Shown: one piece after another, positions 1 through 57,628 of the stretch | How the letters are laid out: every line of letters starts with the position of its first letter | Numbering within the stretch: the stretch's first letter is position 1 | Virus record (IMG/VR): IMGVR_UViG_3300048833_000443 | Coordinates: 1 to 57,628 of that record | Length of the DNA: 57,628 bases | From: a virus | Direction: 5' to 3' (one strand) | The notes under the pieces: model-generated | Databases searched by the model: none | Seen by the model: the letters and a program-made list of their open reading frames with translations, nothing else | What the model was told of the DNA's origin: nothing | Translations under genes and position numbers: made by a program

Positions 1-127
1 GTCGAGGAGGCCTCGAGCCCGGTGCTCGGCGAGGTTGTCGTTGGAGACGCAGATCTCGTAGCTGGTCCGCTCCTCGTCGGCGGGGTTCAGGGAGACGGTC
101 TCGAACACGCAGATGAAGTCACCGAGG
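1..127. repeat. Terminal direct repeat, left copy
   Basis: These 127 bases are identical to 57502-57628. The length is typical of the overlap left when an assembler closes a circular graph with a 127-base k-mer, so I read it as evidence of a complete circular or circularly permuted genome rather than a biological terminal repeat. A gene frame passes cleanly through the join, which supports this. Confidence 0.9.
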
Positions 128-234
128 ATGGCGAAGCTGGAGTCTTCCTCGTTGGCGAGCACGGCGGCCAGCTGGGCGAGGGAGTCGGAGACGCGGGCGA
201 TGGCCTCGCGGCGCTCGGCGGAGGTGGTGTCCAT
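1..234 (-). CDS. Hypothetical protein, N-terminal part (gene crosses the contig junction)
   Basis: The frame starts at the ATG at 234 and runs off the left edge. Through the 127-bp end overlap it continues at 57501 and stops at 57469-57471, giving an 88-residue acidic protein. The N-terminal third is helical and the middle looks like beta strands (FAILGDFICVFETVSL). It lies between the small terminase (553-978) and a small gene before the large terminase. There is no clear Shine-Dalgarno; TACCCT six bases before the ATG could be the -10 of a leaderless transcript. I do not recognise the family. Confidence 0.65.
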   Translation of the reverse strand, partial: MDTTSAERREAIARVSDSLAQLAAVLANEEDSSFAILGDFICVFETVSLNPADEERTSYEICVSNDNLAEHRARGLLD

Positions 235-552
235 GCGACGAGGGTAGCTCAGGGGGAGGTGATGAAGCGGTGCGGGAGGGAGGTTCTTTGCTATGAACGA
301 AGGTGCTGGAGTTTGGTTGGTATTTCGACACGGGCAACGCGGGAGGGGGCCAACGGCGAGAGTCCTGCCGCGCCGCCCGATCGGCCGCACACATCCGGGG
401 AGGCCCGGATGTGTACGCACACGTGTGTGTGTGCGTGTGTGTGCGTGTGCACACGCCCGCGAGCCGCCCGACTCGCGTGCCTCACCACGTCCTCTCACGT
501 GTGAGAGCACGCGCTTCACCACGGCTACCTCTGGCGCTCGACAGCGCCAGAG
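235..552. other. Noncoding stretch with three palindromes and a TG tract
   Basis: No convincing gene on either strand. It holds a hairpin at 389-414 (11-bp perfect stem, loop GAGG), an alternating TG/CA tract at about 421-452, a perfect 16-bp palindrome at 492-507 (CTCTCACGTGTGAGAG), and the terminator-like hairpin at 529-552. Its position just downstream of the small terminase makes a packaging or regulatory site possible. Confidence 0.6.
529..552 (-). terminator. Terminator-like hairpin after the small terminase gene
   Basis: A perfect 10-bp stem with a 4-base loop starts directly after the TAG stop of the small terminase gene (553-555) when read on the minus strand. No T tract follows, which is common for actinobacterial terminators. 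Confidence 0.6.
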
Positions 553-978
553 CTACCCGGCGTCGGACTGGATCGCCGTCTCCTCGATGCCCGCTGCCTC
601 GAGGATCTCAGCGTCCAGCGAGCGCACCTCGTCGACGTCGTGCGAGACCTTCGTCTCCGCCTTCGACGGAACGAACCGGTTGAGCACCGTCTCCGCTGCG
701 CGGATCTTGTCCTGCGCCTTGGCGTTCGGATCGTCGAGGACAGAGCGGATCGCCGCGACCGCCTCGTCACCCAGGGACCGGAGCTTCTGCTTGAGCTCCG
801 TCTCCGCGTCCTCGAGGCGCTGGGCTGCCTTCACCGCCGCCGGCGATGGGTGACCACGGGACGCACCACCAGCTCCGTGCATCGCACAGACGAGCGCGCC
901 GTTCACCGCCCAGCGACGACAGCGTTCGCCCGAACGCTTCGACGTGGCGCGGCACTGGATCTTGAGGGGCTGAGGCAT
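553..978 (-). CDS. terS: Terminase small subunit (putative)
   Basis: A 141-residue protein. Residues about 10-35 carry a Cys/His zinc-binding pattern (C-x7-C, then CxxHG) of a kind I associate with small packaging subunits of actinophages. The C-terminal half is a charged helical repeat (KAQDKIRAAETVLNRF) like the oligomerising part of small terminases. The family role is recognition of the concatemer and recruitment of the large subunit. The ATG at 978 is preferred over an upstream in-frame GTG (996) because AAGGAG lies six bases before it. The large terminase is two genes downstream across the junction. The assignment rests on domain pattern and position. Confidence 0.65.
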   Translation of the reverse strand: MPQPLKIQCRATSKRSGERCRRWAVNGALVCAMHGAGGASRGHPSPAAVKAAQRLEDAETELKQKLRSLGDEAVAAIRSVLDDPNAKAQDKIRAAETVLNRFVPSKAETKVSHDVDEVRSLDAEILEAAGIEETAIQSDAG

Positions 979-1049
979 GGGAGGCTCCTTCTTCACGGGA
1001 GTGGAGAGCAGGCTCCATCCCGGACTGGGGGAGGAGCTACCTCAGAACC

Positions 1050-1382
1050 CTAGCCTCCGCCGCCTTCCAAGGATCGTCCCTGGTCCAAGCCAAGCTCCGC
1101 CAGGCAGTCGGGACACGCCGACCGAGTGGCCTTCCCCATCAAACTCAGGCCTCGCTGCCCGCAAAGCCCGACCCTCCCGTGTCTCGGCCCGCGCTCCGTG
1201 GCGTCCACCAAGTGCGTCAGCCCGTGTGCGACGTTCGTGAGCCGCCCGAACCGGTACCACCTACCGTTGATGTGAAGGTCCCACCAGCTGTGCCGCAGCT
1301 CCGGCCGCCAGAACCAGCGCCAGCGACCACCGCCGCTCTCACTCACGACGTCGTGCAACGCTCGAACGTGATGCTCCTGCAT
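1050..1382 (-). CDS. Hypothetical protein
   Basis: A 110-residue, Trp- and His-rich protein (WRWFWRPE, WWDLHINGRWYRF) ending in a CPDC pair that could bind metal with an earlier Cys. It is the first gene after the noncoding control region at 1383-1802, so it should be the first product of the transcript that continues into the terminase and structural genes. The ATG at 1382 is chosen because GAGGAGG lies nine bases upstream. I do not recognise a family. Confidence 0.6.
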   Translation of the reverse strand: MQEHHVRALHDVVSESGGGRWRWFWRPELRHSWWDLHINGRWYRFGRLTNVAHGLTHLVDATERGPRHGRVGLCGQRGLSLMGKATRSACPDCLAELGLDQGRSLEGGGG

Positions 1383-1802
1383 AGTCTGCATCCTCCTCAG
1401 CGACCCGTGCAGCCGCATCACAGCGACACTACCAGGAGCAACACCGCTCTATTCACGCGCTGCACCGTCTTCATAGTGTTTCGGAAACTACCTCTATACG
1501 TACGTAGCCTTATAAGAGTTACCAACCGACTATGAAACCACTGCAGCCGGTGTAAACAACGATGTTTCCCGTCGTCAACGCGCCGCCTCACCCTGCACAG
1601 TCCCGCACAGTCTGCACCCGCCTCTCATCCCCGAGGCAACCCTCGTCGACTCTCGCCCCCTTTCGTGCCGTACCAAGTTTCTCGTGCAGGTACTCTGCAT
1701 TTCGTACCCTTCCAAACGAGCAGATCTCCCACCAGACCGCCCTATTTCATCCCGTCTACCTCCCCGACGCCCTCCCCGGGTACCAACCTACCAACCGCCC
1801 GT
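1383..1802. promoter_or_regulatory. Intergenic control region A
   Basis: About 420 bases without a gene, more AT-rich than the flanks, between the small HTH gene (1803-2024) and the gene at 1050-1382. It contains one copy of the 63-bp element also found at 34727-34789, repeated TGCACAG-type blocks at 1593-1618, several GTACC motifs at 1666-1790, and TATA-like stretches around 1495-1515. It is the obvious place for the promoter of the terminase/structural operon and for binding of the adjacent HTH protein; an origin is also possible. No single promoter can be fixed by eye. Confidence 0.6.
1460..1522. repeat. 63-bp control element, copy A
   Basis: It aligns without gaps to 34727-34789 with 43 of 63 bases identical by hand count. 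Fully shared blocks are TGCAC, GAAACTA, TACGTAC and GAGTTAC, at the same spacing. The other copy lies in the second large intergenic region. Confidence 0.75.
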
Positions 1803-2024
1803 CTACCCGCGAACGTACGCCCCGAGGTCCAGGTCGCACGCGACGGCCAGCCTCGCCGCGACGTCCAGTCCAGCCCGGCGCTCGCCAGCCCCGTCTCGGA
1901 GCCAGGGGTACAGGGCGTTGTGACTCAGGCCCGCCAGCCTCGCCAGCCCGCAGGCCGTGAGGTGCTGCCGTCGCATGAACGCCTGCACGTCGTGCTTGAA
2001 CGAGGCGTCATCCCAGCAGCACAT
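1803..2024 (-). CDS. Small helix-turn-helix DNA-binding protein
   Basis: A 73-residue protein whose centre reads as an XRE/Cro-type helix-turn-helix: LTACGLARLAGLSHNALYPWL has the helix, tight turn and recognition helix spacing of small phage repressors. The C-terminal helix (LDVAARLAVACDLDLG) fits the rest of the fold. The ATG at 2024 has GGGGAG six bases upstream and overlaps the preceding gene by 17 bases. It is the last gene before control region A, so it probably binds there to regulate the operon that begins at 1382. Confidence 0.7.
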   Translation of the reverse strand: MCCWDDASFKHDVQAFMRRQHLTACGLARLAGLSHNALYPWLRDGAGERRAGLDVAARLAVACDLDLGAYVRG

Positions 2025-2592
2025 CACGTCTCCCCACCAGTCGTACCGCCTCTCCCTGCGCCAGCCGCTCCGCCAGTCCCTCGACCTCGATCCGCGCCAG
2101 GCGATCGACCAGCTCCACGACCCACCACGGCTCGCACGAGTCCCAGTACCAGACCCCCTCCCTGCCGTATGCGCCGTCACGGCCGCGCACCTCCGGCTCG
2201 AGGACCACCCTGCCGTCTCGCAGCGCGGCGAACGACGGGAGCCAGATCCAGCCCTCACCTCCACCCTCCACGTGCTTGCGGCAGGCGATCGCAGAGAGGG
2301 TCACGGCCAGCTCGCAGCCCTCGCCCAGGCGCTCCACGCCCGGCTCGACCTCCTCCCAGCCACCGGAGCGTCGTAGCCGGTCCGAGCCTTGACGCACCGG
2401 CAGCAGCTCGACCAGCAGCCCGCTCTCCAGCGGGACGTACCGCATGCGATCCCCGGGCGACGTCGCGTGCCCCAACGAGCGGGCCAGCTCCGAGGCCTCG
2501 TACGTCTCGCCGCCGGGTGGGCAGACCAGCGCCACCACGGGCAGCCGGCGATCCCGACCCTCCTCATCCACCAGCACGACGACGTCCCTCAC
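2008..2592 (-). CDS. Hypothetical protein
   Basis: A 194-residue protein with a GTG start that overlaps the stop of the upstream gene as GTGA. The C-terminal half is Trp-rich (GWIWLPSF, VWYWDSCEPWWVVELVDRL). No transmembrane segment or known motif is visible. It sits at the end of a run of translationally coupled small genes that starts at 4225. Confidence 0.6.
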   Translation of the reverse strand: MRDVVVLVDEEGRDRRLPVVALVCPPGGETYEASELARSLGHATSPGDRMRYVPLESGLLVELLPVRQGSDRLRRSGGWEEVEPGVERLGEGCELAVTLSAIACRKHVEGGGEGWIWLPSFAALRDGRVVLEPEVRGRDGAYGREGVWYWDSCEPWWVVELVDRLARIEVEGLAERLAQGEAVRLVGRRDVLLG

Positions 2593-2804
2593 GATCGCAC
2601 CAGCCGAACGCGGTGGGTGAACACGACGTGCTCCGGCTCGTACTCGTCGTCCGGCGAGGTCGACGTGTAGCCGCGACGGAGCGTCGTTGAGACGACCTCA
2701 TACACGTCCTCCTGCGTGCCGTACCGCCAGCGAGGTTCGATCTCCTCGCCGGTGTTGGCGTCCACGAACCGGTGCTTGCCCGCCAACTCCACGCCGAAGG
2801 TCAC
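2589..2804 (-). CDS. Hypothetical small protein
   Basis: A 71-residue protein, probably an all-beta fold by its alternating pattern (GKHRFVDANTGEEIEPRWRY). Starts at a GTG overlapping the upstream stop by four bases (GTGA). Residues before this GTG in the same frame look noncoding. No recognised family. Confidence 0.6.
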   Translation of the reverse strand: MTFGVELAGKHRFVDANTGEEIEPRWRYGTQEDVYEVVSTTLRRGYTSTSPDDEYEPEHVVFTHRVRLVRS

Positions 2805-3214
2805 GACGGCTCGCACCCTTCGACCCGGCCCAGGTCGACCAGGCCGGTCACGTTGGGGTAGAGCGACATCGGACCCCAGCGCCAGCCGATCGCGGTGACC
2901 TCGTACCGGTGGCACGGCTTGATCCGGCCGTAGAGGTCGGACGTGTTCCACCGCAGCGCGATGATCGAGTCCGCGACCTGGTACGTGCCACGCTCCGTGT
3001 AGACGAGGTACCTGCAGCTGACCTTCCCGTCGCCGTTGGACGAGCACACCCGCTCCTTGCCGGCGACGACGGTGGTGTCCGTCTCCGGGCGGGCGTACGA
3101 GCCCCACAGGGCGACGATCGCCACGATGACGATCACCACCGCGATGAGCACGCTCAGGCCCCTCCCGATGTCGTCGGCGACCTTCCCGTCTCCGTCTCGG
3201 TCGATGATGTTCAT
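2801..3214 (-). CDS. Membrane-anchored hypothetical protein
   Basis: A 137-residue protein with a charged N-terminus, one strong hydrophobic helix at about residues 20-38 (LSVLIAVVIVIVAIVALWG) and a polar C-terminal domain with three cysteines. The predicted topology is a single-span anchor with the domain outside the cytoplasm. The start at 3214 has AAGGAAG just upstream and overlaps the stop of the preceding 44-residue gene. Function unknown. Confidence 0.65.
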   Translation of the reverse strand: MNIIDRDGDGKVADDIGRGLSVLIAVVIVIVAIVALWGSYARPETDTTVVAGKERVCSSNGDGKVSCRYLVYTERGTYQVADSIIALRWNTSDLYGRIKPCHRYEVTAIGWRWGPMSLYPNVTGLVDLGRVEGCEPS

Positions 3215-3345
3215 GCTTCCTTCTCCTTGTCGTTGTGCTGCTTCCGCAGCTCGTTGCGCACCCCTCTGAGTGCGACGTCGATCGGCCACAGCCGTAGCAG
3301 CGCTGCGATCGCGATGATCTCCCACCATCCCACGGACAGCCTCAC
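3211..3345 (-). CDS. Small membrane protein
   Basis: A 44-residue frame with a GTG start and GGAGGGG upstream. It has a hydrophobic stretch (WWEIIAIAALLRLW) followed by a basic amphipathic tail, and its TGA overlaps the next ATG as ATGA. The coupling on both sides supports a real gene. Function unknown. Confidence 0.5.
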   Translation of the reverse strand: MRLSVGWWEIIAIAALLRLWPIDVALRGVRNELRKQHNDKEKEA

Positions 3346-3348
3346 TGC

Positions 3349-3738
3349 TCAACCCCTCCGCAGGTCCCGGGCGACCCGCCAGATGATCCCCGCCAGCAGG
3401 CCGTCCAGCTTGGCGACCGCGTCACGCAGGTGTCGCACGTCCTGGTCCCAGCCGGCCTCCAGCGACGGCACTCCCTCGTGGTCTAGCAGCACCTCCAGGT
3501 CGAAGGCCATCGCGGCAGCCAGCTGCCAGGTCGACCGCTCGATGTTCAAGACCAGCCGCGCAGCCTCCTGCCTGGCGTAGTGCTCCCCGTCCTCGAACAG
3601 GAGAGCGAGCACGCGATCCCGCAGCTCATCCTTGCCGAACAGCCGACGGCACAGCAGCTCGCGGACCGCGCCTTCCGCCCAGTCGTTCCGCTGATCGAAC
3701 GGGATCCCGTCCTTCACGAGGTCCTTCTCCGTCGCCAT
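3349..3738 (-). CDS. Hypothetical protein
   Basis: A 129-residue, mostly helical, charged protein. The ATG at 3738 overlaps the upstream stop as TGATG. There is no cysteine cluster, membrane segment or catalytic motif that I recognise. Confidence 0.6.
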   Translation of the reverse strand: MATEKDLVKDGIPFDQRNDWAEGAVRELLCRRLFGKDELRDRVLALLFEDGEHYARQEAARLVLNIERSTWQLAAAMAFDLEVLLDHEGVPSLEAGWDQDVRHLRDAVAKLDGLLAGIIWRVARDLRRG

Positions 3739-4055
3739 CACAGGTCCCCCACGGTCTGGCAGCCGCTGACGAACGCCTCCGCCAGCGCCCACGCCTGCAC
3801 GTCGGAGCAGCCCGCCTCGACGGCGATGGCGTACGCGGTGGCGCGCATCGCGCCGTCCATCGAGTCGGGGAACATCCGGTGCGACCGCCGGCCGTTCACG
3901 ACCGGGACCAGCATCGAGCTTCCGTCCGGCGGCCAGGTCGCCTGGGCCAACTCGACCAGGGCGGAGCGAGCCTCGCCAGGTGCGGTGCTGTCCTCATCCC
4001 CGGTCGATCCCGGGTAGTCGACCCGGTCGTCTGGTGCATCCTGCGAGGGGGCCAT
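3738..4055 (-). CDS. Hypothetical protein
   Basis: A 105-residue protein. An acidic, Pro/Gly-rich N-terminal third is probably disordered; the C-terminal half is a helical domain (GAMRATAYAIAVEAG, WALAEAFVSGC). It is coupled to both neighbours. No recognised family. Confidence 0.6.
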   Translation of the reverse strand: MAPSQDAPDDRVDYPGSTGDEDSTAPGEARSALVELAQATWPPDGSSMLVPVVNGRRSHRMFPDSMDGAMRATAYAIAVEAGCSDVQAWALAEAFVSGCQTVGDL

Positions 4056-4225
4056 CAGCGCTGCCCTCCCTTCCCGCTACGAGCCGCCCGGCCCTTCGCC
4101 CGCCGGGCCTTGGCCGACCCCTGCAGGTTGAGGCCGGTCTGCTGCAGGAACCGCGCCTGCCTCCCGGCGTCGGAGAGGCGGGGCGACGAGACCTGCTTGG
4201 TCTTCTTCCCGTCGTTCTTGCTCAC
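4055..4225 (-). CDS. Small basic hypothetical protein
   Basis: A 56-residue, strongly basic protein (many Lys/Arg/Gln) that could bind nucleic acid. The GTG at 4225 is preferred to an upstream in-frame codon because GGAAG stands just before it and the upstream part lies next to the terminator hairpin at 4275-4303. It starts the run of coupled genes that ends at 1803. Confidence 0.5.
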   Translation of the reverse strand: MSKNDGKKTKQVSSPRLSDAGRQARFLQQTGLNLQGSAKARRAKGRAARSGKGGQR

Positions 4226-4274
4226 GTCTTCCTTCCTGGTTCGACCACGGCGGCCAGACCCTTCCACCACCGAA

Positions 4275-4303
4275 GGCCCGAGCCCCCCGAAGGGACCCGG
4301 GCC
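4275..4303 (-). terminator. Strong terminator-like hairpin
   Basis: On the minus strand a 12-bp GC-rich stem closes a UUCG-type loop, about 30 bases after the stop of the gene at 4335-4994. No T tract follows. It probably ends the transcript from the promoter at 5046-5095. Confidence 0.65.
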
Positions 4304-4334
4304 GGCCGGTGAGGCAGCTGTGCGGGACGGTCGC

Positions 4335-4994
4335 TCAGCTCCAGTTGCCGGAGAAGTCGCTGTCGATGAACTTGGCCCGCGCCGCGTTGATGGCGTCCTC
4401 AGAGAGGTTGCTCGAGACGGAGGTCGATCGGCTGCCCACCGACTGGGCGTTCTGGACGAGGCGACGGGTGGTGACGAACGCCACCTTGTCGTAGGCGGCC
4501 AGCGGAGCCATCGGCTCGGAGTCGCCGTCGGGGAAGATCAGGAGCAGGACGTCGAGGCAGAGCTCCTTGAGCGCGTTGGCCTCGGCGAGCTCGATGCCGA
4601 GGTCGATCATGTCACGCGCCGTCCAGTGGCCCGGCTCGCTGGCCTTGGCGACCATCTGGGCGGTGATGGCGTCGGGCCGTGCGATCGCCTTGTCGATCGA
4701 GCGGCTCAGCGACCGCTCACGCCAGGCGACCTTCTCAGCCTCACGCTCTTCCTCGGTGGGGACCGACCGCTCGACCTGCAGCTCGGCGTCGCCCTTGATG
4801 ATGAACGAGCCGGTGTCTTCGAGCGTGACCACCACGTTGGTGGTCTTGCGCTCGATCCGCTCGACGGCGACCCGCCCGAGCGCCGGGTTGATCACCTTCT
4901 TGCCGGTGACCACCGTGTCGAAGTCGACCGTGACCAGCTTGTCGCCCTTGTTGAGCTCGGTGGCCTTGATGGTGTGGATCTCGATGACAGGCAT
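4335..4994 (-). CDS. Hypothetical protein
   Basis: A 219-residue protein. The first 75 residues look like a small beta-barrel (KGDKLVTVDF, TTNVVVTLEDTG, SFIIKGDAELQVER). The start of the chain resembles that of the protein at 9096-9569 (IGDHLITTDFEDP), so the two may share a domain. The remainder is helical with a hydrophobic core segment (LKELCLDVLLLIFP). It is a single-gene transcription unit with its own promoter, leader and terminator hairpin, suggesting independently controlled expression. Function unknown. Confidence 0.65.
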   Translation of the reverse strand: MPVIEIHTIKATELNKGDKLVTVDFDTVVTGKKVINPALGRVAVERIERKTTNVVVTLEDTGSFIIKGDAELQVERSVPTEEEREAEKVAWRERSLSRSIDKAIARPDAITAQMVAKASEPGHWTARDMIDLGIELAEANALKELCLDVLLLIFPDGDSEPMAPLAAYDKVAFVTTRRLVQNAQSVGSRSTSVSSNLSEDAINAARAKFIDSDFSGNWS

Positions 4995-5095
4995 TTGCTT
5001 CGTCCTTCCGTCCTGCCGGGCGAACCGTTCGCCTCGACAACGATAAGTCTAGCACACTCCCGTGAGGAATGCAACAAGTTCTTGAGAAATCTTTC
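4995..5095 (-). promoter_or_regulatory. Promoter and structured leader of the 4335-4994 gene
   Basis: On the minus strand: -35 TTGCAT (5069-5074), 17-base spacer, -10 TAGACT (5046-5051) with an upstream TG. An A/T-rich box lies upstream of the -35 (GAAAGATTTC, then AAGAACTTG). The leader has a 6-bp hairpin (GGCGAA/TTCGCC) followed by the shared GGACGGAAGGAC box and the ATG at 4994. Same plan as the leaders at 6673, 8157, 14690 and 16600. Confidence 0.75.
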
Positions 5096-5100
5096 GCGGG

Positions 5101-5205
5101 TCACTCCAGGCGGTCGAGCGTCTCCTGATCGAACGAGCCGTCGAGTTGCCCGCCGCGACGTCGCGTGACGCCTGCGCCGGCAACGAGCAGCCGCTCTGAT
5201 CTCAC
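5101..5205 (-). CDS. Small hypothetical protein
   Basis: A 34-residue frame starting at a GTG that overlaps the upstream stop as GTGA. Basic N-terminal half, acidic C-terminal half (FDQETLDRLE). Support comes mainly from the coupling, so it may be a chance frame. Confidence 0.4.
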   Translation of the reverse strand: MRSERLLVAGAGVTRRRGGQLDGSFDQETLDRLE

Positions 5206-5645
5206 GTGCCCGGGAGTCGCCACGACGCCCCCTTGATCGCGACCTCGCCGCCGACCCCGACGCCTCGGAACGCCTCGTCTTCCATCTCCTCCCACCCGTC
5301 GACCCACGGGCCTGCGTGCTCGTGCTTGGCGATGAGGCGCCGCACCTGCTGCGGCTCGTAGCGGAACACCTGCTCGATGTCACCGAGCTCGTAGAACCTC
5401 GAGCGAGGCATCGACGCCTCACGGCCGTTCGAGTAGTCGAGGACCCACGGGATGCCGTGCATGTTCACCTCGACCCACGCGTGCCAGAACCTCTTGCCCT
5501 GCGACGGGCCGGGCCGCCGCATCCTGGGCAGCCCGTGCACGAGCTTGGGCCTCGCCTCCGGCGGCAGCCCTCCCGGGCCGATCACGCCGGCGAGCGCGAC
5601 GATGAAGCAGTCACCGCTCATCTCAGCTTCCGTCACATCACTCAC
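5202..5645 (-). CDS. Transglutaminase-like (papain-fold) protein, putative
   Basis: A 147-residue protein with an ordered Cys-His-Asp arrangement: GDCFIVAL (Cys at about 13), HAWVEV (His at about 56) and VLDYSNG (Asp at about 70). This order and spacing is that of the transglutaminase/NlpC-like papain fold, where Cys is the nucleophile. I infer a small cysteine peptidase or amidotransferase; the substrate is unknown. GTG start overlapping the upstream stop (GTGA). Confidence 0.5.
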   Translation of the reverse strand: MSDVTEAEMSGDCFIVALAGVIGPGGLPPEARPKLVHGLPRMRRPGPSQGKRFWHAWVEVNMHGIPWVLDYSNGREASMPRSRFYELGDIEQVFRYEPQQVRRLIAKHEHAGPWVDGWEEMEDEAFRGVGVGGEVAIKGASWRLPGT

Positions 5646-5983
5646 GATCCGAACTCCTCACGGTGCTTGTCCCATGCTTCCTTGATCTTGCGTGCGGCTC
5701 GATCCTTGCGGTCCCACGCGGTGTCCTCACGGACCTTCCGTGCGGTGATCCGCTCGCCGGCGGTGGTGCCGCAGGTGTGCGTGTCCCGGTCGCCCTCACG
5801 CCACCACGTGCACGCCGCGCACTCGTTCATGCGGTCTTGAATCTCCACCGCCTCGACCAGCGCGGCGTGCCGACGAGCCAGCGTGCGGATCTTCCGCAGC
5901 GACGCCAGCTCCGCCTCCCGCTTCGCGATGTCCTCCTCCACGTACCCGAGGATGCGGAGCGCGTTGTCATCGGTGTAGCTCAT
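5642..5983 (-). CDS. Hypothetical coiled-coil protein with a Cys/His motif
   Basis: A 113-residue protein. Residues about 10-50 form a coiled coil, followed by CAAC and HTCGTT, which may form a zinc site, then a highly charged helix. The ATG at 5983 overlaps the stop of the preceding gene (TGATG), but that stop lies in a shifted frame (see the entry at 5983-6487). Function unknown. Confidence 0.6.
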   Translation of the reverse strand: MSYTDDNALRILGYVEEDIAKREAELASLRKIRTLARRHAALVEAVEIQDRMNECAACTWWREGDRDTHTCGTTAGERITARKVREDTAWDRKDRAARKIKEAWDKHREEFGS

Positions 5984-6487
5984 CACACCGCCTCCTTCAC
6001 CGGCAGGCCCTTGAGGCAGGTGTGGAACTTGACATCCGCCATGAACTCTTCCTCGAGGAGATCCCAGCAGGCCTGCTCGTCGGTCGACCAGTCCAGCCCC
6101 GCGATCACCGACGTGGTCTCCGTAGACGTCGGCGACGACGCCGAGGCGGGACTTGGTGGTCACCGCCCAGTTGTCGCCCGTCTTGGGGCACTGCTTGCAG
6201 TCCGCCGAGTGAACCGTGAAGTAGTGATCGGCCCGGGGGGTCCGGCAGATCACCACGTCCGCCTGGGTCATCGGGGCCGGCTTGCCGGTCGAGCCGGTGC
6301 GGCCGTAGATCTCGGCGCCGCTCCGGGTTCCGGTGAGGTTCCCGTAGTTCCCGTCTTCGACCAGGTGGCAGCTCTGCTCCCGGAGCAGGAACCGCAGCTT
6401 CTCCTTGGAGTAGCTCACCGGCCCGGTGTAGCCGAACTCGTTGGGCTGGGCCAGGAGCTCCTTGCGCGACATCTCTTCGATCTTCAC
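5983..6487 (-). CDS. Hypothetical protein with an apparent internal frameshift
   Basis: The GTG start at 6487 overlaps the upstream stop. The first 122 residues read well (a TGPVSYSKEKL segment near residue 21, then HSADCKQCPKTG), but the same frame then turns to low-complexity noise and runs without a stop into the next gene. In the +1 frame from about 6118 the reading becomes protein-like (AGLDWSTDEQACWDLLEEEF) and ends in a TGA that overlaps the next ATG. A one-base indel or a programmed shift near 6118-6124 would give about 167 residues. The N-terminal segment resembles the N-terminus of the protein at 15455-15868. Confidence 0.55.
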
Positions 6488-6672
6488 GACCGGACCTCCA
6501 GCACCTTGCGGAGCGCGTGCTCCATGACTTCTTCGTACCCGTGGCCGTCGAGGTCGTACACCTCGTTGCCGGTGGCGATCTCAGCGAGCATCATGGCCGC
6601 GTCACCGTCGTGCTCGATGTTCGTCGGAGCCGGCGTGTCGTCGATCGCTGCCTTCATCTCTTCGATGTTCAT
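6484..6672 (-). CDS. Hypothetical small protein
   Basis: A 62-residue acidic protein. The start at 6672 directly follows the shared GGACGGAAGGAC leader box, which decides it over an upstream in-frame ATG at 6711 that lies inside the leader. First gene of the unit driven by the promoter at 6717-6766. No recognised family. Confidence 0.65.
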   Translation of the reverse strand: MNIEEMKAAIDDTPAPTNIEHDGDAAMMLAEIATGNEVYDLDGHGYEEVMEHALRKVLEVRS

Positions 6673-6766
6673 CTTCCGTCCTTCCGTCCTGCCAACCCGA
6701 CCGGCTGGCAAGAACAGTTCTAACTCACATCTGGCTCCAGGTCAACAAGTTCTTGTGAAATCTTTC
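6673..6766 (-). promoter_or_regulatory. Promoter and structured leader of the 6484-6672 unit
   Basis: On the minus strand: -35 TTGACC (6740-6745), 17-base spacer, -10 TAGAAC (6717-6722), A/T-rich box upstream (GAAAGATTTC...AAGAACTTG). The leader carries a 7-bp hairpin (GCCAGCC/GGTTGGC, one G-T pair) immediately before GGACGGAAGGAC. Confidence 0.75.
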
Positions 6767-6807
6767 CAGCACGTCTCGAGCGTCTCTCCAACGAGCGAGC
6801 CGCTCAA

Positions 6808-7047
6808 CTACCCGCCGCCTGGCTGGTCTCCCGTCTCGAGGAGACCGAGGGCGCGCTCGCCGGCCTCGGCGAGCAGCAGCCCGAGCGCCCAGGCACGCGA
6901 GGTCCACCCGTTCCTGCGGAAGACCTCATCGAGCTGCGGGACGGCGTCACGCTGCCGATCCACCTCGGCCGTGGTGGCGACGATGATCTCCTCGAACCGA
7001 GCCAGCGTGTCCTCGTTGATGATGATGACCTCCGGGACGAGTCTCAT
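6808..7047 (-). CDS. Hypothetical protein
   Basis: A 79-residue helical protein; ATG overlaps the upstream stop (ATGA). Last gene of the unit that begins at 8156. No known motif. Confidence 0.6.
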   Translation of the reverse strand: MRLVPEVIIINEDTLARFEEIIVATTAEVDRQRDAVPQLDEVFRRNGWTSRAWALGLLLAEAGERALGLLETGDQPGGG

Positions 7048-7454
7048 CGCCGCTGCCTCGCATCCTCGAGGACGTAGCCCGCGTCGTTGAGCCGCTTGAT
7101 CATCTCCTCCGCGTTCAGCTCATCAGGCTGCCGCCCACGTTCGATGGTCCAGTCGGCGTGCTCATTGAGGAACTGCGTGATGACCTCCTCGACCGTGGCG
7201 CGTGCGGCACGACGACCACAGGCTCGGCAGACCTCCAGCCCAAGGAGTGCCGCTTCCCGCTCCGTGAGCTCCACCACCTCGATCTTGGGCGTCCACATGG
7301 TGACGTCTTGGCCGAGCTCCTCATCGAACCGAGTGACCGGTGGCTCGGCGTCCTGCGGCTTGGTGAGAGAGCCGCAGTCGGTGAACAGGTGGAACCGCTT
7401 GACCGTGATGGGTCCGTCGTTGGTGCGGTTCACGAGCATGGGCAGATCGTTCAC
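7044..7454 (-). CDS. Hypothetical protein with a CxxC pair
   Basis: A 136-residue protein. A beta-rich N-terminal half (TNDGPITVKRFHLFTDCG) is followed by CRACGRR and a helical C-terminus. The cysteines may hold a metal. GTG start overlapping the upstream stop (GTGA). Function unknown. Confidence 0.6.
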   Translation of the reverse strand: MNDLPMLVNRTNDGPITVKRFHLFTDCGSLTKPQDAEPPVTRFDEELGQDVTMWTPKIEVVELTEREAALLGLEVCRACGRRAARATVEEVITQFLNEHADWTIERGRQPDELNAEEMIKRLNDAGYVLEDARQRR

Positions 7455-7747
7455 GATGCACCTTCCTCACTGAGGTCCAGGGAGCGCACCAGCTCGATGT
7501 ACGTGCGTGCCGCTGTGTGCAACGAGCGCCACACGTCGGAGTCGACCAAGTCGTCTCCTCCGTACGCCTCCTGGGCGGTGAGGATGCCGGCGTCAACCGC
7601 CGTCTCCACGAACTCCCAGGTGACTTCGGCGGCGAGGCCGTCGATCGGCTCCGACTCGTCTCGGAGGTTGGTGATCGACTGCGGCGCGTTGGCTTGCACC
7701 ACGTCGTGGTGCGCCTTCATGGCGAGGATGACCTTGTCGATGTTCAT
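7451..7747 (-). CDS. Hypothetical protein
   Basis: A 98-residue helical acidic protein. The ATG at 7747 has AAGGAC and AAGAAG upstream, inside the end of the preceding 28-residue gene, with which it overlaps by one base. No recognised family. Confidence 0.6.
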   Translation of the reverse strand: MNIDKVILAMKAHHDVVQANAPQSITNLRDESEPIDGLAAEVTWEFVETAVDAGILTAQEAYGGDDLVDSDVWRSLHTAARTYIELVRSLDLSEEGAS

Positions 7748-7833
7748 CACTTCTTGTCCTTCCCGGGTCGGGTCTGCTTCTTGCCGCGATCGGCGCGGCG
7801 GAACTTGGGCGGCTGCTTGTCGAGGTACCGCAT
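7747..7833 (-). CDS. Very small basic protein
   Basis: A 28-residue, Lys/Arg-rich frame whose ATG overlaps the upstream stop (TGATG) and whose TGA overlaps the next ATG. The two-sided coupling fills what would otherwise be a gap in the operon. A nucleic-acid-binding peptide is possible; function unknown. Confidence 0.45.
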   Translation of the reverse strand: MRYLDKQPPKFRRADRGKKQTRPGKDKK

Positions 7834-8156
7834 CAGAGCCACTCTCCCGGCTCGCAGGTGGCAGCCTCCACCATGGCGTCGATGATGGCTTCGAGCCCGC
7901 TCTCCTCCGGAACGACTCGCGGGTCCTCATCGTTGATGCCGAACGAGTCGATGCCCACGTACAGCTCGACCGCCGGGTCGAAGCCGTCTCCCGTGCCCGG
8001 GCCGAGCACCGCGACCTGCTCCGCATCTCGGATGTCGCCGGTGAACAGCTTGGCGCTGGCGAAGATGGTCATGCACCCGCCGCCGGTGCGCCAGAGCTCG
8101 GCGGTGAGCCCGCGCTCCTCGAGCGCCTTGACGATGGTGTCTGCGGTGAAGTTCAT
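7833..8156 (-). CDS. Hypothetical protein
   Basis: A 107-residue protein with an alternating pattern (helix, strands AELWRTGGGCMTIFASAKL, then AVELYVGIDSFGI) suggesting a small alpha/beta fold. The ATG at 8156 follows the shared leader box. First gene of a unit reaching to 6808. Function unknown. Confidence 0.65.
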   Translation of the reverse strand: MNFTADTIVKALEERGLTAELWRTGGGCMTIFASAKLFTGDIRDAEQVAVLGPGTGDGFDPAVELYVGIDSFGINDEDPRVVPEESGLEAIIDAMVEAATCEPGEWL

Positions 8157-8250
8157 CTCTTCGTCCTTCCGTCCTGCCGAGCCGTAGTGCCCAGCGAGAT
8201 CACCATAGCACATCGACACGGGCATTGCAACAAGTTCTTACGAATCTTTC
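8157..8250 (-). promoter_or_regulatory. Promoter and structured leader of the 7833-8156 unit
   Basis: On the minus strand: -35 TTGCAA (8225-8230), 17-base spacer ending in TGTGC, -10 TATGGT (8202-8207), with the A/T-rich box reaching 8250. The leader has a 7-bp hairpin (GCTGGGC/GCTCGGC with two G-T pairs) directly before GGACGGAAGGAC. Confidence 0.8.
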
Positions 8251-8434
8251 AGATGCCCTGCTCTCGATCCTCGAGCCGGTACCTGCTGGCGAGCATCACG
8301 CGCCGCTCCGCACGTTGTCGATCGTGGATGCGTCGGACGAGCGCTAGCACGTACCCAGCGACGCGGTCCTTCTCCTTCTCCGACATCCGCGCCACACGTG
8401 CTCGCTCGATGTCACGGATGCGTGCTGTGCTCAA
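8249..8434 (-). CDS. Small basic hypothetical protein
   Basis: A 61-residue, Arg-rich helical protein. The start is taken as TTG at 8434 because AGGAGG lies nine bases upstream; no ATG or GTG stands near that site. It overlaps the preceding gene by 23 bases. Its stop abuts the promoter at 8202-8250. Function unknown. Confidence 0.5.
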   Translation of the reverse strand: MSTARIRDIERARVARMSEKEKDRVAGYVLALVRRIHDRQRAERRVMLASRYRLEDREQGI

Positions 8435-8615
8435 GAGGTGACACCTCCTCGGTGCTGCACTCCTCATGCCTGTGCTTCGGGTCGTACATGAAGCAGTCAC
8501 CGCCGGTGACGTGGATCGTGCCGTGGTGCTTGCACACCGCACGGTGACCCTCCGGCACCGGCACCCGACGCTTGGGCGGCTTGCCTGACCGACCACGGCC
8601 TCCTCGCTTACTCAC
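8412..8615 (-). CDS. Small Cys/His-rich protein
   Basis: A 67-residue protein: basic N-terminus (SKRGGRGRSGKPPKRR), then a Cys/His-rich part (CKHHG, GGDCF, HRHEEC) that could bind zinc. GTG at 8615 overlaps the upstream stop (GTGA). Possibly a small nucleic-acid-binding zinc protein; no family recognised. Confidence 0.55.
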   Translation of the reverse strand: MSKRGGRGRSGKPPKRRVPVPEGHRAVCKHHGTIHVTGGDCFMYDPKHRHEECSTEEVSPLEHSTHP

Positions 8616-8833
8616 GACACCGCCACCATTGTGAGGACGCCGATCACCACTCCAACGAGCAGCACGACGACGAACTGCAGCGGAGTCATCTGATGGCGAA
8701 CGATGACACGTGGCCCGCTCATGTTGATGATCGAAGAGAGGGACCGCACGACATCCTCGAGCGGCTGGGCGGTCGCGTTGGCGATCGTCACGCAGTACTC
8801 GAGGTCCTTCTTGTTGAGCTCGGTGGCTTCCAT
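8612..8833 (-). CDS. Small tail-anchored membrane protein
   Basis: A 73-residue protein with a polar N-terminal part and one hydrophobic helix at the C-terminus (LQFVVVLLVGVVIGVLTMVAV), suggesting a tail anchor. Its N-terminal ATELNK also occurs in the protein at 4335-4994. ATG overlaps the upstream stop (TGATG). Confidence 0.6.
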   Translation of the reverse strand: MEATELNKKDLEYCVTIANATAQPLEDVVRSLSSIINMSGPRVIVRHQMTPLQFVVVLLVGVVIGVLTMVAVS

Positions 8834-9099
8834 CAGTCTTCTCCGATCCAGCGACCGCGTTCGTCACGCAGCCCCTCGTGCATCTCCTCACGCCACTGAT
8901 CCTCGTGAAGATCGAACGGCGTGACATCGTTCGATCGAGGCTCGATGCCCGGGCAGACGTAGATCCCCTCGGGCTCGTCGAACAGGATCCCGTGAGGCTC
9001 GTGCGGCACCTCGTTCACGTGATCATCGCACGGGTCTTCCTCGAGGCGCAGCGACGCGCACATCTCTTCGGTGAACACCTGCCCTGCATCGGCGCTCAT
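8833..9099 (-). CDS. Hypothetical acidic protein
   Basis: An 88-residue, very acidic protein with scattered His and three Cys. ATG overlaps the upstream stop (ATGA). No known motif. Confidence 0.6.
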   Translation of the reverse strand: MSADAGQVFTEEMCASLRLEEDPCDDHVNEVPHEPHGILFDEPEGIYVCPGIEPRSNDVTPFDLHEDQWREEMHEGLRDERGRWIGED

Positions 9100-9569
9100 A
9101 GTCCCTCCTCCGTGAGCTCGTCGATCGCCTTCTTGATGTCGGCTTGGAGCGACTCCAGCGACGCCACCGCACCGATCCCGTCGTGGTCGCGAAGCACCCA
9201 GTGCTCGGACTGGATGGAGCGCACCTCGAGCGTCACGCCATCCAACAGCTCGAGCACGTTGTGGAGATCGTTCACCTGACGTGCACGGCGACGACGGTCG
9301 AGCTCCTTCTTGAGCTGGTCGTCGTCGTAGTGCTGCAGGTGCTGCACGTCTCGGTACACAGCGACCTCGTCACCGTGATCGAACTCACGGTAGTGCCCCT
9401 CCTTCGAGACGGTGAGGCGCCACTTGGGTCCGCCGCCGACGTCCACACCCGCCGGCTCTTCCATGATCGGGTACGTCCTCTCAGTCGTCGGGTCTTCGAA
9501 GTCGGTGGTGATCAGGTGGTCACCGATGCGAACCCGGGTGACCGGGATCATGAGTCGTTCGAGAGTCAT
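9096..9569 (-). CDS. Hypothetical protein
   Basis: A 157-residue protein: beta-rich N-terminal part (RIGDHLITTDFED) reminiscent of the start of the 4335-4994 protein, a charged helix (DDDQLKKELDRRRRARQ), then a mixed domain. The ATG at 9569 follows GGAAGGAC of the shared leader; an in-frame ATG 15 bases upstream lies within that leader. First gene of a unit running to 8249. Confidence 0.6.
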   Translation of the reverse strand: MTLERLMIPVTRVRIGDHLITTDFEDPTTERTYPIMEEPAGVDVGGGPKWRLTVSKEGHYREFDHGDEVAVYRDVQHLQHYDDDQLKKELDRRRRARQVNDLHNVLELLDGVTLEVRSIQSEHWVLRDHDGIGAVASLESLQADIKKAIDELTEEGL

Positions 9570-9623
9570 CTTACGTCCTTCCATCTTTCGTCCTGCCCGC
9601 TTGTGCGGACTTCTACGACCGTA
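9570..9623 (-). promoter_or_regulatory. Structured leader, with a weak promoter, of the 9096-9569 unit
   Basis: On the minus strand a TACGGT -10 with a preceding TGG (9618-9623) but no good -35. Then a 6-bp hairpin (GTCCGC/GCGGGC, loop ACAA), then GGACGAAAG and GGAAGGAC before the ATG. The leader clearly belongs to the shared family; the promoter is uncertain. Confidence 0.5.
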
Positions 9624-9630
9624 CCACAGG

Positions 9631-11892
9631 TCAGATCCCGTACGAGTTCACTTGGGTCGGCAGCACCTTGAGACCGTTCCAGGAGATGGGACGAGTCGAT
9701 CGAGCCTTCACGAACCCACGCTCCTTGAGCTTGATGCCGAACGACGTCGATGTCATCGGCCGTTCGCCGTTCTCCTGGCACCACGACGTGTAAGCGAGGT
9801 AGAGGTCCTTCGACGAGGTGAGGGCGCTCTGATCCGACACGTCGATCCTCTCCTCGAGGAACACAGAGAACTTGTCTTGCTCCTCGCGGTACTCCGCCGT
9901 GTCCTCCTCGACAACGAGGCACGTACCCAAGCCGGCCTGCTGCCAGAGGAGGCAGCCTCGGACCGCCCAGGCGAGGAACGCACGAGCCACTTCCGATGAC
10001 GGGTCCTTCATCATGGCCTTGAGCCGCATGTCCTGCTGCGCCTTCGGCACCTCGACCGGGAACGGCACGCGCTTGATCCGACGCCAGATCGCGTCATCGT
10101 ACGCACGGGGCGCGTGGTTCGTTGCGATCCACAGCTTGAACGTCGGGATGAACTCGAAGCGCGTCTTGTAGAGCTGACGAGCGGCGATCTTGTCGCCACC
10201 AGTGAGCTGCTTGACGAGCGCCTCGGCGAACCGCTGACCTTCCTCGATCTCAACGGTGGCGACCATGCGAGCTCCGAGCATCGAGGCAAGCTCATCCTTC
10301 GGAGCCTGGGAGCCGCGCATGTGAACGAGCGTGTCGGCCTGCGTTGTCATGGACAGCTCGCCCAAGACCGTCTGCATCCCATCGACGAACGTGGACTTGC
10401 CCGAGGCCTTCGGGCCGTAGATCATGAAGAACACCTCCTCGACGGTCAGGCCCGTGAGGGTGTAGCCCACGGCGCGCTGGAGGTACGCCTGCAGGTCGGT
10501 GTCGCCCTGCGTCACCGAGTGCAGGTACTGGTCGAAGATGGCTGACGTGGCGCTCGGATCGTACGTGACGTGTGATCGTCGCGTGATCATGTCAGCTCGC
10601 CGGTGCTCACGAAGCTCTCCGGTGCGCAGGTCCACGGTGCCGTTCTCCACAGCGAGGATCATCGGGTCCTTGTCGAAGTCGTGCACGGACGACACGAGCA
10701 GCGGGTCGGTGCGAGCCAGCGTGACCATCGCTTCGATGCGCTGCCGTGACTCTGACGCCTTCGCCCAAGCGAGCCACCGCTCACGCTCATCGCCGGACTG
10801 CCGAGCTGCGTACGTGAACATCGTCGCCACAGTCTGCTTAGCGAGTTCCTTGTGCCGACCCAGCTCATCGACTCGCCACTTCGTCCCATCCCAAACGAGC
10901 CAGTCGAGCTGTGACGCGTACCGCACGTCGTTCTGGTGCTCGTTGGCGAACCGCTTGGCGTTGCCGACGTCGGTGTCCTTGGTGTCCGGCGGTGGCGGCG
11001 GTGCGCCTTCCTGCGGGCCTGCCGCAGCCGTGGGATCCCAGTCCGGGAGCGGGTCGGGCTCCACCTCGCCCCACACGCGATCGAGCTTGCGAACGACCTC
11101 CTCCCAGGGCCACTCATCGCCGGGTGGCTGCTCCGACTCGGACCAGTGGCGCTTGAGCTCCTCAAGCGCGTCCTGGTACGACCAGTCCATCTTGCGAAGC
11201 TCGAACGCCCGGGAGTTGAAGAAGTGGTCACGCGCGCCCTTCGGCGGGCCGGTTCGACAAGCCTCACGGTAGTCGTACGCGGGAGCCGGGGCTCCGTCTC
11301 CGCCGTGTCCTGTCCTGACTCTCGATCGTGCCCCTCTGAGATGCCCGAGAAGCGGCTCCGCGACCGTTGCCGCAGGATCCGTCGACATCCAGCGATACGA
11401 GCCGCCAGAGACGTGCGAAGACGGCGCGACGAGGACGTAGCCGCCCTCGGCCTTGATGTCGACGCAGGGCAGCCAGCCGGTGGCGTTCTTGATCCCCCCG
11501 GGCCACGTGTAGAAGAGGTGGCGTCCACCGGACCCGGTCTCCGCCTCGAGCGTGCTGGGGATCTCCACGCCATTGGCCTCCGCCCAGGCCTGCAGCTCGA
11601 TGTGACCGTCGGTGTCCTCACCGATGTCGAGATCCACGACGAACAGGTTCGTCCCAGGCCCGAGCGCGACGGCGATGTTCGCCTGCGGCCAAGTGTTCCA
11701 CCACTCACGAACGACTGCAGGATCGCATGACGCGTTCTCCAGCTTGCGCCCCATCTTGACCAGCGGGTGCTTGCCTGGCGCGGTGCAGAACGGGTTGCCA
11801 CAGCCGCACATGCCGTCGGAGGTCCAGAAGATGGGGATCACGCGCCAGCCCTGCTCCGCGTAGGAGAGTGCGTGCTTCTTCATCATGCTCAC
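9631..11892 (-). CDS. Replicative primase-polymerase / SF3-type helicase
   Basis: A 753-residue protein. Residues about 5-195 match a bifunctional primase/polymerase (Prim-Pol) domain, with a Cys cluster near the start (CGCGNPFC), the acidic motif VDLDIGED and GSGGRHLFYTWP. After a linker, residues about 320-750 match the D5/P4-type phage primase-helicase: Walker A YGPKASGKST, TVEIEEG for the second acidic motif, IATNHAP as sensor. It should synthesise primers and unwind DNA at the phage fork beside PolA (30125-31900). GTG start overlaps the upstream stop (GTGA). Confidence 0.85.
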   Translation of the reverse strand: MSMMKKHALSYAEQGWRVIPIFWTSDGMCGCGNPFCTAPGKHPLVKMGRKLENASCDPAVVREWWNTWPQANIAVALGPGTNLFVVDLDIGEDTDGHIELQAWAEANGVEIPSTLEAETGSGGRHLFYTWPGGIKNATGWLPCVDIKAEGGYVLVAPSSHVSGGSYRWMSTDPAATVAEPLLGHLRGARSRVRTGHGGDGAPAPAYDYREACRTGPPKGARDHFFNSRAFELRKMDWSYQDALEELKRHWSESEQPPGDEWPWEEVVRKLDRVWGEVEPDPLPDWDPTAAAGPQEGAPPPPPDTKDTDVGNAKRFANEHQNDVRYASQLDWLVWDGTKWRVDELGRHKELAKQTVATMFTYAARQSGDERERWLAWAKASESRQRIEAMVTLARTDPLLVSSVHDFDKDPMILAVENGTVDLRTGELREHRRADMITRRSHVTYDPSATSAIFDQYLHSVTQGDTDLQAYLQRAVGYTLTGLTVEEVFFMIYGPKASGKSTFVDGMQTVLGELSMTTQADTLVHMRGSQAPKDELASMLGARMVATVEIEEGQRFAEALVKQLTGGDKIAARQLYKTRFEFIPTFKLWIATNHAPRAYDDAIWRRIKRVPFPVEVPKAQQDMRLKAMMKDPSSEVARAFLAWAVRGCLLWQQAGLGTCLVVEEDTAEYREEQDKFSVFLEERIDVSDQSALTSSKDLYLAYTSWCQENGERPMTSTSFGIKLKERGFVKARSTRPISWNGLKVLPTQVNSYGI

Positions 11893-12248
11893 TGCCAGTG
11901 CACCTCGATCTTCGGCGTGCCGAACTTGTGTGGGTCGAACGGTCGTCCGCCCGTCTTGAACTTGAAGAACTCGCTGAGCTCGTGGGCCTCGTTCTGGACG
12001 ATCATCTCAAACACCCAGCGGAGGCATGCGGCCTCGGACTCTTGCGCCGCCTTGGGGCACGGGGCGCGCCAGACGTACGGCCGCGCCGGCAGTCGTGGGT
12101 CATCGGCGTCCTCGTCCACGAAGACGATCACGAGCTCCTGCTCAGACATCATCTCGTCGTTGAGGATCCGACCCGCGACCCAGGGCTCTACGGTCAGAGC
12201 GTGGCACCGGTACTCGACCGACGCGACGACTTCGTCGAGGATCGTCAT
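11889..12248 (-). CDS. Hypothetical protein
   Basis: A 119-residue protein, coupled by four-base overlaps to the gene before it and to the primase-helicase after it. No recognised motif. Its position suggests a replication accessory role, but this is only inference. Confidence 0.6.
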   Translation of the reverse strand: MTILDEVVASVEYRCHALTVEPWVAGRILNDEMMSEQELVIVFVDEDADDPRLPARPYVWRAPCPKAAQESEAACLRWVFEMIVQNEAHELSEFFKFKTGGRPFDPHKFGTPKIEVHWQ

Positions 12249-13150
12249 CGGGGGAAGAGGCTGTCGACCTCGTCCTTCGTCCACGTGAACGGTTCTCGGC
12301 CCCAACGGTGCAGGGTCTCGCCGAGGCTGATCATGGAGAAGATCTGGACTTGCGAGCCAGGACCGCTCGACACGCCGGACGGCTTCACCATCGAGCCGCC
12401 GTAGTTGCGCCGAAGGTAGACCCGAGGCGCGTCATGCTGCTTGGCCACGATCTCGAACAAGAGGCCAGTCTCGTCCTCGAAGAAGTAGGCGCGGTCGGTG
12501 GAGACGCCGAGCAGCAGGCTCTGCGGCTCGACGGTGAGGCCAAGGCACATGAAGATGGCACGGCCTGCTACGGCTCGCGTTCGGGCCACCATCTTCTGAC
12601 GACGGAGTTCCTGCTCCTCCTGACGAGCGTCATGCGCGGCGAGAGCCTTGTCGATCAGCGACGGTGTGCGGCTCGGCTCGAACCGCTCGAGGAGCGCCAC
12701 GCACAGCGGCGACTCCCGCAGGTTGCGCTTGATGTCACCAAGAGACAGCGACGACGCTCCCGTGAGGAACGTCTCGATCTTCCGAGGCCACGACTTGCCG
12801 ACGTAGCACGCCCAAGCCAGCGCGTAGTACCTGGGCGCCTCGTCCAAGATGAACGAGTACACGCGACGAGCGTGCTCTGGCGTCATGTCATCGACGGCCC
12901 AGCGCTTCCCTCGCGCGTCACCCCACCACACCTCCTGGACCATGCTCCCGTGGTCGTGCGTGAGCCACAGGACCTCGGCCCGCTTGCGCTCGTGCTTGGC
13001 GAGGGCGTCGAGGAAGTCCATCCCGATCGAGAGCACCGTGGTGCAGAGGTCCGTGCCAGTCATCTCGATCTCGAGAGTCGGCGTCCCGTCGGCGTCCACG
13101 TCGGTGATCACCACCCGGGTGCCTTCGTTGAGTTCATACGTCGTTTGCAT
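12245..13150 (-). CDS. Hypothetical protein
   Basis: A 301-residue protein with a beta-rich N-terminal domain (TRVVITDVDADGTPTLEIEM), a helical middle with a charged stretch at about 188-205, and a mixed C-terminal domain. Two adjacent ATGs (13153, 13150) follow the GGAAGGAC leader; 13150 is chosen for spacing. First gene of the operon that contains the primase-helicase. I do not recognise it. Confidence 0.6.
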   Translation of the reverse strand: MQTTYELNEGTRVVITDVDADGTPTLEIEMTGTDLCTTVLSIGMDFLDALAKHERKRAEVLWLTHDHGSMVQEVWWGDARGKRWAVDDMTPEHARRVYSFILDEAPRYYALAWACYVGKSWPRKIETFLTGASSLSLGDIKRNLRESPLCVALLERFEPSRTPSLIDKALAAHDARQEEQELRRQKMVARTRAVAGRAIFMCLGLTVEPQSLLLGVSTDRAYFFEDETGLLFEIVAKQHDAPRVYLRRNYGGSMVKPSGVSSGPGSQVQIFSMISLGETLHRWGREPFTWTKDEVDSLFPR

Positions 13151-13220
13151 CATTCGTCCTTCCGTCTTACGTGATTCCCGTGACAGGGTCTGCACGGCTT
13201 GCTTGGAACTTCAACCGTAG
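13151..13220 (-). promoter_or_regulatory. Leader and weak promoter of the primase-helicase unit
   Basis: GACGGAAGGAC directly precedes the two ATGs, as in the shared leader family, but no clear hairpin is present. A TACGGT -10 lies at 13215-13220 with no good -35 at 17 bases. Probably a degenerate member of the promoter family. Confidence 0.4.
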
Positions 13221-13221
13221 C

Positions 13222-13485
13222 TCAGAGCAGCACGGCCCGCTCACGCGCTGGCTCGCGATCTCCAACGCGGCGCTGACGCGCGATGCGACGCCGCGATCGC
13301 TCAGACTCACCACCCCAGATCCCGTGGTTCTCGTGCTCGAGTAGCGCGTACTCGAGACACTCGTGCTGCACCGGGCAGCTGTGGCAGATGCGGCGTGCCT
13401 CGTCCTGGTGACGTGGCTGGTCCGAGAACCACAGGTCCGGTCCATACGGCACGCACGCTCCTAGTGACTTCCAAGGTAGGTCCAT
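13222..13485 (-). CDS. whiB: WhiB-family iron-sulfur transcription regulator
   Basis: An 87-residue protein with the Wbl signature: a first Cys (GACVPYG), the CxxCPVxxEC triad (CHSCPVQHEC), the GIWGG turn, and a basic C-terminal tail that would contact DNA. The four Cys bind a 4Fe-4S cluster. WhiB proteins occur only in actinobacteria and their phages, where they act with sigma-A to change transcription. The ATG at 13485 is preferred to the GTG at 13494 because AAGGGG lies eight bases before it. A host-takeover role is inferred. Confidence 0.9.
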   Translation of the reverse strand: MDLPWKSLGACVPYGPDLWFSDQPRHQDEARRICHSCPVQHECLEYALLEHENHGIWGGESERSRRRIARQRRVGDREPARERAVLL

Positions 13486-13730
13486 ACCAAGCACCCCTTC
13501 CAGATCACGTGCGGCGGGAGCCGCACTCCTTCTTCACGAACACGAACCACATCGTGGTTCGTTGGCTCAACCACTGCTGGGAACTGCCGACCTCCGAGTC
13601 GGACGTGGTACCCAGACGGAATGTCACCGGCATACACGAGAGACCACCCGTCCCAGTTGGTGAAGCCCCCGCCTGGCGAAGCGAGACGCTCACGACCGTT
13701 CACGGTGACCACGTGGGTGTCAGTCCTCAT
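13461..13730 (-). CDS. Hypothetical protein
   Basis: An 89-residue beta-rich protein (THVVTVNGRERL, NWDGWSLVYAGD). Alternative starts are the GTG at 13736 and the ATG at 13730; the ATG has a GGAG at ten bases. It overlaps the WhiB start by 25 bases and the preceding gene by 11. Function unknown. Confidence 0.55.
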   Translation of the reverse strand: MRTDTHVVTVNGRERLASPGGGFTNWDGWSLVYAGDIPSGYHVRLGGRQFPAVVEPTNHDVVRVREEGVRLPPHVIWKGCLVWTYLGSH

Positions 13731-13848
13731 CTTCACGCCGCTCCATCCGTCGCTCCCAAAGGGCGAACCCGACCATGCCCCACAGGAAGAACGCGACCAG
13801 CACCGCTGCGATGTACACGCCGCTGTTGGTGACAGCGATCGCGATCAC
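13720..13848 (-). CDS. Small membrane protein
   Basis: A 42-residue frame with one hydrophobic helix (VYIAAVLVAFFLWGMVGFAL) followed by a highly charged tail (ERRMERREDED). GTG start overlaps the upstream stop (GTGA). Function unknown. Confidence 0.55.
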   Translation of the reverse strand: MIAIAVTNSGVYIAAVLVAFFLWGMVGFALWERRMERREDED

Positions 13849-14099
13849 GGGTTCACCACGAGTCGCTGGCCCTTGCCCGTTCCGAGCGTCGGGTACATCC
13901 GGTAGGCGTGCCAGTGGTCGACGCACCCATGCGCCCATGGTCCCATGCGCGTCTTGAAGTCGTACATGGCCGGGACCGACCCGTCGCCCAGGAGGGTCCG
14001 GCAGAAGTCGCAGGTCGGCAGCACTGTGACCGCAACCTCGCTCCCAGGAGGAGGAGCGATGGCGGGCTCCCCCTCCCGGGCGATCTCATTGGAGCTCAT
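13845..14099 (-). CDS. Hypothetical protein with a CxxC motif
   Basis: An 84-residue protein. CDFC at about residue 31, with later Cys/His (GCVDHWH), suggests a small zinc-binding domain. The ATG at 14099 overlaps the upstream stop (TGATG). Function unknown. Confidence 0.6.
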   Translation of the reverse strand: MSSNEIAREGEPAIAPPPGSEVAVTVLPTCDFCRTLLGDGSVPAMYDFKTRMGPWAHGCVDHWHAYRMYPTLGTGKGQRLVVNP

Positions 14100-14689
14100 C
14101 AGAACTTGCTCCCGCAGACTGGGCCGATGCCGTTGGCGATCGACCGCTCGTCGGTCAGCGTTGCGCCGCAGACGCAGCACGAGCCGTAGAGCGCGCCCCA
14201 CTCCTTGGCTTCCTCGAGGCTCATCTTGTCCTCGGCCGTGAGACGCCGCACCATCCCGGGAGCGTACTCGAACTCATGAGTCTTGGTCTTGGTCTTCATC
14301 ACGACCGGCTCGTCGAGCGCCACGAGCCGCTTGGCGTAGAGGTTGCCAGACCCGTGGACCGCCCGCTGGACCTTGTAGATCTGACCGTCCTTGCGGTACA
14401 TCCCCTCCGTGACGGGCTCGGCGTCGGGCGCCTGCTGCGCCTTCGGCTTGCGAGGGCAGCCCATGAGGAGGTCGATGAAGTTCGAGGTCGCCTTCTTGGT
14501 GGAGAAGACTGCGTCGAGGAACGTCTCGGTGACCGTGATGTTGGTGGACGCGATGTCCTTCTCGTCCAGCAGCCGCCGTACGAAGGCAACCTGCTTCTCC
14601 GTAGCCGCCGGCTGATCGAGGCGGGCAGTCCCGCGCCCGTGCACCTGCGATCCGTAGGTGCGATCCTTGGTGGGTACCTGCAGAGCCAT
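14099..14689 (-). CDS. Zinc-ribbon protein (DUF6011-like)
   Basis: A 196-residue protein. The C-terminal 30 residues have CCVCG, then GIGPVCG, the pattern I associate with DUF6011-type zinc ribbons in actinobacteria and phages. An N-terminal helical part (ATEKQVAFVRRLLDEKD) is usual in this group. The role is unknown, probably nucleic-acid related. The ATG at 14689 is taken because the shared leader box places its GGAC directly before it; an ATG at 14698 sits too close to the GGAAGG. Confidence 0.65.
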   Translation of the reverse strand: MALQVPTKDRTYGSQVHGRGTARLDQPAATEKQVAFVRRLLDEKDIASTNITVTETFLDAVFSTKKATSNFIDLLMGCPRKPKAQQAPDAEPVTEGMYRKDGQIYKVQRAVHGSGNLYAKRLVALDEPVVMKTKTKTHEFEYAPGMVRRLTAEDKMSLEEAKEWGALYGSCCVCGATLTDERSIANGIGPVCGSKF

Positions 14690-14780
14690 GTCCTTCATCC
14701 TTCCGTCCTGCCGGCGCTGTTGCCGACAGGAACCACCATAGCACAAGCCCGTGGGGAAGTCAACAAGTTCATCTCATACC
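14690..14780 (-). promoter_or_regulatory. Promoter and structured leader of the 14099-14689 unit
   Basis: On the minus strand: -35 TTGACT (14758-14763), 17-base spacer ending TTGTGC, -10 TATGGT (14735-14740). The leader has a 6-bp hairpin (GTCGGC/GCCGGC) directly before AGGACGGAAGG. The unit continues through the WhiB gene. Confidence 0.8.
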
Positions 14781-15199
14781 GGCCAAACGTAGGGCAGGTC
14801 GTCGGGCAGGCCTTCCTCGAACAGGGAGCGGTACACGTCCGGCGCCTTCCGCAGCAGGTTCGATCGGTGAGACAAGTGGAGTGCTTCGTTGCCAAGCCAA
14901 GGCGGCCGTGGGTCGGTGTGTGTCACAACGAGCTGGTGGTCGACCCACATGTTCTCCCAGGCTCCATGGTTCTTGCCTCGCCTACGCCGCCACTCGTCGT
15001 TCATGGCATCGGCGTAGTCGAGGAGCCAAGACAGGTGCCTACGCCACATGCGGACCGCCGGGTGGTTCTGCCAGCCGTAGGTCGGGTCGGTGATGGCACG
15101 CCCGATCTGGCGCGCCTCGATGATCTGCTTGCCGAGGCGCCGCAAGTCGAGGGCAGCTGCCGACTCCTCGAAGCTCTCGTGAGGAAGGAAGGTCTGCAT
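14774..15199 (-). CDS. Pyrimidine-dimer DNA glycosylase (DenV-like)
   Basis: A 141-residue protein with the hallmarks of the T4 endonuclease V/DenV-like family: N-terminal MQTFLPHESFEESA, LDLRRLGKQ..EA, then WQNHPAVRMWRRH. These enzymes remove UV-induced pyrimidine dimers with the N-terminal amine as nucleophile. The ATG at 15199 overlaps the preceding 49-residue gene by one base. A repair role for phage DNA is likely. Confidence 0.8.
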   Translation of the reverse strand: MQTFLPHESFEESAAALDLRRLGKQIIEARQIGRAITDPTYGWQNHPAVRMWRRHLSWLLDYADAMNDEWRRRRGKNHGAWENMWVDHQLVVTHTDPRPPWLGNEALHLSHRSNLLRKAPDVYRSLFEEGLPDDLPYVWPV

Positions 15200-15348
15200 C
15201 AGCCAACCATCCGCACGATGAGGAGAACGCCGATACCGTTCTCGATCAGGTTGGCGCCTGCCCACCAGCCGTAGAGCTTGGTGAGGAATAGGCCGGCCAA
15301 GATCAGCCAGCCTGCGCCGACGATGAGCCGTCGTCTCGTTGCTTCCAT
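15199..15348 (-). CDS. Small membrane protein
   Basis: A 49-residue frame with two hydrophobic segments (LIVGAGWLILAGLFL and IGVLLIVRMV) and a basic N-terminus. The ATG at 15348 follows the shared leader box (GGACGGAAGGAC) and the stop overlaps the glycosylase start, so expression is well supported although the gene is short. Function unknown. Confidence 0.6.
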   Translation of the reverse strand: MEATRRRLIVGAGWLILAGLFLTKLYGWWAGANLIENGIGVLLIVRMVG

Positions 15349-15455
15349 GGTGTGTCCTTCCGTCCTGGGAAGTTACCTTCCCGTGTCATCTGATCTCGGC
15401 GCTCTTCCGTGCGCCAGTCGTACGGGACCTCATGCCCCATCACGACGAGCCGCAT
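15303..15455 (-). CDS. Possible small protein overlapping a leader
   Basis: A 50-residue frame whose ATG overlaps the upstream stop (TGATG). The first half is protein-like (MRLVVMGHEVPYDWR); the second half reads through the hairpin leader of the next gene and its start. Either a real small gene or a chance frame. Confidence 0.3.
   Translation of the reverse strand: MRLVVMGHEVPYDWRTEERRDQMTREGNFPGRKDTPWKQRDDGSSSAQAG
15349..15378 (-). promoter_or_regulatory. Structured leader without an obvious promoter
   Basis: A perfect 6-bp hairpin (GGGAAG/CTTCCC, loop GTAA) is followed at once by the GGACGGAAGGAC box and the ATG at 15348. No convincing -35/-10 lies upstream, so this copy may act as a translational element inside the operon. 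Confidence 0.6.
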
Positions 15456-15868
15456 CACGGTGCGACCGGCTTCTTGGTCTTGTCGAACAGGATGCGGTCC
15501 GGCGTGATGTACCGGTTGTTCCTGTGGTTGGGCAGCGGCCCTCGCACCGTGACGTACTCCTGCGACGATGAGTGGTAGTACGACACGAACTCGAACCGCT
15601 TGCGCGGCAGCCCTTCGATCCGCACCACCGTCCCAGGGATGGTCTCACCTTCATCACCCGTGGAGCTGGCCTTGAGCCCGCGCCACTCCGTGAGCTTGAC
15701 CTCCGCACCTTCCCAGTCGGCGTCGGACTGGTCAGCGGGCGGGGCCACCGTGTCCTGCGACTCGCTCTGAACCTCGTCCAGGATCTCCTGCAGCCGCCCC
15801 TTCGGGTAACTGACCGGACCGGTGTAGCCGGCGGTACGGAGGGCCTTCAGCAGCTCGTCCCGGGTCAT
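15455..15868 (-). CDS. Hypothetical protein with a small helical N-terminal domain
   Basis: A 137-residue protein. Residues 1-32 (TRDELLKALRTAGY, then TGPVSYPKGRLQEIL) form a short helix-loop-helix unit closely similar to the N-terminus of the protein at 5983-6487; it resembles SAP/HeH/LEM-like DNA- or protein-binding modules. The rest is a beta-rich domain (PGTVVRIEG, FEFVSYYHSSSQEYVTVRG) suggestive of a small barrel. ATG overlaps the upstream stop (ATGA). Function unknown. Confidence 0.55.
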   Translation of the reverse strand: MTRDELLKALRTAGYTGPVSYPKGRLQEILDEVQSESQDTVAPPADQSDADWEGAEVKLTEWRGLKASSTGDEGETIPGTVVRIEGLPRKRFEFVSYYHSSSQEYVTVRGPLPNHRNNRYITPDRILFDKTKKPVAP

Positions 15869-16599
15869 CGGCCGAGCGCCCGGTTCGAGCCGCCAACCCG
15901 GCGGTGTCCGACGTCGGCACGCTGCCCGTCCGAGCGGCCCGCCCGGGTGGCTGCGCCGTTGACCTTGGTGGACCGGGCGGTGCCCAGTCGCCCGTGCGCT
16001 GCGGCGACCGCAGCGTCGACCTTGTCCTTGCGGTCGACCAGCACCAGGGAGACGCCCGGCTCACCGGACTTGTGCTCCGCGACGGCGGTGCGCATCGACT
16101 CACGCAGCTTGGTGGCGGCGCCCTCGCCGTAGCCGATGATGTACGACTTGCGAGCTTGGAACTTCTCCGCAGCCGTCCACCAGCTGCTGTCTTGCGCGCC
16201 CCACCACTGCTTGAGCGATCGGCTGGCCTGCACCATCACGCTGGTGAACAGGATGTCGAGCCGCTCGAGGTCGGAGTGGAAGCCGTGCACCCTGGCTCGC
16301 AGGTTCTTTGAGCCGCCGCTCGAGTACTGGATGACCCGGCAGTTGAGCTCACGAGCGAGAGCGTTGAGCATCAGGATGTGCGCCTTCGAGTAGATCCCGG
16401 TGAGGTCGTACGTCTTGTCTTCGACGTCGTCGGCATTCTTGCCCGCCGCCGCGTTGAGCATGATCTCGTCGATCGCGTGCTTGGCTTGGAGGTCAGCTGC
16501 CTTTGCGAAGAACGCCTCAGCCTCCTCCGGGCTGCCGGCCCGCTCCGCCTTTGCCAGCAGCTTGATGATCCGCTGCGTGATCGTGTCTTGGTCTGCCAT
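15865..16599 (-). CDS. DUF2786-containing protein
   Basis: A 244-residue protein. Residues 5-50 match DUF2786 (IIKLLAKAERAGSPEEAEAF, then AADLQAKHAID), a domain found in many actinobacterial and phage proteins without a known activity. A central region (HGFHSDLERLDILF, WWGAQDSSWWTA) follows and the tail is basic and Arg/Gly-rich, suggesting nucleic-acid contact. The ATG at 16599 follows the shared leader. First gene of a unit through the DenV-like glycosylase. Confidence 0.7.
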   Translation of the reverse strand: MADQDTITQRIIKLLAKAERAGSPEEAEAFFAKAADLQAKHAIDEIMLNAAAGKNADDVEDKTYDLTGIYSKAHILMLNALARELNCRVIQYSSGGSKNLRARVHGFHSDLERLDILFTSVMVQASRSLKQWWGAQDSSWWTAAEKFQARKSYIIGYGEGAATKLRESMRTAVAEHKSGEPGVSLVLVDRKDKVDAAVAAAHGRLGTARSTKVNGAATRAGRSDGQRADVGHRRVGGSNRALGR

Positions 16600-16690
16600 C
16601 TTGCTTGTCCTTCCGTCCTGGCCGGTGATTCCGGCCGATGAGAACACCATAGCACATCTTCTCGTGGTGTGCAACAGGTTCTTACAAATG
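16600..16690 (-). promoter_or_regulatory. Promoter and structured leader of the DUF2786 unit
   Basis: On the minus strand: -35 TTGCAC (16669-16674), 17-base spacer ending TGTGC, -10 TATGGT (16646-16651). The leader has a perfect 6-bp hairpin (GGCCGG/CCGGCC, loop AATCA) directly before AGGACGGAAGGAC. Confidence 0.8.
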
Positions 16691-16695
16691 ACAAC

Positions 16696-16747
16696 GAGCG
16701 ACGGGCGACCTCTCCCGGGTGTGGGCAGGAGCTGTCGCCCGCCGCTC
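16696..16747 (-). terminator. Terminator-like hairpin after the HTH regulator gene
   Basis: A 14-bp stem (one G-T pair) enclosing a shorter inner stem follows the stop codon at 16750-16752 by two bases. It separates the single-gene HTH unit from the next promoter. Confidence 0.65.
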
Positions 16748-16749
16748 GA

Positions 16750-17169
16750 TCAGGCGGCGGCCTCGGCGTAGGCCGGCTGCCGGGTGCCGTTGAGCACCTT
16801 CACGACGCGGCCGGCCTTCTTGAGGCGCCACACGGAGATGTACGCGGCCTTCTCCGTGATGTCGAGCGCGGAGGCGATCGACACGGTGGTGATGCCGGTG
16901 GGACCGGCCGCCTTGATCGCGCCGAGCACACGCTCATCACGCGCCTGGACGAACGCGTCCTTGGGCCGACCACGACCGCGCTTCTCGCCGGCGCTCAGCT
17001 CGGGGGTCGAGGCGGCGGCGTAGGCCTTCCCGTCCTTGACCACGGCGCCCGCCGCCTCGAGGCTCTTCACAGTCTTCCGCACGGTGGTCTCCGACTTGCC
17101 AGTGATCTTCACGAGCTCAGCGACCGTCTTCGGGCCGTTCACGAGAGCGGCTTTGATGTTCTCTTCCAT
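16750..17169 (-). CDS. Winged-helix regulator with two HTH units and an AT-hook-like linker
   Basis: A 139-residue protein with two similar winged-helix units. Unit one is residues 1-50 (TVAELVKITGKSETTVRKTV); unit two is residues 80-130 (TTVSIASALDITEKAAYISV). They are joined by KRGRGRPK, an AT-hook core, at residues 63-70. The layout suggests a DNA-binding transcription factor. It is a one-gene unit with its own promoter, hairpin leader and terminator, and a 12-bp palindrome lies inside that promoter, so autoregulation is likely. Confidence 0.75.
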   Translation of the reverse strand: MEENIKAALVNGPKTVAELVKITGKSETTVRKTVKSLEAAGAVVKDGKAYAAASTPELSAGEKRGRGRPKDAFVQARDERVLGAIKAAGPTGITTVSIASALDITEKAAYISVWRLKKAGRVVKVLNGTRQPAYAEAAA

Positions 17170-17241
17170 CTTGCTTGTCCTTCCGTCTTGCCGGTGTTGG
17201 CGAGTAAGTCCTAACCTAACAAGACCACGTGGTCCTGTCAA
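17170..17241 (-). promoter_or_regulatory. Promoter with internal operator-like palindrome, and leader
   Basis: On the minus strand: consensus -35 TTGACA (17236-17241), 17-base spacer, -10 TAGGTT (17213-17218). The spacer contains the perfect 12-bp palindrome GACCACGTGGTC (17223-17234), placed where a repressor would block RNA polymerase. The leader ends in GACGGAAGGAC before the ATG at 17169, with only a weak hairpin. Confidence 0.8.
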
Positions 17242-17250
17242 AGCACACCA

Positions 17251-18486
17251 TCACCGTTCGCTGGTGGCTGCCCGGAACGCGTTGGTGCAGTCGTAGGTCC
17301 ACTCACGCTCACCCGTCGGCTCACCCGGGTAGGTGGACGGGTTGCCCTCCAGAGCGCGTCGGATCCACGTGCCGATCCACTCACCGCAGTCCACCGGGAT
17401 GCCCTTGCCCCACGTGAGACGAAGACCGCTGGCACGCTCGAGTGGACGGATGCGCCAGTCGTCCGGGAACCCTTGGATGCGAGCGACCTCACGGTGAGTC
17501 AGGGTGCGATCCTCCGTGGGGTGCATGATGAGGTCGAGGCCGCCGCCGGTCACCACACGAGCCATCTTGTCACCACGCCACCGGATCATCTGGTTGTAGC
17601 CCATCATCCAGTCCTTGGCGATGAGCTTCTCCAGCATCGTTGGACCCCACGACTCGGGCAACGTGCCGTGAGCCTCGTAGTAGCGCTTCGCCACGGTGGA
17701 GATGATCTCCTTCTGACCCCACGTGATGTCCTCGCTGTGAAGAAGGTCGAGGGCACGGCCGATCGCAGGAGTACGACGCCACTGGACGCCGCACACGGCG
17801 CCGGTCACCGAGCGACGCGGTCGACTCCACCACGTGGGTGGGCGGCGGTACGGCTGCTTCTCCCAGGTGGACTCCAGGCCTTCGAGGTCGCCGATGACGT
17901 CCATGAGCGTCGGCACCCGAGTGACCTCGACCGGGTCGATGCCGAACGGGATGCGGGACACGACCCAGAAGTAGCGCTTGCGAATCGCCGCACCGCCGAG
18001 CGATGCGTTGTTGTGTAGCACGTGGTGGAGGTTCCACTGCATGCCCGTGTCGTACTCGAGCTTGGCGCGCAGGTTCTGCATCAGCTCCCGCCCGCCGCCC
18101 TTCTCGGAGTAGGCCTGCCCCACCGACTCGAACACCGCGATGTACGGCTGCGTCCGAGCAACGAACCACTCGAAGGCCCACATGCAGTGGTTCACCGGGG
18201 AGTCGGCGCCACGGAAGTCCTTCCTCGAGAGGAGGCTGAACCCAGAGCACGGCGGGTTGCCGAACACGACGTGCGCCGGGATCGGCGTCCAGTCCTCTCC
18301 GGTTCCGGTCGAGACGTCGGCCTCCCAGTCGTAGCCAAGGAGCTCACGGTTGGCTTCGCAGTTCGCAACGCCGAAGCCTCCCTTCATCTCCTTCTTGCCA
18401 ACGAGCTTGAAGCCGGCTCTCACCATGCCGAGGGTGAACCCGCCGGCGAATGCTTGGCAGTCCACAGCGTGGAACTGGTCCGTCAT
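17251..18486 (-). CDS. C5-cytosine DNA methyltransferase
   Basis: A 411-residue protein with the ordered C5-MTase motifs: I (FAGGFTLGMVRAGF, 13-26), IV with the catalytic Cys (GNPPCSGFS, Cys80), VI as FESV (residues 119-122) instead of the usual ENV, VIII (IRKRYFWVVSR), and X near the C-terminus (WGKGIPVDCGEWIG). These enzymes transfer methyl from SAM to C5 of cytosine. The Glu of motif VI is kept, so activity is plausible. It overlaps the next upstream gene (ATGA) and closes the sugar/modification cluster, so it may work with it or protect DNA independently. Confidence 0.85.
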   Translation of the reverse strand: MTDQFHAVDCQAFAGGFTLGMVRAGFKLVGKKEMKGGFGVANCEANRELLGYDWEADVSTGTGEDWTPIPAHVVFGNPPCSGFSLLSRKDFRGADSPVNHCMWAFEWFVARTQPYIAVFESVGQAYSEKGGGRELMQNLRAKLEYDTGMQWNLHHVLHNNASLGGAAIRKRYFWVVSRIPFGIDPVEVTRVPTLMDVIGDLEGLESTWEKQPYRRPPTWWSRPRRSVTGAVCGVQWRRTPAIGRALDLLHSEDITWGQKEIISTVAKRYYEAHGTLPESWGPTMLEKLIAKDWMMGYNQMIRWRGDKMARVVTGGGLDLIMHPTEDRTLTHREVARIQGFPDDWRIRPLERASGLRLTWGKGIPVDCGEWIGTWIRRALEGNPSTYPGEPTGEREWTYDCTNAFRAATSER

Positions 18487-18683
18487 GACACGTCCTCATC
18501 TCTCCATTCGTACCAGACCTCTCCTGAGGCCTGGAAGCAGTGGTGCGCCGGGTCACCTTGCTGCGCGTGATCGAACCGGCGGTGACACTTGCCTCGGGTC
18601 GATTCTGCCACGCATCGGCTGCCGATCGAATCCAAGGGATCCGGGCCCGGGTCTTGGATCCGACGCGGCTCCGGCAGCGTCAC
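18483..18683 (-). CDS. Small Cys/His-rich protein
   Basis: A 66-residue protein with C, then KCHRRFDH and PAHHC, a likely zinc-binding arrangement. The GTG at 18683 overlaps the stop of the pyrophosphatase gene, and the stop overlaps the methyltransferase start, so it is part of the modification operon. Function unknown. Confidence 0.6.
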   Translation of the reverse strand: MTLPEPRRIQDPGPDPLDSIGSRCVAESTRGKCHRRFDHAQQGDPAHHCFQASGEVWYEWRDEDVS

Positions 18684-19195
18684 GTTGCGCCGTCCTGGTA
18701 CACGTAGCCGCAGGGGCAGTACTCAACGGCGTCGCTGCTGTCGGTGATCGGGTCGAAACGCGACGTGGTCTTCCGATCACGCTTGCAGATCGGGCACTTG
18801 TCCAAGCCGGTGTACCCCTCCGCCTGGCGGTCGGCGTTCACGTTCCGCTTCTCCATGTAGCGGTCAGCGAACCACTGGGCGAGAGCCTCCATGTCCATCT
18901 GGCCGTCGGAGGTGGACGCGACATCGACGCCGGAGACCGTGAGCATGATGTTCATGAAGAAGTGCCAGGCATCCACCATCTCCTTCATCGCCGCCGCGTG
19001 GTCCACGTGGTTGCTCGACGCCCAGGGCTTCCAGCCGGTCTCCTGGAGCATCTCCATGAGCTCGTCGATCAGCGCGAGGACGTTCCAGCGAAGGAACTCC
19101 ATGCGCTCCTCCGGCAGCATCCGCGTGGGATCCTTCCCGAAGGACTCACGCTGCAGCTTGAGCTGCGCGACGAGCATGTCAGCCATGTCGGTCAT
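18680..19195 (-). CDS. All-alpha dNTP pyrophosphatase (dimeric dUTPase/dCTPase family) with zinc ribbon
   Basis: A 171-residue protein. Residues 30-90 carry the metal-binding helices of the dimeric dUTPase/MazG superfamily: ALIDELMEMLQETGWKPW and EMVDAWHFFMNIML. The C-terminal 40 residues add a CxxC...CxC zinc ribbon. The superfamily hydrolyses dUTP or dCTP to the monophosphate; T4 gp56, which removes dCTP so that hydroxymethyl-dCTP is used, has the same all-alpha fold class. Given the dCMP-hydroxymethylase-like gene at 32403-33275, a dCTPase role is attractive, but dUTP cannot be excluded. Confidence 0.7.
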   Translation of the reverse strand: MTDMADMLVAQLKLQRESFGKDPTRMLPEERMEFLRWNVLALIDELMEMLQETGWKPWASSNHVDHAAAMKEMVDAWHFFMNIMLTVSGVDVASTSDGQMDMEALAQWFADRYMEKRNVNADRQAEGYTGLDKCPICKRDRKTTSRFDPITDSSDAVEYCPCGYVYQDGAT

Positions 19196-19197
19196 GA

Positions 19198-20172
19198 TCA
19201 GGCTCCCGTCAGCTCGTCGTACACCCAGCGGTAGGTACGGGCGAGCCCGTCCTCGAGCGCGATGCTTGGCGACCAGCCGAGGTGCTGCTCGATGAGCTCG
19301 TTGTCGCTGTTGCGACCACGCACGCCGAGCGGCCCGTCGATGTACCGCCGTTCGAGGCGGACGCCGGCGATGCCCTCAACGATCGTGACGAGCTCGTTGA
19401 TCGTGACCATCCGATCGGAGCCGAGGTTGATCGGCTCGATGACATCGGACTCGATGAGGCGGATGGTGCCTTCGACGCAGTCGTCCACGTACATGAATGA
19501 ACGGGTCTGCTCGCCGTCGCCCCAGATGTCGATGGTGTGGTCTCCCGACAGCACCGCCTGGGCGACCTTCCGGCAGATTGCCGCAGGAGCCTTCTCCCGG
19601 CCGCCGTCGTAGGTGCCGAGGTCGCCGTACACGTTGTGGTACCGCGCCACGTGGCAGGTGGTGGAGGTCTCTTCGGTGATGTGGCCGCAGAGCCGCTCAC
19701 CGAACAGCTTCTCCCAGCCGTACCCGTCCTCGGGATCGGCGGGATACGCGTCACGCTCCTTGAGCCCGGGGATCTGCGCCTCGTCCTGGCGGTACGAGGG
19801 GTACACGCAAGCCGACGACGCGTAGAACACGTCGGGCACCTCAGCCTCCATCGCCGCCACCAGCGCGGCGGTGGTGGTCCTGGTCGTGAGCATGCACGCC
19901 AGCTTGTTCGTCTCGATGAAGCCCATGCCGCCCATGTCGGCGGCGAGGATGAAGACCCGCTCCGCGTCGTGGCTCAGGCTCTTGAGGAAGTCGAAGTTCC
20001 CCGGGTCCCCGACGTCGAACTCCTCGACCTGCAGGTCGCCGACGCGCTGGTGCCACTCCTCAAGCGGCTTCACGTCGGCGGTGACCACATGGTCACCTCG
20101 GTTCTTGAGCTCTCGGGAGAGGTGGCCTCCGATGAAGCCACCTCCTCCGAGAACGAGCGATGACGTGCTCAT
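19198..20172 (-). CDS. NAD-dependent sugar epimerase (GDP-mannose 3,5-epimerase-like)
   Basis: A 324-residue extended SDR protein: Rossmann GGGGFIG near residue 10, AADMGGMGFI, SSACVYPS, the catalytic YxxxK as YGWEK, then GREKAPAA, WGDGEQTRSF and GVRGRNSDN. The MGGMGFI, REKAPAA and RGRNSDN blocks are typical of GDP-mannose 3,5-epimerases, so the family call is strong. It should rework a nucleotide sugar; the true substrate is open. The start at 20172 has AAAGGATC upstream and overlaps the next gene (ATGA). Likely donor supply for the glycosyltransferase next door. Confidence 0.85.
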   Translation of the reverse strand: MSTSSLVLGGGGFIGGHLSRELKNRGDHVVTADVKPLEEWHQRVGDLQVEEFDVGDPGNFDFLKSLSHDAERVFILAADMGGMGFIETNKLACMLTTRTTTAALVAAMEAEVPDVFYASSACVYPSYRQDEAQIPGLKERDAYPADPEDGYGWEKLFGERLCGHITEETSTTCHVARYHNVYGDLGTYDGGREKAPAAICRKVAQAVLSGDHTIDIWGDGEQTRSFMYVDDCVEGTIRLIESDVIEPINLGSDRMVTINELVTIVEGIAGVRLERRYIDGPLGVRGRNSDNELIEQHLGWSPSIALEDGLARTYRWVYDELTGA

Positions 20173-21200
20173 GTGATGATCCTTTCGATGTCGATGACCC
20201 AGGCGTCGAAGGCCTCGCGGGTCTTGGTTGGGATGACGGTGGATGGGAGGCCGCGCAGCGCGTCGTACGCCTGCGTCATGCACGTGAGGACGTCCATGGA
20301 GTCGTACGAGACGTCCCGCAAGACGTCGGTGACCTGCTGCGTGTAGCGGTAGCCGTGGAGCTCGTTGTCGAGGTCGACCAGGAGGTCGTGGTCGTTGCGG
20401 TCTTGCCGGACGAACGGCGGGCCGTAGTGGACGGCGAACCCGAGGTGGTCCATGACGGAGCGCGCGAGGTAGCTCGCCCAGATGTCGTCGAACCGTCCGA
20501 CGCCGGGCCAGCACATCATGAGAGGCGCCAAGCTCGCGCGCCATCCTGTGTTCTGGCTGTTGAAGGGGCACCACGTGCCAGGCTGCACGACGATCCCGTG
20601 GAGGGCATGTGGCGCGTAGTGCGTGACGTGCGGTCGGCACGCCAGCCGTTCGATGGCGTCGATGTCCGGGTCGCCCAGCCACAGGCCGGCGACGACACCA
20701 ACCGGTGCCCGCTGGTCGTGCGGCTTGAGATCGCTGAACACGAACCGATCACGCATGGTGAGGGGAAAGCCGCGATGGAAGACGGGCGGTGAGGCGACGC
20801 CGCCGACGTTCCACCAGTCGAGCTGCTCGTCCACCATCCACTGTGCCTCGCCTTGGAGCGCGAGCAGCACCTCGTGGAAGTACACCTCCGGAGCGAGTGG
20901 GATGTTGTCGTCATCGACCGTGACGATGGTGTGCGCTCCTCGGGCGATGGCTTCGAGGATGGCGACGTTGCGTCGCTGGATCGAGCGCCACCCGATCGCT
21001 TCGGACGATGCCCAGGAGGTCTGCTGCTCTGGGCGAAGGTACACGTTCTCACCTGGGAGACGCTTGAGCGTGTGCTCGATGTCGTCGTGCGGGGAGATGG
21101 TGTCGCCGGTGACGATGATCACGTCACCGTCTTGGAGCCCTCGTCGGTAGTCCGCCAAGACCGTCGGGTCGTTGATGGTGGTCGTGATCAGTGCCTTCAT
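20169..21200 (-). CDS. UDP-arabinopyranose mutase / reversibly glycosylated protein (RGP)-like
   Basis: A 343-residue protein. By eye it aligns over its length with plant RGP/UAM proteins: the acidic triad DDD (96-98); RGFPLTMR (143-150, RGP has RGYPFSLR, whose first Arg is the autoglycosylated one); GLWL followed by a DPDID segment; and RFDDIW...DHLGF (236-254; RGP has RYDDMW...DHLGY). Plant UAM interconverts UDP-arabinopyranose and UDP-arabinofuranose. A DUF288/STELLO-type glycosyltransferase is the other reading. ATG overlaps the upstream stop (ATGA). Confidence 0.7.
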   Translation of the reverse strand: MKALITTTINDPTVLADYRRGLQDGDVIIVTGDTISPHDDIEHTLKRLPGENVYLRPEQQTSWASSEAIGWRSIQRRNVAILEAIARGAHTIVTVDDDNIPLAPEVYFHEVLLALQGEAQWMVDEQLDWWNVGGVASPPVFHRGFPLTMRDRFVFSDLKPHDQRAPVGVVAGLWLGDPDIDAIERLACRPHVTHYAPHALHGIVVQPGTWCPFNSQNTGWRASLAPLMMCWPGVGRFDDIWASYLARSVMDHLGFAVHYGPPFVRQDRNDHDLLVDLDNELHGYRYTQQVTDVLRDVSYDSMDVLTCMTQAYDALRGLPSTVIPTKTREAFDAWVIDIERIIT

Positions 21201-22501
21201 CGCTGGATCCCCATTCGTTGTTCGATCAGCTGCGCGTACCGCAGCTCCTCCGACGCAGCGTCGTAGAGACGCCGCTGCGCTCCTGCGAGCCACTCCCAGG
21301 TGTCTCGGCTGGTCGATACCGCCGCGATCCGCTTGGAGAGCTGCTCAGGGTCTTCTACCCGCAGCCACATGGCGAGGCTCGCGAGCTCATCATCGATGAC
21401 CTCTCCCTTCCTCACTTGGGCCAGCGTCGGGATGATGTGGCCCTGCGTGTCGTACTGCGGATGGAAGAAGCACACCGTGCCGGTCCCGAAGGCCTGCCAC
21501 GGCTTGGTCGTCGCCCAGCCCGAGCCGGACGAGGGCGTGGTGAAGGTTGCTGCAACCGATCGGAGTCGGTCGTAGTACACCTCGGAGGGCGCAGGCTCAA
21601 TGGACACGCCGAGCTCGGCTTGGCGCTCGGCGGGCCACTTCCCGTGGATGAACGCCGGCTGCTGCGGCAGCACCCAGTCGCGCATGGCGTCGAACCGGTT
21701 GTGCTTGACGTACGCCCGGGCCTCGTTGATGAAGAGCCCGAAGTGCTGCCGCCCCTCGAACGGTCCCATCTCCGTGGGCACGTGCTCAGGCGTGATGCCG
21801 CAGATCTCGAGGCGGGAGTACACGTAGCGCTGGGCAGACCTCCACACGTGTGGGTCGAGCTGCTCAGCTTCGAACCCGCACTCGGCCGGCGTGCGGGTGT
21901 CGGTGTATCGCTCCTGCTTGTCCTTGCGGGTGAAGTCGTACTGCCCGAGCACGGGATGGCGCAGCGGCCACTTGAGGTCCCGGGCCTTGATGTAGTTGCG
22001 AGGATCGGGGCAGAGCCAGATCTCCTCACGGGTCAGCGGGTCCTCCTGCCGGAAGGCGTTGATGCCTCGGACGATGTAAGACGCGTAGCGGACGAACGAG
22101 TCTTGCGGGTTGGTGACCTTCTCCCAGCCGGCACCCACGACCGGGATCGGCGTGTTGCTTGTGCCGTGCTGGCCGGTCCAGACGATGAGGTGATCCATCG
22201 AACGGAACCAGTCGAGCGTGAGCTCGTCGTGAACGGCGATGATGGTGGCGTGATCGGCGCCCTTCGTGCGGTCGCGAACGATGTCACGCCACGCAGTCCA
22301 CGGGTTGATGACGTTGGGCGGCATGCCCACGGTCGCCGGGTCTTCGCCGGAGTTGCGGCCGAGGATGTAGAACTCCACGTCCGGGTTCCGACGAGCGAGC
22401 GTCTTGAGGGTCAGCGGCGGCTCATCGTCGCCACCGACGGTTCCGAAGTTGTTCGGGTCGAGCGGCATGTTCCGCCCGATCTTGGCGTATCCTACGCGCA
22501 A
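21197..22501 (-). CDS. Probable glycosyltransferase (GT-B-like)
   Basis: A 434-residue protein, first gene of the sugar cluster. The N-terminal half has a Rossmann-like pattern (RNPDVEFYILGRNSG, ADHATIIAVHDELT). The C-terminal half has TTPSSGSGWATTKPWQAFGTGTV, then a helix-rich end, as in the donor-binding domain of GT-B enzymes. I infer transfer of the sugar made by the two following gene products, probably to a modified base; protein or surface targets are possible. TTG start with AAAGGA seven bases upstream. Terminator hairpin 22528-22564 lies before it. Confidence 0.6.
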   Translation of the reverse strand: MRVGYAKIGRNMPLDPNNFGTVGGDDEPPLTLKTLARRNPDVEFYILGRNSGEDPATVGMPPNVINPWTAWRDIVRDRTKGADHATIIAVHDELTLDWFRSMDHLIVWTGQHGTSNTPIPVVGAGWEKVTNPQDSFVRYASYIVRGINAFRQEDPLTREEIWLCPDPRNYIKARDLKWPLRHPVLGQYDFTRKDKQERYTDTRTPAECGFEAEQLDPHVWRSAQRYVYSRLEICGITPEHVPTEMGPFEGRQHFGLFINEARAYVKHNRFDAMRDWVLPQQPAFIHGKWPAERQAELGVSIEPAPSEVYYDRLRSVAATFTTPSSGSGWATTKPWQAFGTGTVCFFHPQYDTQGHIIPTLAQVRKGEVIDDELASLAMWLRVEDPEQLSKRIAAVSTSRDTWEWLAGAQRRLYDAASEELRYAQLIEQRMGIQR

Positions 22502-22527
22502 GGTGTCGTCCTTTCATCGTGGCCGAA

Positions 22528-22564
22528 GCCAGGAGGGGGCAGGGGAACGAACCCCCCTCCTGGC
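22528..22564 (-). terminator. Terminator-like hairpin after the DUF669-like gene
   Basis: A perfect 12-bp stem (GCCAGGAGGGGG with its complement) and 13-base loop, 28 bases after the stop of 22592-23455 and 27 bases before the glycosyltransferase start. It may reduce read-through into the sugar cluster. Confidence 0.65.
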
Positions 22565-22591
22565 GAACGGACCAGCCGAAGTGCCTTCGTG

Positions 22592-23451
<860 letters not shown>

Positions 23452-23455
<4 letters not shown>

Positions 23456-24216
23456 GGGTTCTCGACCTCCTGGGTCGGTTTGGTGGGCAGCTGTTGCTGC
23501 TGTGGGTACACGGTCGCCAGCATGGTGGAGATGTTGGGCTCGTCGACGACCTCTCCGAGCCTTCCTTGGACGCGCTCGCCAGCCTCGAACTCAGGGTGCG
23601 GGCTGATGAGCAATCGGCGGATCTTCCGCACGGGGTTGGTGGGATCGTCGGTGGGGACTTCCTGCACGAACAGGTACCCGACGATGTCCATCCAGTAGGG
23701 CAATGCGATGGTGATCTGGCCCTGCATGTACGGGACCCACTTGCCCTTGCTGTTCTCACGGGTCTCGGCGACGAACATCACGACCTGGATCGGAGCGGTC
23801 GGATGCAAGGTCAGATCACGGAACCCTCGGATGAGGTTGTCCATCTTGGACAGCAGGACGCCCCAGTCCTGCATCTTCATGGCCTCCGTCCCGACCAGCT
23901 GGGCCTTGCACTTCCGCTGGACCTCCGAGATGGAGTCGAGGCTCAGGCTTCGGAAGCTGTGCCCGCCGTGCTGGAGCCACGCGTACACCTGCTGCATCGT
24001 GTCGAACGACAGGACGTTCACAACGCAGATGTCCCAGGTGTCATCCCACACCGGCGGGCCCGACACCATCGGGTCCCACAGGGTCTTCCGACCCGGGATG
24101 AACTTGCTGCTGCCCTCGGCATCGAGGATCAGCATGGGCTTGGGCGCACTGGCGGTCAGGGTGGTCTTGCCAACCTTCGACCCAGCGTGGATCAGGATGG
24201 AGAGCGTCTCGAGCAT
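23452..24216 (-). CDS. Sak4-like / RecA-fold single-strand annealing ATPase
   Basis: A 254-residue protein with Walker A GSKVGKTT (residues 12-19), LDAEGS after the next strand, and LDSISEVQ as Walker B. This is the pattern of phage AAA_24/Sak4 RecA-like proteins used in recombination. The ATG at 24216 overlaps the upstream stop (TGATG). It sits in a block with a DUF669-like protein, a RecB-like nuclease and an SNF2 helicase. Confidence 0.75.
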
Positions 24217-24506
24217 CAGTCCTCGAACCGCTCGGTCTTCGGCCGCTTGGCGACGAACGCCAGGCCGCCACGAGTGAGCACCCGCTTGACGTCGTTGATG
24301 TTGGCGCCCGGCGCGGTGTACGTGACCACCGCGTCGCACACGCCGGACGACGCGCTGATGTTGATGAGCTCGCCGGTGAACTTGTCCGACGCCTCGGTGA
24401 TGATGGTCTCGAAGTCGTCGATGTTCTCCTCGTTGATCACGATGGGGACCGTGACCTTCTGGAGCTTCTTCTTCGAGCCTTCGGTGCTATTGGTGAACTG
24501 TCCCAT
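24216..24506 (-). CDS. Hypothetical protein of the recombination block
   Basis: A 96-residue protein with a basic N-terminus and alternating strands and helices (VTVPIVINEENIDDFETII). No known motif. Lies between the nuclease and the Sak4-like ATPase and is coupled to the latter. Confidence 0.6.
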   Translation of the reverse strand: MGQFTNSTEGSKKKLQKVTVPIVINEENIDDFETIITEASDKFTGELINISASSGVCDAVVTYTAPGANINDVKRVLTRGGLAFVAKRPKTERFED

Positions 24507-24512
24507 GGTGGG

Positions 24513-26063
24513 CTACTCCTCATCCTTGCGGTCGAGGTCATCCTCGTACCGCTTGTGCGGGTTGATGACGACGAGGTTCTCGGTGATGTAGTCCTCCACG
24601 CGACTCCCGTCGTCGAACATCGTGCAGAGGTGGAAGAAGTCGCAGTCCCAGGTGCACTGCGACATGGGGTTGGGGTACGCCACCTGGTTGGCGTCCATGC
24701 CGGCGTCGAGCCGGCGCTTGGTCTCGAGGAGGTCCATGATCTCCCCGGTGATGCGGACGTAGTACGACCGCAGCACGTTGATGGAGTGGCGAACCTCGAC
24801 GCGATCGAAGAAGGGTGGCTTGGCAGTGCCGGTCCGCTTGACCTTGCGGAGCATGTTGTAGAGGCCACCGTCCGTGCGCTCCCCGCCATCGGCGCCGGAG
24901 GCCAGCAGGCCCAGCCACTCGAGCAGGTGGTAGTGCATCATCTGCTCGTCCATGTGCAGCGTCTTCATGGGCGTCGTGAGGTTGCCCACCGTCTTGTGAT
25001 CGACGAACAGCCGAGCGCCGTCGGTCGTCCGTCGGATGCGCACATCGAGCTTGCCCAGGAGAGCGATCTGCTCGCCCTGCGGCCCGGTCAAGTCGATCGG
25101 GACCAGCACCCTGGACTCCGGCGCGACCACCTCGAGGAACTGATCGACGCCGGTCTCGGCGAGCCACTCGATGTACCCCTCCACCATGGCCCGGCAGAGA
25201 TCGGCCTGCTTGTCGAACTCGTCGAGCTGGTCCTGCATCGGCTGCGTTCCTAGCAGGAGGTCGCGATCCTCCTTGAGCACGGTCTCGAGCGTCTCCAGCG
25301 GGTTCGCTGGGGTCTCGCCCGCCGGCACGTAGTACGCCTGCAGAGCGCGATGGACGCGGGTGCCGATCGAACGGACGCCGATGAACTCCGGCGTCGGCAG
25401 CCCGAGGCTGCGGTAGTAGCCCAGGTACCACTTGCGCCGGCAGCGCTTGTACGTCCGCAGCTCCGAGTTGGAGAAGGCGTACATCCCCTCCGGGATGTCG
25501 AAGGAAGGCTCGGCGGGTGCGGCCTCGGCGGAGTCCTCCGCAGCGCTGGGTGGCGCCGGGTCGGAGTCCGGGGCCGCACCCGCCTCGCCGGCGGGGGGAC
25601 CACCGGCGGCGGGAGGACCACCGGCGGCGGGAGGCGTGCCGATGTGGCTGCCGAGCTTGTTGGGCGTGGCGGCGACGTGGCCGCAGACGCAGGTCTTGCC
25701 TTCGGGATCGTTGGGGCACACGCCGTGCGACACGATGTCCTCGGGGTCGACGATGGTGTCCTCGACCTCATCCTCGCTCAGGGCGTGGATGTCACCCCCG
25801 GGGTTGGGCTGCGCCGCCGGCGCGTTAGGCTCCGGTGCCGTGGTGCCGTCCGAGCTGGACGCGCTTCCCTCCCCGGGGGTGACGTGCGGCGCGAGCGCCG
25901 CGATCTCATCGGGCCGAGGATCTCGACCCTTCTCGATGTTGCTGATCTTCGCAGGCGTCAGCCCGGTCAGCTCAGCGAACGCTTGACGTGACATCTTCCG
26001 CCGCTTGCGTGCGGCTTCGACGTCGGCTCCTGTGATGGACACGGTGGTGGTTCCTTCCGTCAT
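24513..26063 (-). CDS. RecB/Cas4-like PD-(D/E)XK nuclease with an N-terminal HTH domain
   Basis: A 516-residue protein. Residues about 12-55 form an XRE-type helix-turn-helix (RQAFAELTGLTPAKISNIEK). A long Pro/Ala/Gly linker with a Cys-containing patch (CPNDPEGKTCVCGH) follows. From about 200 it is a RecB-type nuclease: LGKLDVRIRR...FVDHKT supplies the PD-(D/E)XK residues, and CTWDCDFFHLC near the end resembles the Fe-S cysteines of Cas4/AddB-type nucleases. Expected role is 5'-3' or end resection with the Sak4-like ATPase. The HTH fusion is unusual. ATG overlaps the helicase stop (ATGA). Confidence 0.75.
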   Translation of the reverse strand: MTEGTTTVSITGADVEAARKRRKMSRQAFAELTGLTPAKISNIEKGRDPRPDEIAALAPHVTPGEGSASSSDGTTAPEPNAPAAQPNPGGDIHALSEDEVEDTIVDPEDIVSHGVCPNDPEGKTCVCGHVAATPNKLGSHIGTPPAAGGPPAAGGPPAGEAGAAPDSDPAPPSAAEDSAEAAPAEPSFDIPEGMYAFSNSELRTYKRCRRKWYLGYYRSLGLPTPEFIGVRSIGTRVHRALQAYYVPAGETPANPLETLETVLKEDRDLLLGTQPMQDQLDEFDKQADLCRAMVEGYIEWLAETGVDQFLEVVAPESRVLVPIDLTGPQGEQIALLGKLDVRIRRTTDGARLFVDHKTVGNLTTPMKTLHMDEQMMHYHLLEWLGLLASGADGGERTDGGLYNMLRKVKRTGTAKPPFFDRVEVRHSINVLRSYYVRITGEIMDLLETKRRLDAGMDANQVAYPNPMSQCTWDCDFFHLCTMFDDGSRVEDYITENLVVINPHKRYEDDLDRKDEE

Positions 26064-27949
26064 GCCGCCCACAGCGGCGTGTTCTCGATGGTGCTGATCT
26101 CGGCATCGTACGCCGAGGTGTCTTGGCCCTGTGCTGCGAGAACGGCCCGATCACGGACCAACTCCTCGAGGCGCTCGGCCTTCTCGTAGAGACGCATGAT
26201 CTGCTTCTCTTCGACTGTGCCTGGCGATACGACGTCGATGATGTGGACGTGATCGCCGTGAACCTCGGAGCCGATGCGGTGCACCCGGTCCTCGGCTTGC
26301 TTGTTCTCCAGCATCGACCAGCTCCGCTGCAGGAAGACGATCGTGTCGGCCTGCGCCTGCAGTCCATCGAGTCCAGTCCCGCCGGCCTTGATCGTGAAGA
26401 GGAAGACCCGAGCCTTACCTGCGATCCAGTCGGCCTTCGCAGCCTCGCGCTGGTCGTCGGTCATCCCGCCCACGATCTTGCGGTACGGCACGCCCTGCTT
26501 GTCGAGGCGGGCGCAGGCGAGCTCGATCAGCTGCCGCGACTCAGCGCACACGACGAACGGCTTGGCGATGTCGGTGAGCAAGCCATCGAGGACGTCCAGC
26601 TTGGACGAAGGATCGGTGAGTCGGACCTCACCGGCCTCGTTCACTTCGCAGTACGCACTGGAGAACTGCAGGAGGCGCGTGTTGGTGGTCAGGTTGTTGG
26701 TGGAGATGACCGCGTTGCCATCGTCATCGAACATCACCATGTCCTTCTCCATCGAGCGGTACGCACGCTCCTGCTTGGCTGACATCTCAGCGTAGCGAAC
26801 GTCACGCACCTTCGAAGGCAGGTACTTGAGCACGAGCTCCTTGGGCATCCGTCGGAACCGAGGATCGAGGATGCGGAAGAACTCATCCCGAGTGTCGGGG
26901 CGAACGCCGATGATGTCGAGCCCGCCGAAGTCGTTCCAGCTCATCAGAGCGTAGCGGTCGAGGTACGAGGTCTTGGTCGGGTAGTCCTCAGGAGCGATGC
27001 CGTGCATGATGGGCCACAGGTCGCCGATGTGGTCGGCGATCGGCGTGCCGGTGAGCGCCCAGGAGTACCACACCGAGTCTTGGTGCTGCACCGCCCAGAT
27101 CCCTCGGGTCTGCTTGGACTTGGGATCCTTCATGCGGTGCGCCTCGTCGACGACCACGGTGGTCCACGGGACGCGGTTCAGCTCACGCTCGTGAACCTCA
27201 CACTTGGACTCAGGGACTGCGTCATCGTCGCCGTCCTTCGGGCCGCCGTGCTGCGGGCAGCGCTTCAAGCGGATGCTCCCGTAGCCTGCGAGCCGGGAGT
27301 GAAGACGCACACTCTCCCAGTTGATGATCACGGCGACGGGCTGTCCGTCGGCGATCAGCTTCTCCGCCTCCTCGAACAGCTTGCGTCGCTTGGTGGCTGA
27401 CCCGGTCACGACGAAGACGGTGACGTGCGGAGCCCACTTGGCGAACTCGCCTGCCCAGCCCTTGCCACTCTTGATGGACCCCTTCGTCGAGTTGGGGACG
27501 ATGCCGATGAACGGCCAGGGCCATCCACCAAGCGCTTCGACTCGAAGGAGTGCCGCGATGACTTGCACCGTCTTGCCGGTGCCCATGTCATCGCCGAGGA
27601 GACCACGTTGCGCGGTGACGAGCCACAGCGTGCCAGGGTCTTGGAACTCGAGCAGCTTATCTCCGAGGAAGCTGTCGACACGGCGGGTCTCTGCACGCAG
27701 CTGGTTGGAGGGCGTGATGCGGTTCGTCATCTCTTGGTTCGCCCAGGTGACCAGGTCTGGGCCGATGGTCAGGTCCTGCCCGAACACACCTCGCATGGTC
27801 TGGCACGTGCCCCAGGAGAGGGGGAACGTCCACACCTTGCGCTGGCCGTTCCAGCGCGCGCCTGGGACCTGCTTGATGCGGTCCTTGTCTCGGTACTCAG
27901 TGTCAACGATGATGAGACCCTCATCGATGACTGCCTCAGCGTGTGGCAC
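26060..27949 (-). CDS. SNF2-family (SF2) DNA helicase with HARP-like N-terminus
   Basis: A 629-residue protein. The N-terminal 60 residues (PGARWNGQRKVWTFPLS) resemble a HARP domain. The SF2 core follows: motif I GDDMGTGKT, II DEAH, III LTGTP, and in the second lobe TGLDG and VI QAEDRVHRIG. Such phage SNF2 proteins are thought to remodel replication forks or strip proteins from DNA. First gene of the recombination block. Confidence 0.85.
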   Translation of the reverse strand: MPHAEAVIDEGLIIVDTEYRDKDRIKQVPGARWNGQRKVWTFPLSWGTCQTMRGVFGQDLTIGPDLVTWANQEMTNRITPSNQLRAETRRVDSFLGDKLLEFQDPGTLWLVTAQRGLLGDDMGTGKTVQVIAALLRVEALGGWPWPFIGIVPNSTKGSIKSGKGWAGEFAKWAPHVTVFVVTGSATKRRKLFEEAEKLIADGQPVAVIINWESVRLHSRLAGYGSIRLKRCPQHGGPKDGDDDAVPESKCEVHERELNRVPWTTVVVDEAHRMKDPKSKQTRGIWAVQHQDSVWYSWALTGTPIADHIGDLWPIMHGIAPEDYPTKTSYLDRYALMSWNDFGGLDIIGVRPDTRDEFFRILDPRFRRMPKELVLKYLPSKVRDVRYAEMSAKQERAYRSMEKDMVMFDDDGNAVISTNNLTTNTRLLQFSSAYCEVNEAGEVRLTDPSSKLDVLDGLLTDIAKPFVVCAESRQLIELACARLDKQGVPYRKIVGGMTDDQREAAKADWIAGKARVFLFTIKAGGTGLDGLQAQADTIVFLQRSWSMLENKQAEDRVHRIGSEVHGDHVHIIDVVSPGTVEEKQIMRLYEKAERLEELVRDRAVLAAQGQDTSAYDAEISTIENTPLWAA

Positions 27950-28024
27950 CTTGCGTCCTCCGTCGATCCGTCGAGCTCACTGTAACAGGAATCGCAGCGG
28001 CTGTTGTGCACACTGCGATGAGGA

Positions 28025-28060
28025 AGGCCCGGACCAGGGAGCAACCCCCAGTCCGGGCCT
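28025..28060 (-). terminator. Terminator-like hairpin after the small regulator gene
   Basis: Perfect 10-bp stem (AGGCCCGGAC with its complement) and 16-base loop, starting ten bases after the stop of the 28070-28312 gene on the minus strand. Confidence 0.7.
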
Positions 28061-28069
28061 CAGCCTTCG

Positions 28070-28312
28070 TCAGATCACCTTGATGCTAGCGATCTTGTTG
28101 GCTCGGTGCGCCTCACGGTGCGTGACCCGGTCGACCTCGACGAAGCCGAGACTCTCCAGGTAGAGCACCACAACGCTCACCGCCTTGTACGGGACTTCCG
28201 ACTCATGAGCGAGATTCCCGAGCACCTCGCCGGCATCGCCCTGGGAGTAGACACCCTCATGTTCGAGGATGACATCCAGGACCTTGCTGGCGTACTCATC
28301 GATCTTGGCCAT
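28070..28312 (-). CDS. Small winged-helix DNA-binding protein
   Basis: An 80-residue protein that reads as a winged-helix domain: helix (SKVLDVILEHEG), a second helix (AGEVLGNLAHES), a recognition-type helix (KAVSVVVLYLESLGF) and a basic wing (VDRVTHREAHRANK). Single-gene unit with promoter, leader and terminator hairpin, the same layout as the regulator at 16750-17169. Target unknown. Confidence 0.6.
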   Translation of the reverse strand: MAKIDEYASKVLDVILEHEGVYSQGDAGEVLGNLAHESEVPYKAVSVVVLYLESLGFVEVDRVTHREAHRANKIASIKVI

Positions 28313-28383
28313 CTTCGTCTCTCCGTCCTGCCGGGTACTTCCCGACGAAGTCAAGTTTACCACAACGACTTGCGCTGTGTCAA
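28313..28383 (-). promoter_or_regulatory. Promoter and structured leader of the small winged-helix gene
   Basis: On the minus strand: -35 TTGACA (28378-28383), 18-base spacer, -10 TAAACT (28354-28359). The leader has a hairpin (CGGG/CCCG, loop AAGTA) before AGGACGGAGAGAC, a variant of the shared box. Confidence 0.7.
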
Positions 28384-28832
28384 CTCATTCCTACGAGAAC
28401 GCCGCGACGTGCCAGAGCGATCATCACCTGGCGCGTCGCGTCATTGTGGTGCCCGCCTCCACCCTTCGTCCACCAGCCGGCGTTGCGCAGCTTCTCATTG
28501 GTGGAGAACCGCTTGGCCTCCGACGCACCCGTGAGCTCAAACACATGATCGTACCGACGAGCGAGCCAACGTAGGACGCCGATCTGCTCGAGGCTCCACT
28601 GGCGGTCGCCCTGCGCCTTCTTGGCGGTGTTCATCGTGATGCGGAAGTCCTCGCATGCGATGACGCCGTGGACGTCCGCTCGCCACAGCCGCTCGGCCCA
28701 GTCCTGCGCGTGGTCGAGGAAGACGTCCATAGGCATCTCCTTCGCGCCGACCCAGGTCCCAGCGTCGTAGCGAGACACGCCGGTCATCTTCCCTGGGTCG
28801 GCACCTAGGATCCAGACGGGGTCACTCGACAT
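28380..28832 (-). CDS. RuvC-like Holliday junction resolvase (RNase H fold)
   Basis: A 150-residue protein with the ordered acidic residues of RuvC-type nucleases: ILGADPGKMTGVS (first Asp), VIACEDF (Glu), and GGHHNDATRQVMIAL (final His/Asp). It should resolve branched DNA before packaging. The ATG at 28832 overlaps the preceding gene by 11 bases. Confidence 0.75.
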   Translation of the reverse strand: MSSDPVWILGADPGKMTGVSRYDAGTWVGAKEMPMDVFLDHAQDWAERLWRADVHGVIACEDFRITMNTAKKAQGDRQWSLEQIGVLRWLARRYDHVFELTGASEAKRFSTNEKLRNAGWWTKGGGGHHNDATRQVMIALARRGVLVGMS

Positions 28833-29265
28833 CGAGCTCAACCGTACCAGAGGGCACGGCTGGGCGCGGCATGACACCCCACGCTTCGATGGCGGACTCG
28901 CCCACGTCCATCAGGGTGGTGATGCACTTGCCGATGGCTTGCTGCGCCTTCGCCTCGAGGATGCGAGCGTCGCGGTCACGTCGTGCGCCAAGAGCATCAC
29001 CTCCGAGTTCTCGATGAGCCTCGGCAGCAGCTCTTGCTTCAGCTGCACCTCGCATGAACTCCACGGCCCGATCGAGGTACTGCTCCACCTGGCGACGGGG
29101 CAGGTCATAGTCCTTCATGACGCCTGTGTGCGATGGCAGCCCACCTGGCTGGCTGCCGAACTTGTCGTCGATGTATGACTGCTCGGCGGCCAGCCACTTG
29201 AGGAGTTCGTAGCGACCACGGCGGCCACCCGTTGGGAGAACGATGTCTCCGTACCAGTGCCCCAT
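28822..29265 (-). CDS. Hypothetical protein
   Basis: A 147-residue protein with a conserved-looking N-terminus (GHWYGDIVLPTGGRRGRYEL) and a long charged helical region (RQVEQYLDRAVEFMRG). Lies between ThyX and the resolvase. No family recognised. Confidence 0.6.
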   Translation of the reverse strand: MGHWYGDIVLPTGGRRGRYELLKWLAAEQSYIDDKFGSQPGGLPSHTGVMKDYDLPRRQVEQYLDRAVEFMRGAAEARAAAEAHRELGGDALGARRDRDARILEAKAQQAIGKCITTLMDVGESAIEAWGVMPRPAVPSGTVELDVE

Positions 29266-29267
29266 CG

Positions 29268-30122
29268 TCAGACCTTGCGGGTCCCGGGGATCCACTCGCC
29301 GTCGGCGTTGACCTCGTAGTCCGCGAACAGGAGGGGGCACTCGTGACGCATGCGCTCAGCCACCTGCTGGAACACGATGCGGATCTCCTCCTCCGCCGCC
29401 AGGCTCGTGCGCATCTCGATGACGTGCCGCAGCGTGCGGATGTTCGCCGACCAGGTCATCATCGTGGAGAGACCGATCGGGGCCAGCCGGCGCAGCGCCG
29501 ACGTGACTTCCTTCTTGTAGTGGAACGGCACGCCCTCGTCGTCCAACCCGAAGGCTTCGGCAGCCTTCATCTGAAAGTCCTCGAGCAGCTCAACGATGTT
29601 GACGATCGCCTCAGCCATCGGCCGTGCGTTGACCACTCCCGTGTCGTCGGGATCGCGGTCGTGGATGATCTTGCTCGGATCGTTGAGGATTGGCGGGATG
29701 CGCACGCCCAGGTCGGTGAGGCGGACGTACCGCAGCGACTCCTGGGAGATGGCGACGCCGGTTCGATGACGCACCAGCTCGTGGGTGAAGACCCGGGACA
29801 CGTCCTGGAACACGAAGGTGAACTGCGCGTGCTCCAGCACCGAGCCGTGGCCGACGTCGATGATGTTACGCAGGTACTCACCGGTGTCCTCTCGAACCTT
29901 GGTGACGTTGGCGTTGAGGCCGGCGTCCCAGGATCGGTAGCAGCCACGGCCGGCGAACTCCACGAGGAGCTCAGGGTCCGACGCAACCGCCGGGGTCTTG
30001 AGGGTCGGCCCGACACGGCTGAGCCACGCCTCACCACCCACGTCGTTGAGGTACCGCGCCACCTCGCCCCAGTTGAGCTGAGGCTGTGCGATGAGGTACA
30101 CGGCAGGAGTCGTCTCGCGCAT
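29268..30122 (-). CDS. thyX: Flavin-dependent thymidylate synthase
   Basis: A 284-residue protein of ThyX type. The signature segment is RHRTGVAISQESLRY, a variant of the RHRxxSxNExSxR motif, preceded by VLEHAQFTFVFQDVSR (His and Arg for FAD/dUMP). ThyX converts dUMP to dTMP using methylene-tetrahydrofolate, FAD and NADPH. The dCMP deaminase nearby supplies dUMP. With ThyX present, the TS-like protein at 32403-33275 is free for another reaction. Start at 30122 with GGAAG six bases upstream. Confidence 0.9.
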   Translation of the reverse strand: MRETTPAVYLIAQPQLNWGEVARYLNDVGGEAWLSRVGPTLKTPAVASDPELLVEFAGRGCYRSWDAGLNANVTKVREDTGEYLRNIIDVGHGSVLEHAQFTFVFQDVSRVFTHELVRHRTGVAISQESLRYVRLTDLGVRIPPILNDPSKIIHDRDPDDTGVVNARPMAEAIVNIVELLEDFQMKAAEAFGLDDEGVPFHYKKEVTSALRRLAPIGLSTMMTWSANIRTLRHVIEMRTSLAAEEEIRIVFQQVAERMRHECPLLFADYEVNADGEWIPGTRKV

Positions 30123-30124
30123 GG

Positions 30125-31900
30125 TTAGCTTCCCTTCATGCCCCAACGTGGGGCGATGTCTACGCCCGCAGTCAGCGGGACGGTGAATAGATCGCGCTCT
30201 TCCATGACGTCGCGGATAGTCACGGAGACGTCCTGGACGAGGTCCGCCGGCACGTCGAAGATGACCTCGTCGTGCACGGGCAAGATCATGTAGTCGCCAA
30301 GGCCGGCGTTGTCGAGCTCCACCAGCTTGCGCTTGAGCACCTCGGCGGCTGTGCCTTGGATCAGGTAGTTCACGAGGGCGTACTCCTTGCCCTCATCCGC
30401 GACGTGGCGGCGGCCCGTGAGGGGGCTGACCACGTACGACTGCCCTTCGACGGATCGTCGCTGCTTGGCGACCTGATCCACGGCGCGCTGGAACGTCTTG
30501 ATGCCCGGGAACTTGCTGTGAAGCGCATCCCAGAACGGCTTGCCCTGCGTCTCCTCGATGCCGGCGGTCATGCAGAACTTCCGGAGGCCTGACCCGTAGG
30601 CGATGGCGTAGATGGCGTTCTTCGTCAGCTGCCGACGCGGATCCTTCTTCTCAATGGTCGGGTCGCCGTAGATCTCACGAGCCAGGTTGGTGAAGAAGTC
30701 TCCTTCAGCGAATGCCGCTCGCATGCCTTCGTCGCCGCAGAGGTGAGCGAACATGCGAGCCTCGATCTGATCGAAGTCGCACATCACGAGCAGGTTCCCG
30801 TCTCGTGGGATGAAGCAGTTGCGCACTGCGATGGCAAGTGGGTTGTCGTCGGACTTGCGAGGCAGCGTCTGAAGAGCCGGGGTGTCTACGCTCATGCGAC
30901 TCGTGCGAGCCTCACACGTGTTGATGTTCGGGTGAAGGAAGCCGTCCTCATCTGCGAACGCGAGGAAGTTCTCGAGGTAGGTGCCGGCGAGCTTGCGCGT
31001 TCGTCGGTACTGCAGGACCGCAGCTGCGAGCGGGTGTCCCAGGTTTGCCTCGAGGACCTCGGCATCGAGTGCGAGGCGCTTGCCACTCTGCGTCATCTTG
31101 GTCAGGTGGCAGCCGTCGGCCTGCAGCCGCTCGATGATCTTGACATCCGAGCCTGGTGTGAGGTCGTAGTGCTCGCCGGTCCAGTGCTCGACCTCGGCGA
31201 GGTTGACGTGGAACGCGTTGAGCGTTCCTTGGGTGAAGTCCCGGTCGATGCGAGCGCCCTTCTGCTCCATCGCCAGTGCGATCCACTGGGCCGCCATCTC
31301 AAGCTCGTACGCGACTCGTGGGCCGGCGTCGAGCAGCGGCTGGAAGTGGTCGAAGATGCGACACGTCAGCACCGTGTCGAGCCCGCCGTAGAACCAATAC
31401 CAGTGGAAGTCCACGGGCACGGTCGCCCACGTCCACTTGTTGTCCGCCATGGCGTCGTGGAGGACCTGCTGGGCGGCGGCAGCACGGCGGTCGATGTACT
31501 TGGCCGTGAGTGACTTGAGGGCGGCGGACTGCGTCGAGTCGATGACCCGCGCCATCATCATCGTGTCGTGGATCCTCGAGCGATCGAGCTTGTGTCCGAG
31601 CTCGCGTTCGATCAGCGCGGTGTCGTACTTGGCGTTGTGCATGACGATGTCACAGCCGACGCGGTCCAGCGCCTCGATGGCGACGCCGCCCCACCGATCG
31701 AACGGGATGGCCCAAGCTTGGTTGCGATCCCCGAACTGGATGAGACGGATGCGGTCCTTGAACTTGTCAAGGCCGGTCGTCTCGGTGTCGACACCGATGA
31801 CGTCGTGCGGCTCGGAGATCCACTGCATGAACCTCGTCGCCATGAGCACCGAGTCCACGAAGTGAACGTTCACGTTGGAGAGTGCGGACGCCTCGGTCAT
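30125..31900 (-). CDS. polA: Family A DNA polymerase (PolA-like)
   Basis: A 591-residue protein. The N-terminal 3'-5' exonuclease has GVDTETTGLD and HNAKYDTAL. The polymerase has motif A CDFDQIEARMFAHLCGD, motif B KNAIYAIAYGSG and motif C PVHDEVIFDV. No 5' nuclease domain, as usual in phages. It replicates phage DNA with the primase-helicase. The ATG at 31900 overlaps the dCMP deaminase stop (ATGA). Confidence 0.92.
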   Translation of the reverse strand: MTEASALSNVNVHFVDSVLMATRFMQWISEPHDVIGVDTETTGLDKFKDRIRLIQFGDRNQAWAIPFDRWGGVAIEALDRVGCDIVMHNAKYDTALIERELGHKLDRSRIHDTMMMARVIDSTQSAALKSLTAKYIDRRAAAAQQVLHDAMADNKWTWATVPVDFHWYWFYGGLDTVLTCRIFDHFQPLLDAGPRVAYELEMAAQWIALAMEQKGARIDRDFTQGTLNAFHVNLAEVEHWTGEHYDLTPGSDVKIIERLQADGCHLTKMTQSGKRLALDAEVLEANLGHPLAAAVLQYRRTRKLAGTYLENFLAFADEDGFLHPNINTCEARTSRMSVDTPALQTLPRKSDDNPLAIAVRNCFIPRDGNLLVMCDFDQIEARMFAHLCGDEGMRAAFAEGDFFTNLAREIYGDPTIEKKDPRRQLTKNAIYAIAYGSGLRKFCMTAGIEETQGKPFWDALHSKFPGIKTFQRAVDQVAKQRRSVEGQSYVVSPLTGRRHVADEGKEYALVNYLIQGTAAEVLKRKLVELDNAGLGDYMILPVHDEVIFDVPADLVQDVSVTIRDVMEERDLFTVPLTAGVDIAPRWGMKGS

Positions 31901-32406
31901 GTCAACTCCAGAACGTGAAGGCCTGAGTCCTTGAGGAGCTTGATGCTGCCGCTCGGGTCGCGATGCTTGTCCCGCTCCTCGACCCGCATGACGACCATCC
32001 GTAGCCCGGAGTTCGCCACAAGCTTGGCGCACGTCCGGCACACAGCGCTCGTGACGTAGATCGCGCCGCCCTCACGCTCGCGCCGGTCACAGAACATCAG
32101 GGCGTTGGCCTCGGCGTGGATCGTCAGGCAGTCGTCGTAGTGGATGCCCGGTACGGCATCGGGTTGCGCTCGCGGGCAATCCACCTCGCACGAGGGGTTG
32201 CGCCGCATAGGGCGGATCGCAGACCCTGGCCGAAGCGGCGTCGTGAGACCGGCGGGGAAGCCGTTGTACCCGGTTGCCACGACGCGGTTGGTCGGGTCGA
32301 CGATGACGGCTCCGATCTGGCGCCTGGAACATGGCGATCGCTTGGCGATGACGTCGGCCACCTCCATCCACGTCTCCGACCAGTCGGGTCGGTCTGGGTA
32401 GATCAT
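31897..32406 (-). CDS. dCMP deaminase
   Basis: A 169-residue protein with the zinc deaminase motifs: HAEANAL (proton-shuttling Glu) and TSAVCRTCAKL (two Cys ligands). It has the extra N-terminal Cys/His segment usual for dCMP deaminases (CEVDCPRA). It makes dUMP for ThyX and also balances the dCMP pool used by the neighbouring TS-like enzyme. ATG at 32406 overlaps the upstream stop. Confidence 0.88.
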   Translation of the reverse strand: MIYPDRPDWSETWMEVADVIAKRSPCSRRQIGAVIVDPTNRVVATGYNGFPAGLTTPLRPGSAIRPMRRNPSCEVDCPRAQPDAVPGIHYDDCLTIHAEANALMFCDRREREGGAIYVTSAVCRTCAKLVANSGLRMVVMRVEERDKHRDPSGSIKLLKDSGLHVLELT

Positions 32407-33275
32407 CGGACGAACTCGTTGAGAGAGTCGCGCCACCAAGGATGCGGCGTTGCGTAGGTGTCCTCATCGCGCTGCTCGAGAAGGATCTGTGCGTCGTCCT
32501 CGAGGTGGCGCCACGGCGAGAAGGCCGACCCGAGGTCGCGGATGCCTCGTGGCGTGTTCGGTCGTGATGCGGCGGCGGGGTACTTGAGCATGCCGATCGC
32601 AGGGAAGTCGCGCTCGTAGGCGTGGAGGCTGACGGCGTGGTGGTAGTACGAGCCGGCCTGCACACCCAGGGAGTGGGCAACCGTCAGCTGCAGCTGCGTG
32701 AACTGGAACGCGTCGTACGCGAGTCCCCACCACACGTCGTTGGATCGCATGGTGACGTGAAGCTGCAGCTTCCCCTCACGGATGAGGAACATCAGCATCG
32801 TGGTGCACGGGTAGTCGTGCTTACCATCGAAGTTGAGGTCGAGCTCCGGTCGCCACAAGACGATGAGGGCCTGTCGACTGTCGGGATCACGCTTGAGACG
32901 GGCGACGACGATCTCAGCTTGGTGCACGTCGTCTCCCTCACCACGGCTGTCGAGTCGGACACGATCGCCGTACGCGCCCCAGAACCGGCCGCCGTCCATG
33001 AACTGCTCGAAGTTCTTGGAGATGCGGACCATCAGCTCGGGATCGGACCGACCGCCGATGAGCTGCAACGCCTCGGCGGCGGCGATGGCGGGGTTGAGCT
33101 TGCGGCCCACGCCGATCGGCAACACGTCGGTGGGGTCCAAGACCTCGATGGTCACGTCCGTCAGCTCATGGGTGAGCAGCCCGCGAGGTCGGACGCTGCG
33201 CCCCTCCAGGACGACGCGTCGACACACGTCCACGTAACCGGCGCGAAGGTTGGGAACGGTCATGCTGGTCGCCAT
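32403..33275 (-). CDS. Thymidylate synthase-fold enzyme, probable dCMP hydroxymethylase
   Basis: A 290-residue TS-fold protein. The nucleophile is in DYPCTTMLMF (Cys157), followed by MRSNDVWWGLAYDAF (Arg177, Ser178, Asp180, Asp188) and SLHAYERD. In TS the residue at Asp188 is the Asn that reads the uracil ring; Asp at this place is the hallmark of T4-type dCMP hydroxymethylase, and the His after the catalytic Cys in TS is Thr here. With ThyX present, I infer 5-hydroxymethyl-dCMP (or another C5-modified dCMP) as product. The ATG at 33275 has GAGAGGA upstream; the ATG at 33263 would overlap the kinase stop by four bases. Confidence 0.75.
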   Translation of the reverse strand: MATSMTVPNLRAGYVDVCRRVVLEGRSVRPRGLLTHELTDVTIEVLDPTDVLPIGVGRKLNPAIAAAEALQLIGGRSDPELMVRISKNFEQFMDGGRFWGAYGDRVRLDSRGEGDDVHQAEIVVARLKRDPDSRQALIVLWRPELDLNFDGKHDYPCTTMLMFLIREGKLQLHVTMRSNDVWWGLAYDAFQFTQLQLTVAHSLGVQAGSYYHHAVSLHAYERDFPAIGMLKYPAAASRPNTPRGIRDLGSAFSPWRHLEDDAQILLEQRDEDTYATPHPWWRDSLNEFVR

Positions 33276-34234
33276 GAGCGAAGGTCCTCTCCAGTGTTGA
33301 GTGCTGAGATGATCGTGCGGGCGTAGAGCGCGCCGGACTTGTTGTGGAACCGCCGGATGTACTGCGGGTGCGGCACCGCACCAAGTGGAACGCGCCCGGT
33401 GAGTCCTCGCTCGTGCAAGGAGCGACACGCTGCCTCGTAGGCTGCGTTGCCCAGGGCGACGATCGGGGGCCGTGCCAGCGAGCACCACAGCTCGTAGACG
33501 TCCTCCTCACAAGCGTTGGCGATGCCGATCGAGGTCTCAGACCCGAGGACAGGTAGCAGGTGCTCGAGCATGAACCGCCCGGAGGTTGCGCCTGTTGGCA
33601 CGAACGCTGCGTGGTACGCCTCCGGGTCGTTGCGCCGCTCACCGAGGATCAGGTAGTCCGGAGCGCTCGATCCGATGTACGTGGTGAAGCGACGCAGGTG
33701 GTTCGTGTGCAGCCACCTGGAGTACGCGTCCTCCACGATCTCTTCGACCAGCGGGATCTTGTGATCGTGCCCAGTGCAGTTCTCAGGATCGGTGCAGCCA
33801 ACGTGCATGGTGGGCATCACGTCCGATGAGATGGCTGTCTCGTACGTGTCGTAGATCGCCGGCAGGTGCGTGACGTCCACCATGTCGTCGCCTCGAGCCG
33901 CCACTCTGTCGGCGATCAGCTCGAGAGGTGGACAGAGGTACACCACCATGGCGCCTCGAGCGACGAGGAACGCATCGATGTGCCAGCGCCCAACGACGTC
34001 TAGCTTCGACTCACCTCGGAAGATCGGTCCGTAGACCAGCTCTCCGATGTGCCAGCGATCGGCGATGATCGGCGTGACGCCGTCCCAATCCGCCAGACGC
34101 TCCTCGTACTCGGTGAACGGGTCGCTACGAAGCGGACCGCTGTGCAGCTCGATCGCGTCGGGCATCCGTGCCTTGAGCCTCGCAGCGAGCGTGGTCTTGC
34201 CGGCACCATCCGAGCCTTCGAGGATGATGATCAT
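33260..34234 (-). CDS. Nucleotide kinase fused to a uracil-DNA-glycosylase-like domain
   Basis: A 324-residue two-domain protein. Residues 1-180 form a P-loop kinase of thymidylate-kinase type: Walker A EGSDGAGKT (6-14), ADRWHIGEL, and a lid-like VAARGDD. Residues about 187-312 resemble the UDG superfamily: LGERRND in place of the catalytic GExPG, GATSGR (215-220), VALGNAAYEA and VPHPQY (in place of the HPS motif). The missing catalytic residues suggest base binding without excision. It could phosphorylate modified dCMP, like T4 gp1, or a base in DNA, like hydroxymethyluracil DNA kinases. Start fixed by the GACGGAAGGAC box. Confidence 0.7.
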   Translation of the reverse strand: MIIILEGSDGAGKTTLAARLKARMPDAIELHSGPLRSDPFTEYEERLADWDGVTPIIADRWHIGELVYGPIFRGESKLDVVGRWHIDAFLVARGAMVVYLCPPLELIADRVAARGDDMVDVTHLPAIYDTYETAISSDVMPTMHVGCTDPENCTGHDHKIPLVEEIVEDAYSRWLHTNHLRRFTTYIGSSAPDYLILGERRNDPEAYHAAFVPTGATSGRFMLEHLLPVLGSETSIGIANACEEDVYELWCSLARPPIVALGNAAYEAACRSLHERGLTGRVPLGAVPHPQYIRRFHNKSGALYARTIISALNTGEDLRSWRPA

Positions 34235-34298
34235 CGTGTTGTCGTCCTTCCGTCATTCCGTCGTTGCGAACCGTATCGCTAGGTTCGCGGCTGGTCAA
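34235..34298 (-). promoter_or_regulatory. Promoter and leader of the nucleotide-metabolism operon
   Basis: On the minus strand: -35 TTGACC (34293-34298), 17-base spacer, -10 TACGGT (34270-34275), overlapping the stop of the upstream gene. The leader ends in GACGGAAGGAC before the ATG at 34234; no clear hairpin in this copy. It probably drives the operon from the kinase through PolA and ThyX. Confidence 0.75.
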
Positions 34299-34666
34299 CT
34301 CGCTCGTGGTGTTAGATCCTCCGACATGAACGCATCGAGAATCGCCTGATCCTGAGCACCTGCGTCCAGGATCGCACGGCGGGACAGGGCGGTGATGTAC
34401 CGCACGTCGTCCTCGTCGTACTGATGCAGCTGCTCGACGGCGGCGGCGGCGGTGCCGCACACGTGCGCCCAGCACAGGTCCTTGTCGCCCTTGCGAGTTG
34501 AGCGTCCGATGCCAGCGACGACGTACTCGCCATCCACGGTCTTGTAGATGTACACCTCAGACCACCGCTCCTTCCCAGGAGCGTGGGAGGTGGAGCTGCC
34601 GAGCAGATCGCCGTCGAAGACCAGTTCACGGTCACGTGCACGTACGTGCTGTCGTCGGTCCGTCAT
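34295..34666 (-). CDS. Hypothetical protein
   Basis: A 123-residue protein with a beta-rich centre (WSEVYIYKTVDGEYVVAGIGRST), then a CWAHVC segment and a helical C-terminus. The first gene after control region B. The ATG at 34666 lies seven bases after TAAGGT on the minus strand, so a leaderless transcript is possible. No recognised function. Confidence 0.6.
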   Translation of the reverse strand: MTDRRQHVRARDRELVFDGDLLGSSTSHAPGKERWSEVYIYKTVDGEYVVAGIGRSTRKGDKDLCWAHVCGTAAAAVEQLHQYDEDDVRYITALSRRAILDAGAQDQAILDAFMSEDLTPRAS

Positions 34667-34717
34667 GTCTGAGACCTTACCATCGTTCGACGCTGCACGA
34701 ACCTCATTCCCGTGGCC

Positions 34718-34744
34718 CTGCACGGTTTGCACGGTTTACACAGG
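34718..34744. repeat. Iteron-like 9-bp tandem repeats, left array
   Basis: Three head-to-tail 9-mers: CTGCACGGT, TTGCACGGT, TTACACAGG. They mirror the opposed array at 34799-34825. Confidence 0.7.
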
Positions 34745-34789
34745 TGTTCAGAAACTAGCCTTGTACGTACATACATGTAGATGAGTTAC
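34727..34789. repeat. 63-bp control element, copy B
   Basis: Gap-free match to 1460-1522 (43 of 63 identical by hand). Blocks TGCAC, GAAACTA, TACGTAC and GAGTTAC are at identical spacing. Confidence 0.75.
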
Positions 34790-34798
34790 TAGACAAGC

Positions 34799-34825
34799 GT
34801 GCAACCGGTGCAACCTGTGCAGACC
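34799..34825. repeat. Iteron-like 9-bp tandem repeats, right array
   Basis: Three head-to-tail 9-mers: GTGCAACCG, GTGCAACCT, GTGCAGACC, in inverted orientation to the left array. Confidence 0.7.
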
Positions 34826-34850
34826 CGTTGTCTCAGCTAAGTCGATGCGC

Positions 34851-34874
34851 GGCACAGGCTGCACCGCCTGCACC
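34851..34874 (-). terminator. Possible terminator hairpin after the holin-like gene
   Basis: In the minus-strand transcript GGUGCAGGC pairs with GCCUGUGCC (nine pairs, two G-U) around a 6-base loop, six bases after the stop at 34880. It would end the structural/lysis transcript before control region B. Confidence 0.45.
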
Positions 34875-34879
34875 GTTCG

Positions 34880-35287
34880 CTACGCCGCAAGAGCGTGATC
34901 GACACTCGCCGGAAGGGTCGCGGCGGTCTCACTGTCGCCAACGTGGCTGGCCACCACGGACTTGAGGGTGACGAGTGCGGCCATGAGTGCTGCCCAGCCG
35001 GCGGCCTTCGCGGAGGTGATCGTCACATCGAAGACCGGAGCGGCGAGGAGGAAGCCGATGAACGCCACCGCTGCGGAGCGCACGACACGGTACACGACAT
35101 CGAGTGCGAGGGGGACCTTGCCCAGGTTCGCTGGGAGACCGTTGGCGATGACAGTCAGCGCAGCCGGCAGCGCGGCGATCGCCAACTGCGTCGTGAAGGT
35201 GACGCGATCGGTCGCGATGACCAGGATCAGCAGGGACTGCACGTAGGTCCAGAAGACCTTCTCGAGCAGCTGGATGAAGGGTGTCAT
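34880..35287 (-). CDS. Holin-like membrane protein
   Basis: A 135-residue hydrophobic protein with three to four membrane helices (SLLILVIATDRVTFTTQLAIA, AVAFIGFLLAAPVF, GWAALMAALVTLKSVV). Its size, helix number and location with the amidase fit an actinophage holin that forms the lysis pore. Coupled to the upstream gene (ATGA). Confidence 0.7.
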   Translation of the reverse strand: MTPFIQLLEKVFWTYVQSLLILVIATDRVTFTTQLAIAALPAALTVIANGLPANLGKVPLALDVVYRVVRSAAVAFIGFLLAAPVFDVTITSAKAAGWAALMAALVTLKSVVASHVGDSETAATLPASVDHALAA

Positions 35288-35691
35288 GGGATGCTCCTGT
35301 ACGTTGGGTCTTCGAGACAGTGTTCGTAGCGGACCTCGAGCGGGCCAAGCGCCGCAAGCTTCCGCTCAGCGTCCTTCTGAGCGGCGTCCGAGCTGGACTG
35401 AGTAACCAACACCCGGAACTGCTCCAAGGTGACTGCAAGCTCGTACGACCTGCAATCGGAGACCGCTGCGGTCGCGGTGGTGGCCGACTGGTCACGAGCC
35501 GTGAGCCACCACCCACTTGCGCAGACGATCAGAGCGACGGTGAGGATCAGGTTCACGCCCATGCTGCGGAACAGAGCCTGCTCCAGCTTGCGGACGGAAG
35601 CGAAGGTGTGGTCGAGGCTCGGGCGCTTGGGTCCATCACCGTCGAGCGTGCTCTTGCGAGGCGTCACACGGGTGGCCTTACGGAAGCTCAT
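35284..35691 (-). CDS. Single-span membrane protein of the lysis cassette
   Basis: A 135-residue protein: basic, Ser/Thr-rich N-terminus, one membrane helix at about residues 45-62 (GVNLILTVALIVCASGWWL), then an extracytoplasmic helical region with paired Cys. The ATG at 35691 overlaps the upstream gene by 14 bases. Possibly a second holin/antiholin or spanin-like protein; not assignable further. Confidence 0.6.
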   Translation of the reverse strand: MSFRKATRVTPRKSTLDGDGPKRPSLDHTFASVRKLEQALFRSMGVNLILTVALIVCASGWWLTARDQSATTATAAVSDCRSYELAVTLEQFRVLVTQSSSDAAQKDAERKLAALGPLEVRYEHCLEDPTYRSIP

Positions 35692-35980
35692 GCTCTTGCT
35701 CCTTCTCCTTGTAGATCCGGTGCAAGGCATCTGTGATCCCTTGTGCCAGCTTGGCGGTGAAGTCTGAGAGCAGAAGGTCGACTTGCGCTTGCAGAGCACG
35801 GAGCTCAGTCTCGAGCTCCTCCACCTTGTCCGACTTGGCTTCGTAGAGCTGCCGGTACGTCTCGGTGAGCTCACGACGACGCTTGTCGTAGACGCTTACC
35901 GCCGCTCCACCAACGGCGATGCCACCAAGCACGAAGCTGACCACATCGCCAGCGGAGATCTCAATCGCGAACAGCAGCAC
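35678..35980 (-). CDS. N-terminally anchored coiled-coil protein of the lysis cassette
   Basis: A 100-residue protein with an N-terminal membrane helix (VVSFVLGGIAVGGAAVSVY) followed by a long coiled coil (TYRQLYEAKSDKVEELETEL). This is the plan of small Rz-like or LydB-like accessory lysis proteins. No catalytic residues. Confidence 0.6.
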   Translation of the reverse strand: MLLFAIEISAGDVVSFVLGGIAVGGAAVSVYDKRRRELTETYRQLYEAKSDKVEELETELRALQAQVDLLLSDFTAKLAQGITDALHRIYKEKEQEHELP

Positions 35981-36021
35981 CTTCGGTCTGCCCTTTCCTC
36001 AAGGTGTACGGGTCGTGTGAG

Positions 36022-36963
36022 CTACTGCTTGGTCTTCTGCGCGTGCTTGATGCTGAGCACCAGCGCCGTGATCTCATCGGCATCCGGGAAGTCGTCGATC
36101 CACTCCGGATCGACCACTGGGATCTTGGCGGTGTTGGGAGCCCCTGGCCACGGCATGATGAGGCCAGCGACGAGGAGAAGCTTCAGCTCCTCCTTCTCCA
36201 CGTGGGTCTTGCCGTTGCCGTTGAACACGAACACCCGGCCGTCGGACTTGCGTCGGACGACGCCGAAGTCGGCGCCGGCCTTCGCGATCCGATCGCCGAG
36301 CCGCTGCTCCACGCGACCCAGGGCGGCGATGATGTCTTCCTTGTCTCCCACTTGCAGGCCCTCCTTAGGCTTCGTTCCGGTCCTCGAGATGAGGGCCGGC
36401 AGGACGATCTCGTTCCACTGGCGGATGCGCTCGAGCCCCGGGCACTGCTTGCCTCGGCTCGAGTACGGGATCCATGGCGTCGGGCCGGTCCCCCACATGG
36501 AGTGGTAGCCCAGGCCGCGACCTTGGCCTCCGGTCGCGCGCTGCGGCTTGATCCCGTGGGTCTCGAACAGCCAGTGGTGCGTCATGATGAGCATCTCGAT
36601 CTGCTCATCGGTCCACGGGTCACGGTTGAAGGCCGCCGCCCCCTCACCACCACGGTACGCGGCGATGGTGGCTTCCTTGGAGTTCTCGGTCTCGATCGAC
36701 ACGAAGCCCCAGGCGACTCCATCCTCGTACCAGAGGTTGCCCTTGTAGTTCGCGTCGGCTCGCACCTCGGTGTCGATGTACTGCTCGAGGATGCCCGTGA
36801 GGCCGATCCACAGTGTGGACTCCAGGTTGCTGCCCGTGAGCCAGTAGTTGTAGAGCGAGCCGGTACCTGCCTGGGTGTGGTCGATGGCGCCGGCAACGCG
36901 GATGCGAGTCTGCGTGGCGTTCTCAGGAAGCAGTCGCTTGTGAGCGAACGGGATCAGTGCCAT
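36022..36963 (-). CDS. Endolysin, N-acetylmuramoyl-L-alanine amidase
   Basis: A 313-residue protein. Residues 20-200 have the features of an Amidase_2/PGRP-type zinc amidase: AIDHTQAGTG (zinc His), LWYEDGVAWGFVSIE, RDPWTDEQIE and GLGYHSMWG (second His). The C-terminal 100 residues (HVEKEELKLLLVAG) may bind the wall. It would cut the peptide from the glycan in the host peptidoglycan. First gene of the lysis cassette after the tail genes. Confidence 0.8.
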   Translation of the reverse strand: MALIPFAHKRLLPENATQTRIRVAGAIDHTQAGTGSLYNYWLTGSNLESTLWIGLTGILEQYIDTEVRADANYKGNLWYEDGVAWGFVSIETENSKEATIAAYRGGEGAAAFNRDPWTDEQIEMLIMTHHWLFETHGIKPQRATGGQGRGLGYHSMWGTGPTPWIPYSSRGKQCPGLERIRQWNEIVLPALISRTGTKPKEGLQVGDKEDIIAALGRVEQRLGDRIAKAGADFGVVRRKSDGRVFVFNGNGKTHVEKEELKLLLVAGLIMPWPGAPNTAKIPVVDPEWIDDFPDADEITALVLSIKHAQKTKQ

Positions 36964-37008
36964 GGGTGGTCTCCTCTCACAAGTCCTAGTCTACCTCATG
37001 TGACCGGT

Positions 37009-38223
37009 TCATCGCCGACCACCGCGACGAATGGCTCGGCCCATCGACAACGGCGGAGCGCCAACGGAGATCGTTGACTCGCTGTCTTCGAAGTCGACGT
37101 GCGACGTCAGATCGATGAGGCTGCCCCCGTTGTGTCGGTTGTCGTACCACACGGACATCCCATCGGTTACGGGCCACGTCACCTCGTTCACACGAAGCGC
37201 AACCGGGTAGATGTACTGCCCCTGGTACACGATCGGGTTGTTCAGGTTGAAGAGTCCGTCATCGACGTCCCAGACCCAGATCGTGCTCCCGGGTTCGACT
37301 CGAGCAGTCACGTTGAACTCTCGTGTTGAGATGCTCACCTCACGTGACGTGAAGTCGCGCTGGTTCAGCTCAAGCTCAGCGTCGGACATCGCGTCTTCTT
37401 CGGCGTCCTCCGTGGTCGTTGCCTCACTGCTTGGCCCCTGCTTCACCAGGGTCAGAGGAAGCGTGTCACCCAGAGGGTTCTTGTACGTCCACGTCGCGTA
37501 GGCCGTCTGAAGCGTGGTTCGCTCGACCCGCTTGTCATCGGAGTCGAGGTACGACCAGTCGGTGATGGACGTGACTCGGAAGAGCCGATCACGAGTCGAC
37601 TGCGCGAGGGAGAGCTCGACGTCCGTGAGGCCGTCGACCGCCAAGCTTCGGCCGCCTCGGCGGACGGCCAGCGGGATGGCATCTGGGACCGGCCACAGCT
37701 CGGACTGGTACCCGATGTCCAGGGTGAGATCCGGGTTCACCCGGTAGACGACGCCGAACTTGGGGCAGATCCACGTGTCGAGGATGGTCTTGGGAGTCTT
37801 TCGTCGGAAGCCGCCCTTCTTCTTCACAGAGCTGTCTGGGCCGCCAACGAAGCCGGCGGTCAGGCCCGTGCCGAAGTCATCGAGGATTGTGTCCAGCCAC
37901 CCGCCTAGCGCGCCGTTAGATGTCCCGTTCTTTGAGATGGTGTCGAGGGTCATCGGACCGGTCTGTTCGACGCCATCGCTCGACTCTCCGAGGTACCACG
38001 TCGCGCTTGCGCCGCCGATCGTGAACCGGTCGTTGCGATCGAGAAGAACGCCTGTGAACGCTCCAGGAGCGGAGTCGACCTGCCCGCCTTGGATCCGCTG
38101 CGGGTACACACGGATCAGGCTGTACCATCCGTTGTCGAGCACGCGTGAGATGCTCCCGGGGAGGCTCTCACGCAGCGGGATCGTGAACGAGCCCCAGCCC
38201 ATGTGAACTTGCGTGATGGTCAT
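37009..38223 (-). CDS. Minor tail protein (tail tip/baseplate hub)
   Basis: A 404-residue protein directly after the distal tail protein. It is beta-rich with an N-terminal segment typical of actinophage minor tail proteins (GSFTIPLRESLPGSI, YSLIRVYPQRIQG). A central SVKKKGGFRRKT precedes a long beta domain. Position and composition suggest the tail-tip hub; no peptidase motif is visible. ATG overlaps the upstream stop (ATGA). Confidence 0.7.
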   Translation of the reverse strand: MTITQVHMGWGSFTIPLRESLPGSISRVLDNGWYSLIRVYPQRIQGGQVDSAPGAFTGVLLDRNDRFTIGGASATWYLGESSDGVEQTGPMTLDTISKNGTSNGALGGWLDTILDDFGTGLTAGFVGGPDSSVKKKGGFRRKTPKTILDTWICPKFGVVYRVNPDLTLDIGYQSELWPVPDAIPLAVRRGGRSLAVDGLTDVELSLAQSTRDRLFRVTSITDWSYLDSDDKRVERTTLQTAYATWTYKNPLGDTLPLTLVKQGPSSEATTTEDAEEDAMSDAELELNQRDFTSREVSISTREFNVTARVEPGSTIWVWDVDDGLFNLNNPIVYQGQYIYPVALRVNEVTWPVTDGMSVWYDNRHNGGSLIDLTSHVDFEDSESTISVGAPPLSMGRAIRRGGRR

Positions 38224-40244
38224 CGGAGCACCGCTCTCACGTTCTCAGTCACGCCGGCGTACCACTGGTCGATGATGTCCTGCGACGACGGTGTGAACGC
38301 GTCGGCGTACCACCCGAAGGCCACCTGCAGCGAGTCGACGGCCGTGGTCATGTAGAACCCGGGTTGGCCCGAGACCACTCGCGTCGCCGGGTACGTGGTC
38401 ACGGCGAGAACGCGCGTGCCGTCGGAGTTCGCGGTGGTCTGCACGAGGCCGTTGCCGGTCCGCGTGCTGCAGGCGATCGTTGAGCCTGCCCTCAGTCCCC
38501 AGTCGCGGACGTTCGGAGCGTCGACTGTAAGATCGACCAGCGATGAACCTCGGCGAAGACTGAGCGTCATGTCCATCGACTCGAAGCTCGAGTTCGATTG
38601 AATGCCGAGGCGGACCACGCAAGCCTCCGGCGAGTTGCGAATCACGGACGCCGACACGATGCGAAGAGCAGCCGGGTACGTTGCGTTCTCAACATCCGTG
38701 ACGAACCACTCGACGGGCAGGGACCAGTCCTCTCCGTTCCACATGGACGTGAGGAAGGACACGCGATCCGCGATGTACATCGGCCAGACACGGACAAGCC
38801 CGTTGCTGAGCTCCCAGCCGAACGTAGAGAGCCCGGCGTTGGTGCCAACGACCGTGTAGCGGTCGAACGCGAGCTCCTCAACGACGGGAGAGATCGTGAC
38901 CGACCCATGTCCTCTCGACCAACCGCTTGCGCGGGTCAGCGACGTCACAGCCGGGTCGAGGTAGCTCGACCCGCCGCCGCCGTCACCAGCCGGCTTGAAG
39001 TTCTGTCCCGTGGCGCCACCGCCACCACCGTAGTAGCCGCCGCCGCCGCCGCCGGCGCCGTAGAACTCGAGCCGAGGTGCTGACGCTCCGTTGCCGCCAA
39101 CCCGAAGCGCGCCACTTGCTCCGTTGTTCCCAGCCCACCAGCCGAACGGGTACGTCCCGCCTGATCCACCAGCCGACTCTGACCCGGGGCGACCAGTCGT
39201 CGTGGAACTTGAGATGTGCGAGCCCGCTGGGTAGCCGGCGTTCCCAGGAGTGCCCGTTGCCGTCTTTCGGATGTCGTGCCCACCAACGCCACCGCCGCCG
39301 CCAGCAACGATCACGCGATCCGCGCTTGTGCTGCCGCCCTGTCGGATGTCCGTGCCACCGCCACCGCCCCAGCCGTCGCCGTTCGTACCGTACCCGTTGC
39401 GGTCGATCGACCCTGCGCCGCCCTGTCCACCACCGTTCCAGCCGCCGCCGTCGATTCGACCACGGCCGCCAACGTAGAGACGCAGAGTCTCACCAGGAGT
39501 CACGTCGAGAACGCACTGGATGATGTCACCAAGGCCACCAGCTCGCTTGTGAGATCCGCCGCCTTCTGCACCGCGAGCCTCAATGAGCAGCTGGTACGTG
39601 TCATCCGGCACGACGTACTCCTGCACATCGCCAACGAACGTGAACACCTCTGTGGGGATCTCACTCGTGCTGCCAGTCCGGATCCGACTCGAGCCCGCGT
39701 ACCAATCACGGGGTGAGCACGTCCAGCGAGTGAAGTCGTTCAAGAACCCGTTCGTCCCGTTCGAGTACACCCGCACAGGGCCGTCGGCGGTGGCTCGGAG
39801 ATCTTGTGTGGTGGCGGGGCCGAACCCGGTTGCACCTTCGGGCACGGCTTCCCAGCCGACGCAGTTCGTGATCGTGTGGAAGTTCGGTCGCACGGTGCCG
39901 AGGAGTCGCGCCTCGAACAGGGGGGACACGTACCCGTTGATGCGGGTGACGCTCAGCTGGAACTTGATGAACCCGATGACAAGCGATCCTGGTCCCATTG
40001 AGACACGGACGTCGTTCACGGTGTAGAAGCCGTTCATGTACGGCTCCTCGTCGTAGATGAGCGGGAACACGAGCTCGTTCGGGTTGTCCTTCAGCCCGAG
40101 GAGCTGCTCCCGGATCTGGATGACCCGCTCACCGCCACGATAAGGGATCATGCCTTCGATCTGCAGCGAGTCGCCGTTGAAGTCGACGGCCGCCACGTTG
40201 GTCATCTCGTAGTCGACTCCGACTCGACCGAACTTGAAGCTCAT
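38220..40244 (-). CDS. Distal tail-like minor tail protein with a glycine-rich insertion
   Basis: A 674-residue protein right after the tape measure, where Dit-like proteins sit. The N-terminal 180 residues resemble a distal tail domain (GERVIQIREQLLGL, NGFYTVNDVRVSMG). Residues about 205-455 form a glycine-rich region with GGGG and GG-x-GG runs, like the Gly-rich/PE_PGRS-type folds of host-recognition proteins. The C-terminal 220 residues return to a beta-rich fold. Probably a tail-tip protein with a surface-exposed recognition domain. Confidence 0.7.
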   Translation of the reverse strand: MSFKFGRVGVDYEMTNVAAVDFNGDSLQIEGMIPYRGGERVIQIREQLLGLKDNPNELVFPLIYDEEPYMNGFYTVNDVRVSMGPGSLVIGFIKFQLSVTRINGYVSPLFEARLLGTVRPNFHTITNCVGWEAVPEGATGFGPATTQDLRATADGPVRVYSNGTNGFLNDFTRWTCSPRDWYAGSSRIRTGSTSEIPTEVFTFVGDVQEYVVPDDTYQLLIEARGAEGGGSHKRAGGLGDIIQCVLDVTPGETLRLYVGGRGRIDGGGWNGGGQGGAGSIDRNGYGTNGDGWGGGGGTDIRQGGSTSADRVIVAGGGGGVGGHDIRKTATGTPGNAGYPAGSHISSSTTTGRPGSESAGGSGGTYPFGWWAGNNGASGALRVGGNGASAPRLEFYGAGGGGGGYYGGGGGATGQNFKPAGDGGGGSSYLDPAVTSLTRASGWSRGHGSVTISPVVEELAFDRYTVVGTNAGLSTFGWELSNGLVRVWPMYIADRVSFLTSMWNGEDWSLPVEWFVTDVENATYPAALRIVSASVIRNSPEACVVRLGIQSNSSFESMDMTLSLRRGSSLVDLTVDAPNVRDWGLRAGSTIACSTRTGNGLVQTTANSDGTRVLAVTTYPATRVVSGQPGFYMTTAVDSLQVAFGWYADAFTPSSQDIIDQWYAGVTENVRAVLR

Positions 40245-43200
40245 CGTCGCGCGTCCTCTCCGGCGCGGACCGCGCCAGTGAATCGTCCGTAGTTCTTGGT
40301 GATCGACTTGGACACACCGTCGTCGATCGCTCGCTGCAGGTCTTCCACGCCGTAGACGTTGCCGACGATCGTGACGTCGGTCTTGAAGGTGGCAGGCCCA
40401 CCGCCGACCGCGACGTCGCGGGAGATCGGCTGGTACCGCGTAGGCCCGTTCACGAGACCGTTGCGAGCGGCGGTGTACTTGGCCCGCTTCACGACGTCGA
40501 GCCCGTACCAGTCTGCCAGCGTTCGGATGATCGGGATGGATCGCTCAGGTCGTCCGTTCTTGGGAACGAACCCCTCGCCGCCGGTCTCAGGCTCCGCGTA
40601 CTTGTACCGCGTTCCACGTGCGATGTGCGCAGGCGTGACTCCGCCCTTCGCGAACGCGAAGACGTTGCCCCAGCGGCTGCCGACCGTCGCCCTACGAGTG
40701 GCGGCACGCTGGGCGGCTCCATCGTTCGAAGTCACGACACGGATCGTTGCGATGCGTTCCCGGGTCAGTCGTCCGAGGATGCCTTCTGCCTCAGCTTGCC
40801 CAGAGACTTGCACGCGAGCATTCGCTGTGTCGGTTCGTCGTCCCCAGGCTCGCGCCCACCCGGTCAGCGTCTCGAAGTCAAGCTCCGCGATCGCTGTGGC
40901 GACGTCGGCCTGCGCCTCAGGGTGCAGAGCTGCGTACTCCATGAGCTCGCCCTTGATGAACTCCACCTGCTCATCAGCCGACGCAGTCTCCAAGTACGCG
41001 ATCGCAGTCGGGTCCGTGGCGACGATCGACGTGAGGGTCTGGAAGACGCGGGTCGAGGCCTCCGAGAGCTGTGACGTGTCCAGGTTCATGTACGCGGTCC
41101 ACAGCGAGCCGTCCCCGATCAGAGAGACGAGGTACTGCATCTTCCCCTGCGCGTCGAGTGATTCGAAGTACGCCTGCGTCGTGGGGTTCGAGTTCACGTA
41201 CTCGAGTGCGATGTCACGGAGGGTTGCGAACTTCTCAGCAGGGTCTGAGATGTTGGCTGCGACGTCGATGCGAGGATCTGCGTCGGACCACTCGCGGATG
41301 TTCGTGTTGATGCGCTCGAGCTCCTCTCGGAACTCCTTGGCCTTCTTAGCGTCGATCTTGGGATCCACGACCTGGCCGTTGACGCGATTGACGACGATGC
41401 CGTACTCGTCGGCGATCCGCTCAACCTCAGAGATCGAGAGCCCGACCGCAGATGCGATCGACTCGGAGCTCGTGTTGGCGCCTTCCTCCATCGTGAGGAG
41501 CGAGATCTCCATGGCCTTCGCAGCGTCCATGGCGACGGTCTGCGAATCAGACGTCGTGGCGCGGTGCGTGATGCGCGCCATCTCGATGAGTCGACTGTTC
41601 GCCGCGCTCAGAGCAGCTTCGGCTCCGTTCACGAGCTCCATCATGCGCCCGGTGGAGTCAGAGACGATGTCCTCGAGGAGAGCGCCAGCTTCGGCAGGAC
41701 CAGCCGTCAGAGCTCGCTTGACGAAGTTCGGATCGACCCCCATCTGGATCGCCTTGGAGATGTTGTCACCGAACTCCTGCGTGTCCTCGATCGCGGTGTC
41801 GTACCACAGCCGCAGGTTCTTGAAGCCGCCCGTGCCATCCTTCCCGAACTGGGCGATGACATCTTGCGACTTGGTCAGCCCCTTCGCAACCTCGTCCAGG
41901 AAGTCGGTCTCAGCCTTGGCAGCTGCTTCCATCTCCTCCACCGCCAAGTCAGAGAAGGCTTTCATCTCCTGTGAGTTGCGGCCCAGGCGTTCGCCGTGCT
42001 TCTCCAGCGCCTCGTCCGCCTTCAGCAGCATCGTCTCCACCGTCATGAACGACCCACCCAGGTCGATCTTGTTGCGATCGGCGAAGTTGGCAGCCTCGTT
42101 CGCGGTCATCCCGAACGCGTCTGCGAGAAGCTTGGTGTTGTGTCGCAGGACCTCTTCGCGTCGAACGTTCTTGGCCTGCTGCTCCTCGAGCTCCTCGAGG
42201 CGCTTACGAGACTCGGTGATGCCGTTCGACTCCCACGGGTTCGCAAGCTGGCTCAACTCACGCAGCGCGTTGAAGCCGTTGTCGCTACCTGCGAGTTCAC
42301 GCAGCCGGTCGATCTCATCACCCGTTGCCGCGACCGCTTCCTTGACAGACCACAAGCTGTTCGGGTCGATGTTGAGAGCCTCACGGAACTCCTTCGCCCA
42401 GGTCTTGGCCTTCCCCTCCTCGTTCGCCATCGCTCGACCAACACCGACGACTGCGACCGTGAACGCCGCGACAGCAGCCGTGATGGGGGTGAGGCCGGTC
42501 AGCCCGCCGAGTCCTGCGAAGAACTTCCCTGCGCCACCCGCGCCGCTTGCGCCTGCGGCGGCGGCTGCCTCGGTGAACATCAGCTTCGCGAACGCTGCTT
42601 GGTACGCGGCACGCTGCCACAGCGCAGCAAGGGCTGTGAGCCCAGCACCGCCGGCAGACGCCGCCTTCATGACGCCGAGAGTCACGACGACCGCCATGAC
42701 GACGCCGTCGAACCGGTTCGCCATGTCAGCTGCGAACGAGAAGGTCTTCCCAAGCGCGGTGAGCACACCCAGGATCGCCCCACCGGCCATGGTGAGTAGG
42801 AGCTCAGCGGTTGGTGCGATGGCCTCCCACACGTCCTGGGCCGCTTCCCAGAGGTCCTCGAACCCGCTCACCATGTCGTCGACGAACGGCGCGAGAGCCT
42901 CACTCGCGGTGCTCACCATGTTCCCGATGCCCTCACCCAAGGACTTGAGCCCGTCGAGTAGGGACAGGAGCGCGGGCAGCGCTGCGGACCCGATGGAGAT
43001 GGCGCCGGAGTTCAGCCAGTTCACGAAGATCTGCCACTGGTACGACAGCGCCTTCATCTGCTCCTCGAGCGCTTCACGCATCGCGCCTTGGCCTTCGTCG
43101 GCCCTCGCGATCCGCTCACTCGTACGAGCGTAGTTCTCGCCATCGGCTGCCATCAGAGCGAACGCACCACGCGCGGCTCGAACCTCTGGGAAGAGCTCAA

Positions 43201-44059
43201 GGAGTGCCGTGACGTTGCCGCCGGTGGTCTCACGCAGCTTCTCCATGACACCACGGAGTCCGAGTGCTCCGAGAGCAGCCTCACCAGAAGCGTAACCCCA
43301 CTCGGTGAAGGTGGCTCCGAGGGTCTCACTCGGATCGAGCAAGTCGGTGATCAGCCGGTTCAGGCTCGTGCTGGACTCTGCGGTGTTGATGCCGGCGAGA
43401 GTCATGGCCGCCAGAGCGGCGGTCGTCTCTTCGATCGAGATGTTCGCCGCCGCCGCGATGCCAACGTAGTCGCCCAGCTGGTTGGCGAGTTCCTCGAACC
43501 GCATGACGCCCACGTCGACGCCGGCGAACAGGACGTCGCCAACACGCGCGGCTTCGGACGCTGACATGCCGTAGGCGTTCAGCACAGCGACGATCGCCTT
43601 CGACGAAGTCATCGTGTCTGTCAGGCCTGCGGAGGCTGCGACCGCCGAAGCTTCGAGAACGGTCAGCCCTTCGGCGCCCTGGAACCCGGACGAGCTGATC
43701 TCGTACATGCCTTCGGCGAGCTCGTTCGCCGTCTGAGGAAGCGCAAGTGACATCTCTCGAACCGAGTCCGAGAGCTGGTTGAACCCTTCCTCTGAAAGCT
43801 TGGTGATCGAGTTCACGTTCCGCATCAAGCGGTCGAACTCGGTGGCCTTCGCGATCGCATACGCGAACCCTGCTGCGGCAAGGAGCCCGCCGGCCTTGGC
43901 CGCTGTCCCCCAGATCTGCATCGATCGCGAACCAGCGGACCCTGAGGTCGTGACCTTCTTGTTGAAGGAGTCGACGTCGCGGCTCGCAGCCATCAGCACA
44001 CCACGGAGCTGCGTGGCGTTGCCGGTGAGGAGGACGTTGATGTTACGTGATGCGCTCAC
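40241..44059 (-). CDS. Tail tape measure protein
   Basis: A 1272-residue protein. The N-terminal 350 residues match the TP901/phage minor tail family (NELAEGMYEISSSGFQGAE, DYVGIAAAANISIEETTAAL). A central hydrophobic part follows (residues about 430-560), then a long helical region (KKAKEFREELERINTNIREW). Length sets tail length: at about 0.15 nm per residue, roughly 190 nm. GTG start overlaps the stop of the chaperone GT frame (GTGA). Confidence 0.9.
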   Translation of the reverse strand: MSASRNINVLLTGNATQLRGVLMAASRDVDSFNKKVTTSGSAGSRSMQIWGTAAKAGGLLAAAGFAYAIAKATEFDRLMRNVNSITKLSEEGFNQLSDSVREMSLALPQTANELAEGMYEISSSGFQGAEGLTVLEASAVAASAGLTDTMTSSKAIVAVLNAYGMSASEAARVGDVLFAGVDVGVMRFEELANQLGDYVGIAAAANISIEETTAALAAMTLAGINTAESSTSLNRLITDLLDPSETLGATFTEWGYASGEAALGALGLRGVMEKLRETTGGNVTALLELFPEVRAARGAFALMAADGENYARTSERIARADEGQGAMREALEEQMKALSYQWQIFVNWLNSGAISIGSAALPALLSLLDGLKSLGEGIGNMVSTASEALAPFVDDMVSGFEDLWEAAQDVWEAIAPTAELLLTMAGGAILGVLTALGKTFSFAADMANRFDGVVMAVVVTLGVMKAASAGGAGLTALAALWQRAAYQAAFAKLMFTEAAAAAGASGAGGAGKFFAGLGGLTGLTPITAAVAAFTVAVVGVGRAMANEEGKAKTWAKEFREALNIDPNSLWSVKEAVAATGDEIDRLRELAGSDNGFNALRELSQLANPWESNGITESRKRLEELEEQQAKNVRREEVLRHNTKLLADAFGMTANEAANFADRNKIDLGGSFMTVETMLLKADEALEKHGERLGRNSQEMKAFSDLAVEEMEAAAKAETDFLDEVAKGLTKSQDVIAQFGKDGTGGFKNLRLWYDTAIEDTQEFGDNISKAIQMGVDPNFVKRALTAGPAEAGALLEDIVSDSTGRMMELVNGAEAALSAANSRLIEMARITHRATTSDSQTVAMDAAKAMEISLLTMEEGANTSSESIASAVGLSISEVERIADEYGIVVNRVNGQVVDPKIDAKKAKEFREELERINTNIREWSDADPRIDVAANISDPAEKFATLRDIALEYVNSNPTTQAYFESLDAQGKMQYLVSLIGDGSLWTAYMNLDTSQLSEASTRVFQTLTSIVATDPTAIAYLETASADEQVEFIKGELMEYAALHPEAQADVATAIAELDFETLTGWARAWGRRTDTANARVQVSGQAEAEGILGRLTRERIATIRVVTSNDGAAQRAATRRATVGSRWGNVFAFAKGGVTPAHIARGTRYKYAEPETGGEGFVPKNGRPERSIPIIRTLADWYGLDVVKRAKYTAARNGLVNGPTRYQPISRDVAVGGGPATFKTDVTIVGNVYGVEDLQRAIDDGVSKSITKNYGRFTGAVRAGEDARR

Positions 44060-44957
44060 CGCTTACCTCCTTCCTCGGCGTACTGCTCCACCTTGGCGAG
44101 CGCCACGTCCTTCGGGAGCAGCCCCACCTGCGCGCCCTTGGCTTTCGCCATGTCGTTCTCGCGCTCTTCCTCGATGCGCTGACACCCCGGGCAGATGCGG
44201 ACGTCGGCGATGTACGCGTCCTCGTCCGCCGTCCACTCTTCGGACCGCGTCCCGCAACCGGAGCAAGTCTCAGCACGGTAGCGCATGAACGCGAGTGCTT
44301 TGTCTTGGTCATCTTCGCTCCAGCCCAAGAAGGTCGAGTGTGGGACGCCGATCGGGACGCAGTACGCAAGCTGCTCAAGCAGCTCGGGATCGTCCCTCAG
44401 TCTTTTCCCCAGGTGTGGACCCGGCTCGTGCCGCAGACCGCCATGGCGGTCATCCACAACTGCATGAACTCCATCTCAGTCCACTCGTCGAGCATCTCTT
44501 CCAGCTCGTCGATCGACTCGAACCGGGGGCTGACGAGGGTGGCGTGGATCAGCGCCAGCGGAAAGGTCTCCGGGTTGAACTCCGGCTCGGACCCGGGGAG
44601 GCGCTGGTCATCGGGAGCCTTCGCCTGGTGCTCGACGAACTCGGCGATCTGCTCCTCGGTCGGCGGGTGCTGATCCATCAGCTTGCGGTACGTCTTGCGA
44701 CCGACCGCCTGGAACGTCAGGATCTCGCGGGAGGCGTCACGCTTCGCCTCAGCCTCCTTGAGCTGTTCCGCCAGCTCGGTGAGCCGATCGTTGTCGGGGT
44801 GCAGCAGCGCGCGTGCCCGCTTGACCTCCGGCTCCAAGAACGCCACCTCAGCGGAGGCCTCCTCATCGAGGTAGACCGCGAGCTTCTTGGTCGGGCGGGA
44901 CCGCTTCTTGAGCCGATCCTGCGGCTGCTTGCGAGTACGGGTGGTGGACTCTCCCAC
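44056..44957 (-). CDS. Tail assembly chaperone GT, made by -1 frameshifting
   Basis: The upstream G frame (44397-44957) ends just after a slippery heptamer, and a -1 shift joins it to the frame ending at 44056. The downstream part adds about 116 residues with a treble of CxxC pairs (CSGCG, CPGCQ) likely to bind zinc. In lambda-like phages G and GT guide the tape measure during tail assembly. The next gene is the tape measure, as expected. Confidence 0.85.
44397..44957 (-). CDS. Tail assembly chaperone G
   Basis: A 186-residue acidic helical protein, the unshifted product, lying between the tail tube and tape measure genes. It contains a conserved-looking segment ILTFQAVGRKTYRKLMDQHPP, as in many actinophage chaperones. 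Stop TGA at 44397-44399, four bases beyond the slippery site. Confidence 0.85.
   Translation of the reverse strand: MGESTTRTRKQPQDRLKKRSRPTKKLAVYLDEEASAEVAFLEPEVKRARALLHPDNDRLTELAEQLKEAEAKRDASREILTFQAVGRKTYRKLMDQHPPTEEQIAEFVEHQAKAPDDQRLPGSEPEFNPETFPLALIHATLVSPRFESIDELEEMLDEWTEMEFMQLWMTAMAVCGTSRVHTWGKD
44403..44409 (-). other. Programmed -1 frameshift slippery site
   Basis: On the minus strand the heptamer is GGGAAAA read as G GGA AAA in the zero frame; a -1 slip re-pairs both tRNAs as GGG AAA. The zero frame then meets GAC TGA, while the -1 frame continues AGA CTG AGG. Confidence 0.85.
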
Positions 44958-44979
44958 GGTGAACTCCTTCGTCTAACCT

Positions 44980-45042
44980 CGGCCCGATTCCTATGAGTTG
45001 TAGTCCCCCGGGGCGAGCGGGAAACCTCATAGGATCGGACCG
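44980..45042 (-). other. Long inverted repeat between tail tube and chaperone genes
   Basis: Arms of about 17 bases (44980-44997 and 45026-45042; CTATGAG/CTCATAG core, one bulge) enclose a 28-base loop containing CCCCGGG. On the transcript it lies 52 bases after the tail-tube stop and 23 bases before the chaperone start. Candidate attenuator or RNA-processing site that lowers chaperone expression relative to the tube. Confidence 0.65.
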
Positions 45043-45094
45043 AGGATCGACACCCCGGATCGCTGGTCGCTACCGTAGCACGGCAGCGCGATGA

Positions 45095-45562
45095 TCAGGT
45101 CGCAGCCGGGACGACAGCGTTCTGCTCGGGGGTGGCGGTGATGGCGAAGCCGACCATTGCCTGGGCGGGGTTGTTGCCCGTGGTGTACTCGTCGTTGAAC
45201 CCGGTCACCTTGACCGGCCACACCTCACACCGCTTGGTCGGGGTGTCGCCGTAGGGCAGGAGGAGGATGTACCCCTCGGTCCCCTTCGCGAGCGCATCGC
45301 GGATGTCGGAGTTCGTGTCATCGTCGTGGACGGTGAACGAGGAGTCCGCGACCGTGTCCTCGCCGTCGATCTGGCTGGTGAAGCGATCGGCGAGGTTGGG
45401 GGTCGGGATGGGGGAGTTGCTGAGCTGGAAGCCGTTGATCTCGGCGATGGCCGTGCTCAGATCGACGCCGGCGGAGATCTCCGCGCGGCTGGGCGAGTCG
45501 AGGTCAGCCACGTCCGGGAGGAAGTGGACCTTGCTGACACCCCGGCGGAAGAAGCGAGCCAT
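45095..45562 (-). CDS. Major tail tube protein
   Basis: A 155-residue beta-rich protein placed directly upstream of the chaperones. It has typical tail-tube features: an N-terminal region that addresses strand positions (GVSKVHFLPDVADLDSPSRAE), then SSFTVHDDDTNSDIRDAL and a C-terminal VGFAITATPEQ. Tubes of this type stack as hexamers around the tape measure. Confidence 0.85.
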   Translation of the reverse strand: MARFFRRGVSKVHFLPDVADLDSPSRAEISAGVDLSTAIAEINGFQLSNSPIPTPNLADRFTSQIDGEDTVADSSFTVHDDDTNSDIRDALAKGTEGYILLLPYGDTPTKRCEVWPVKVTGFNDEYTTGNNPAQAMVGFAITATPEQNAVVPAAT

Positions 45563-45692
45563 GGTGGCCCTCCTTGTGTTGGTACTGCTGCTGGTGTGGA
45601 CGTCCGTCCCAGGAGTTGGCGTGCCACCGGTCGCTTACGCCTGGGAGCTCGACGCGTTCGGTGACTTCTTGGTGTCCGCTGGGCGTGGTCCC

Positions 45693-45842
45693 TTAGGACC
45701 CGGACGACTTGGCGATCTTCCACCCCTTGCTCTTCCACAGGGTCTCGAAGGACCGGCGGGTCACCTTGGCGGTGCCCTTCGTGGTGGGGTTCTCGATCTC
45801 GATGAACTCGTTGTGATCGGTCTTGGTCGTGGCTTCGGCCAT
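45693..45842 (-). CDS. Small basic protein of the tail region
   Basis: A 49-residue frame (ATG at 45842) with KVTRRSFETLWKSKGWKIA. It lies between the tail terminator and tail tube genes; small proteins at this spot occur in many actinophages without a known function. Its stop overlaps a short hairpin. Confidence 0.6.
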   Translation of the reverse strand: MAEATTKTDHNEFIEIENPTTKGTAKVTRRSFETLWKSKGWKIAKSSGS

Positions 45843-45845
45843 GGG

Positions 45846-46289
45846 TCAGTCTCCTGGTGTGACGGTGATGATGAACCGCTCGGGAATAGTGTAGACCCTG
45901 CGGTCGGAGGGTCCCTCAGGGATCGGCACACTCGGCCCACCGGACGGTGATCGGTCGATCACCTTGTACCCGGCGACCACCGGCCCTGAGACTTGGAACG
46001 CTCCCGAAGGAGACCGGCGCGCGAGCATCGTTCGCCGCACGGCGTCAGACATCCAGCGGGCCTGCTTGACCGTCAGACCGATGGAGTTGACTTGCACGAT
46101 CATCGACGCCATCTCGTCAGGCAGCGAGAGTGAGCCGCTATACGTCGTTCCGTCGATGAAGATCACGACGGCGTAGGGGGCCTTGGCATTCTCCGGACTC
46201 TCGTGGTCGCCGATGTCCTTGCCGGTGCCGGTGCTGAGGATCTCGATGACCCAGTCAACGATCGGGGCGACGTCTTGGATGGAGCTCAT
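45846..46289 (-). CDS. Tail terminator protein (putative)
   Basis: A 147-residue alpha/beta protein: N-terminal helix (VAPIVDWVIEIL), strands (APYAVVIFIDGT), long helix (QARWMSDAVRRTML). This pattern and the position just before the tail tube match tail terminators of lambda gpU/HK97 gp10-neighbour type. ATG overlaps the upstream stop. Confidence 0.65.
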   Translation of the reverse strand: MSSIQDVAPIVDWVIEILSTGTGKDIGDHESPENAKAPYAVVIFIDGTTYSGSLSLPDEMASMIVQVNSIGLTVKQARWMSDAVRRTMLARRSPSGAFQVSGPVVAGYKVIDRSPSGGPSVPIPEGPSDRRVYTIPERFIITVTPGD

Positions 46290-46690
46290 AGCCGCGTCAC
46301 CGCCAGTCCGACAGCGCGCTCGTAGCGGGGCATGATCTCCTCCACAGCCGGCCACACGTGCGGGAACGGCGGCTGGTCGTAGGCACGGCCGAGCGAGTCG
46401 ATCCCGGTGAAGCCGAACTCGAGCCGACGGCCCTGCGGCTTGCTGGTGCCAACGTCTCCGACCAGAGCTCCAGCTTCGGTGTAGTAGCGCACGTTCCAGC
46501 TACGGCGGTAGTCGCCGGTCGGGGCGTTCGGTCCAGGTCGTCCGGAGGCCTTCGCTTGCACACGTGTTTGCAAGAGTTGCGAGTACGTGCGGGTGACCTC
46601 GTTGACACGAGGCTGCACCTCGACCGCTGCGACTCGAGCAGCGGACGCCAGCTCCTTCGCACCCTGCGCGACGACTCTCGTGAGAATCAC
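46286..46690 (-). CDS. Neck/tail completion protein (HK97 gp10-like)
   Basis: A 134-residue protein with an N-terminal helix and the segment PTGDYRRSWNVRYY, then RRLEFGFTG and PPFPHVWPAVEE, typical of HK97 gp10-like neck proteins. GTG start overlaps the upstream stop (GTGA). Confidence 0.75.
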   Translation of the reverse strand: MILTRVVAQGAKELASAARVAAVEVQPRVNEVTRTYSQLLQTRVQAKASGRPGPNAPTGDYRRSWNVRYYTEAGALVGDVGTSKPQGRRLEFGFTGIDSLGRAYDQPPFPHVWPAVEEIMPRYERAVGLAVTRL

Positions 46691-47130
46691 CGAACCAGCT
46701 CCCCGTGGAGCGTTCGCTGAATCAGCATCGTCTTGGAGAACGAGTCGACGATCGTGTACTCCTGATCGACCAGCTGCGGATCACGTAGGGATGACACGAC
46801 GCGAAGGATCGAGCCCAGCGGGACGGTCGGTGCGTCCCATGGGATGTCGATCCGACTCTCAGACATCACGAGCGGCTCGTCGCCACGCTCGCCGCTGTAT
46901 CCGGTGCCAGGCGTACGCGAGATCCGACAGCGTCCTTCCAGCAGCCGATCGCTGTCCCCCAGGGTGTCAGGCCCGTAGACGATCGTGCTCGGCGGACGAA
47001 CGAGGTCCCCGGTGTCGGGGTCCAGGACGCCGGTCGAGGCCGGAGCGAACGTGATCACGCACACGTCACTCATCAGCTCGAACACCGCGTCACGCGCCGG
47101 TCCGAGGTCCGGCCCCGTCTCAACCGCCAC
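46687..47130 (-). CDS. Head-tail stopper (DUF6093-like)
   Basis: A 147-residue beta-rich protein with RCRISRTPGTG, SRIDIPWDAPTVPLGSILRV and a C-terminal strand pair, as in the DUF6093/head-closure group of actinophages. GTG start, overlapping the preceding gene by 11 bases. Confidence 0.65.
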   Translation of the reverse strand: MAVETGPDLGPARDAVFELMSDVCVITFAPASTGVLDPDTGDLVRPPSTIVYGPDTLGDSDRLLEGRCRISRTPGTGYSGERGDEPLVMSESRIDIPWDAPTVPLGSILRVVSSLRDPQLVDQEYTIVDSFSKTMLIQRTLHGELVR

Positions 47131-47473
47131 TGAGGTACTCCTTCAGGACAGCGATCGTCGCCTCGACCGGGTTCATCCCATCGAGCGTGTCCGGCCGGTC
47201 CAAGACCTCGCGAGTCAGGGCCTCCACGTCGATGCCACCAAGCCAGGCACTCATCGCTTCCGCGCCAGACTCCGCCGGCGTCACGACGACGACGCCCTTG
47301 CCTTCGATGGTGCCGCCAGTATGAGAGAGCTCGAGGATCAAGCGTGGAGGGTTGTTGCCTTCCGCGTCCCACACGGCGCGGTAGACGTTCTTTGTGACGT
47401 CCGCGCCGTTCACGACGACGCTGGCACGCAGCCCGTCGTGCTCGATCTTGAAGTCTGCCAACTCTGCGTCCAC
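47120..47473 (-). CDS. Hypothetical protein of the connector region
   Basis: A 117-residue protein with a beta-sandwich-like N-terminal part (FKIEHDGLRASVVVNGADVT, PPRLILELSHTG). Unassigned; its place between the MuF-like protein and the stopper suggests a virion or connector component. GTG start with AGGAG upstream. Confidence 0.6.
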   Translation of the reverse strand: MDAELADFKIEHDGLRASVVVNGADVTKNVYRAVWDAEGNNPPRLILELSHTGGTIEGKGVVVVTPAESGAEAMSAWLGGIDVEALTREVLDRPDTLDGMNPVEATIAVLKEYLSGG

Positions 47474-47476
47474 GGG

Positions 47477-48367
47477 TCATCTGCTCCTTGAGACTCGGCG
47501 GCGGCGTGCCGCCCGGCGCGCCTGCGCCTGTCGTCGTGCTGCATCCTGCGCGGCTTGCGCCCGCGTCTGCGATGGAGACACGCTACCACGTGCCTTGCGA
47601 GCGTCGGCAGCGGAGCGCAAGTCCGGTCGTGGACCGAAACCGCGTCGGCAGTTCGGATGCGACAGCGGGTGGCTCTGCGCCTCGGCCGCCGTGACGATCC
47701 TACCCAGGGCCTGCGCCGGGTCGCTGTGCGCGATCCAGCCGCAACCCGGGCCGTCGAACACCTCGAAGTACAGCGTCCCGTTCTCGACGGCGAAGTTGAT
47801 GGTGCCATCGTTGTACGCGACGCCCGTCTTGGTTCGGATGGCCATCTCAGCGTACTCACCGAGCCCGTGGCGCGCTCCGTTGCGGTACGTGATGGCGGCG
47901 ATCCCATTGTCCGCGAGGTCCTTCGCCAACGCAGCTGCCTGGCGCTGTGCGGTGTCGTCGATCGTTGCGCGGAGAGCACGCAGCTTCGCCGACTTGCGAA
48001 TGAACGTCTTCACGTCCCTACGAACGTACCGCGTTGCGCTCAGGAGATCATCGTACAGGTCCACGGCGTGGCGCTTGAACGCTTCCTCGTGGAAGTTGGT
48101 CCACGTGAACTCACCCAGTGAAGCGGCGGTGGCCCCGGCCTCGTAGACACCAGGCATGACGTCGCGGATCCAGGTTGCGGTCGCCGCGTCGAGGTTGTCG
48201 AGCTGGAGCTCAACGATCCGTTGGAAGCGCAGGAGTCGAGCTCGCTGCGCCTCGCGACGAGGGTCAGCGACGATCCGCTGCTGCTGCTCGGAGATGAGCT
48301 GCCACACCGATCGGTACGCGGCTCGCAGGTCCTCGGACGCCGCTGCAGCCTCTCCGGCGCTGGCCAT
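47477..48367 (-). CDS. MuF-like minor head protein
   Basis: A 296-residue protein: helical N-terminal 180 residues, then the Mu gpF-type domain with GWIAHSDP and the conserved SHPNCRRGFGPRPD. A basic Ala/Arg-rich tail ends the chain. MuF proteins are capsid-associated and often ejected. Located after the major capsid gene rather than before it. Confidence 0.8.
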   Translation of the reverse strand: MASAGEAAAASEDLRAAYRSVWQLISEQQQRIVADPRREAQRARLLRFQRIVELQLDNLDAATATWIRDVMPGVYEAGATAASLGEFTWTNFHEEAFKRHAVDLYDDLLSATRYVRRDVKTFIRKSAKLRALRATIDDTAQRQAAALAKDLADNGIAAITYRNGARHGLGEYAEMAIRTKTGVAYNDGTINFAVENGTLYFEVFDGPGCGWIAHSDPAQALGRIVTAAEAQSHPLSHPNCRRGFGPRPDLRSAADARKARGSVSPSQTRAQAAQDAARRQAQARRAARRRRVSRSR

Positions 48368-48370
48368 GCC

Positions 48371-48706
48371 CTACCGCCGAGCTCCTCGGCGAACGAGCTG
48401 CTGCGTGCCACTGGTGCTCGACGACGGATCGACGAGAACGAGGGCCTCGTTGTACCCGTTCAGCTCAGCAAGCTGGCGCTCGAGGCTGGTGATGTTGCTG
48501 GCCGTGGACTGTGAGTAGTCCCCGGCGACAGCGAACTGCGACGGCTCCGCCTGCAGCTTCGCGAGGCGCTTGCGCAGGACGGACACCACGACAGCCTTCG
48601 GGCTGCCGACTCGGTCGAAGATCTCGTGGAGATCGTCGTCGGTCGGAGGCGTCTTGTCCGAGATCCAGTCGCGGACCGTCGCAAGCTGCCCGGAGGTGAG
48701 GGTCAC
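48371..48706 (-). CDS. Hypothetical protein of the connector region
   Basis: A 111-residue protein with two helices (RDWISDKTPPTDDDLHEIFD, ASNITSLERQLAELNGY). GTG start overlapping the upstream stop. Possibly a head-tail adaptor; not assignable. Confidence 0.6.
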   Translation of the reverse strand: MTLTSGQLATVRDWISDKTPPTDDDLHEIFDRVGSPKAVVVSVLRKRLAKLQAEPSQFAVAGDYSQSTASNITSLERQLAELNGYNEALVLVDPSSSTSGTQQLVRRGARR

Positions 48707-49044
48707 GACCGCAGCTCCTCAGCTCGATGGCGGATCGCGGCGAGGATCACCGCGTCGCTGGCGTCGGTTGGGAAGTGCTCGCCTGCGACGAGCTGCAGCC
48801 CGTTCGCGATGAAGAGCAGCTCGTCACGAGTGCTGGACTCGGAGGCGCCGGTCATCAGAGCGAGCATGTCGTTGCTGGTTGGGCCGGCGGTCACGTCCGC
48901 AGACTCGTTGGGTTCATCGCCTTCCCACACGCCCGGCATGGTGATCAGCGCCACGGCCCACTCCGGAACGTCATCGTCGGGGCCGAAGGTGACGGGCAAG
49001 AGGGTCGACGGGTCTCGGACCACCACGTGCGTTCGAAGCTTCAT
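48703..49044 (-). CDS. Hypothetical protein of the head region
   Basis: A 113-residue protein: a beta-rich first third (HVVVRDPSTLLPVTFGPDDDVPEW) and a helical acidic remainder. The first gene after the major capsid; AAGGAAAG stands before its ATG. Probably a connector or small head protein. Confidence 0.6.
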   Translation of the reverse strand: MKLRTHVVVRDPSTLLPVTFGPDDDVPEWAVALITMPGVWEGDEPNESADVTAGPTSNDMLALMTGASESSTRDELLFIANGLQLVAGEHFPTDASDAVILAAIRHRAEELRS

Positions 49045-49080
49045 CGTCTTTCGTCTTTCCTTAGGAGTAGAAGAGCTGGT

Positions 49081-49104
49081 GGCCGGGGCCCGAAGGCCCC
49101 GGCC
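49081..49104 (-). terminator. Terminator-like hairpin after the major capsid gene
   Basis: Perfect 10-bp stem (GGCCGGGGCC with complement) closed by a UUCG loop on the transcript, 20 bases after the capsid stop. Likely a partial terminator or an mRNA stabiliser that sets capsid expression above downstream genes. Confidence 0.7.
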
Positions 49105-49123
49105 GGTCCGCTGCCCAGCGGGA

Positions 49124-50188
49124 TCAGAACTGCGCGATCACCGTGGTGGTGGGGTCGGAGACGTCCACCTTGAGGGTGAAGAGCAGCTCGGAGTTGGGGA
49201 CCACCGGGAGCGCCACGCCCGAGCCGACCGTGAAGGTCTGCACGGGGTGGTCGTTCTGGGTGACCACCGCGACCAGGCCGGAGGCCTGACGAGCGGTGAT
49301 GTACCCCTTCGACGCCAGCAGGACGCCCTCGGCCGTCGGGCCATAGAGGGTCTCGCCGTAGCGCTCGGCCGGCAGCATCAGGACGTACTCCGGAGGGAGC
49401 ACGTACTTCTGCACGCCGTTGTCCCGGACCATCGTGTCGTAGAACTCGATGGCGGGCAGGCCCTGCTCCTGCAGGACGGCCTGGATGTCGTCGAGGCGGA
49501 CGCGCACGGGGACGTTGCCGCCGCCGGCGACGTAGTCCCGCACCTCGTCGTTGACCAGGAGCGCCGGCAGCCGCAGCGACGACATCACGATCTTGCCGAT
49601 GCGGGTGCCCCGGGCGACCGCCGCCGCCTGGATCGCCAGCATGTCGGTGATCGGGGTCGCCGTGGCCTTGTTGGCCACGGTCCACGCCGTCGACACGGTG
49701 ACCTTCTGGTCGGTGGGCATGCCGTAGTCCACCTCGAGCGCGAGTCCGTGCTCGTGGAGGGTGCACTTCCCGTCGATGAGGGTGTCGAACCGAGCGACCT
49801 CGATGCGGGCCTCGACGGCACGGATCATGCGCTCGGTGTCGTCGAAGATCGCGTTGACGATCTCGTCGTTCGAATCCCGCTCGAGGGCTCGGAGCCGAAG
49901 CCCCTCCTCCTCGGACAGCGCGATCTGCCGGGAGACCGGCGCGATCTCGCCTCGGATCCGAGCGACGCCCGGGCGACCGGTCATGGGAGCCGGCACGTCC
50001 CACGGGCGGTACTTGGCGATGTCGACGTCGGTGAGGCCAGAACGCTTGAGGGCGTACTCGATGTCATCGACGGTGCGGTTCGGCAACAGGGTGTTGCCGG
50101 TGAAGGTGTTGGTGAGCACCTCGTTCGCGAACCGGCGGGCGTAGCCCACCAGCTCGGTCGGGTCGGCCAGGTCATAGACGAGGGTCAT
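49124..50188 (-). CDS. Major capsid protein
   Basis: A 354-residue protein of the lambda gpE/HK97-fold group: N-terminal ELVGYARRFANEVL, the E-loop-like RGEIAPVSRQIALSEEE, then a long spine-helix region (DDTERMIRAVEARIE) and beta-rich P/A domains with LPPEYVLMLPAERYGETLYGP. Shell protein of the icosahedral head. It follows a decoration protein gene by two bases. Confidence 0.9.
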   Translation of the reverse strand: MTLVYDLADPTELVGYARRFANEVLTNTFTGNTLLPNRTVDDIEYALKRSGLTDVDIAKYRPWDVPAPMTGRPGVARIRGEIAPVSRQIALSEEEGLRLRALERDSNDEIVNAIFDDTERMIRAVEARIEVARFDTLIDGKCTLHEHGLALEVDYGMPTDQKVTVSTAWTVANKATATPITDMLAIQAAAVARGTRIGKIVMSSLRLPALLVNDEVRDYVAGGGNVPVRVRLDDIQAVLQEQGLPAIEFYDTMVRDNGVQKYVLPPEYVLMLPAERYGETLYGPTAEGVLLASKGYITARQASGLVAVVTQNDHPVQTFTVGSGVALPVVPNSELLFTLKVDVSDPTTTVIAQF

Positions 50189-50190
50189 GA

Positions 50191-50904
50191 TCAGACCTCC
50201 CCTTCGAAGCGGATGTGCGGGACGTCGGCCTCAGAGGTCGACGGGATGGCGAACGGGAGCTTGGCCCGATCGACGACGCCCATCCAGAAGAGCGCGAACC
50301 CGGCGCGCCCGGTGGTGTTGGTGGGCTTGACCTGGACGTCGTTGAAGAGCAGACCTTCGAGGGTCTGGCCCGACTCGTCGTCCGCGCCGCCGGCGGTGCC
50401 GGTGGCGATGGTCACACCGGGGCTGGACCCGCCGGTGAGGGAGTTGGTGCCAACCGTGAGGGCCGGCACGTTCTCCTCGGCGAGGTCACCGGCGTACGTG
50501 ACGGTGTAGGGGCCGCCGGTCGAGCCGGTGACCACGACGTTGCCCTCGCCCAGGATCGCCTCGAGGCGGCTCTGGACGGTGGCGGCCGACGCGTTGTGGT
50601 TGATGGTCGCGGTCGGGTCGTCGGCGAGCGTCGACGCGAGCGTGTAGTTGCCACCGGTCGGCGATCCCGTGATGGTGATCGTCTGGACCTCGGTGGTCGG
50701 GGGGTCGTGGGGCTCGAAGAGCCCGGTGGTGCTGTTGTACGCGACCGGCGTCCCCGAGGGGATGTAGCCGTTGGCCGCGTAGTACGAGCTGTCGAACGTG
50801 GAGAGGTCGAGCGTGCCGGGCCGGCACTGGTCGAAGCCGAGACGCGACTTCGCCCAGGACCGATCACCGTTGCCGAACGTCTCTTCGACGATGGCCAGGT
50901 CCAT
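50191..50904 (-). CDS. Head decoration protein
   Basis: A 237-residue protein. Its ends (GDRSWAKSRLGFDQCRPGTLD and TLEGLLFNDVQVKP...GFALFWMGVVDRAKLP) match the lambda gpD-like decoration fold. An inserted beta-rich domain of about 100 residues (residues 70-175, VQTITITGSPTGGNYTL) probably projects from the capsid. Directly upstream of the major capsid gene. Confidence 0.8.
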   Translation of the reverse strand: MDLAIVEETFGNGDRSWAKSRLGFDQCRPGTLDLSTFDSSYYAANGYIPSGTPVAYNSTTGLFEPHDPPTTEVQTITITGSPTGGNYTLASTLADDPTATINHNASAATVQSRLEAILGEGNVVVTGSTGGPYTVTYAGDLAEENVPALTVGTNSLTGGSSPGVTIATGTAGGADDESGQTLEGLLFNDVQVKPTNTTGRAGFALFWMGVVDRAKLPFAIPSTSEADVPHIRFEGEV

Positions 50905-50934
50905 GAGGGACCCTCCTTGTGGTTGTGATCAGGA

Positions 50935-51681
50935 TCAGGTCTTGCCGTGGCGGGACTCGAACCGGTCGTCAGCCTTCTTGAACCCGTCCACTTCCTTGGG
51001 TCGCTTGCGCTTCCCTCCGGGAGAGGCCGGCTTCGTGTCAGGCGTGGCGTCGTCGTCGTCGTCGTCGTCGTCGGCGTTGTCGGTTGCGAACAGGACCGGC
51101 CACCGCTCCTTGTAGGCGTCGACCGCGTCTGCGATCTCATCCTCATCGGCGCCCGGCTTCAGGTCGATCATGCGAGCCATCTCGGCCAGCTTCGTCCTGT
51201 CTGCAGGAGCGCCGACCGCGAGGAGCGCCATGCGGATGTCCGCCTGAAGCTCCTTGCGGGCGGCAGCGTCGGCAGCCGTCTTGGCCTTCGACTCGCGCTC
51301 GACGACTTCCTTGTCGTCGGGCCCAGTGTCGTCGTCGGCCTTCGGCGGCTTGGACGCGGAGCGCGCCTTGGTGATGAAGTCCTCAGCTTCTTCGATGGTG
51401 TCGAACCCCAGCTTCTCCATCAGCTCGCGGATCGCTGCCCGCTTGCCCTGGCGCTTCTCCTTCGCGCCGAAGCGCGTCAGATCGTCCTGGGTGAACTTCT
51501 TGGCGTCACCGGCGTCGTCATCATCGTCATCATCGTCGTCATCATCGTCACCGGCCGGGCCGTCCCCGCCTCGAACCTGAGGAACCATGCGGTGCAGGTC
51601 CTCCAGGTACCAGAAGCGATGACCGCCCAGACGAACGTCGATGGCGGCGGTGGTGGTGTCTGCTTCGGAGCTCGTGATCAA
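50935..51681 (-). CDS. Scaffolding-like protein with poly-Asp tracts
   Basis: About 248 residues, very charged and helical, placed between portal and decoration genes where a scaffold is expected. Helices at EKRQGKRAAIRELMEKLGFDTIEE and TAADAAARKELQADIRMALL. It has runs of 13 and 8 Asp encoded by GTC/ATC microsatellites (plus strand). The basic end (KKADDRFESRHGKT) could bind the capsid. The start is uncertain: TTG at 51681 (GGA eight bases upstream) or ATG at 51588 (GGAGG eleven bases upstream). Confidence 0.7.
   Translation of the reverse strand: MITSSEADTTTAAIDVRLGGHRFWYLEDLHRMVPQVRGGDGPAGDDDDDDDDDDDDAGDAKKFTQDDLTRFGAKEKRQGKRAAIRELMEKLGFDTIEEAEDFITKARSASKPPKADDDTGPDDKEVVERESKAKTAADAAARKELQADIRMALLAVGAPADRTKLAEMARMIDLKPGADEDEIADAVDAYKERWPVLFATDNADDDDDDDDATPDTKPASPGGKRKRPKEVDGFKKADDRFESRHGKT
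51049..51069. repeat. GTC trinucleotide repeat
   Basis: Seven GTC units on the plus strand, encoding part of an eight-Asp run near the end of the scaffold-like protein. Confidence 0.8.
51514..51550. repeat. GTC/ATC trinucleotide repeat
   Basis: About twelve imperfect GTC/ATC units on the plus strand, encoding the longer Asp run near the start of the scaffold-like protein. Confidence 0.8.
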
Positions 51682-51775
51682 GGCGTGTCCTGTTCTTCCG
51701 ATCCCGCGTGGTTCACAGGGCGGGTCCTGGTCCAGGTGATGCAGCCTGGTCTGCTGGTGTTCACGGTAGCACACC

Positions 51776-53440
51776 TCACGTGAGTTCGGGTGCCACCGGA
51801 TCTGGGAGCGGCCCAGGACGTGCCCGACGACGCACATCGTCTTCGGGATCTTGGGCTGGTTCGTCCTCTTGACTTGGGAGATCGTCTGGGATCGGCATCC
51901 CGAGGTAGCGGAACGCCTCCCGCTCATCGCCGGTCGCTGAGGTGATGGTCTCGGCGCCTTCGAAGTCGGTCTCTCGGATGCGCCTGACCTCGTCGGCTGC
52001 GTTCTCAATCGGCAGCCCGGCCTCGACGAGCATCGCAACTGCGGTCTCGAGCGACACTCCTCGAGGCCGAGACTGCAGGAGGTTGGTGACGTTCTTGATC
52101 GTGTACTCGAGATCGCTCGGCAGGAACGCCCCGGGCTTCAGCGTCGGCCACTCTTCATCCTCACCAGGCTCAGCCGGCAGCCCTTCCACACCGATGGCTT
52201 GCTCGAGTCGGTGAGCGAACTTGAAGATGAGTGGGTACTTCTCCTCACGCACGAGCCGCATGCGGAAGATCATGGCGGTCAGCGGCGCGAACCCGAGTGC
52301 GAACGCCAGACCGGACGGAACCTCAGAGGGTCGAACGCGTCCGATCACCGACTCCGGCAGGTGGCTGTTGACCGCCAGCCGCGCAAGCAACTTGTCGAGG
52401 TACTTGATGAGCGCGTCGAGTGACTTGCTCGTGTCGATCGTTGAGAGGCTGCCGCCGAACACCGTGCCCGGGCCGTACGTCTCGACGCGCTTGCCATCGG
52501 TGTCTTCGATGGCGGCCAACGCGCCGTCTGCGGCGAGCGGCGGGAAGCCGGCAATGGCGGCGCCCTTCGCCAGGTCCGAGTCCGTTGCTTGGATCTCATC
52601 GAGAACCTGCAGCACAGTCGTCAGAGATGACTTGCCGAAGTGCTCGTCGTCATCGCGCAAGGTGTTGGGCAGGTGGACGATCGGGATGAAGTCGATCTTG
52701 AGGTCCACCTCCCGCAGCTCGTTGCCCGACGCGTTGGTGTACCAGCGTGCCTTCTGCAGCGGGAGCGTGTCGTAGTCCTGCGCTGGCTCCACCTCGAGGA
52801 GTGACCACTCTGCGTCGGAGTAGAGGCACGTGGTTGCACCGTCACGCTCCACGAGATCCCAGGTCATCCGTCGGATGTAAGACACGGGGTGCCCGCTGTC
52901 GTCGGAGCGCTCGAACTCCCAGGCAATGTGGACGCGGTCGGGGAACTCCTCGTTGCTCGAACCGTCGAGGATCGGGAAGTACGACCCGGGATCGAAGGTG
53001 CGCATGTACACGCGCTTCTTCACCCCGTCGGTCCACATCACGAGAACGCCGTCACCGAGCCCGATGGCCTTCTCTTCGAGCTGGTACACCTTGCGGGTCA
53101 GGTGCCACGTCTTGGCACGCTGGGTCGCCCAGCGCTCGAGGGCGTCGTTGGACGGGCACGTGACCGAGACGTCGTTCCCGAGGATCGCGGAGAGGATCGT
53201 GTCCACGATCACCTGTGCGTCGCCGAGCTCGCGCCGATCCTTGCGGATGTCCTCGTCGGCCGGCGCCAGGTCGAGGAAGAACCGGCTGACGTTCTCGAGG
53301 TACGAGGTCAGGATGACGTACGCGTTGAGCCGACGCCGCTGGTCGCCCACCCACGAGGCGATCGTGGTGGAGTTGACCGGCACCTGCCGCGACTTGAAGT
53401 CGAGGCCGGCCCAGGTGTCGAGAACGAGGTCGCGATCCAC
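51776..53440 (-). CDS. Portal protein
   Basis: A 554-residue protein with typical portal features: VILTSYLENVSRFFLDLAP, GDGVLVMWTDGVKKRVYMRT, HLPNTLRDDDEHFGKSSL, then the long channel helices with SDLAKGAA and PESVIGRVRPSEVPSGLAF, and a charged C-terminus. It forms the dodecameric ring through which DNA passes. Upstream of the scaffold-like gene and downstream of the terminase. Confidence 0.9.
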   Translation of the reverse strand: MDRDLVLDTWAGLDFKSRQVPVNSTTIASWVGDQRRRLNAYVILTSYLENVSRFFLDLAPADEDIRKDRRELGDAQVIVDTILSAILGNDVSVTCPSNDALERWATQRAKTWHLTRKVYQLEEKAIGLGDGVLVMWTDGVKKRVYMRTFDPGSYFPILDGSSNEEFPDRVHIAWEFERSDDSGHPVSYIRRMTWDLVERDGATTCLYSDAEWSLLEVEPAQDYDTLPLQKARWYTNASGNELREVDLKIDFIPIVHLPNTLRDDDEHFGKSSLTTVLQVLDEIQATDSDLAKGAAIAGFPPLAADGALAAIEDTDGKRVETYGPGTVFGGSLSTIDTSKSLDALIKYLDKLLARLAVNSHLPESVIGRVRPSEVPSGLAFALGFAPLTAMIFRMRLVREEKYPLIFKFAHRLEQAIGVEGLPAEPGEDEEWPTLKPGAFLPSDLEYTIKNVTNLLQSRPRGVSLETAVAMLVEAGLPIENAADEVRRIRETDFEGAETITSATGDEREAFRYLGMPIPDDLPSQEDEPAQDPEDDVRRRARPGPLPDPVAPELT

Positions 53441-53486
53441 AAGCGCCTACCTTAGCTCGGAGGTCCGTCACTCACGTGTGCGGTCA

Positions 53487-54287
53487 CTAACGGAACCACT
53501 TGGCGATGTCGTACTCGCTCCAGTCCCACGCGGGAATGCTGCCGAAGCCGTCTGGGAAGAAGTGCGATCCGAGTGACGTGGTCACGGTCGCGCCGGCGTT
53601 CTCCAGCACGGTGGCTGCCGCCGCGTACGGGACGACCTCGTCCGTGGTTAGGAGGTGTGCCTTGGTTCGGCTGCCGATGAGCGTCATCGGACCGGCGTTG
53701 GCCGCCGGGTTGCAGTCTGCGGCCGCCGTCAAGAAGGAGGCGCGATCCGTGCCGCCGTGAACGTTGAGCAGCGACTGCCGGATGGTCGTTGCGCCTGGCG
53801 CCAGCGACGTGTTCGCGAGCGTGGTGTCCCAGGTCGCTCCGAAGTCGGTGAGAGGTAGCAGGAGGTAGATACGACCGATCATGTTGGAGTTGCGCCACGC
53901 CCAGTTCAAGGCGTTGCACCCACCCATGGACGTGCCGAACAGGTGCACAGCCGATGCGTCGAGCCCATCGGCTTCGGCGGCATCCACCATGTCATCGAAC
54001 GCGCCAAGACCGGTGCCACCTACGTCGGGGAACGTGTCGGTTGGGTGACCCCAGTTCGATCCTGTGAATGGGATGTAGAGCGTGTACCCGTTCGCGATGA
54101 GGAAGTTGAGGTACCCGATGCGCATCAGGTCGACGGTCTGAAGCGCGGTCTGGGCTTGAGGCCAACCGTGAGTGACGATGACCGGGTGCAGCCCATCCTG
54201 CGTCTTGCCAGCCAGGCGGTAGTACGTCGTGCCGCCGCGAACACCCAGGGTTGTGGTACGCGGCTTCCGAGGATGTAGGGTAGGCAT
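53487..54287 (-). CDS. Alpha/beta hydrolase (esterase-like)
   Basis: A 266-residue protein with the alpha/beta-hydrolase pattern: HGWPQAQ oxyanion region, nucleophile elbow LFGTSMGGCN (G-x-S-x-G), TTDEVVPY for the Asp and GSHFFPDG for the His. Similar to cutinase/depolymerase-like esterases. Encoded between a fibre-like gene and the portal, not in the lysis cassette, so it may be virion-associated and act on host envelope lipids or polysaccharide acyl groups. LysB-type mycolate esterase activity is a second option. ATG overlaps the upstream stop by one base. Confidence 0.75.
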   Translation of the reverse strand: MPTLHPRKPRTTTLGVRGGTTYYRLAGKTQDGLHPVIVTHGWPQAQTALQTVDLMRIGYLNFLIANGYTLYIPFTGSNWGHPTDTFPDVGGTGLGAFDDMVDAAEADGLDASAVHLFGTSMGGCNALNWAWRNSNMIGRIYLLLPLTDFGATWDTTLANTSLAPGATTIRQSLLNVHGGTDRASFLTAAADCNPAANAGPMTLIGSRTKAHLLTTDEVVPYAAAATVLENAGATVTTSLGSHFFPDGFGSIPAWDWSEYDIAKWFR

Positions 54288-55291
54288 CAGACCAGCTTCT
54301 GAACGAGGAGGTACGGGACCGAGCCAAGGGCTTCGAGCATCAGCAGCGACGCCGTCACGTCCGTGCTCGTCGTCCGGGCGGCAGCCACTCGAACCTGCAC
54401 CGTGTCGCCGGGCGTCAGCGAAGCGAAGCCGGTGGGAGCCACGCCGTGACTGTTGTCGAGCGCAGCGACCCAGCCGAGAGCAAAGGCGGTGAGGTCGGTC
54501 AGCGATCGCTGCTGGCCAGTTGCCATGGTCTTCCAGGTGGTGCCGCCGTCCTTGGTGAACTGCAGCACAGCATTGATCGCGCGGGTGGTGCTGTTGGCGC
54601 CCTGGGAGAGGCTCACGGCACCGAACTCGGCGCGGATCACCCGACCGTCGTACTCGAACGGGTCGGAGATGAGGCCAACGATCCCGGACGGGGTAGTGCC
54701 CAACGTGAACGAGGACGAGGAGGTCGGGGTGAGGATGTCGGCGATCTCCGCGCCGGTTCGGACGTCGATGATCCAAGCGCCTGAGCCGAGTGGTCCGATC
54801 TTCAAGTAGCCGATGCCCTCGTCCTCGGCGTAGTACCGGAACCCGCTGGGGACGTCCTCCGGATCTGGGATGTCCGCGATGTCACCGGCGTCGGCGGCGA
54901 TCGGCCCCTCGGGACCGGGCGGACCTTCCCGAACCACGATGGTGCCGCCGGACCCTGGGTCGGAGATGGTGACGTCGGAGAGGTCCAGCGTCCCGCCGGC
55001 CGGCACCTCGATGTAATACGTGGAGCCACCGGTGAACTGCTCGACGACGCGGTAGCTGAAGTCCGTCGGCTCGATGTCCGGGTCGTCCGTGGCCGGCAGC
55101 GTGACCGACAGCTCGCCGTCCTCGTCGATGTCGGCGGAGATGGTCTCTCCGATGACGATCGTGTCAGTCGCGGGACTCACGAGCCGTCCCACGACGGGAG
55201 TGAAGAGCAAGAAGCCCTGCACCGGGTCGCCGGTCAGGTCAACGAACTTGCCGGTGACCGTTCCGGTCTGGAAGTCTGCGGGCAGTGCCAT
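54287..55291 (-). CDS. Fibre-like virion protein (putative)
   Basis: A 334-residue beta-rich protein. The N-terminal domain (residues 1-110) has fibronectin-like strands (GTVTGKFVDLTGDPVQGFLLF); a short collagen-like GPPGPEGP follows near 122-130, then a domain GYLKIGPLGSGAWIIDVRTG and a C-terminal jelly-roll-like part. Similar proteins with collagen-like linkers serve as head or tail fibres. The hydrolase and this fibre may form one adsorption module. Confidence 0.6.
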   Translation of the reverse strand: MALPADFQTGTVTGKFVDLTGDPVQGFLLFTPVVGRLVSPATDTIVIGETISADIDEDGELSVTLPATDDPDIEPTDFSYRVVEQFTGGSTYYIEVPAGGTLDLSDVTISDPGSGGTIVVREGPPGPEGPIAADAGDIADIPDPEDVPSGFRYYAEDEGIGYLKIGPLGSGAWIIDVRTGAEIADILTPTSSSSFTLGTTPSGIVGLISDPFEYDGRVIRAEFGAVSLSQGANSTTRAINAVLQFTKDGGTTWKTMATGQQRSLTDLTAFALGWVAALDNSHGVAPTGFASLTPGDTVQVRVAAARTTSTDVTASLLMLEALGSVPYLLVQKLV

Positions 55292-55305
55292 CGGATGAAC
55301 GCTCC

Positions 55306-55614
55306 TTACAACGTGGCGTGGCCACTCTTGACGATGACCCGTCCTCGGGCCACCAGGGACCGTCCGTCGGTCGACGTGCCGGTGATGACGTCGTACTCGC
55401 CTACGCCGTCTGGGAGGTTCCGGCCGATGGACGCCGGCACCGTGACTCGAAGGGTGCCAGGCGCAGGCACGCTGATGCCATCGCCGAGGGTGACCTGCAC
55501 GGTCTGCCCCTCGACGGTGAAGGCGGCGGCGGCGGCGGTGACGCCCTGCGTTGTGGCCTCGAACTCGTGGGTCGAGTCCGCGTTCTTCACGATCACGAAG
55601 GTCGGTGCGATCAT
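55306..55614 (-). CDS. Hypothetical Ig-like protein
   Basis: A 102-residue all-beta protein (TFVIVKNADSTHEFEATTQG, AAAFTVEGQTVQVTLGDG). Size and pattern fit an Ig-like or small virion surface domain. The ATG at 55614 overlaps the terminase stop (ATGA). Confidence 0.6.
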   Translation of the reverse strand: MIAPTFVIVKNADSTHEFEATTQGVTAAAAAFTVEGQTVQVTLGDGISVPAPGTLRVTVPASIGRNLPDGVGEYDVITGTSTDGRSLVARGRVIVKSGHATL

Positions 55615-57179
55615 CGACGTCCTCTCCCTCGTCGGTCTCTCATTGTCGACACGGTGCCGGTGACGACAGACGGTACCATAAGCTTCGTAAGCGCCCACAC
55701 CAGGGCGTCGAGTCGGTCAGGTGAGTCCTCGTTGCCCTCGGGATCCCAGGTCGTAAGCTCCTCCTCGAGATCCTCGAGGCCGTTGCCCACGTGGTGGACC
55801 TTGCCCTGCTGGTAGAGAGCGGCGACGGGCTCGGCGCGCAGCACCTTGCCACGCGTCGCCGTGACGTCTTGGATCGGCGCGTTGGGTCGGATGGTGCGCA
55901 GGTTCGAGATGACGAGGTCACCGCCCTGGTTCTTCTCCACGACGATCCGGTCGGCTCGCCAGTCATCGAACGCCTTGATGACCTGAGTCCCCCACTCCAG
56001 CGGCGTGCCCTTCGTCGTCCGGTCGTCGAGCACGAGCGCGTGTGGCCCGTCCGCCTTGTGGCAGAAGGGGCAGGGACCTCGGGTCTTGGCCACGACGATG
56101 ATGCCGGTCTTGTTGCTACTCGCCTTGGACGACACGGCGGGGTCGACGCCGACCAGCGTCCTCCCCATGACGTCGAACGGCTCCGGCACGAGGTAGTCCT
56201 GCAGTCGGTACTGGTGGATGTCCTGCGCCGTCCAGAGGGCGCCTTCGAAGTCGTCCAGGATCTCGCCGCGCAGCTCCTGGCGCCCGAGGCGGGTCCCCTC
56301 GTAGGCGGTCTTGAGCTCCTGCAGCGCCGCACGTGCCAGGTTCCGTGCGTTCTCGTACATCGAGCCGGTCGTGATGATCACGCCGCCGTTCCGACGCTCC
56401 GCTCGGGCACGGAGGTTGCGGAGGAACTTGAGAGGCTTGGGCGTGGTCGTGATGATCACCTGCGGGTTCTCTCCGAGGCGGAGCCCGAACATCATCATGT
56501 CCCAGGTGTCCTGGAGGTACTCCCACGCGGCGAGCTCGTCCGCCCAGGCTCGGTGGTGCTGCGGGCCACGAAGACGCTCCGGCTTCTCCGCTGAGAAGAT
56601 CTTCATGCGCGAGCCGTTCGTCAGCACCAGCTCGCCGATGGATCGGTTCCAGTCCTCGAGGAGGCTGGCCGGCAGGATCCCGAGGATGCCGGACTCGCCC
56701 TCCACCATGGTGTCACGGCCGTCCGTGAACGTGGGCGCCACCAGCGCGATGCGGCACCCTGGGTTCTCGAGGGCGAACTTGATGACGTCCTCGGCCCCGG
56801 TCCGCGTCTTCCCCCACCCGCGTCCGGCGAGGATCAGCCAGATCTGCCAGTCGCGGTGGCCTCGGGCGTCGAGCCAGTGCGCCCGCACCGGAGCGACGGG
56901 GTCCTCGTCGGGATCGAGCGTCAGGTCGTGCTCCAGCGCGTACGCCTGGGCGGCCTCCTCGTTGGGAAGGGCGACCAGGACCTCATCGAGGAGAGGCTTG
57001 CAAGCCGCGCCGGTCGTGTCGTCACACAGCGCGTGCGGACCGGGCGTCCGCTGCTTGGGCCGGGACTTCAGCAGCCACCGGTACCGCACCTTCGCGGGCA
57101 GGGGCAACGCGGCGACCTGCTCGGCGGTGAGGATCGGCACCCCGTCCTCCCGGATCCGCACGGGAGTCTGGGTCGTCAC
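55611..57179 (-). CDS. terL: Terminase large subunit
   Basis: A 522-residue protein. ATPase: IWLILAGRGWGKTRTGAED (Walker A near residue 110) and RAWADELAAW (Walker B). Nuclease: VGVDPAVSSK, a middle acidic strand, and RIVVEKNQGGD. It pumps and cuts DNA at the portal. The GTG at 57179 overlaps the stop of the 98-residue gene (GTGA); residues upstream in frame read as noise. Confidence 0.92.
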   Translation of the reverse strand: MTTQTPVRIREDGVPILTAEQVAALPLPAKVRYRWLLKSRPKQRTPGPHALCDDTTGAACKPLLDEVLVALPNEEAAQAYALEHDLTLDPDEDPVAPVRAHWLDARGHRDWQIWLILAGRGWGKTRTGAEDVIKFALENPGCRIALVAPTFTDGRDTMVEGESGILGILPASLLEDWNRSIGELVLTNGSRMKIFSAEKPERLRGPQHHRAWADELAAWEYLQDTWDMMMFGLRLGENPQVIITTTPKPLKFLRNLRARAERRNGGVIITTGSMYENARNLARAALQELKTAYEGTRLGRQELRGEILDDFEGALWTAQDIHQYRLQDYLVPEPFDVMGRTLVGVDPAVSSKASSNKTGIIVVAKTRGPCPFCHKADGPHALVLDDRTTKGTPLEWGTQVIKAFDDWRADRIVVEKNQGGDLVISNLRTIRPNAPIQDVTATRGKVLRAEPVAALYQQGKVHHVGNGLEDLEEELTTWDPEGNEDSPDRLDALVWALTKLMVPSVVTGTVSTMRDRRGRGRR

Positions 57180-57472
57180 GGCGCGTGGATGTCTTCGACG
57201 CTCCGCCAGACGCCTCGCTCGAGGTACCCGTGGTAGGAGTAGGCGGCGACGGACCCGGGAGCGGCTCCTCGCACGCCCGCCCACCGGATGCTCGGCGTGA
57301 CGGTGACCGTTCCGTCGTCGTGGTGCGTGACTCGGAACGGCGGCTCGGGCAGCGGGAGGGCGAAGGGCGCCCCCGGCGGGCGGACGAGGGTGACGCCGGT
57401 GGCGGGATCGGTGACGTGGGCGGCGTCGGGGCAGGTGAAGCGCAGGCGGGAGTCGTAGCGGAGCTTGGTCAC
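57176..57472 (-). CDS. Hypothetical protein
   Basis: A 98-residue protein with a CPDAAHV segment, Pro-rich centre and beta-like C-terminus (DGTVTVTPSIRWAG). GTG start overlapping the junction-crossing gene (GTGA) and coupled to the terminase. Function unknown. Confidence 0.6.
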   Translation of the reverse strand: MTKLRYDSRLRFTCPDAAHVTDPATGVTLVRPPGAPFALPLPEPPFRVTHHDDGTVTVTPSIRWAGVRGAAPGSVAAYSYHGYLERGVWRSVEDIHAP

Positions 57473-57628
57473 AGGTCCTCCATGACGAGGTCGAGGCCGA
57501 GGTCGAGGAGGCCTCGAGCCCGGTGCTCGGCGAGGTTGTCGTTGGAGACGCAGATCTCGTAGCTGGTCCGCTCCTCGTCGGCGGGGTTCAGGGAGACGGT
57601 CTCGAACACGCAGATGAAGTCACCGAGG
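57469..57628 (-). CDS. C-terminal part of the junction-crossing hypothetical protein
   Basis: The stop at 57469-57471 closes the frame that starts at 234. The part at 57502-57628 duplicates the sequence at 1-127. See the entry at 1-234 for the joined 88-residue product. Confidence 0.65.
   Translation of the reverse strand, partial: LGDFICVFETVSLNPADEERTSYEICVSNDNLAEHRARGLLDLGLDLVMEDL
57502..57628. repeat. Terminal direct repeat, right copy
   Basis: Identical to bases 1-127. Best read as an assembly overlap of a circular or permuted genome. Confidence 0.9.

What the first reader, a model, noticed from the sequence alone, without database searches (positions are those of the whole stretch)
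17251..34234. Distributed DNA-hypermodification pathway: hydroxymethyl-dC plus sugar transfer in an actinophage
Seen: a dCTPase/dUTPase-family pyrophosphatase (18680-19195), a TS-fold enzyme with the dCMP-selecting Asp (32403-33275), a kinase (33260-34234), a dCMP deaminase, ThyX for dTMP, a GDP-mannose-3,5-epimerase homologue, a UAM/RGP homologue, a predicted glycosyltransferase and a C5-methyltransferase. Known: T4 uses gp56, gp42, gp1 and glucosyltransferases to replace C with glycosylated hmC, and RB69 attaches arabinose. Inferred: this phage replaces or decorates cytosine with a sugar, perhaps arabinose, to escape restriction. The donor set (GME plus UAM homologues) differs from the T4 set.
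Basis: partly seen in the sequence, partly recalled or inferred. Interest (0 to 1): 0.92.

Follow-up and report, generated by a model that had tools for sequence, protein, structure and literature searches.

The report
Phage cassette for sugar-coated cytosine
This virus of bacteria carries genes predicted to rebuild its cytosines and attach a rare ring form of sugar (most likely L-galactofuranose) to them, a DNA disguise that, as far as I could find, has not been described and whose sugar-making part is swapped between related viruses.

Summary
The TS-fold enzyme (32403-33275) has Asp at E. coli position 177 and Thr at 147, the two positions linked experimentally to modified cytosine; all 27 aligned sequences other than the dUMP enzyme SPO1 gp29 agree. 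The glycosyltransferase (corrected start: 21197-22501) has no sequence family, but its confident model (pLDDT 92.9) is most like T4 DNA beta-glucosyltransferase, the top six PDB hits. Its relatives lie in about 37 other viral contigs, mostly between RecA/SSB and dCTPase/C5-MTase genes; 22 of 24 GT-bearing records of 25 kb or more also carry the TS-fold enzyme. Cytosine plus sugar is well supported.

Arabinose is not the best sugar. The 'UAM/RGP' gene matches MtdL, a GDP-L-galactopyranose/furanose mutase, far better than plant UAM (E 4e-39 against 0.054). It overlaps by 4 bases a GDP-mannose 3,5-epimerase with intact catalytic residues. Together they predict GDP-L-galactofuranose from host GDP-mannose. 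Related cassettes swap this pair for other enzymes, some for an RB69-like arabinose module. L-galactofuranose has the D-arabino ring configuration, which could explain the swap. All chemistry is inference from sequence.

The parts
17251..18486 (-). C5-cytosine DNA methyltransferase homologue with intact motifs (PPC, ExV, RxR); linked to the cassette in nearly every related contig covering the region
   Evidence: Pfam PF00145 E 5e-18; invariant P78, C80, E120, R169, R171 in 12 homologues; neighbour maps
18680..19195 (-). all-alpha dNTP pyrophosphatase (dUTPase_2/MazG type); inferred dCTPase/dUTPase like T4 gp56
   Evidence: PF08761 E 2e-11, phrog_18650 E 3e-23; same slot in related cassettes
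19198..20172 (-). GDP-mannose 3,5-epimerase (GME)
   Evidence: E 3e-89 to solved GME 8sg0, next non-GME SDR 8e-21; residues matching S143/C145/Y174/K178/K217/R306 kept (alignment; residue roles PMC8787198)
20169..21200 (-). GT75-like NDP-pyranose mutase, nearest solved relative MtdL (GDP-L-galactopyranose to GDP-L-galactofuranose)
   Evidence: E 4e-39 to MtdL chains against 0.054 for plant UAM; residue table; MtdL function PMC9937993
21197..22501 (-). glycosyltransferase with a T4 BGT-like GT-B fold; inferred transfer of the furanose to modified cytosine in DNA; start TTG at 22501
   Evidence: no Pfam/PHROG/NCBIfam hit; AF2 pLDDT 92.9; top six PDB folds T4 BGT, E 5e-10 to 1e-8
22592..23455 (-). 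DUF669/ssDNA-binding protein, flanking landmark of the cassette
29268..30122 (-). ThyX, makes dTMP and so frees the TS-fold enzyme from that job
   Evidence: PF02511 E 4e-39; TIGR02170 above its cut-off
31897..32406 (-). dCMP deaminase
   Evidence: phrog_174 E 7e-42
32403..33275 (-). TS-fold dCMP C5-modifying enzyme (inferred dCMP hydroxymethylase)
   Evidence: Asp at the N177 site, Thr at H147, catalytic Cys kept; SPO1 gp29 has Asn at both sites; best PDB = MilA CMP hydroxymethylase
33260..34234 (-). dNMP kinase-like domain (inferred 5-hydroxymethyl-dCMP kinase) with a C-terminal UDG/SMUG1-like domain
   Evidence: YorR/TMK relatives; UDG Pfam E 0.23 at 243-306; SMUG1 Foldseek E 3e-3, prob 0.97-0.99

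Best explanation
A phage cytosine-hypermodification pathway. Inferred steps: (1) the pyrophosphatase removes dCTP (and dUTP), giving dCMP; (2) the TS-fold enzyme adds a one-carbon unit to C5 of dCMP, giving 5-hydroxymethyl-dCMP, while deaminase plus ThyX supply dTMP; (3) the kinase starts its conversion to the triphosphate, and PolA incorporates it; (4) GME turns host GDP-mannose into GDP-L-galactose and the MtdL-like mutase contracts the ring to GDP-L-galactofuranose; (5) the BGT-like glycosyltransferase attaches that furanose to the cytosine in DNA, blocking restriction or CRISPR nucleases. The core (kinase, TS-fold enzyme, dCTPase, GT, C5-MTase) is conserved among related phages, while the donor-making genes beside the GT are swapped. 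Shown by sequence and fold: gene identities, catalytic residues, cytosine-type TS pocket, GT fold, co-occurrence. Inferred: all chemistry, the exact sugar, and hydroxymethyl against hydroxy.
For: TS pocket: D177/T147 in the window and the aligned cassette enzymes, N177/N147 in the dUMP enzyme SPO1 gp29; these two positions were the strongest correlates of modified cytosine in MetaGPA (PMC8670742). GT: top six PDB folds are T4 BGT; best annotated viral fold hit 'DNA beta-glucosyltransferase'. Association: among virus records of 25 kb or more, the TS-fold enzyme is in 22 of 24 with this GT and in 2 of 36 with an MtdL-like gene but no GT, both weak hits in records over 300 kb (Fisher p 5e-12, 3e-11 with near-duplicates collapsed). 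Donor: GME E 3e-89; mutase E 4e-39 to MtdL, with T13 and S86 (the two key GDP-selecting positions), DDD, R159, D195, S228, Q229, R257, D260 kept (roles PMC9937993); the two genes overlap by 4 bases. Independent parallel: DSL-LC01 has the same core but an unrelated FAD-type UDP-galactopyranose mutase (PF03275 E 5e-30) in the donor slot, so a furanose donor recurs.
Against: Nothing biochemical is known for this phage. In the mutase MtdL D87 is Ile, N42 is Ile and the Mn-binding H287 is Gln; D87N and D87S abolish MtdL activity, so the substrate may not be exactly GDP-L-galactose. GME can also yield GDP-L-gulose. Which nucleotide the GT binds is unknown. An intact C5-MTase would have little to methylate if every cytosine were replaced. 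dCTPase against dUTPase specificity, and hydroxymethyl against hydroxy product, were not resolved.
Confidence: 0.6

Rival explanations
1. Same cytosine pathway, but the transferred sugar is D-arabinose (as in RB69/NP) or another NDP-furanose such as L-fucofuranose or L-gulofuranose, because the mutase clade has drifted in specificity.
For: GTs about 41-50% identical to the window's occur with nucleotidyltransferase/APH genes homologous to RB69 p053/p052, two of these records also with an arabinose-5-phosphate isomerase homologue; mutase positions D87, N42 and H287 changed.
Against: The window has no nucleotidyltransferase/APH module next to the GT; it has GME plus an MtdL-like mutase, and GME is kept in the window's GT neighbours L016, L017, L018.
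Confidence: 0.22
2. The TS-fold enzyme makes 5-hydroxy-dCMP rather than 5-hydroxymethyl-dCMP, so the sugar is linked directly to C5-O as in RB69, NP and probably Thanatos.
For: Some relatives share donor genes with RB69, whose TS-family enzyme is a 5-hydroxy-dCMP synthase (PMC13390438).
Against: The window and all aligned cassette enzymes keep Asp at E. coli position 169 (RSND in most), as in T4 gp42; RB69p048 reads RSQN. Best PDB hit is MilA, a hydroxymethylase.
Confidence: 0.2
3. GME, mutase and GT decorate a protein or host surface glycan, and the TS-fold gene is an unrelated neighbour.
For: MtdL-like genes are common in viruses without the TS-fold enzyme, for example cyanophages with heptose and fucosyltransferase-like genes.
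Against: The GT is BGT-like and tracks the TS-fold enzyme across records; it sits among replication genes, not tail genes.
Confidence: 0.07
4. Ordinary nucleotide metabolism: the TS-fold enzyme is a plain dTMP synthase or makes 5-methyl-dCMP as in Xp12.
For: Annotated as thymidylate synthase in databases; N177D in TS gives 5mdCMP (PMC8670742).
Against: Asp177/Thr147; a separate ThyX supplies dTMP; no C-terminal tail like T4 td's KGKMAV; does not explain the GT link.
Confidence: 0.06

Closest known systems
T4 glucosyl-hmC pathway (gp56, gp42, gp1, BGT/AGT)
   Same: dNTP pyrophosphatase family, dCMP-type TS-fold enzyme, dNMP kinase, BGT-like GT fold
   Different: GT about 10% identical by fold alignment only; donor made by phage GME plus mutase instead of host UDP-glucose; C5-MTase in the cassette; ThyX instead of ThyA-type td
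RB69/NP/Thanatos pentosyl-cytosine pathway
   Same: Cytosine-type TS-fold enzyme and a phage-made sugar donor; some cassette relatives carry the RB69-type nucleotidyltransferase/APH genes
   Different: Window lacks that donor module; TS motif RSND not RSQN; sugar predicted to be a hexofuranose
GME/MtdL sugar route of antibiotic A201A (Marinactinospora)
   Same: MtdL-like mutase (E 4e-39) beside a GME, predicted GDP-L-galactofuranose
   Different: Would feed a phage DNA-modifying GT, not an antibiotic; D87, N42 and H287 of MtdL not kept
Actinomycetia phage DSL-LC01 (OQ999401)
   Same: Same order: kinase, TS-fold (40%), deaminase, PolA, helicase, RecA, SSB, GT, mutase, dCTPase, C5-MTase
   Different: Unrelated GT and FAD-type UDP-galactopyranose mutase; no GME or MtdL-like gene in the region examined
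MilA CMP hydroxymethylase
   Same: Best solved relative of the TS-fold enzyme (E 8e-20)
   Different: Acts on CMP for mildiomycin synthesis

Membership tests
dCMP hydroxymethylase (T4 gp42 type) | TS fold with catalytic Cys | tested here: met
   Cys in all aligned members
dCMP hydroxymethylase (T4 gp42 type) | Asp at E. coli position 177 (cytosine), non-His at 147 | tested here: met
   D and T in the window; N and N in SPO1 gp29 (PMC8670742)
dCMP hydroxymethylase (T4 gp42 type) | Product 5-hydroxymethyl- rather than 5-methyl- or 5-hydroxy-dCMP | not testable with these tools
   RSND motif as T4, unlike RB69p048: suggestive only
GDP-mannose 3,5-epimerase | Catalytic triad, Cys145/Lys217 acid-base pair, Arg306 | tested here: met
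   Residues kept in the alignment to 8sg0; roles PMC8787198
GT75 NDP-pyranose mutase (MtdL/UAM) | DDD motif and autoglycosylated Arg159 | tested here: met
   D96-D98 and R143
GT75 NDP-pyranose mutase (MtdL/UAM) | Mn-binding His287 | tested here: not met
   Gln (or Ser) in the phage homologues compared; so described as a GT75-related phage clade, not as MtdL
GT75 NDP-pyranose mutase (MtdL/UAM) | GDP-selecting Thr13 and Ser86 | tested here: met
   T7 and S73 in the window (PMC9937993); N42 is Ile
T4 DNA beta-glucosyltransferase | BGT fold | tested here: met
   Top six PDB hits, TMt 0.60-0.70
T4 DNA beta-glucosyltransferase | Recognisable sequence homology | tested here: not met
   No PDB sequence hit with the 27-row profile; 9-11% identity in fold alignments
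T4 DNA beta-glucosyltransferase | Transfer to hydroxymethylcytosine in DNA | not testable with these tools
   needs an assay
dCTPase (T4 gp56) | all-alpha NTP pyrophosphatase acting on dCTP | tested here: inconclusive
   Family met; nucleotide specificity not resolvable

The most novel reading that the evidence does not exclude
DNA cytosines are decorated with L-galactofuranose, the first hexofuranose on a DNA base that I know of. One BGT-like glycosyltransferase family accepts D-arabino-configured furanoses from interchangeable donor modules: GME plus a GT75-like mutase giving GDP-L-galactofuranose, or a nucleotidyltransferase/APH arabinose module. L-galactofuranose is D-arabinofuranose extended by one carbon.
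Probability: 0.4. Interest if true: 0.87.

Novelty: new variant of a known kind. Interest (0 to 1): 0.74.

Why it matters
Known sugars on phage cytosine are glucose, gentiobiose and a pentose. A furanosyl-cytosine made from host GDP-mannose would add a new DNA base and a new counter-defence. It would also give two new enzyme activities: a DNA furanosyltransferase and a phage GDP-sugar mutase. The swappable donor slot, seen in about 37 viral contigs here, suggests that related phages vary the sugar while keeping the base chemistry, as expected if type IV restriction systems that read particular sugars drive the change. The GT family gives a sequence handle for finding more such phages.

Tried and rejected
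Megablast of 17-36 kb against phages: no match. GT against Pfam, PHROGs, NCBIfam and PDB sequences: nothing; only the fold search worked. Scan of bacterial and archaeal genomes with the GT profile: no relative, so no host hint. Arabinose via plant-type UAM: rejected as the first choice because UAM scores E 0.054 against 4e-39 for MtdL. hmdU as in SPO1: rejected by Asn/Asp at position 177. TET-type oxidation of 5mC: no such gene was hit among the window proteins I scanned; not every small ORF was scanned. Separating dCTPase from dUTPase: not resolved. No paper describing galactofuranose on phage DNA was found; the library holds open-access papers only.
Full report
What is there. The window is a whole IMG/VR virus record of 57,628 bases, 65% GC, of a tailed phage. 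Essentially all called genes lie on the - strand: terminase 55611-57179, capsid 49124-50188, tape measure 40241-44059. The genes named in the finding are real. They form two tight blocks. One is kinase, TS-fold enzyme, dCMP deaminase, PolA, ThyX. The other is GT, mutase, GME, pyrophosphatase, followed by the C5-MTase. The GT start was corrected to TTG 22501 from its relatives and an upstream AGGA.

Which base. The TS-fold enzyme is closest among solved proteins to MilA CMP hydroxymethylase and among phages to DSL-LC01 and SPO1 gp29. SPO1 gp29 makes hydroxymethyl-dUMP, so residue 177 decides. It is Asp in the window, in T4 gp42 and in the other aligned cassette enzymes, and Asn in SPO1 gp29; position 147 is Thr against Asn. 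In MetaGPA these two positions were the best single-residue correlates of modified cytosine (PMC8670742). ThyX covers dTMP synthesis. I take cytosine as well supported, though not assayed.

Which glycosyltransferase. No sequence library recognised 21197-22501. With 26 aligned sequences AlphaFold gave pLDDT 92.9. Of 350,542 PDB chains the top six were T4 DNA beta-glucosyltransferase (E 5e-10 to 1e-8), with generic GT-B enzymes about a hundredfold or more weaker. The best annotated viral fold hit is a 'DNA beta-glucosyltransferase'. This is fold similarity at about 10% identity. It supports a DNA-acting GT but does not prove it.

Association. A profile scan of IMG/VR found 34 loci with this GT, and four more appeared through the mutase scan; a few loci share a record. 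Where the region is covered, the order is helicase, PD-(D/E)XK nuclease, RecA, SSB, GT, donor genes, dCTPase, C5-MTase, with kinase, TS-fold enzyme, deaminase and PolA upstream; in some loci the mutase precedes the GT. Distant members (XG4, L041-L049) are arranged differently but most keep TS-fold enzyme, GT and C5-MTase. At record level, 18 of 20 plus 4 of 4 GT records of 25 kb or more hold the TS-fold enzyme, against 2 of 36 mutase-bearing records without the GT, both weak hits in records over 300 kb. Fisher p is 5e-12, or 3e-11 with near-duplicates collapsed. The records are related, so these are not independent trials.

Which sugar. MtdL converts GDP-L-galactopyranose to GDP-L-galactofuranose (PMC9937993). 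Of its tested residues the window keeps T13, I15, D40, S86, R90, the DDD motif, R159, D195, S228, Q229, R257, D260, R289 and H292, and lacks N42, D87 and H287. T13 and S86 were the key GDP-selecting positions. The neighbouring epimerase is a GME at E 3e-89 with its catalytic residues kept (residue roles PMC8787198). GDP-L-galactofuranose from host GDP-mannose is therefore the leading donor. Because D87 and the metal ligand differ across the phage homologues, another L-configured furanose is possible.

The donor slot is modular. Beside homologous GTs one finds mutase plus GME (window, L016, L017, L018, L044, L053, L055), mutase alone (L011, L031, L033, L034), mutase plus another SDR (L023, L026, L036, L038, L039, L050, L054), or nucleotidyltransferase and APH-like genes, fused or apparently split (L019, L020, L030, L032, L037, L041, L045 and XG4); for L020 and L030 this rests on my reading of the ORFs, not on a family hit. 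On the GT tree these types need 8 changes against a minimum of 4, and they are clustered (0 of 200 shuffles as low). The nucleotidyltransferase/APH genes are homologous to RB69 p053/p052, and two such records carry an arabinose-5-phosphate isomerase homologue, so those relatives may transfer arabinose. DSL-LC01 has the same core with an FAD-type UDP-galactopyranose mutase and an unrelated GT. A unifying idea, from stereochemistry and not tested: L-galactose has the C2-C4 configuration of D-arabinose, so L-galactofuranose is D-arabinofuranose plus one carbon and could be used by the same GT family.

Limits. Hydroxymethyl against hydroxy is open: RB69 and NP carry arabinose on 5-hydroxycytosine made by a TS-family enzyme (PMC13390438). 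The window keeps the RSND motif of T4 gp42 where RB69p048 has RSQN. The conserved, apparently intact C5-MTase is not explained by full replacement of cytosine; partial modification, protection of residual dC, or a changed activity are possible. Verdict: a new variant of the T4-type cytosine glycosylation pathway, with a predicted furanose donor not previously tied to DNA in the papers I could search.

Noticed in passing
window 33260-34234 (-), C-terminal about 140 residues: The kinase carries an extra C-terminal domain weakly like the uracil-DNA glycosylase superfamily (Pfam UDG E 0.23 at 243-306; Foldseek to human SMUG1 E 3e-3, prob 0.97-0.99). Kinases of some relatives (L132, L152) appear to lack it. 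SMUG1 removes hmU, the deamination product of hmC, so a clean-up role is possible.
   Followed up: partly
window 17251-18486 and homologues in L001, L004, L011, L016-L055: An apparently intact C5-cytosine methyltransferase travels with the cassette in nearly all contigs covering the region, although a genome with fully replaced cytosine should leave it little substrate.
   Followed up: partly
L031, L033, L034 mutases: Cassettes with the mutase but no epimerase have Pro at MtdL position 13 and Asn at 40; Pro13 is the plant UDP-type residue, so these may use a UDP-sugar donor.
   Followed up: partly
L002, L003, L012, L051-L052, L056-L127: MtdL-like mutases are widespread in viral contigs without the TS-fold enzyme (about 200 candidate loci in the scan, including cyanophages with heptose and fucosyltransferase-like genes), pointing to a separate use in glycan synthesis.
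   Followed up: no
L001 (OQ999401.1 84381-99618): Named phage DSL-LC01 has the same cassette with UDP-galactopyranose mutase and two candidate transferase genes around it, annotated only as glycosyltransferase and hypothetical; a record on whose DNA LC-MS could be done if the isolate is kept.
   Followed up: partly
window 24513-26072 (-): PD-(D/E)XK nuclease with a helix-turn-helix domain fused at its N-terminus (PF12705 E 7e-18, HTH_31 E 6e-8).
   Followed up: no
L004 (PP712099.1 1-7550): Unannotated Pseudoalteromonas phage XG4 carries a cytosine-type TS-fold enzyme (Asp177), nucleotidyltransferase-APH fusion, two GT-like genes, a C5-MTase and a dNTP pyrophosphatase in one block.
   Followed up: partly
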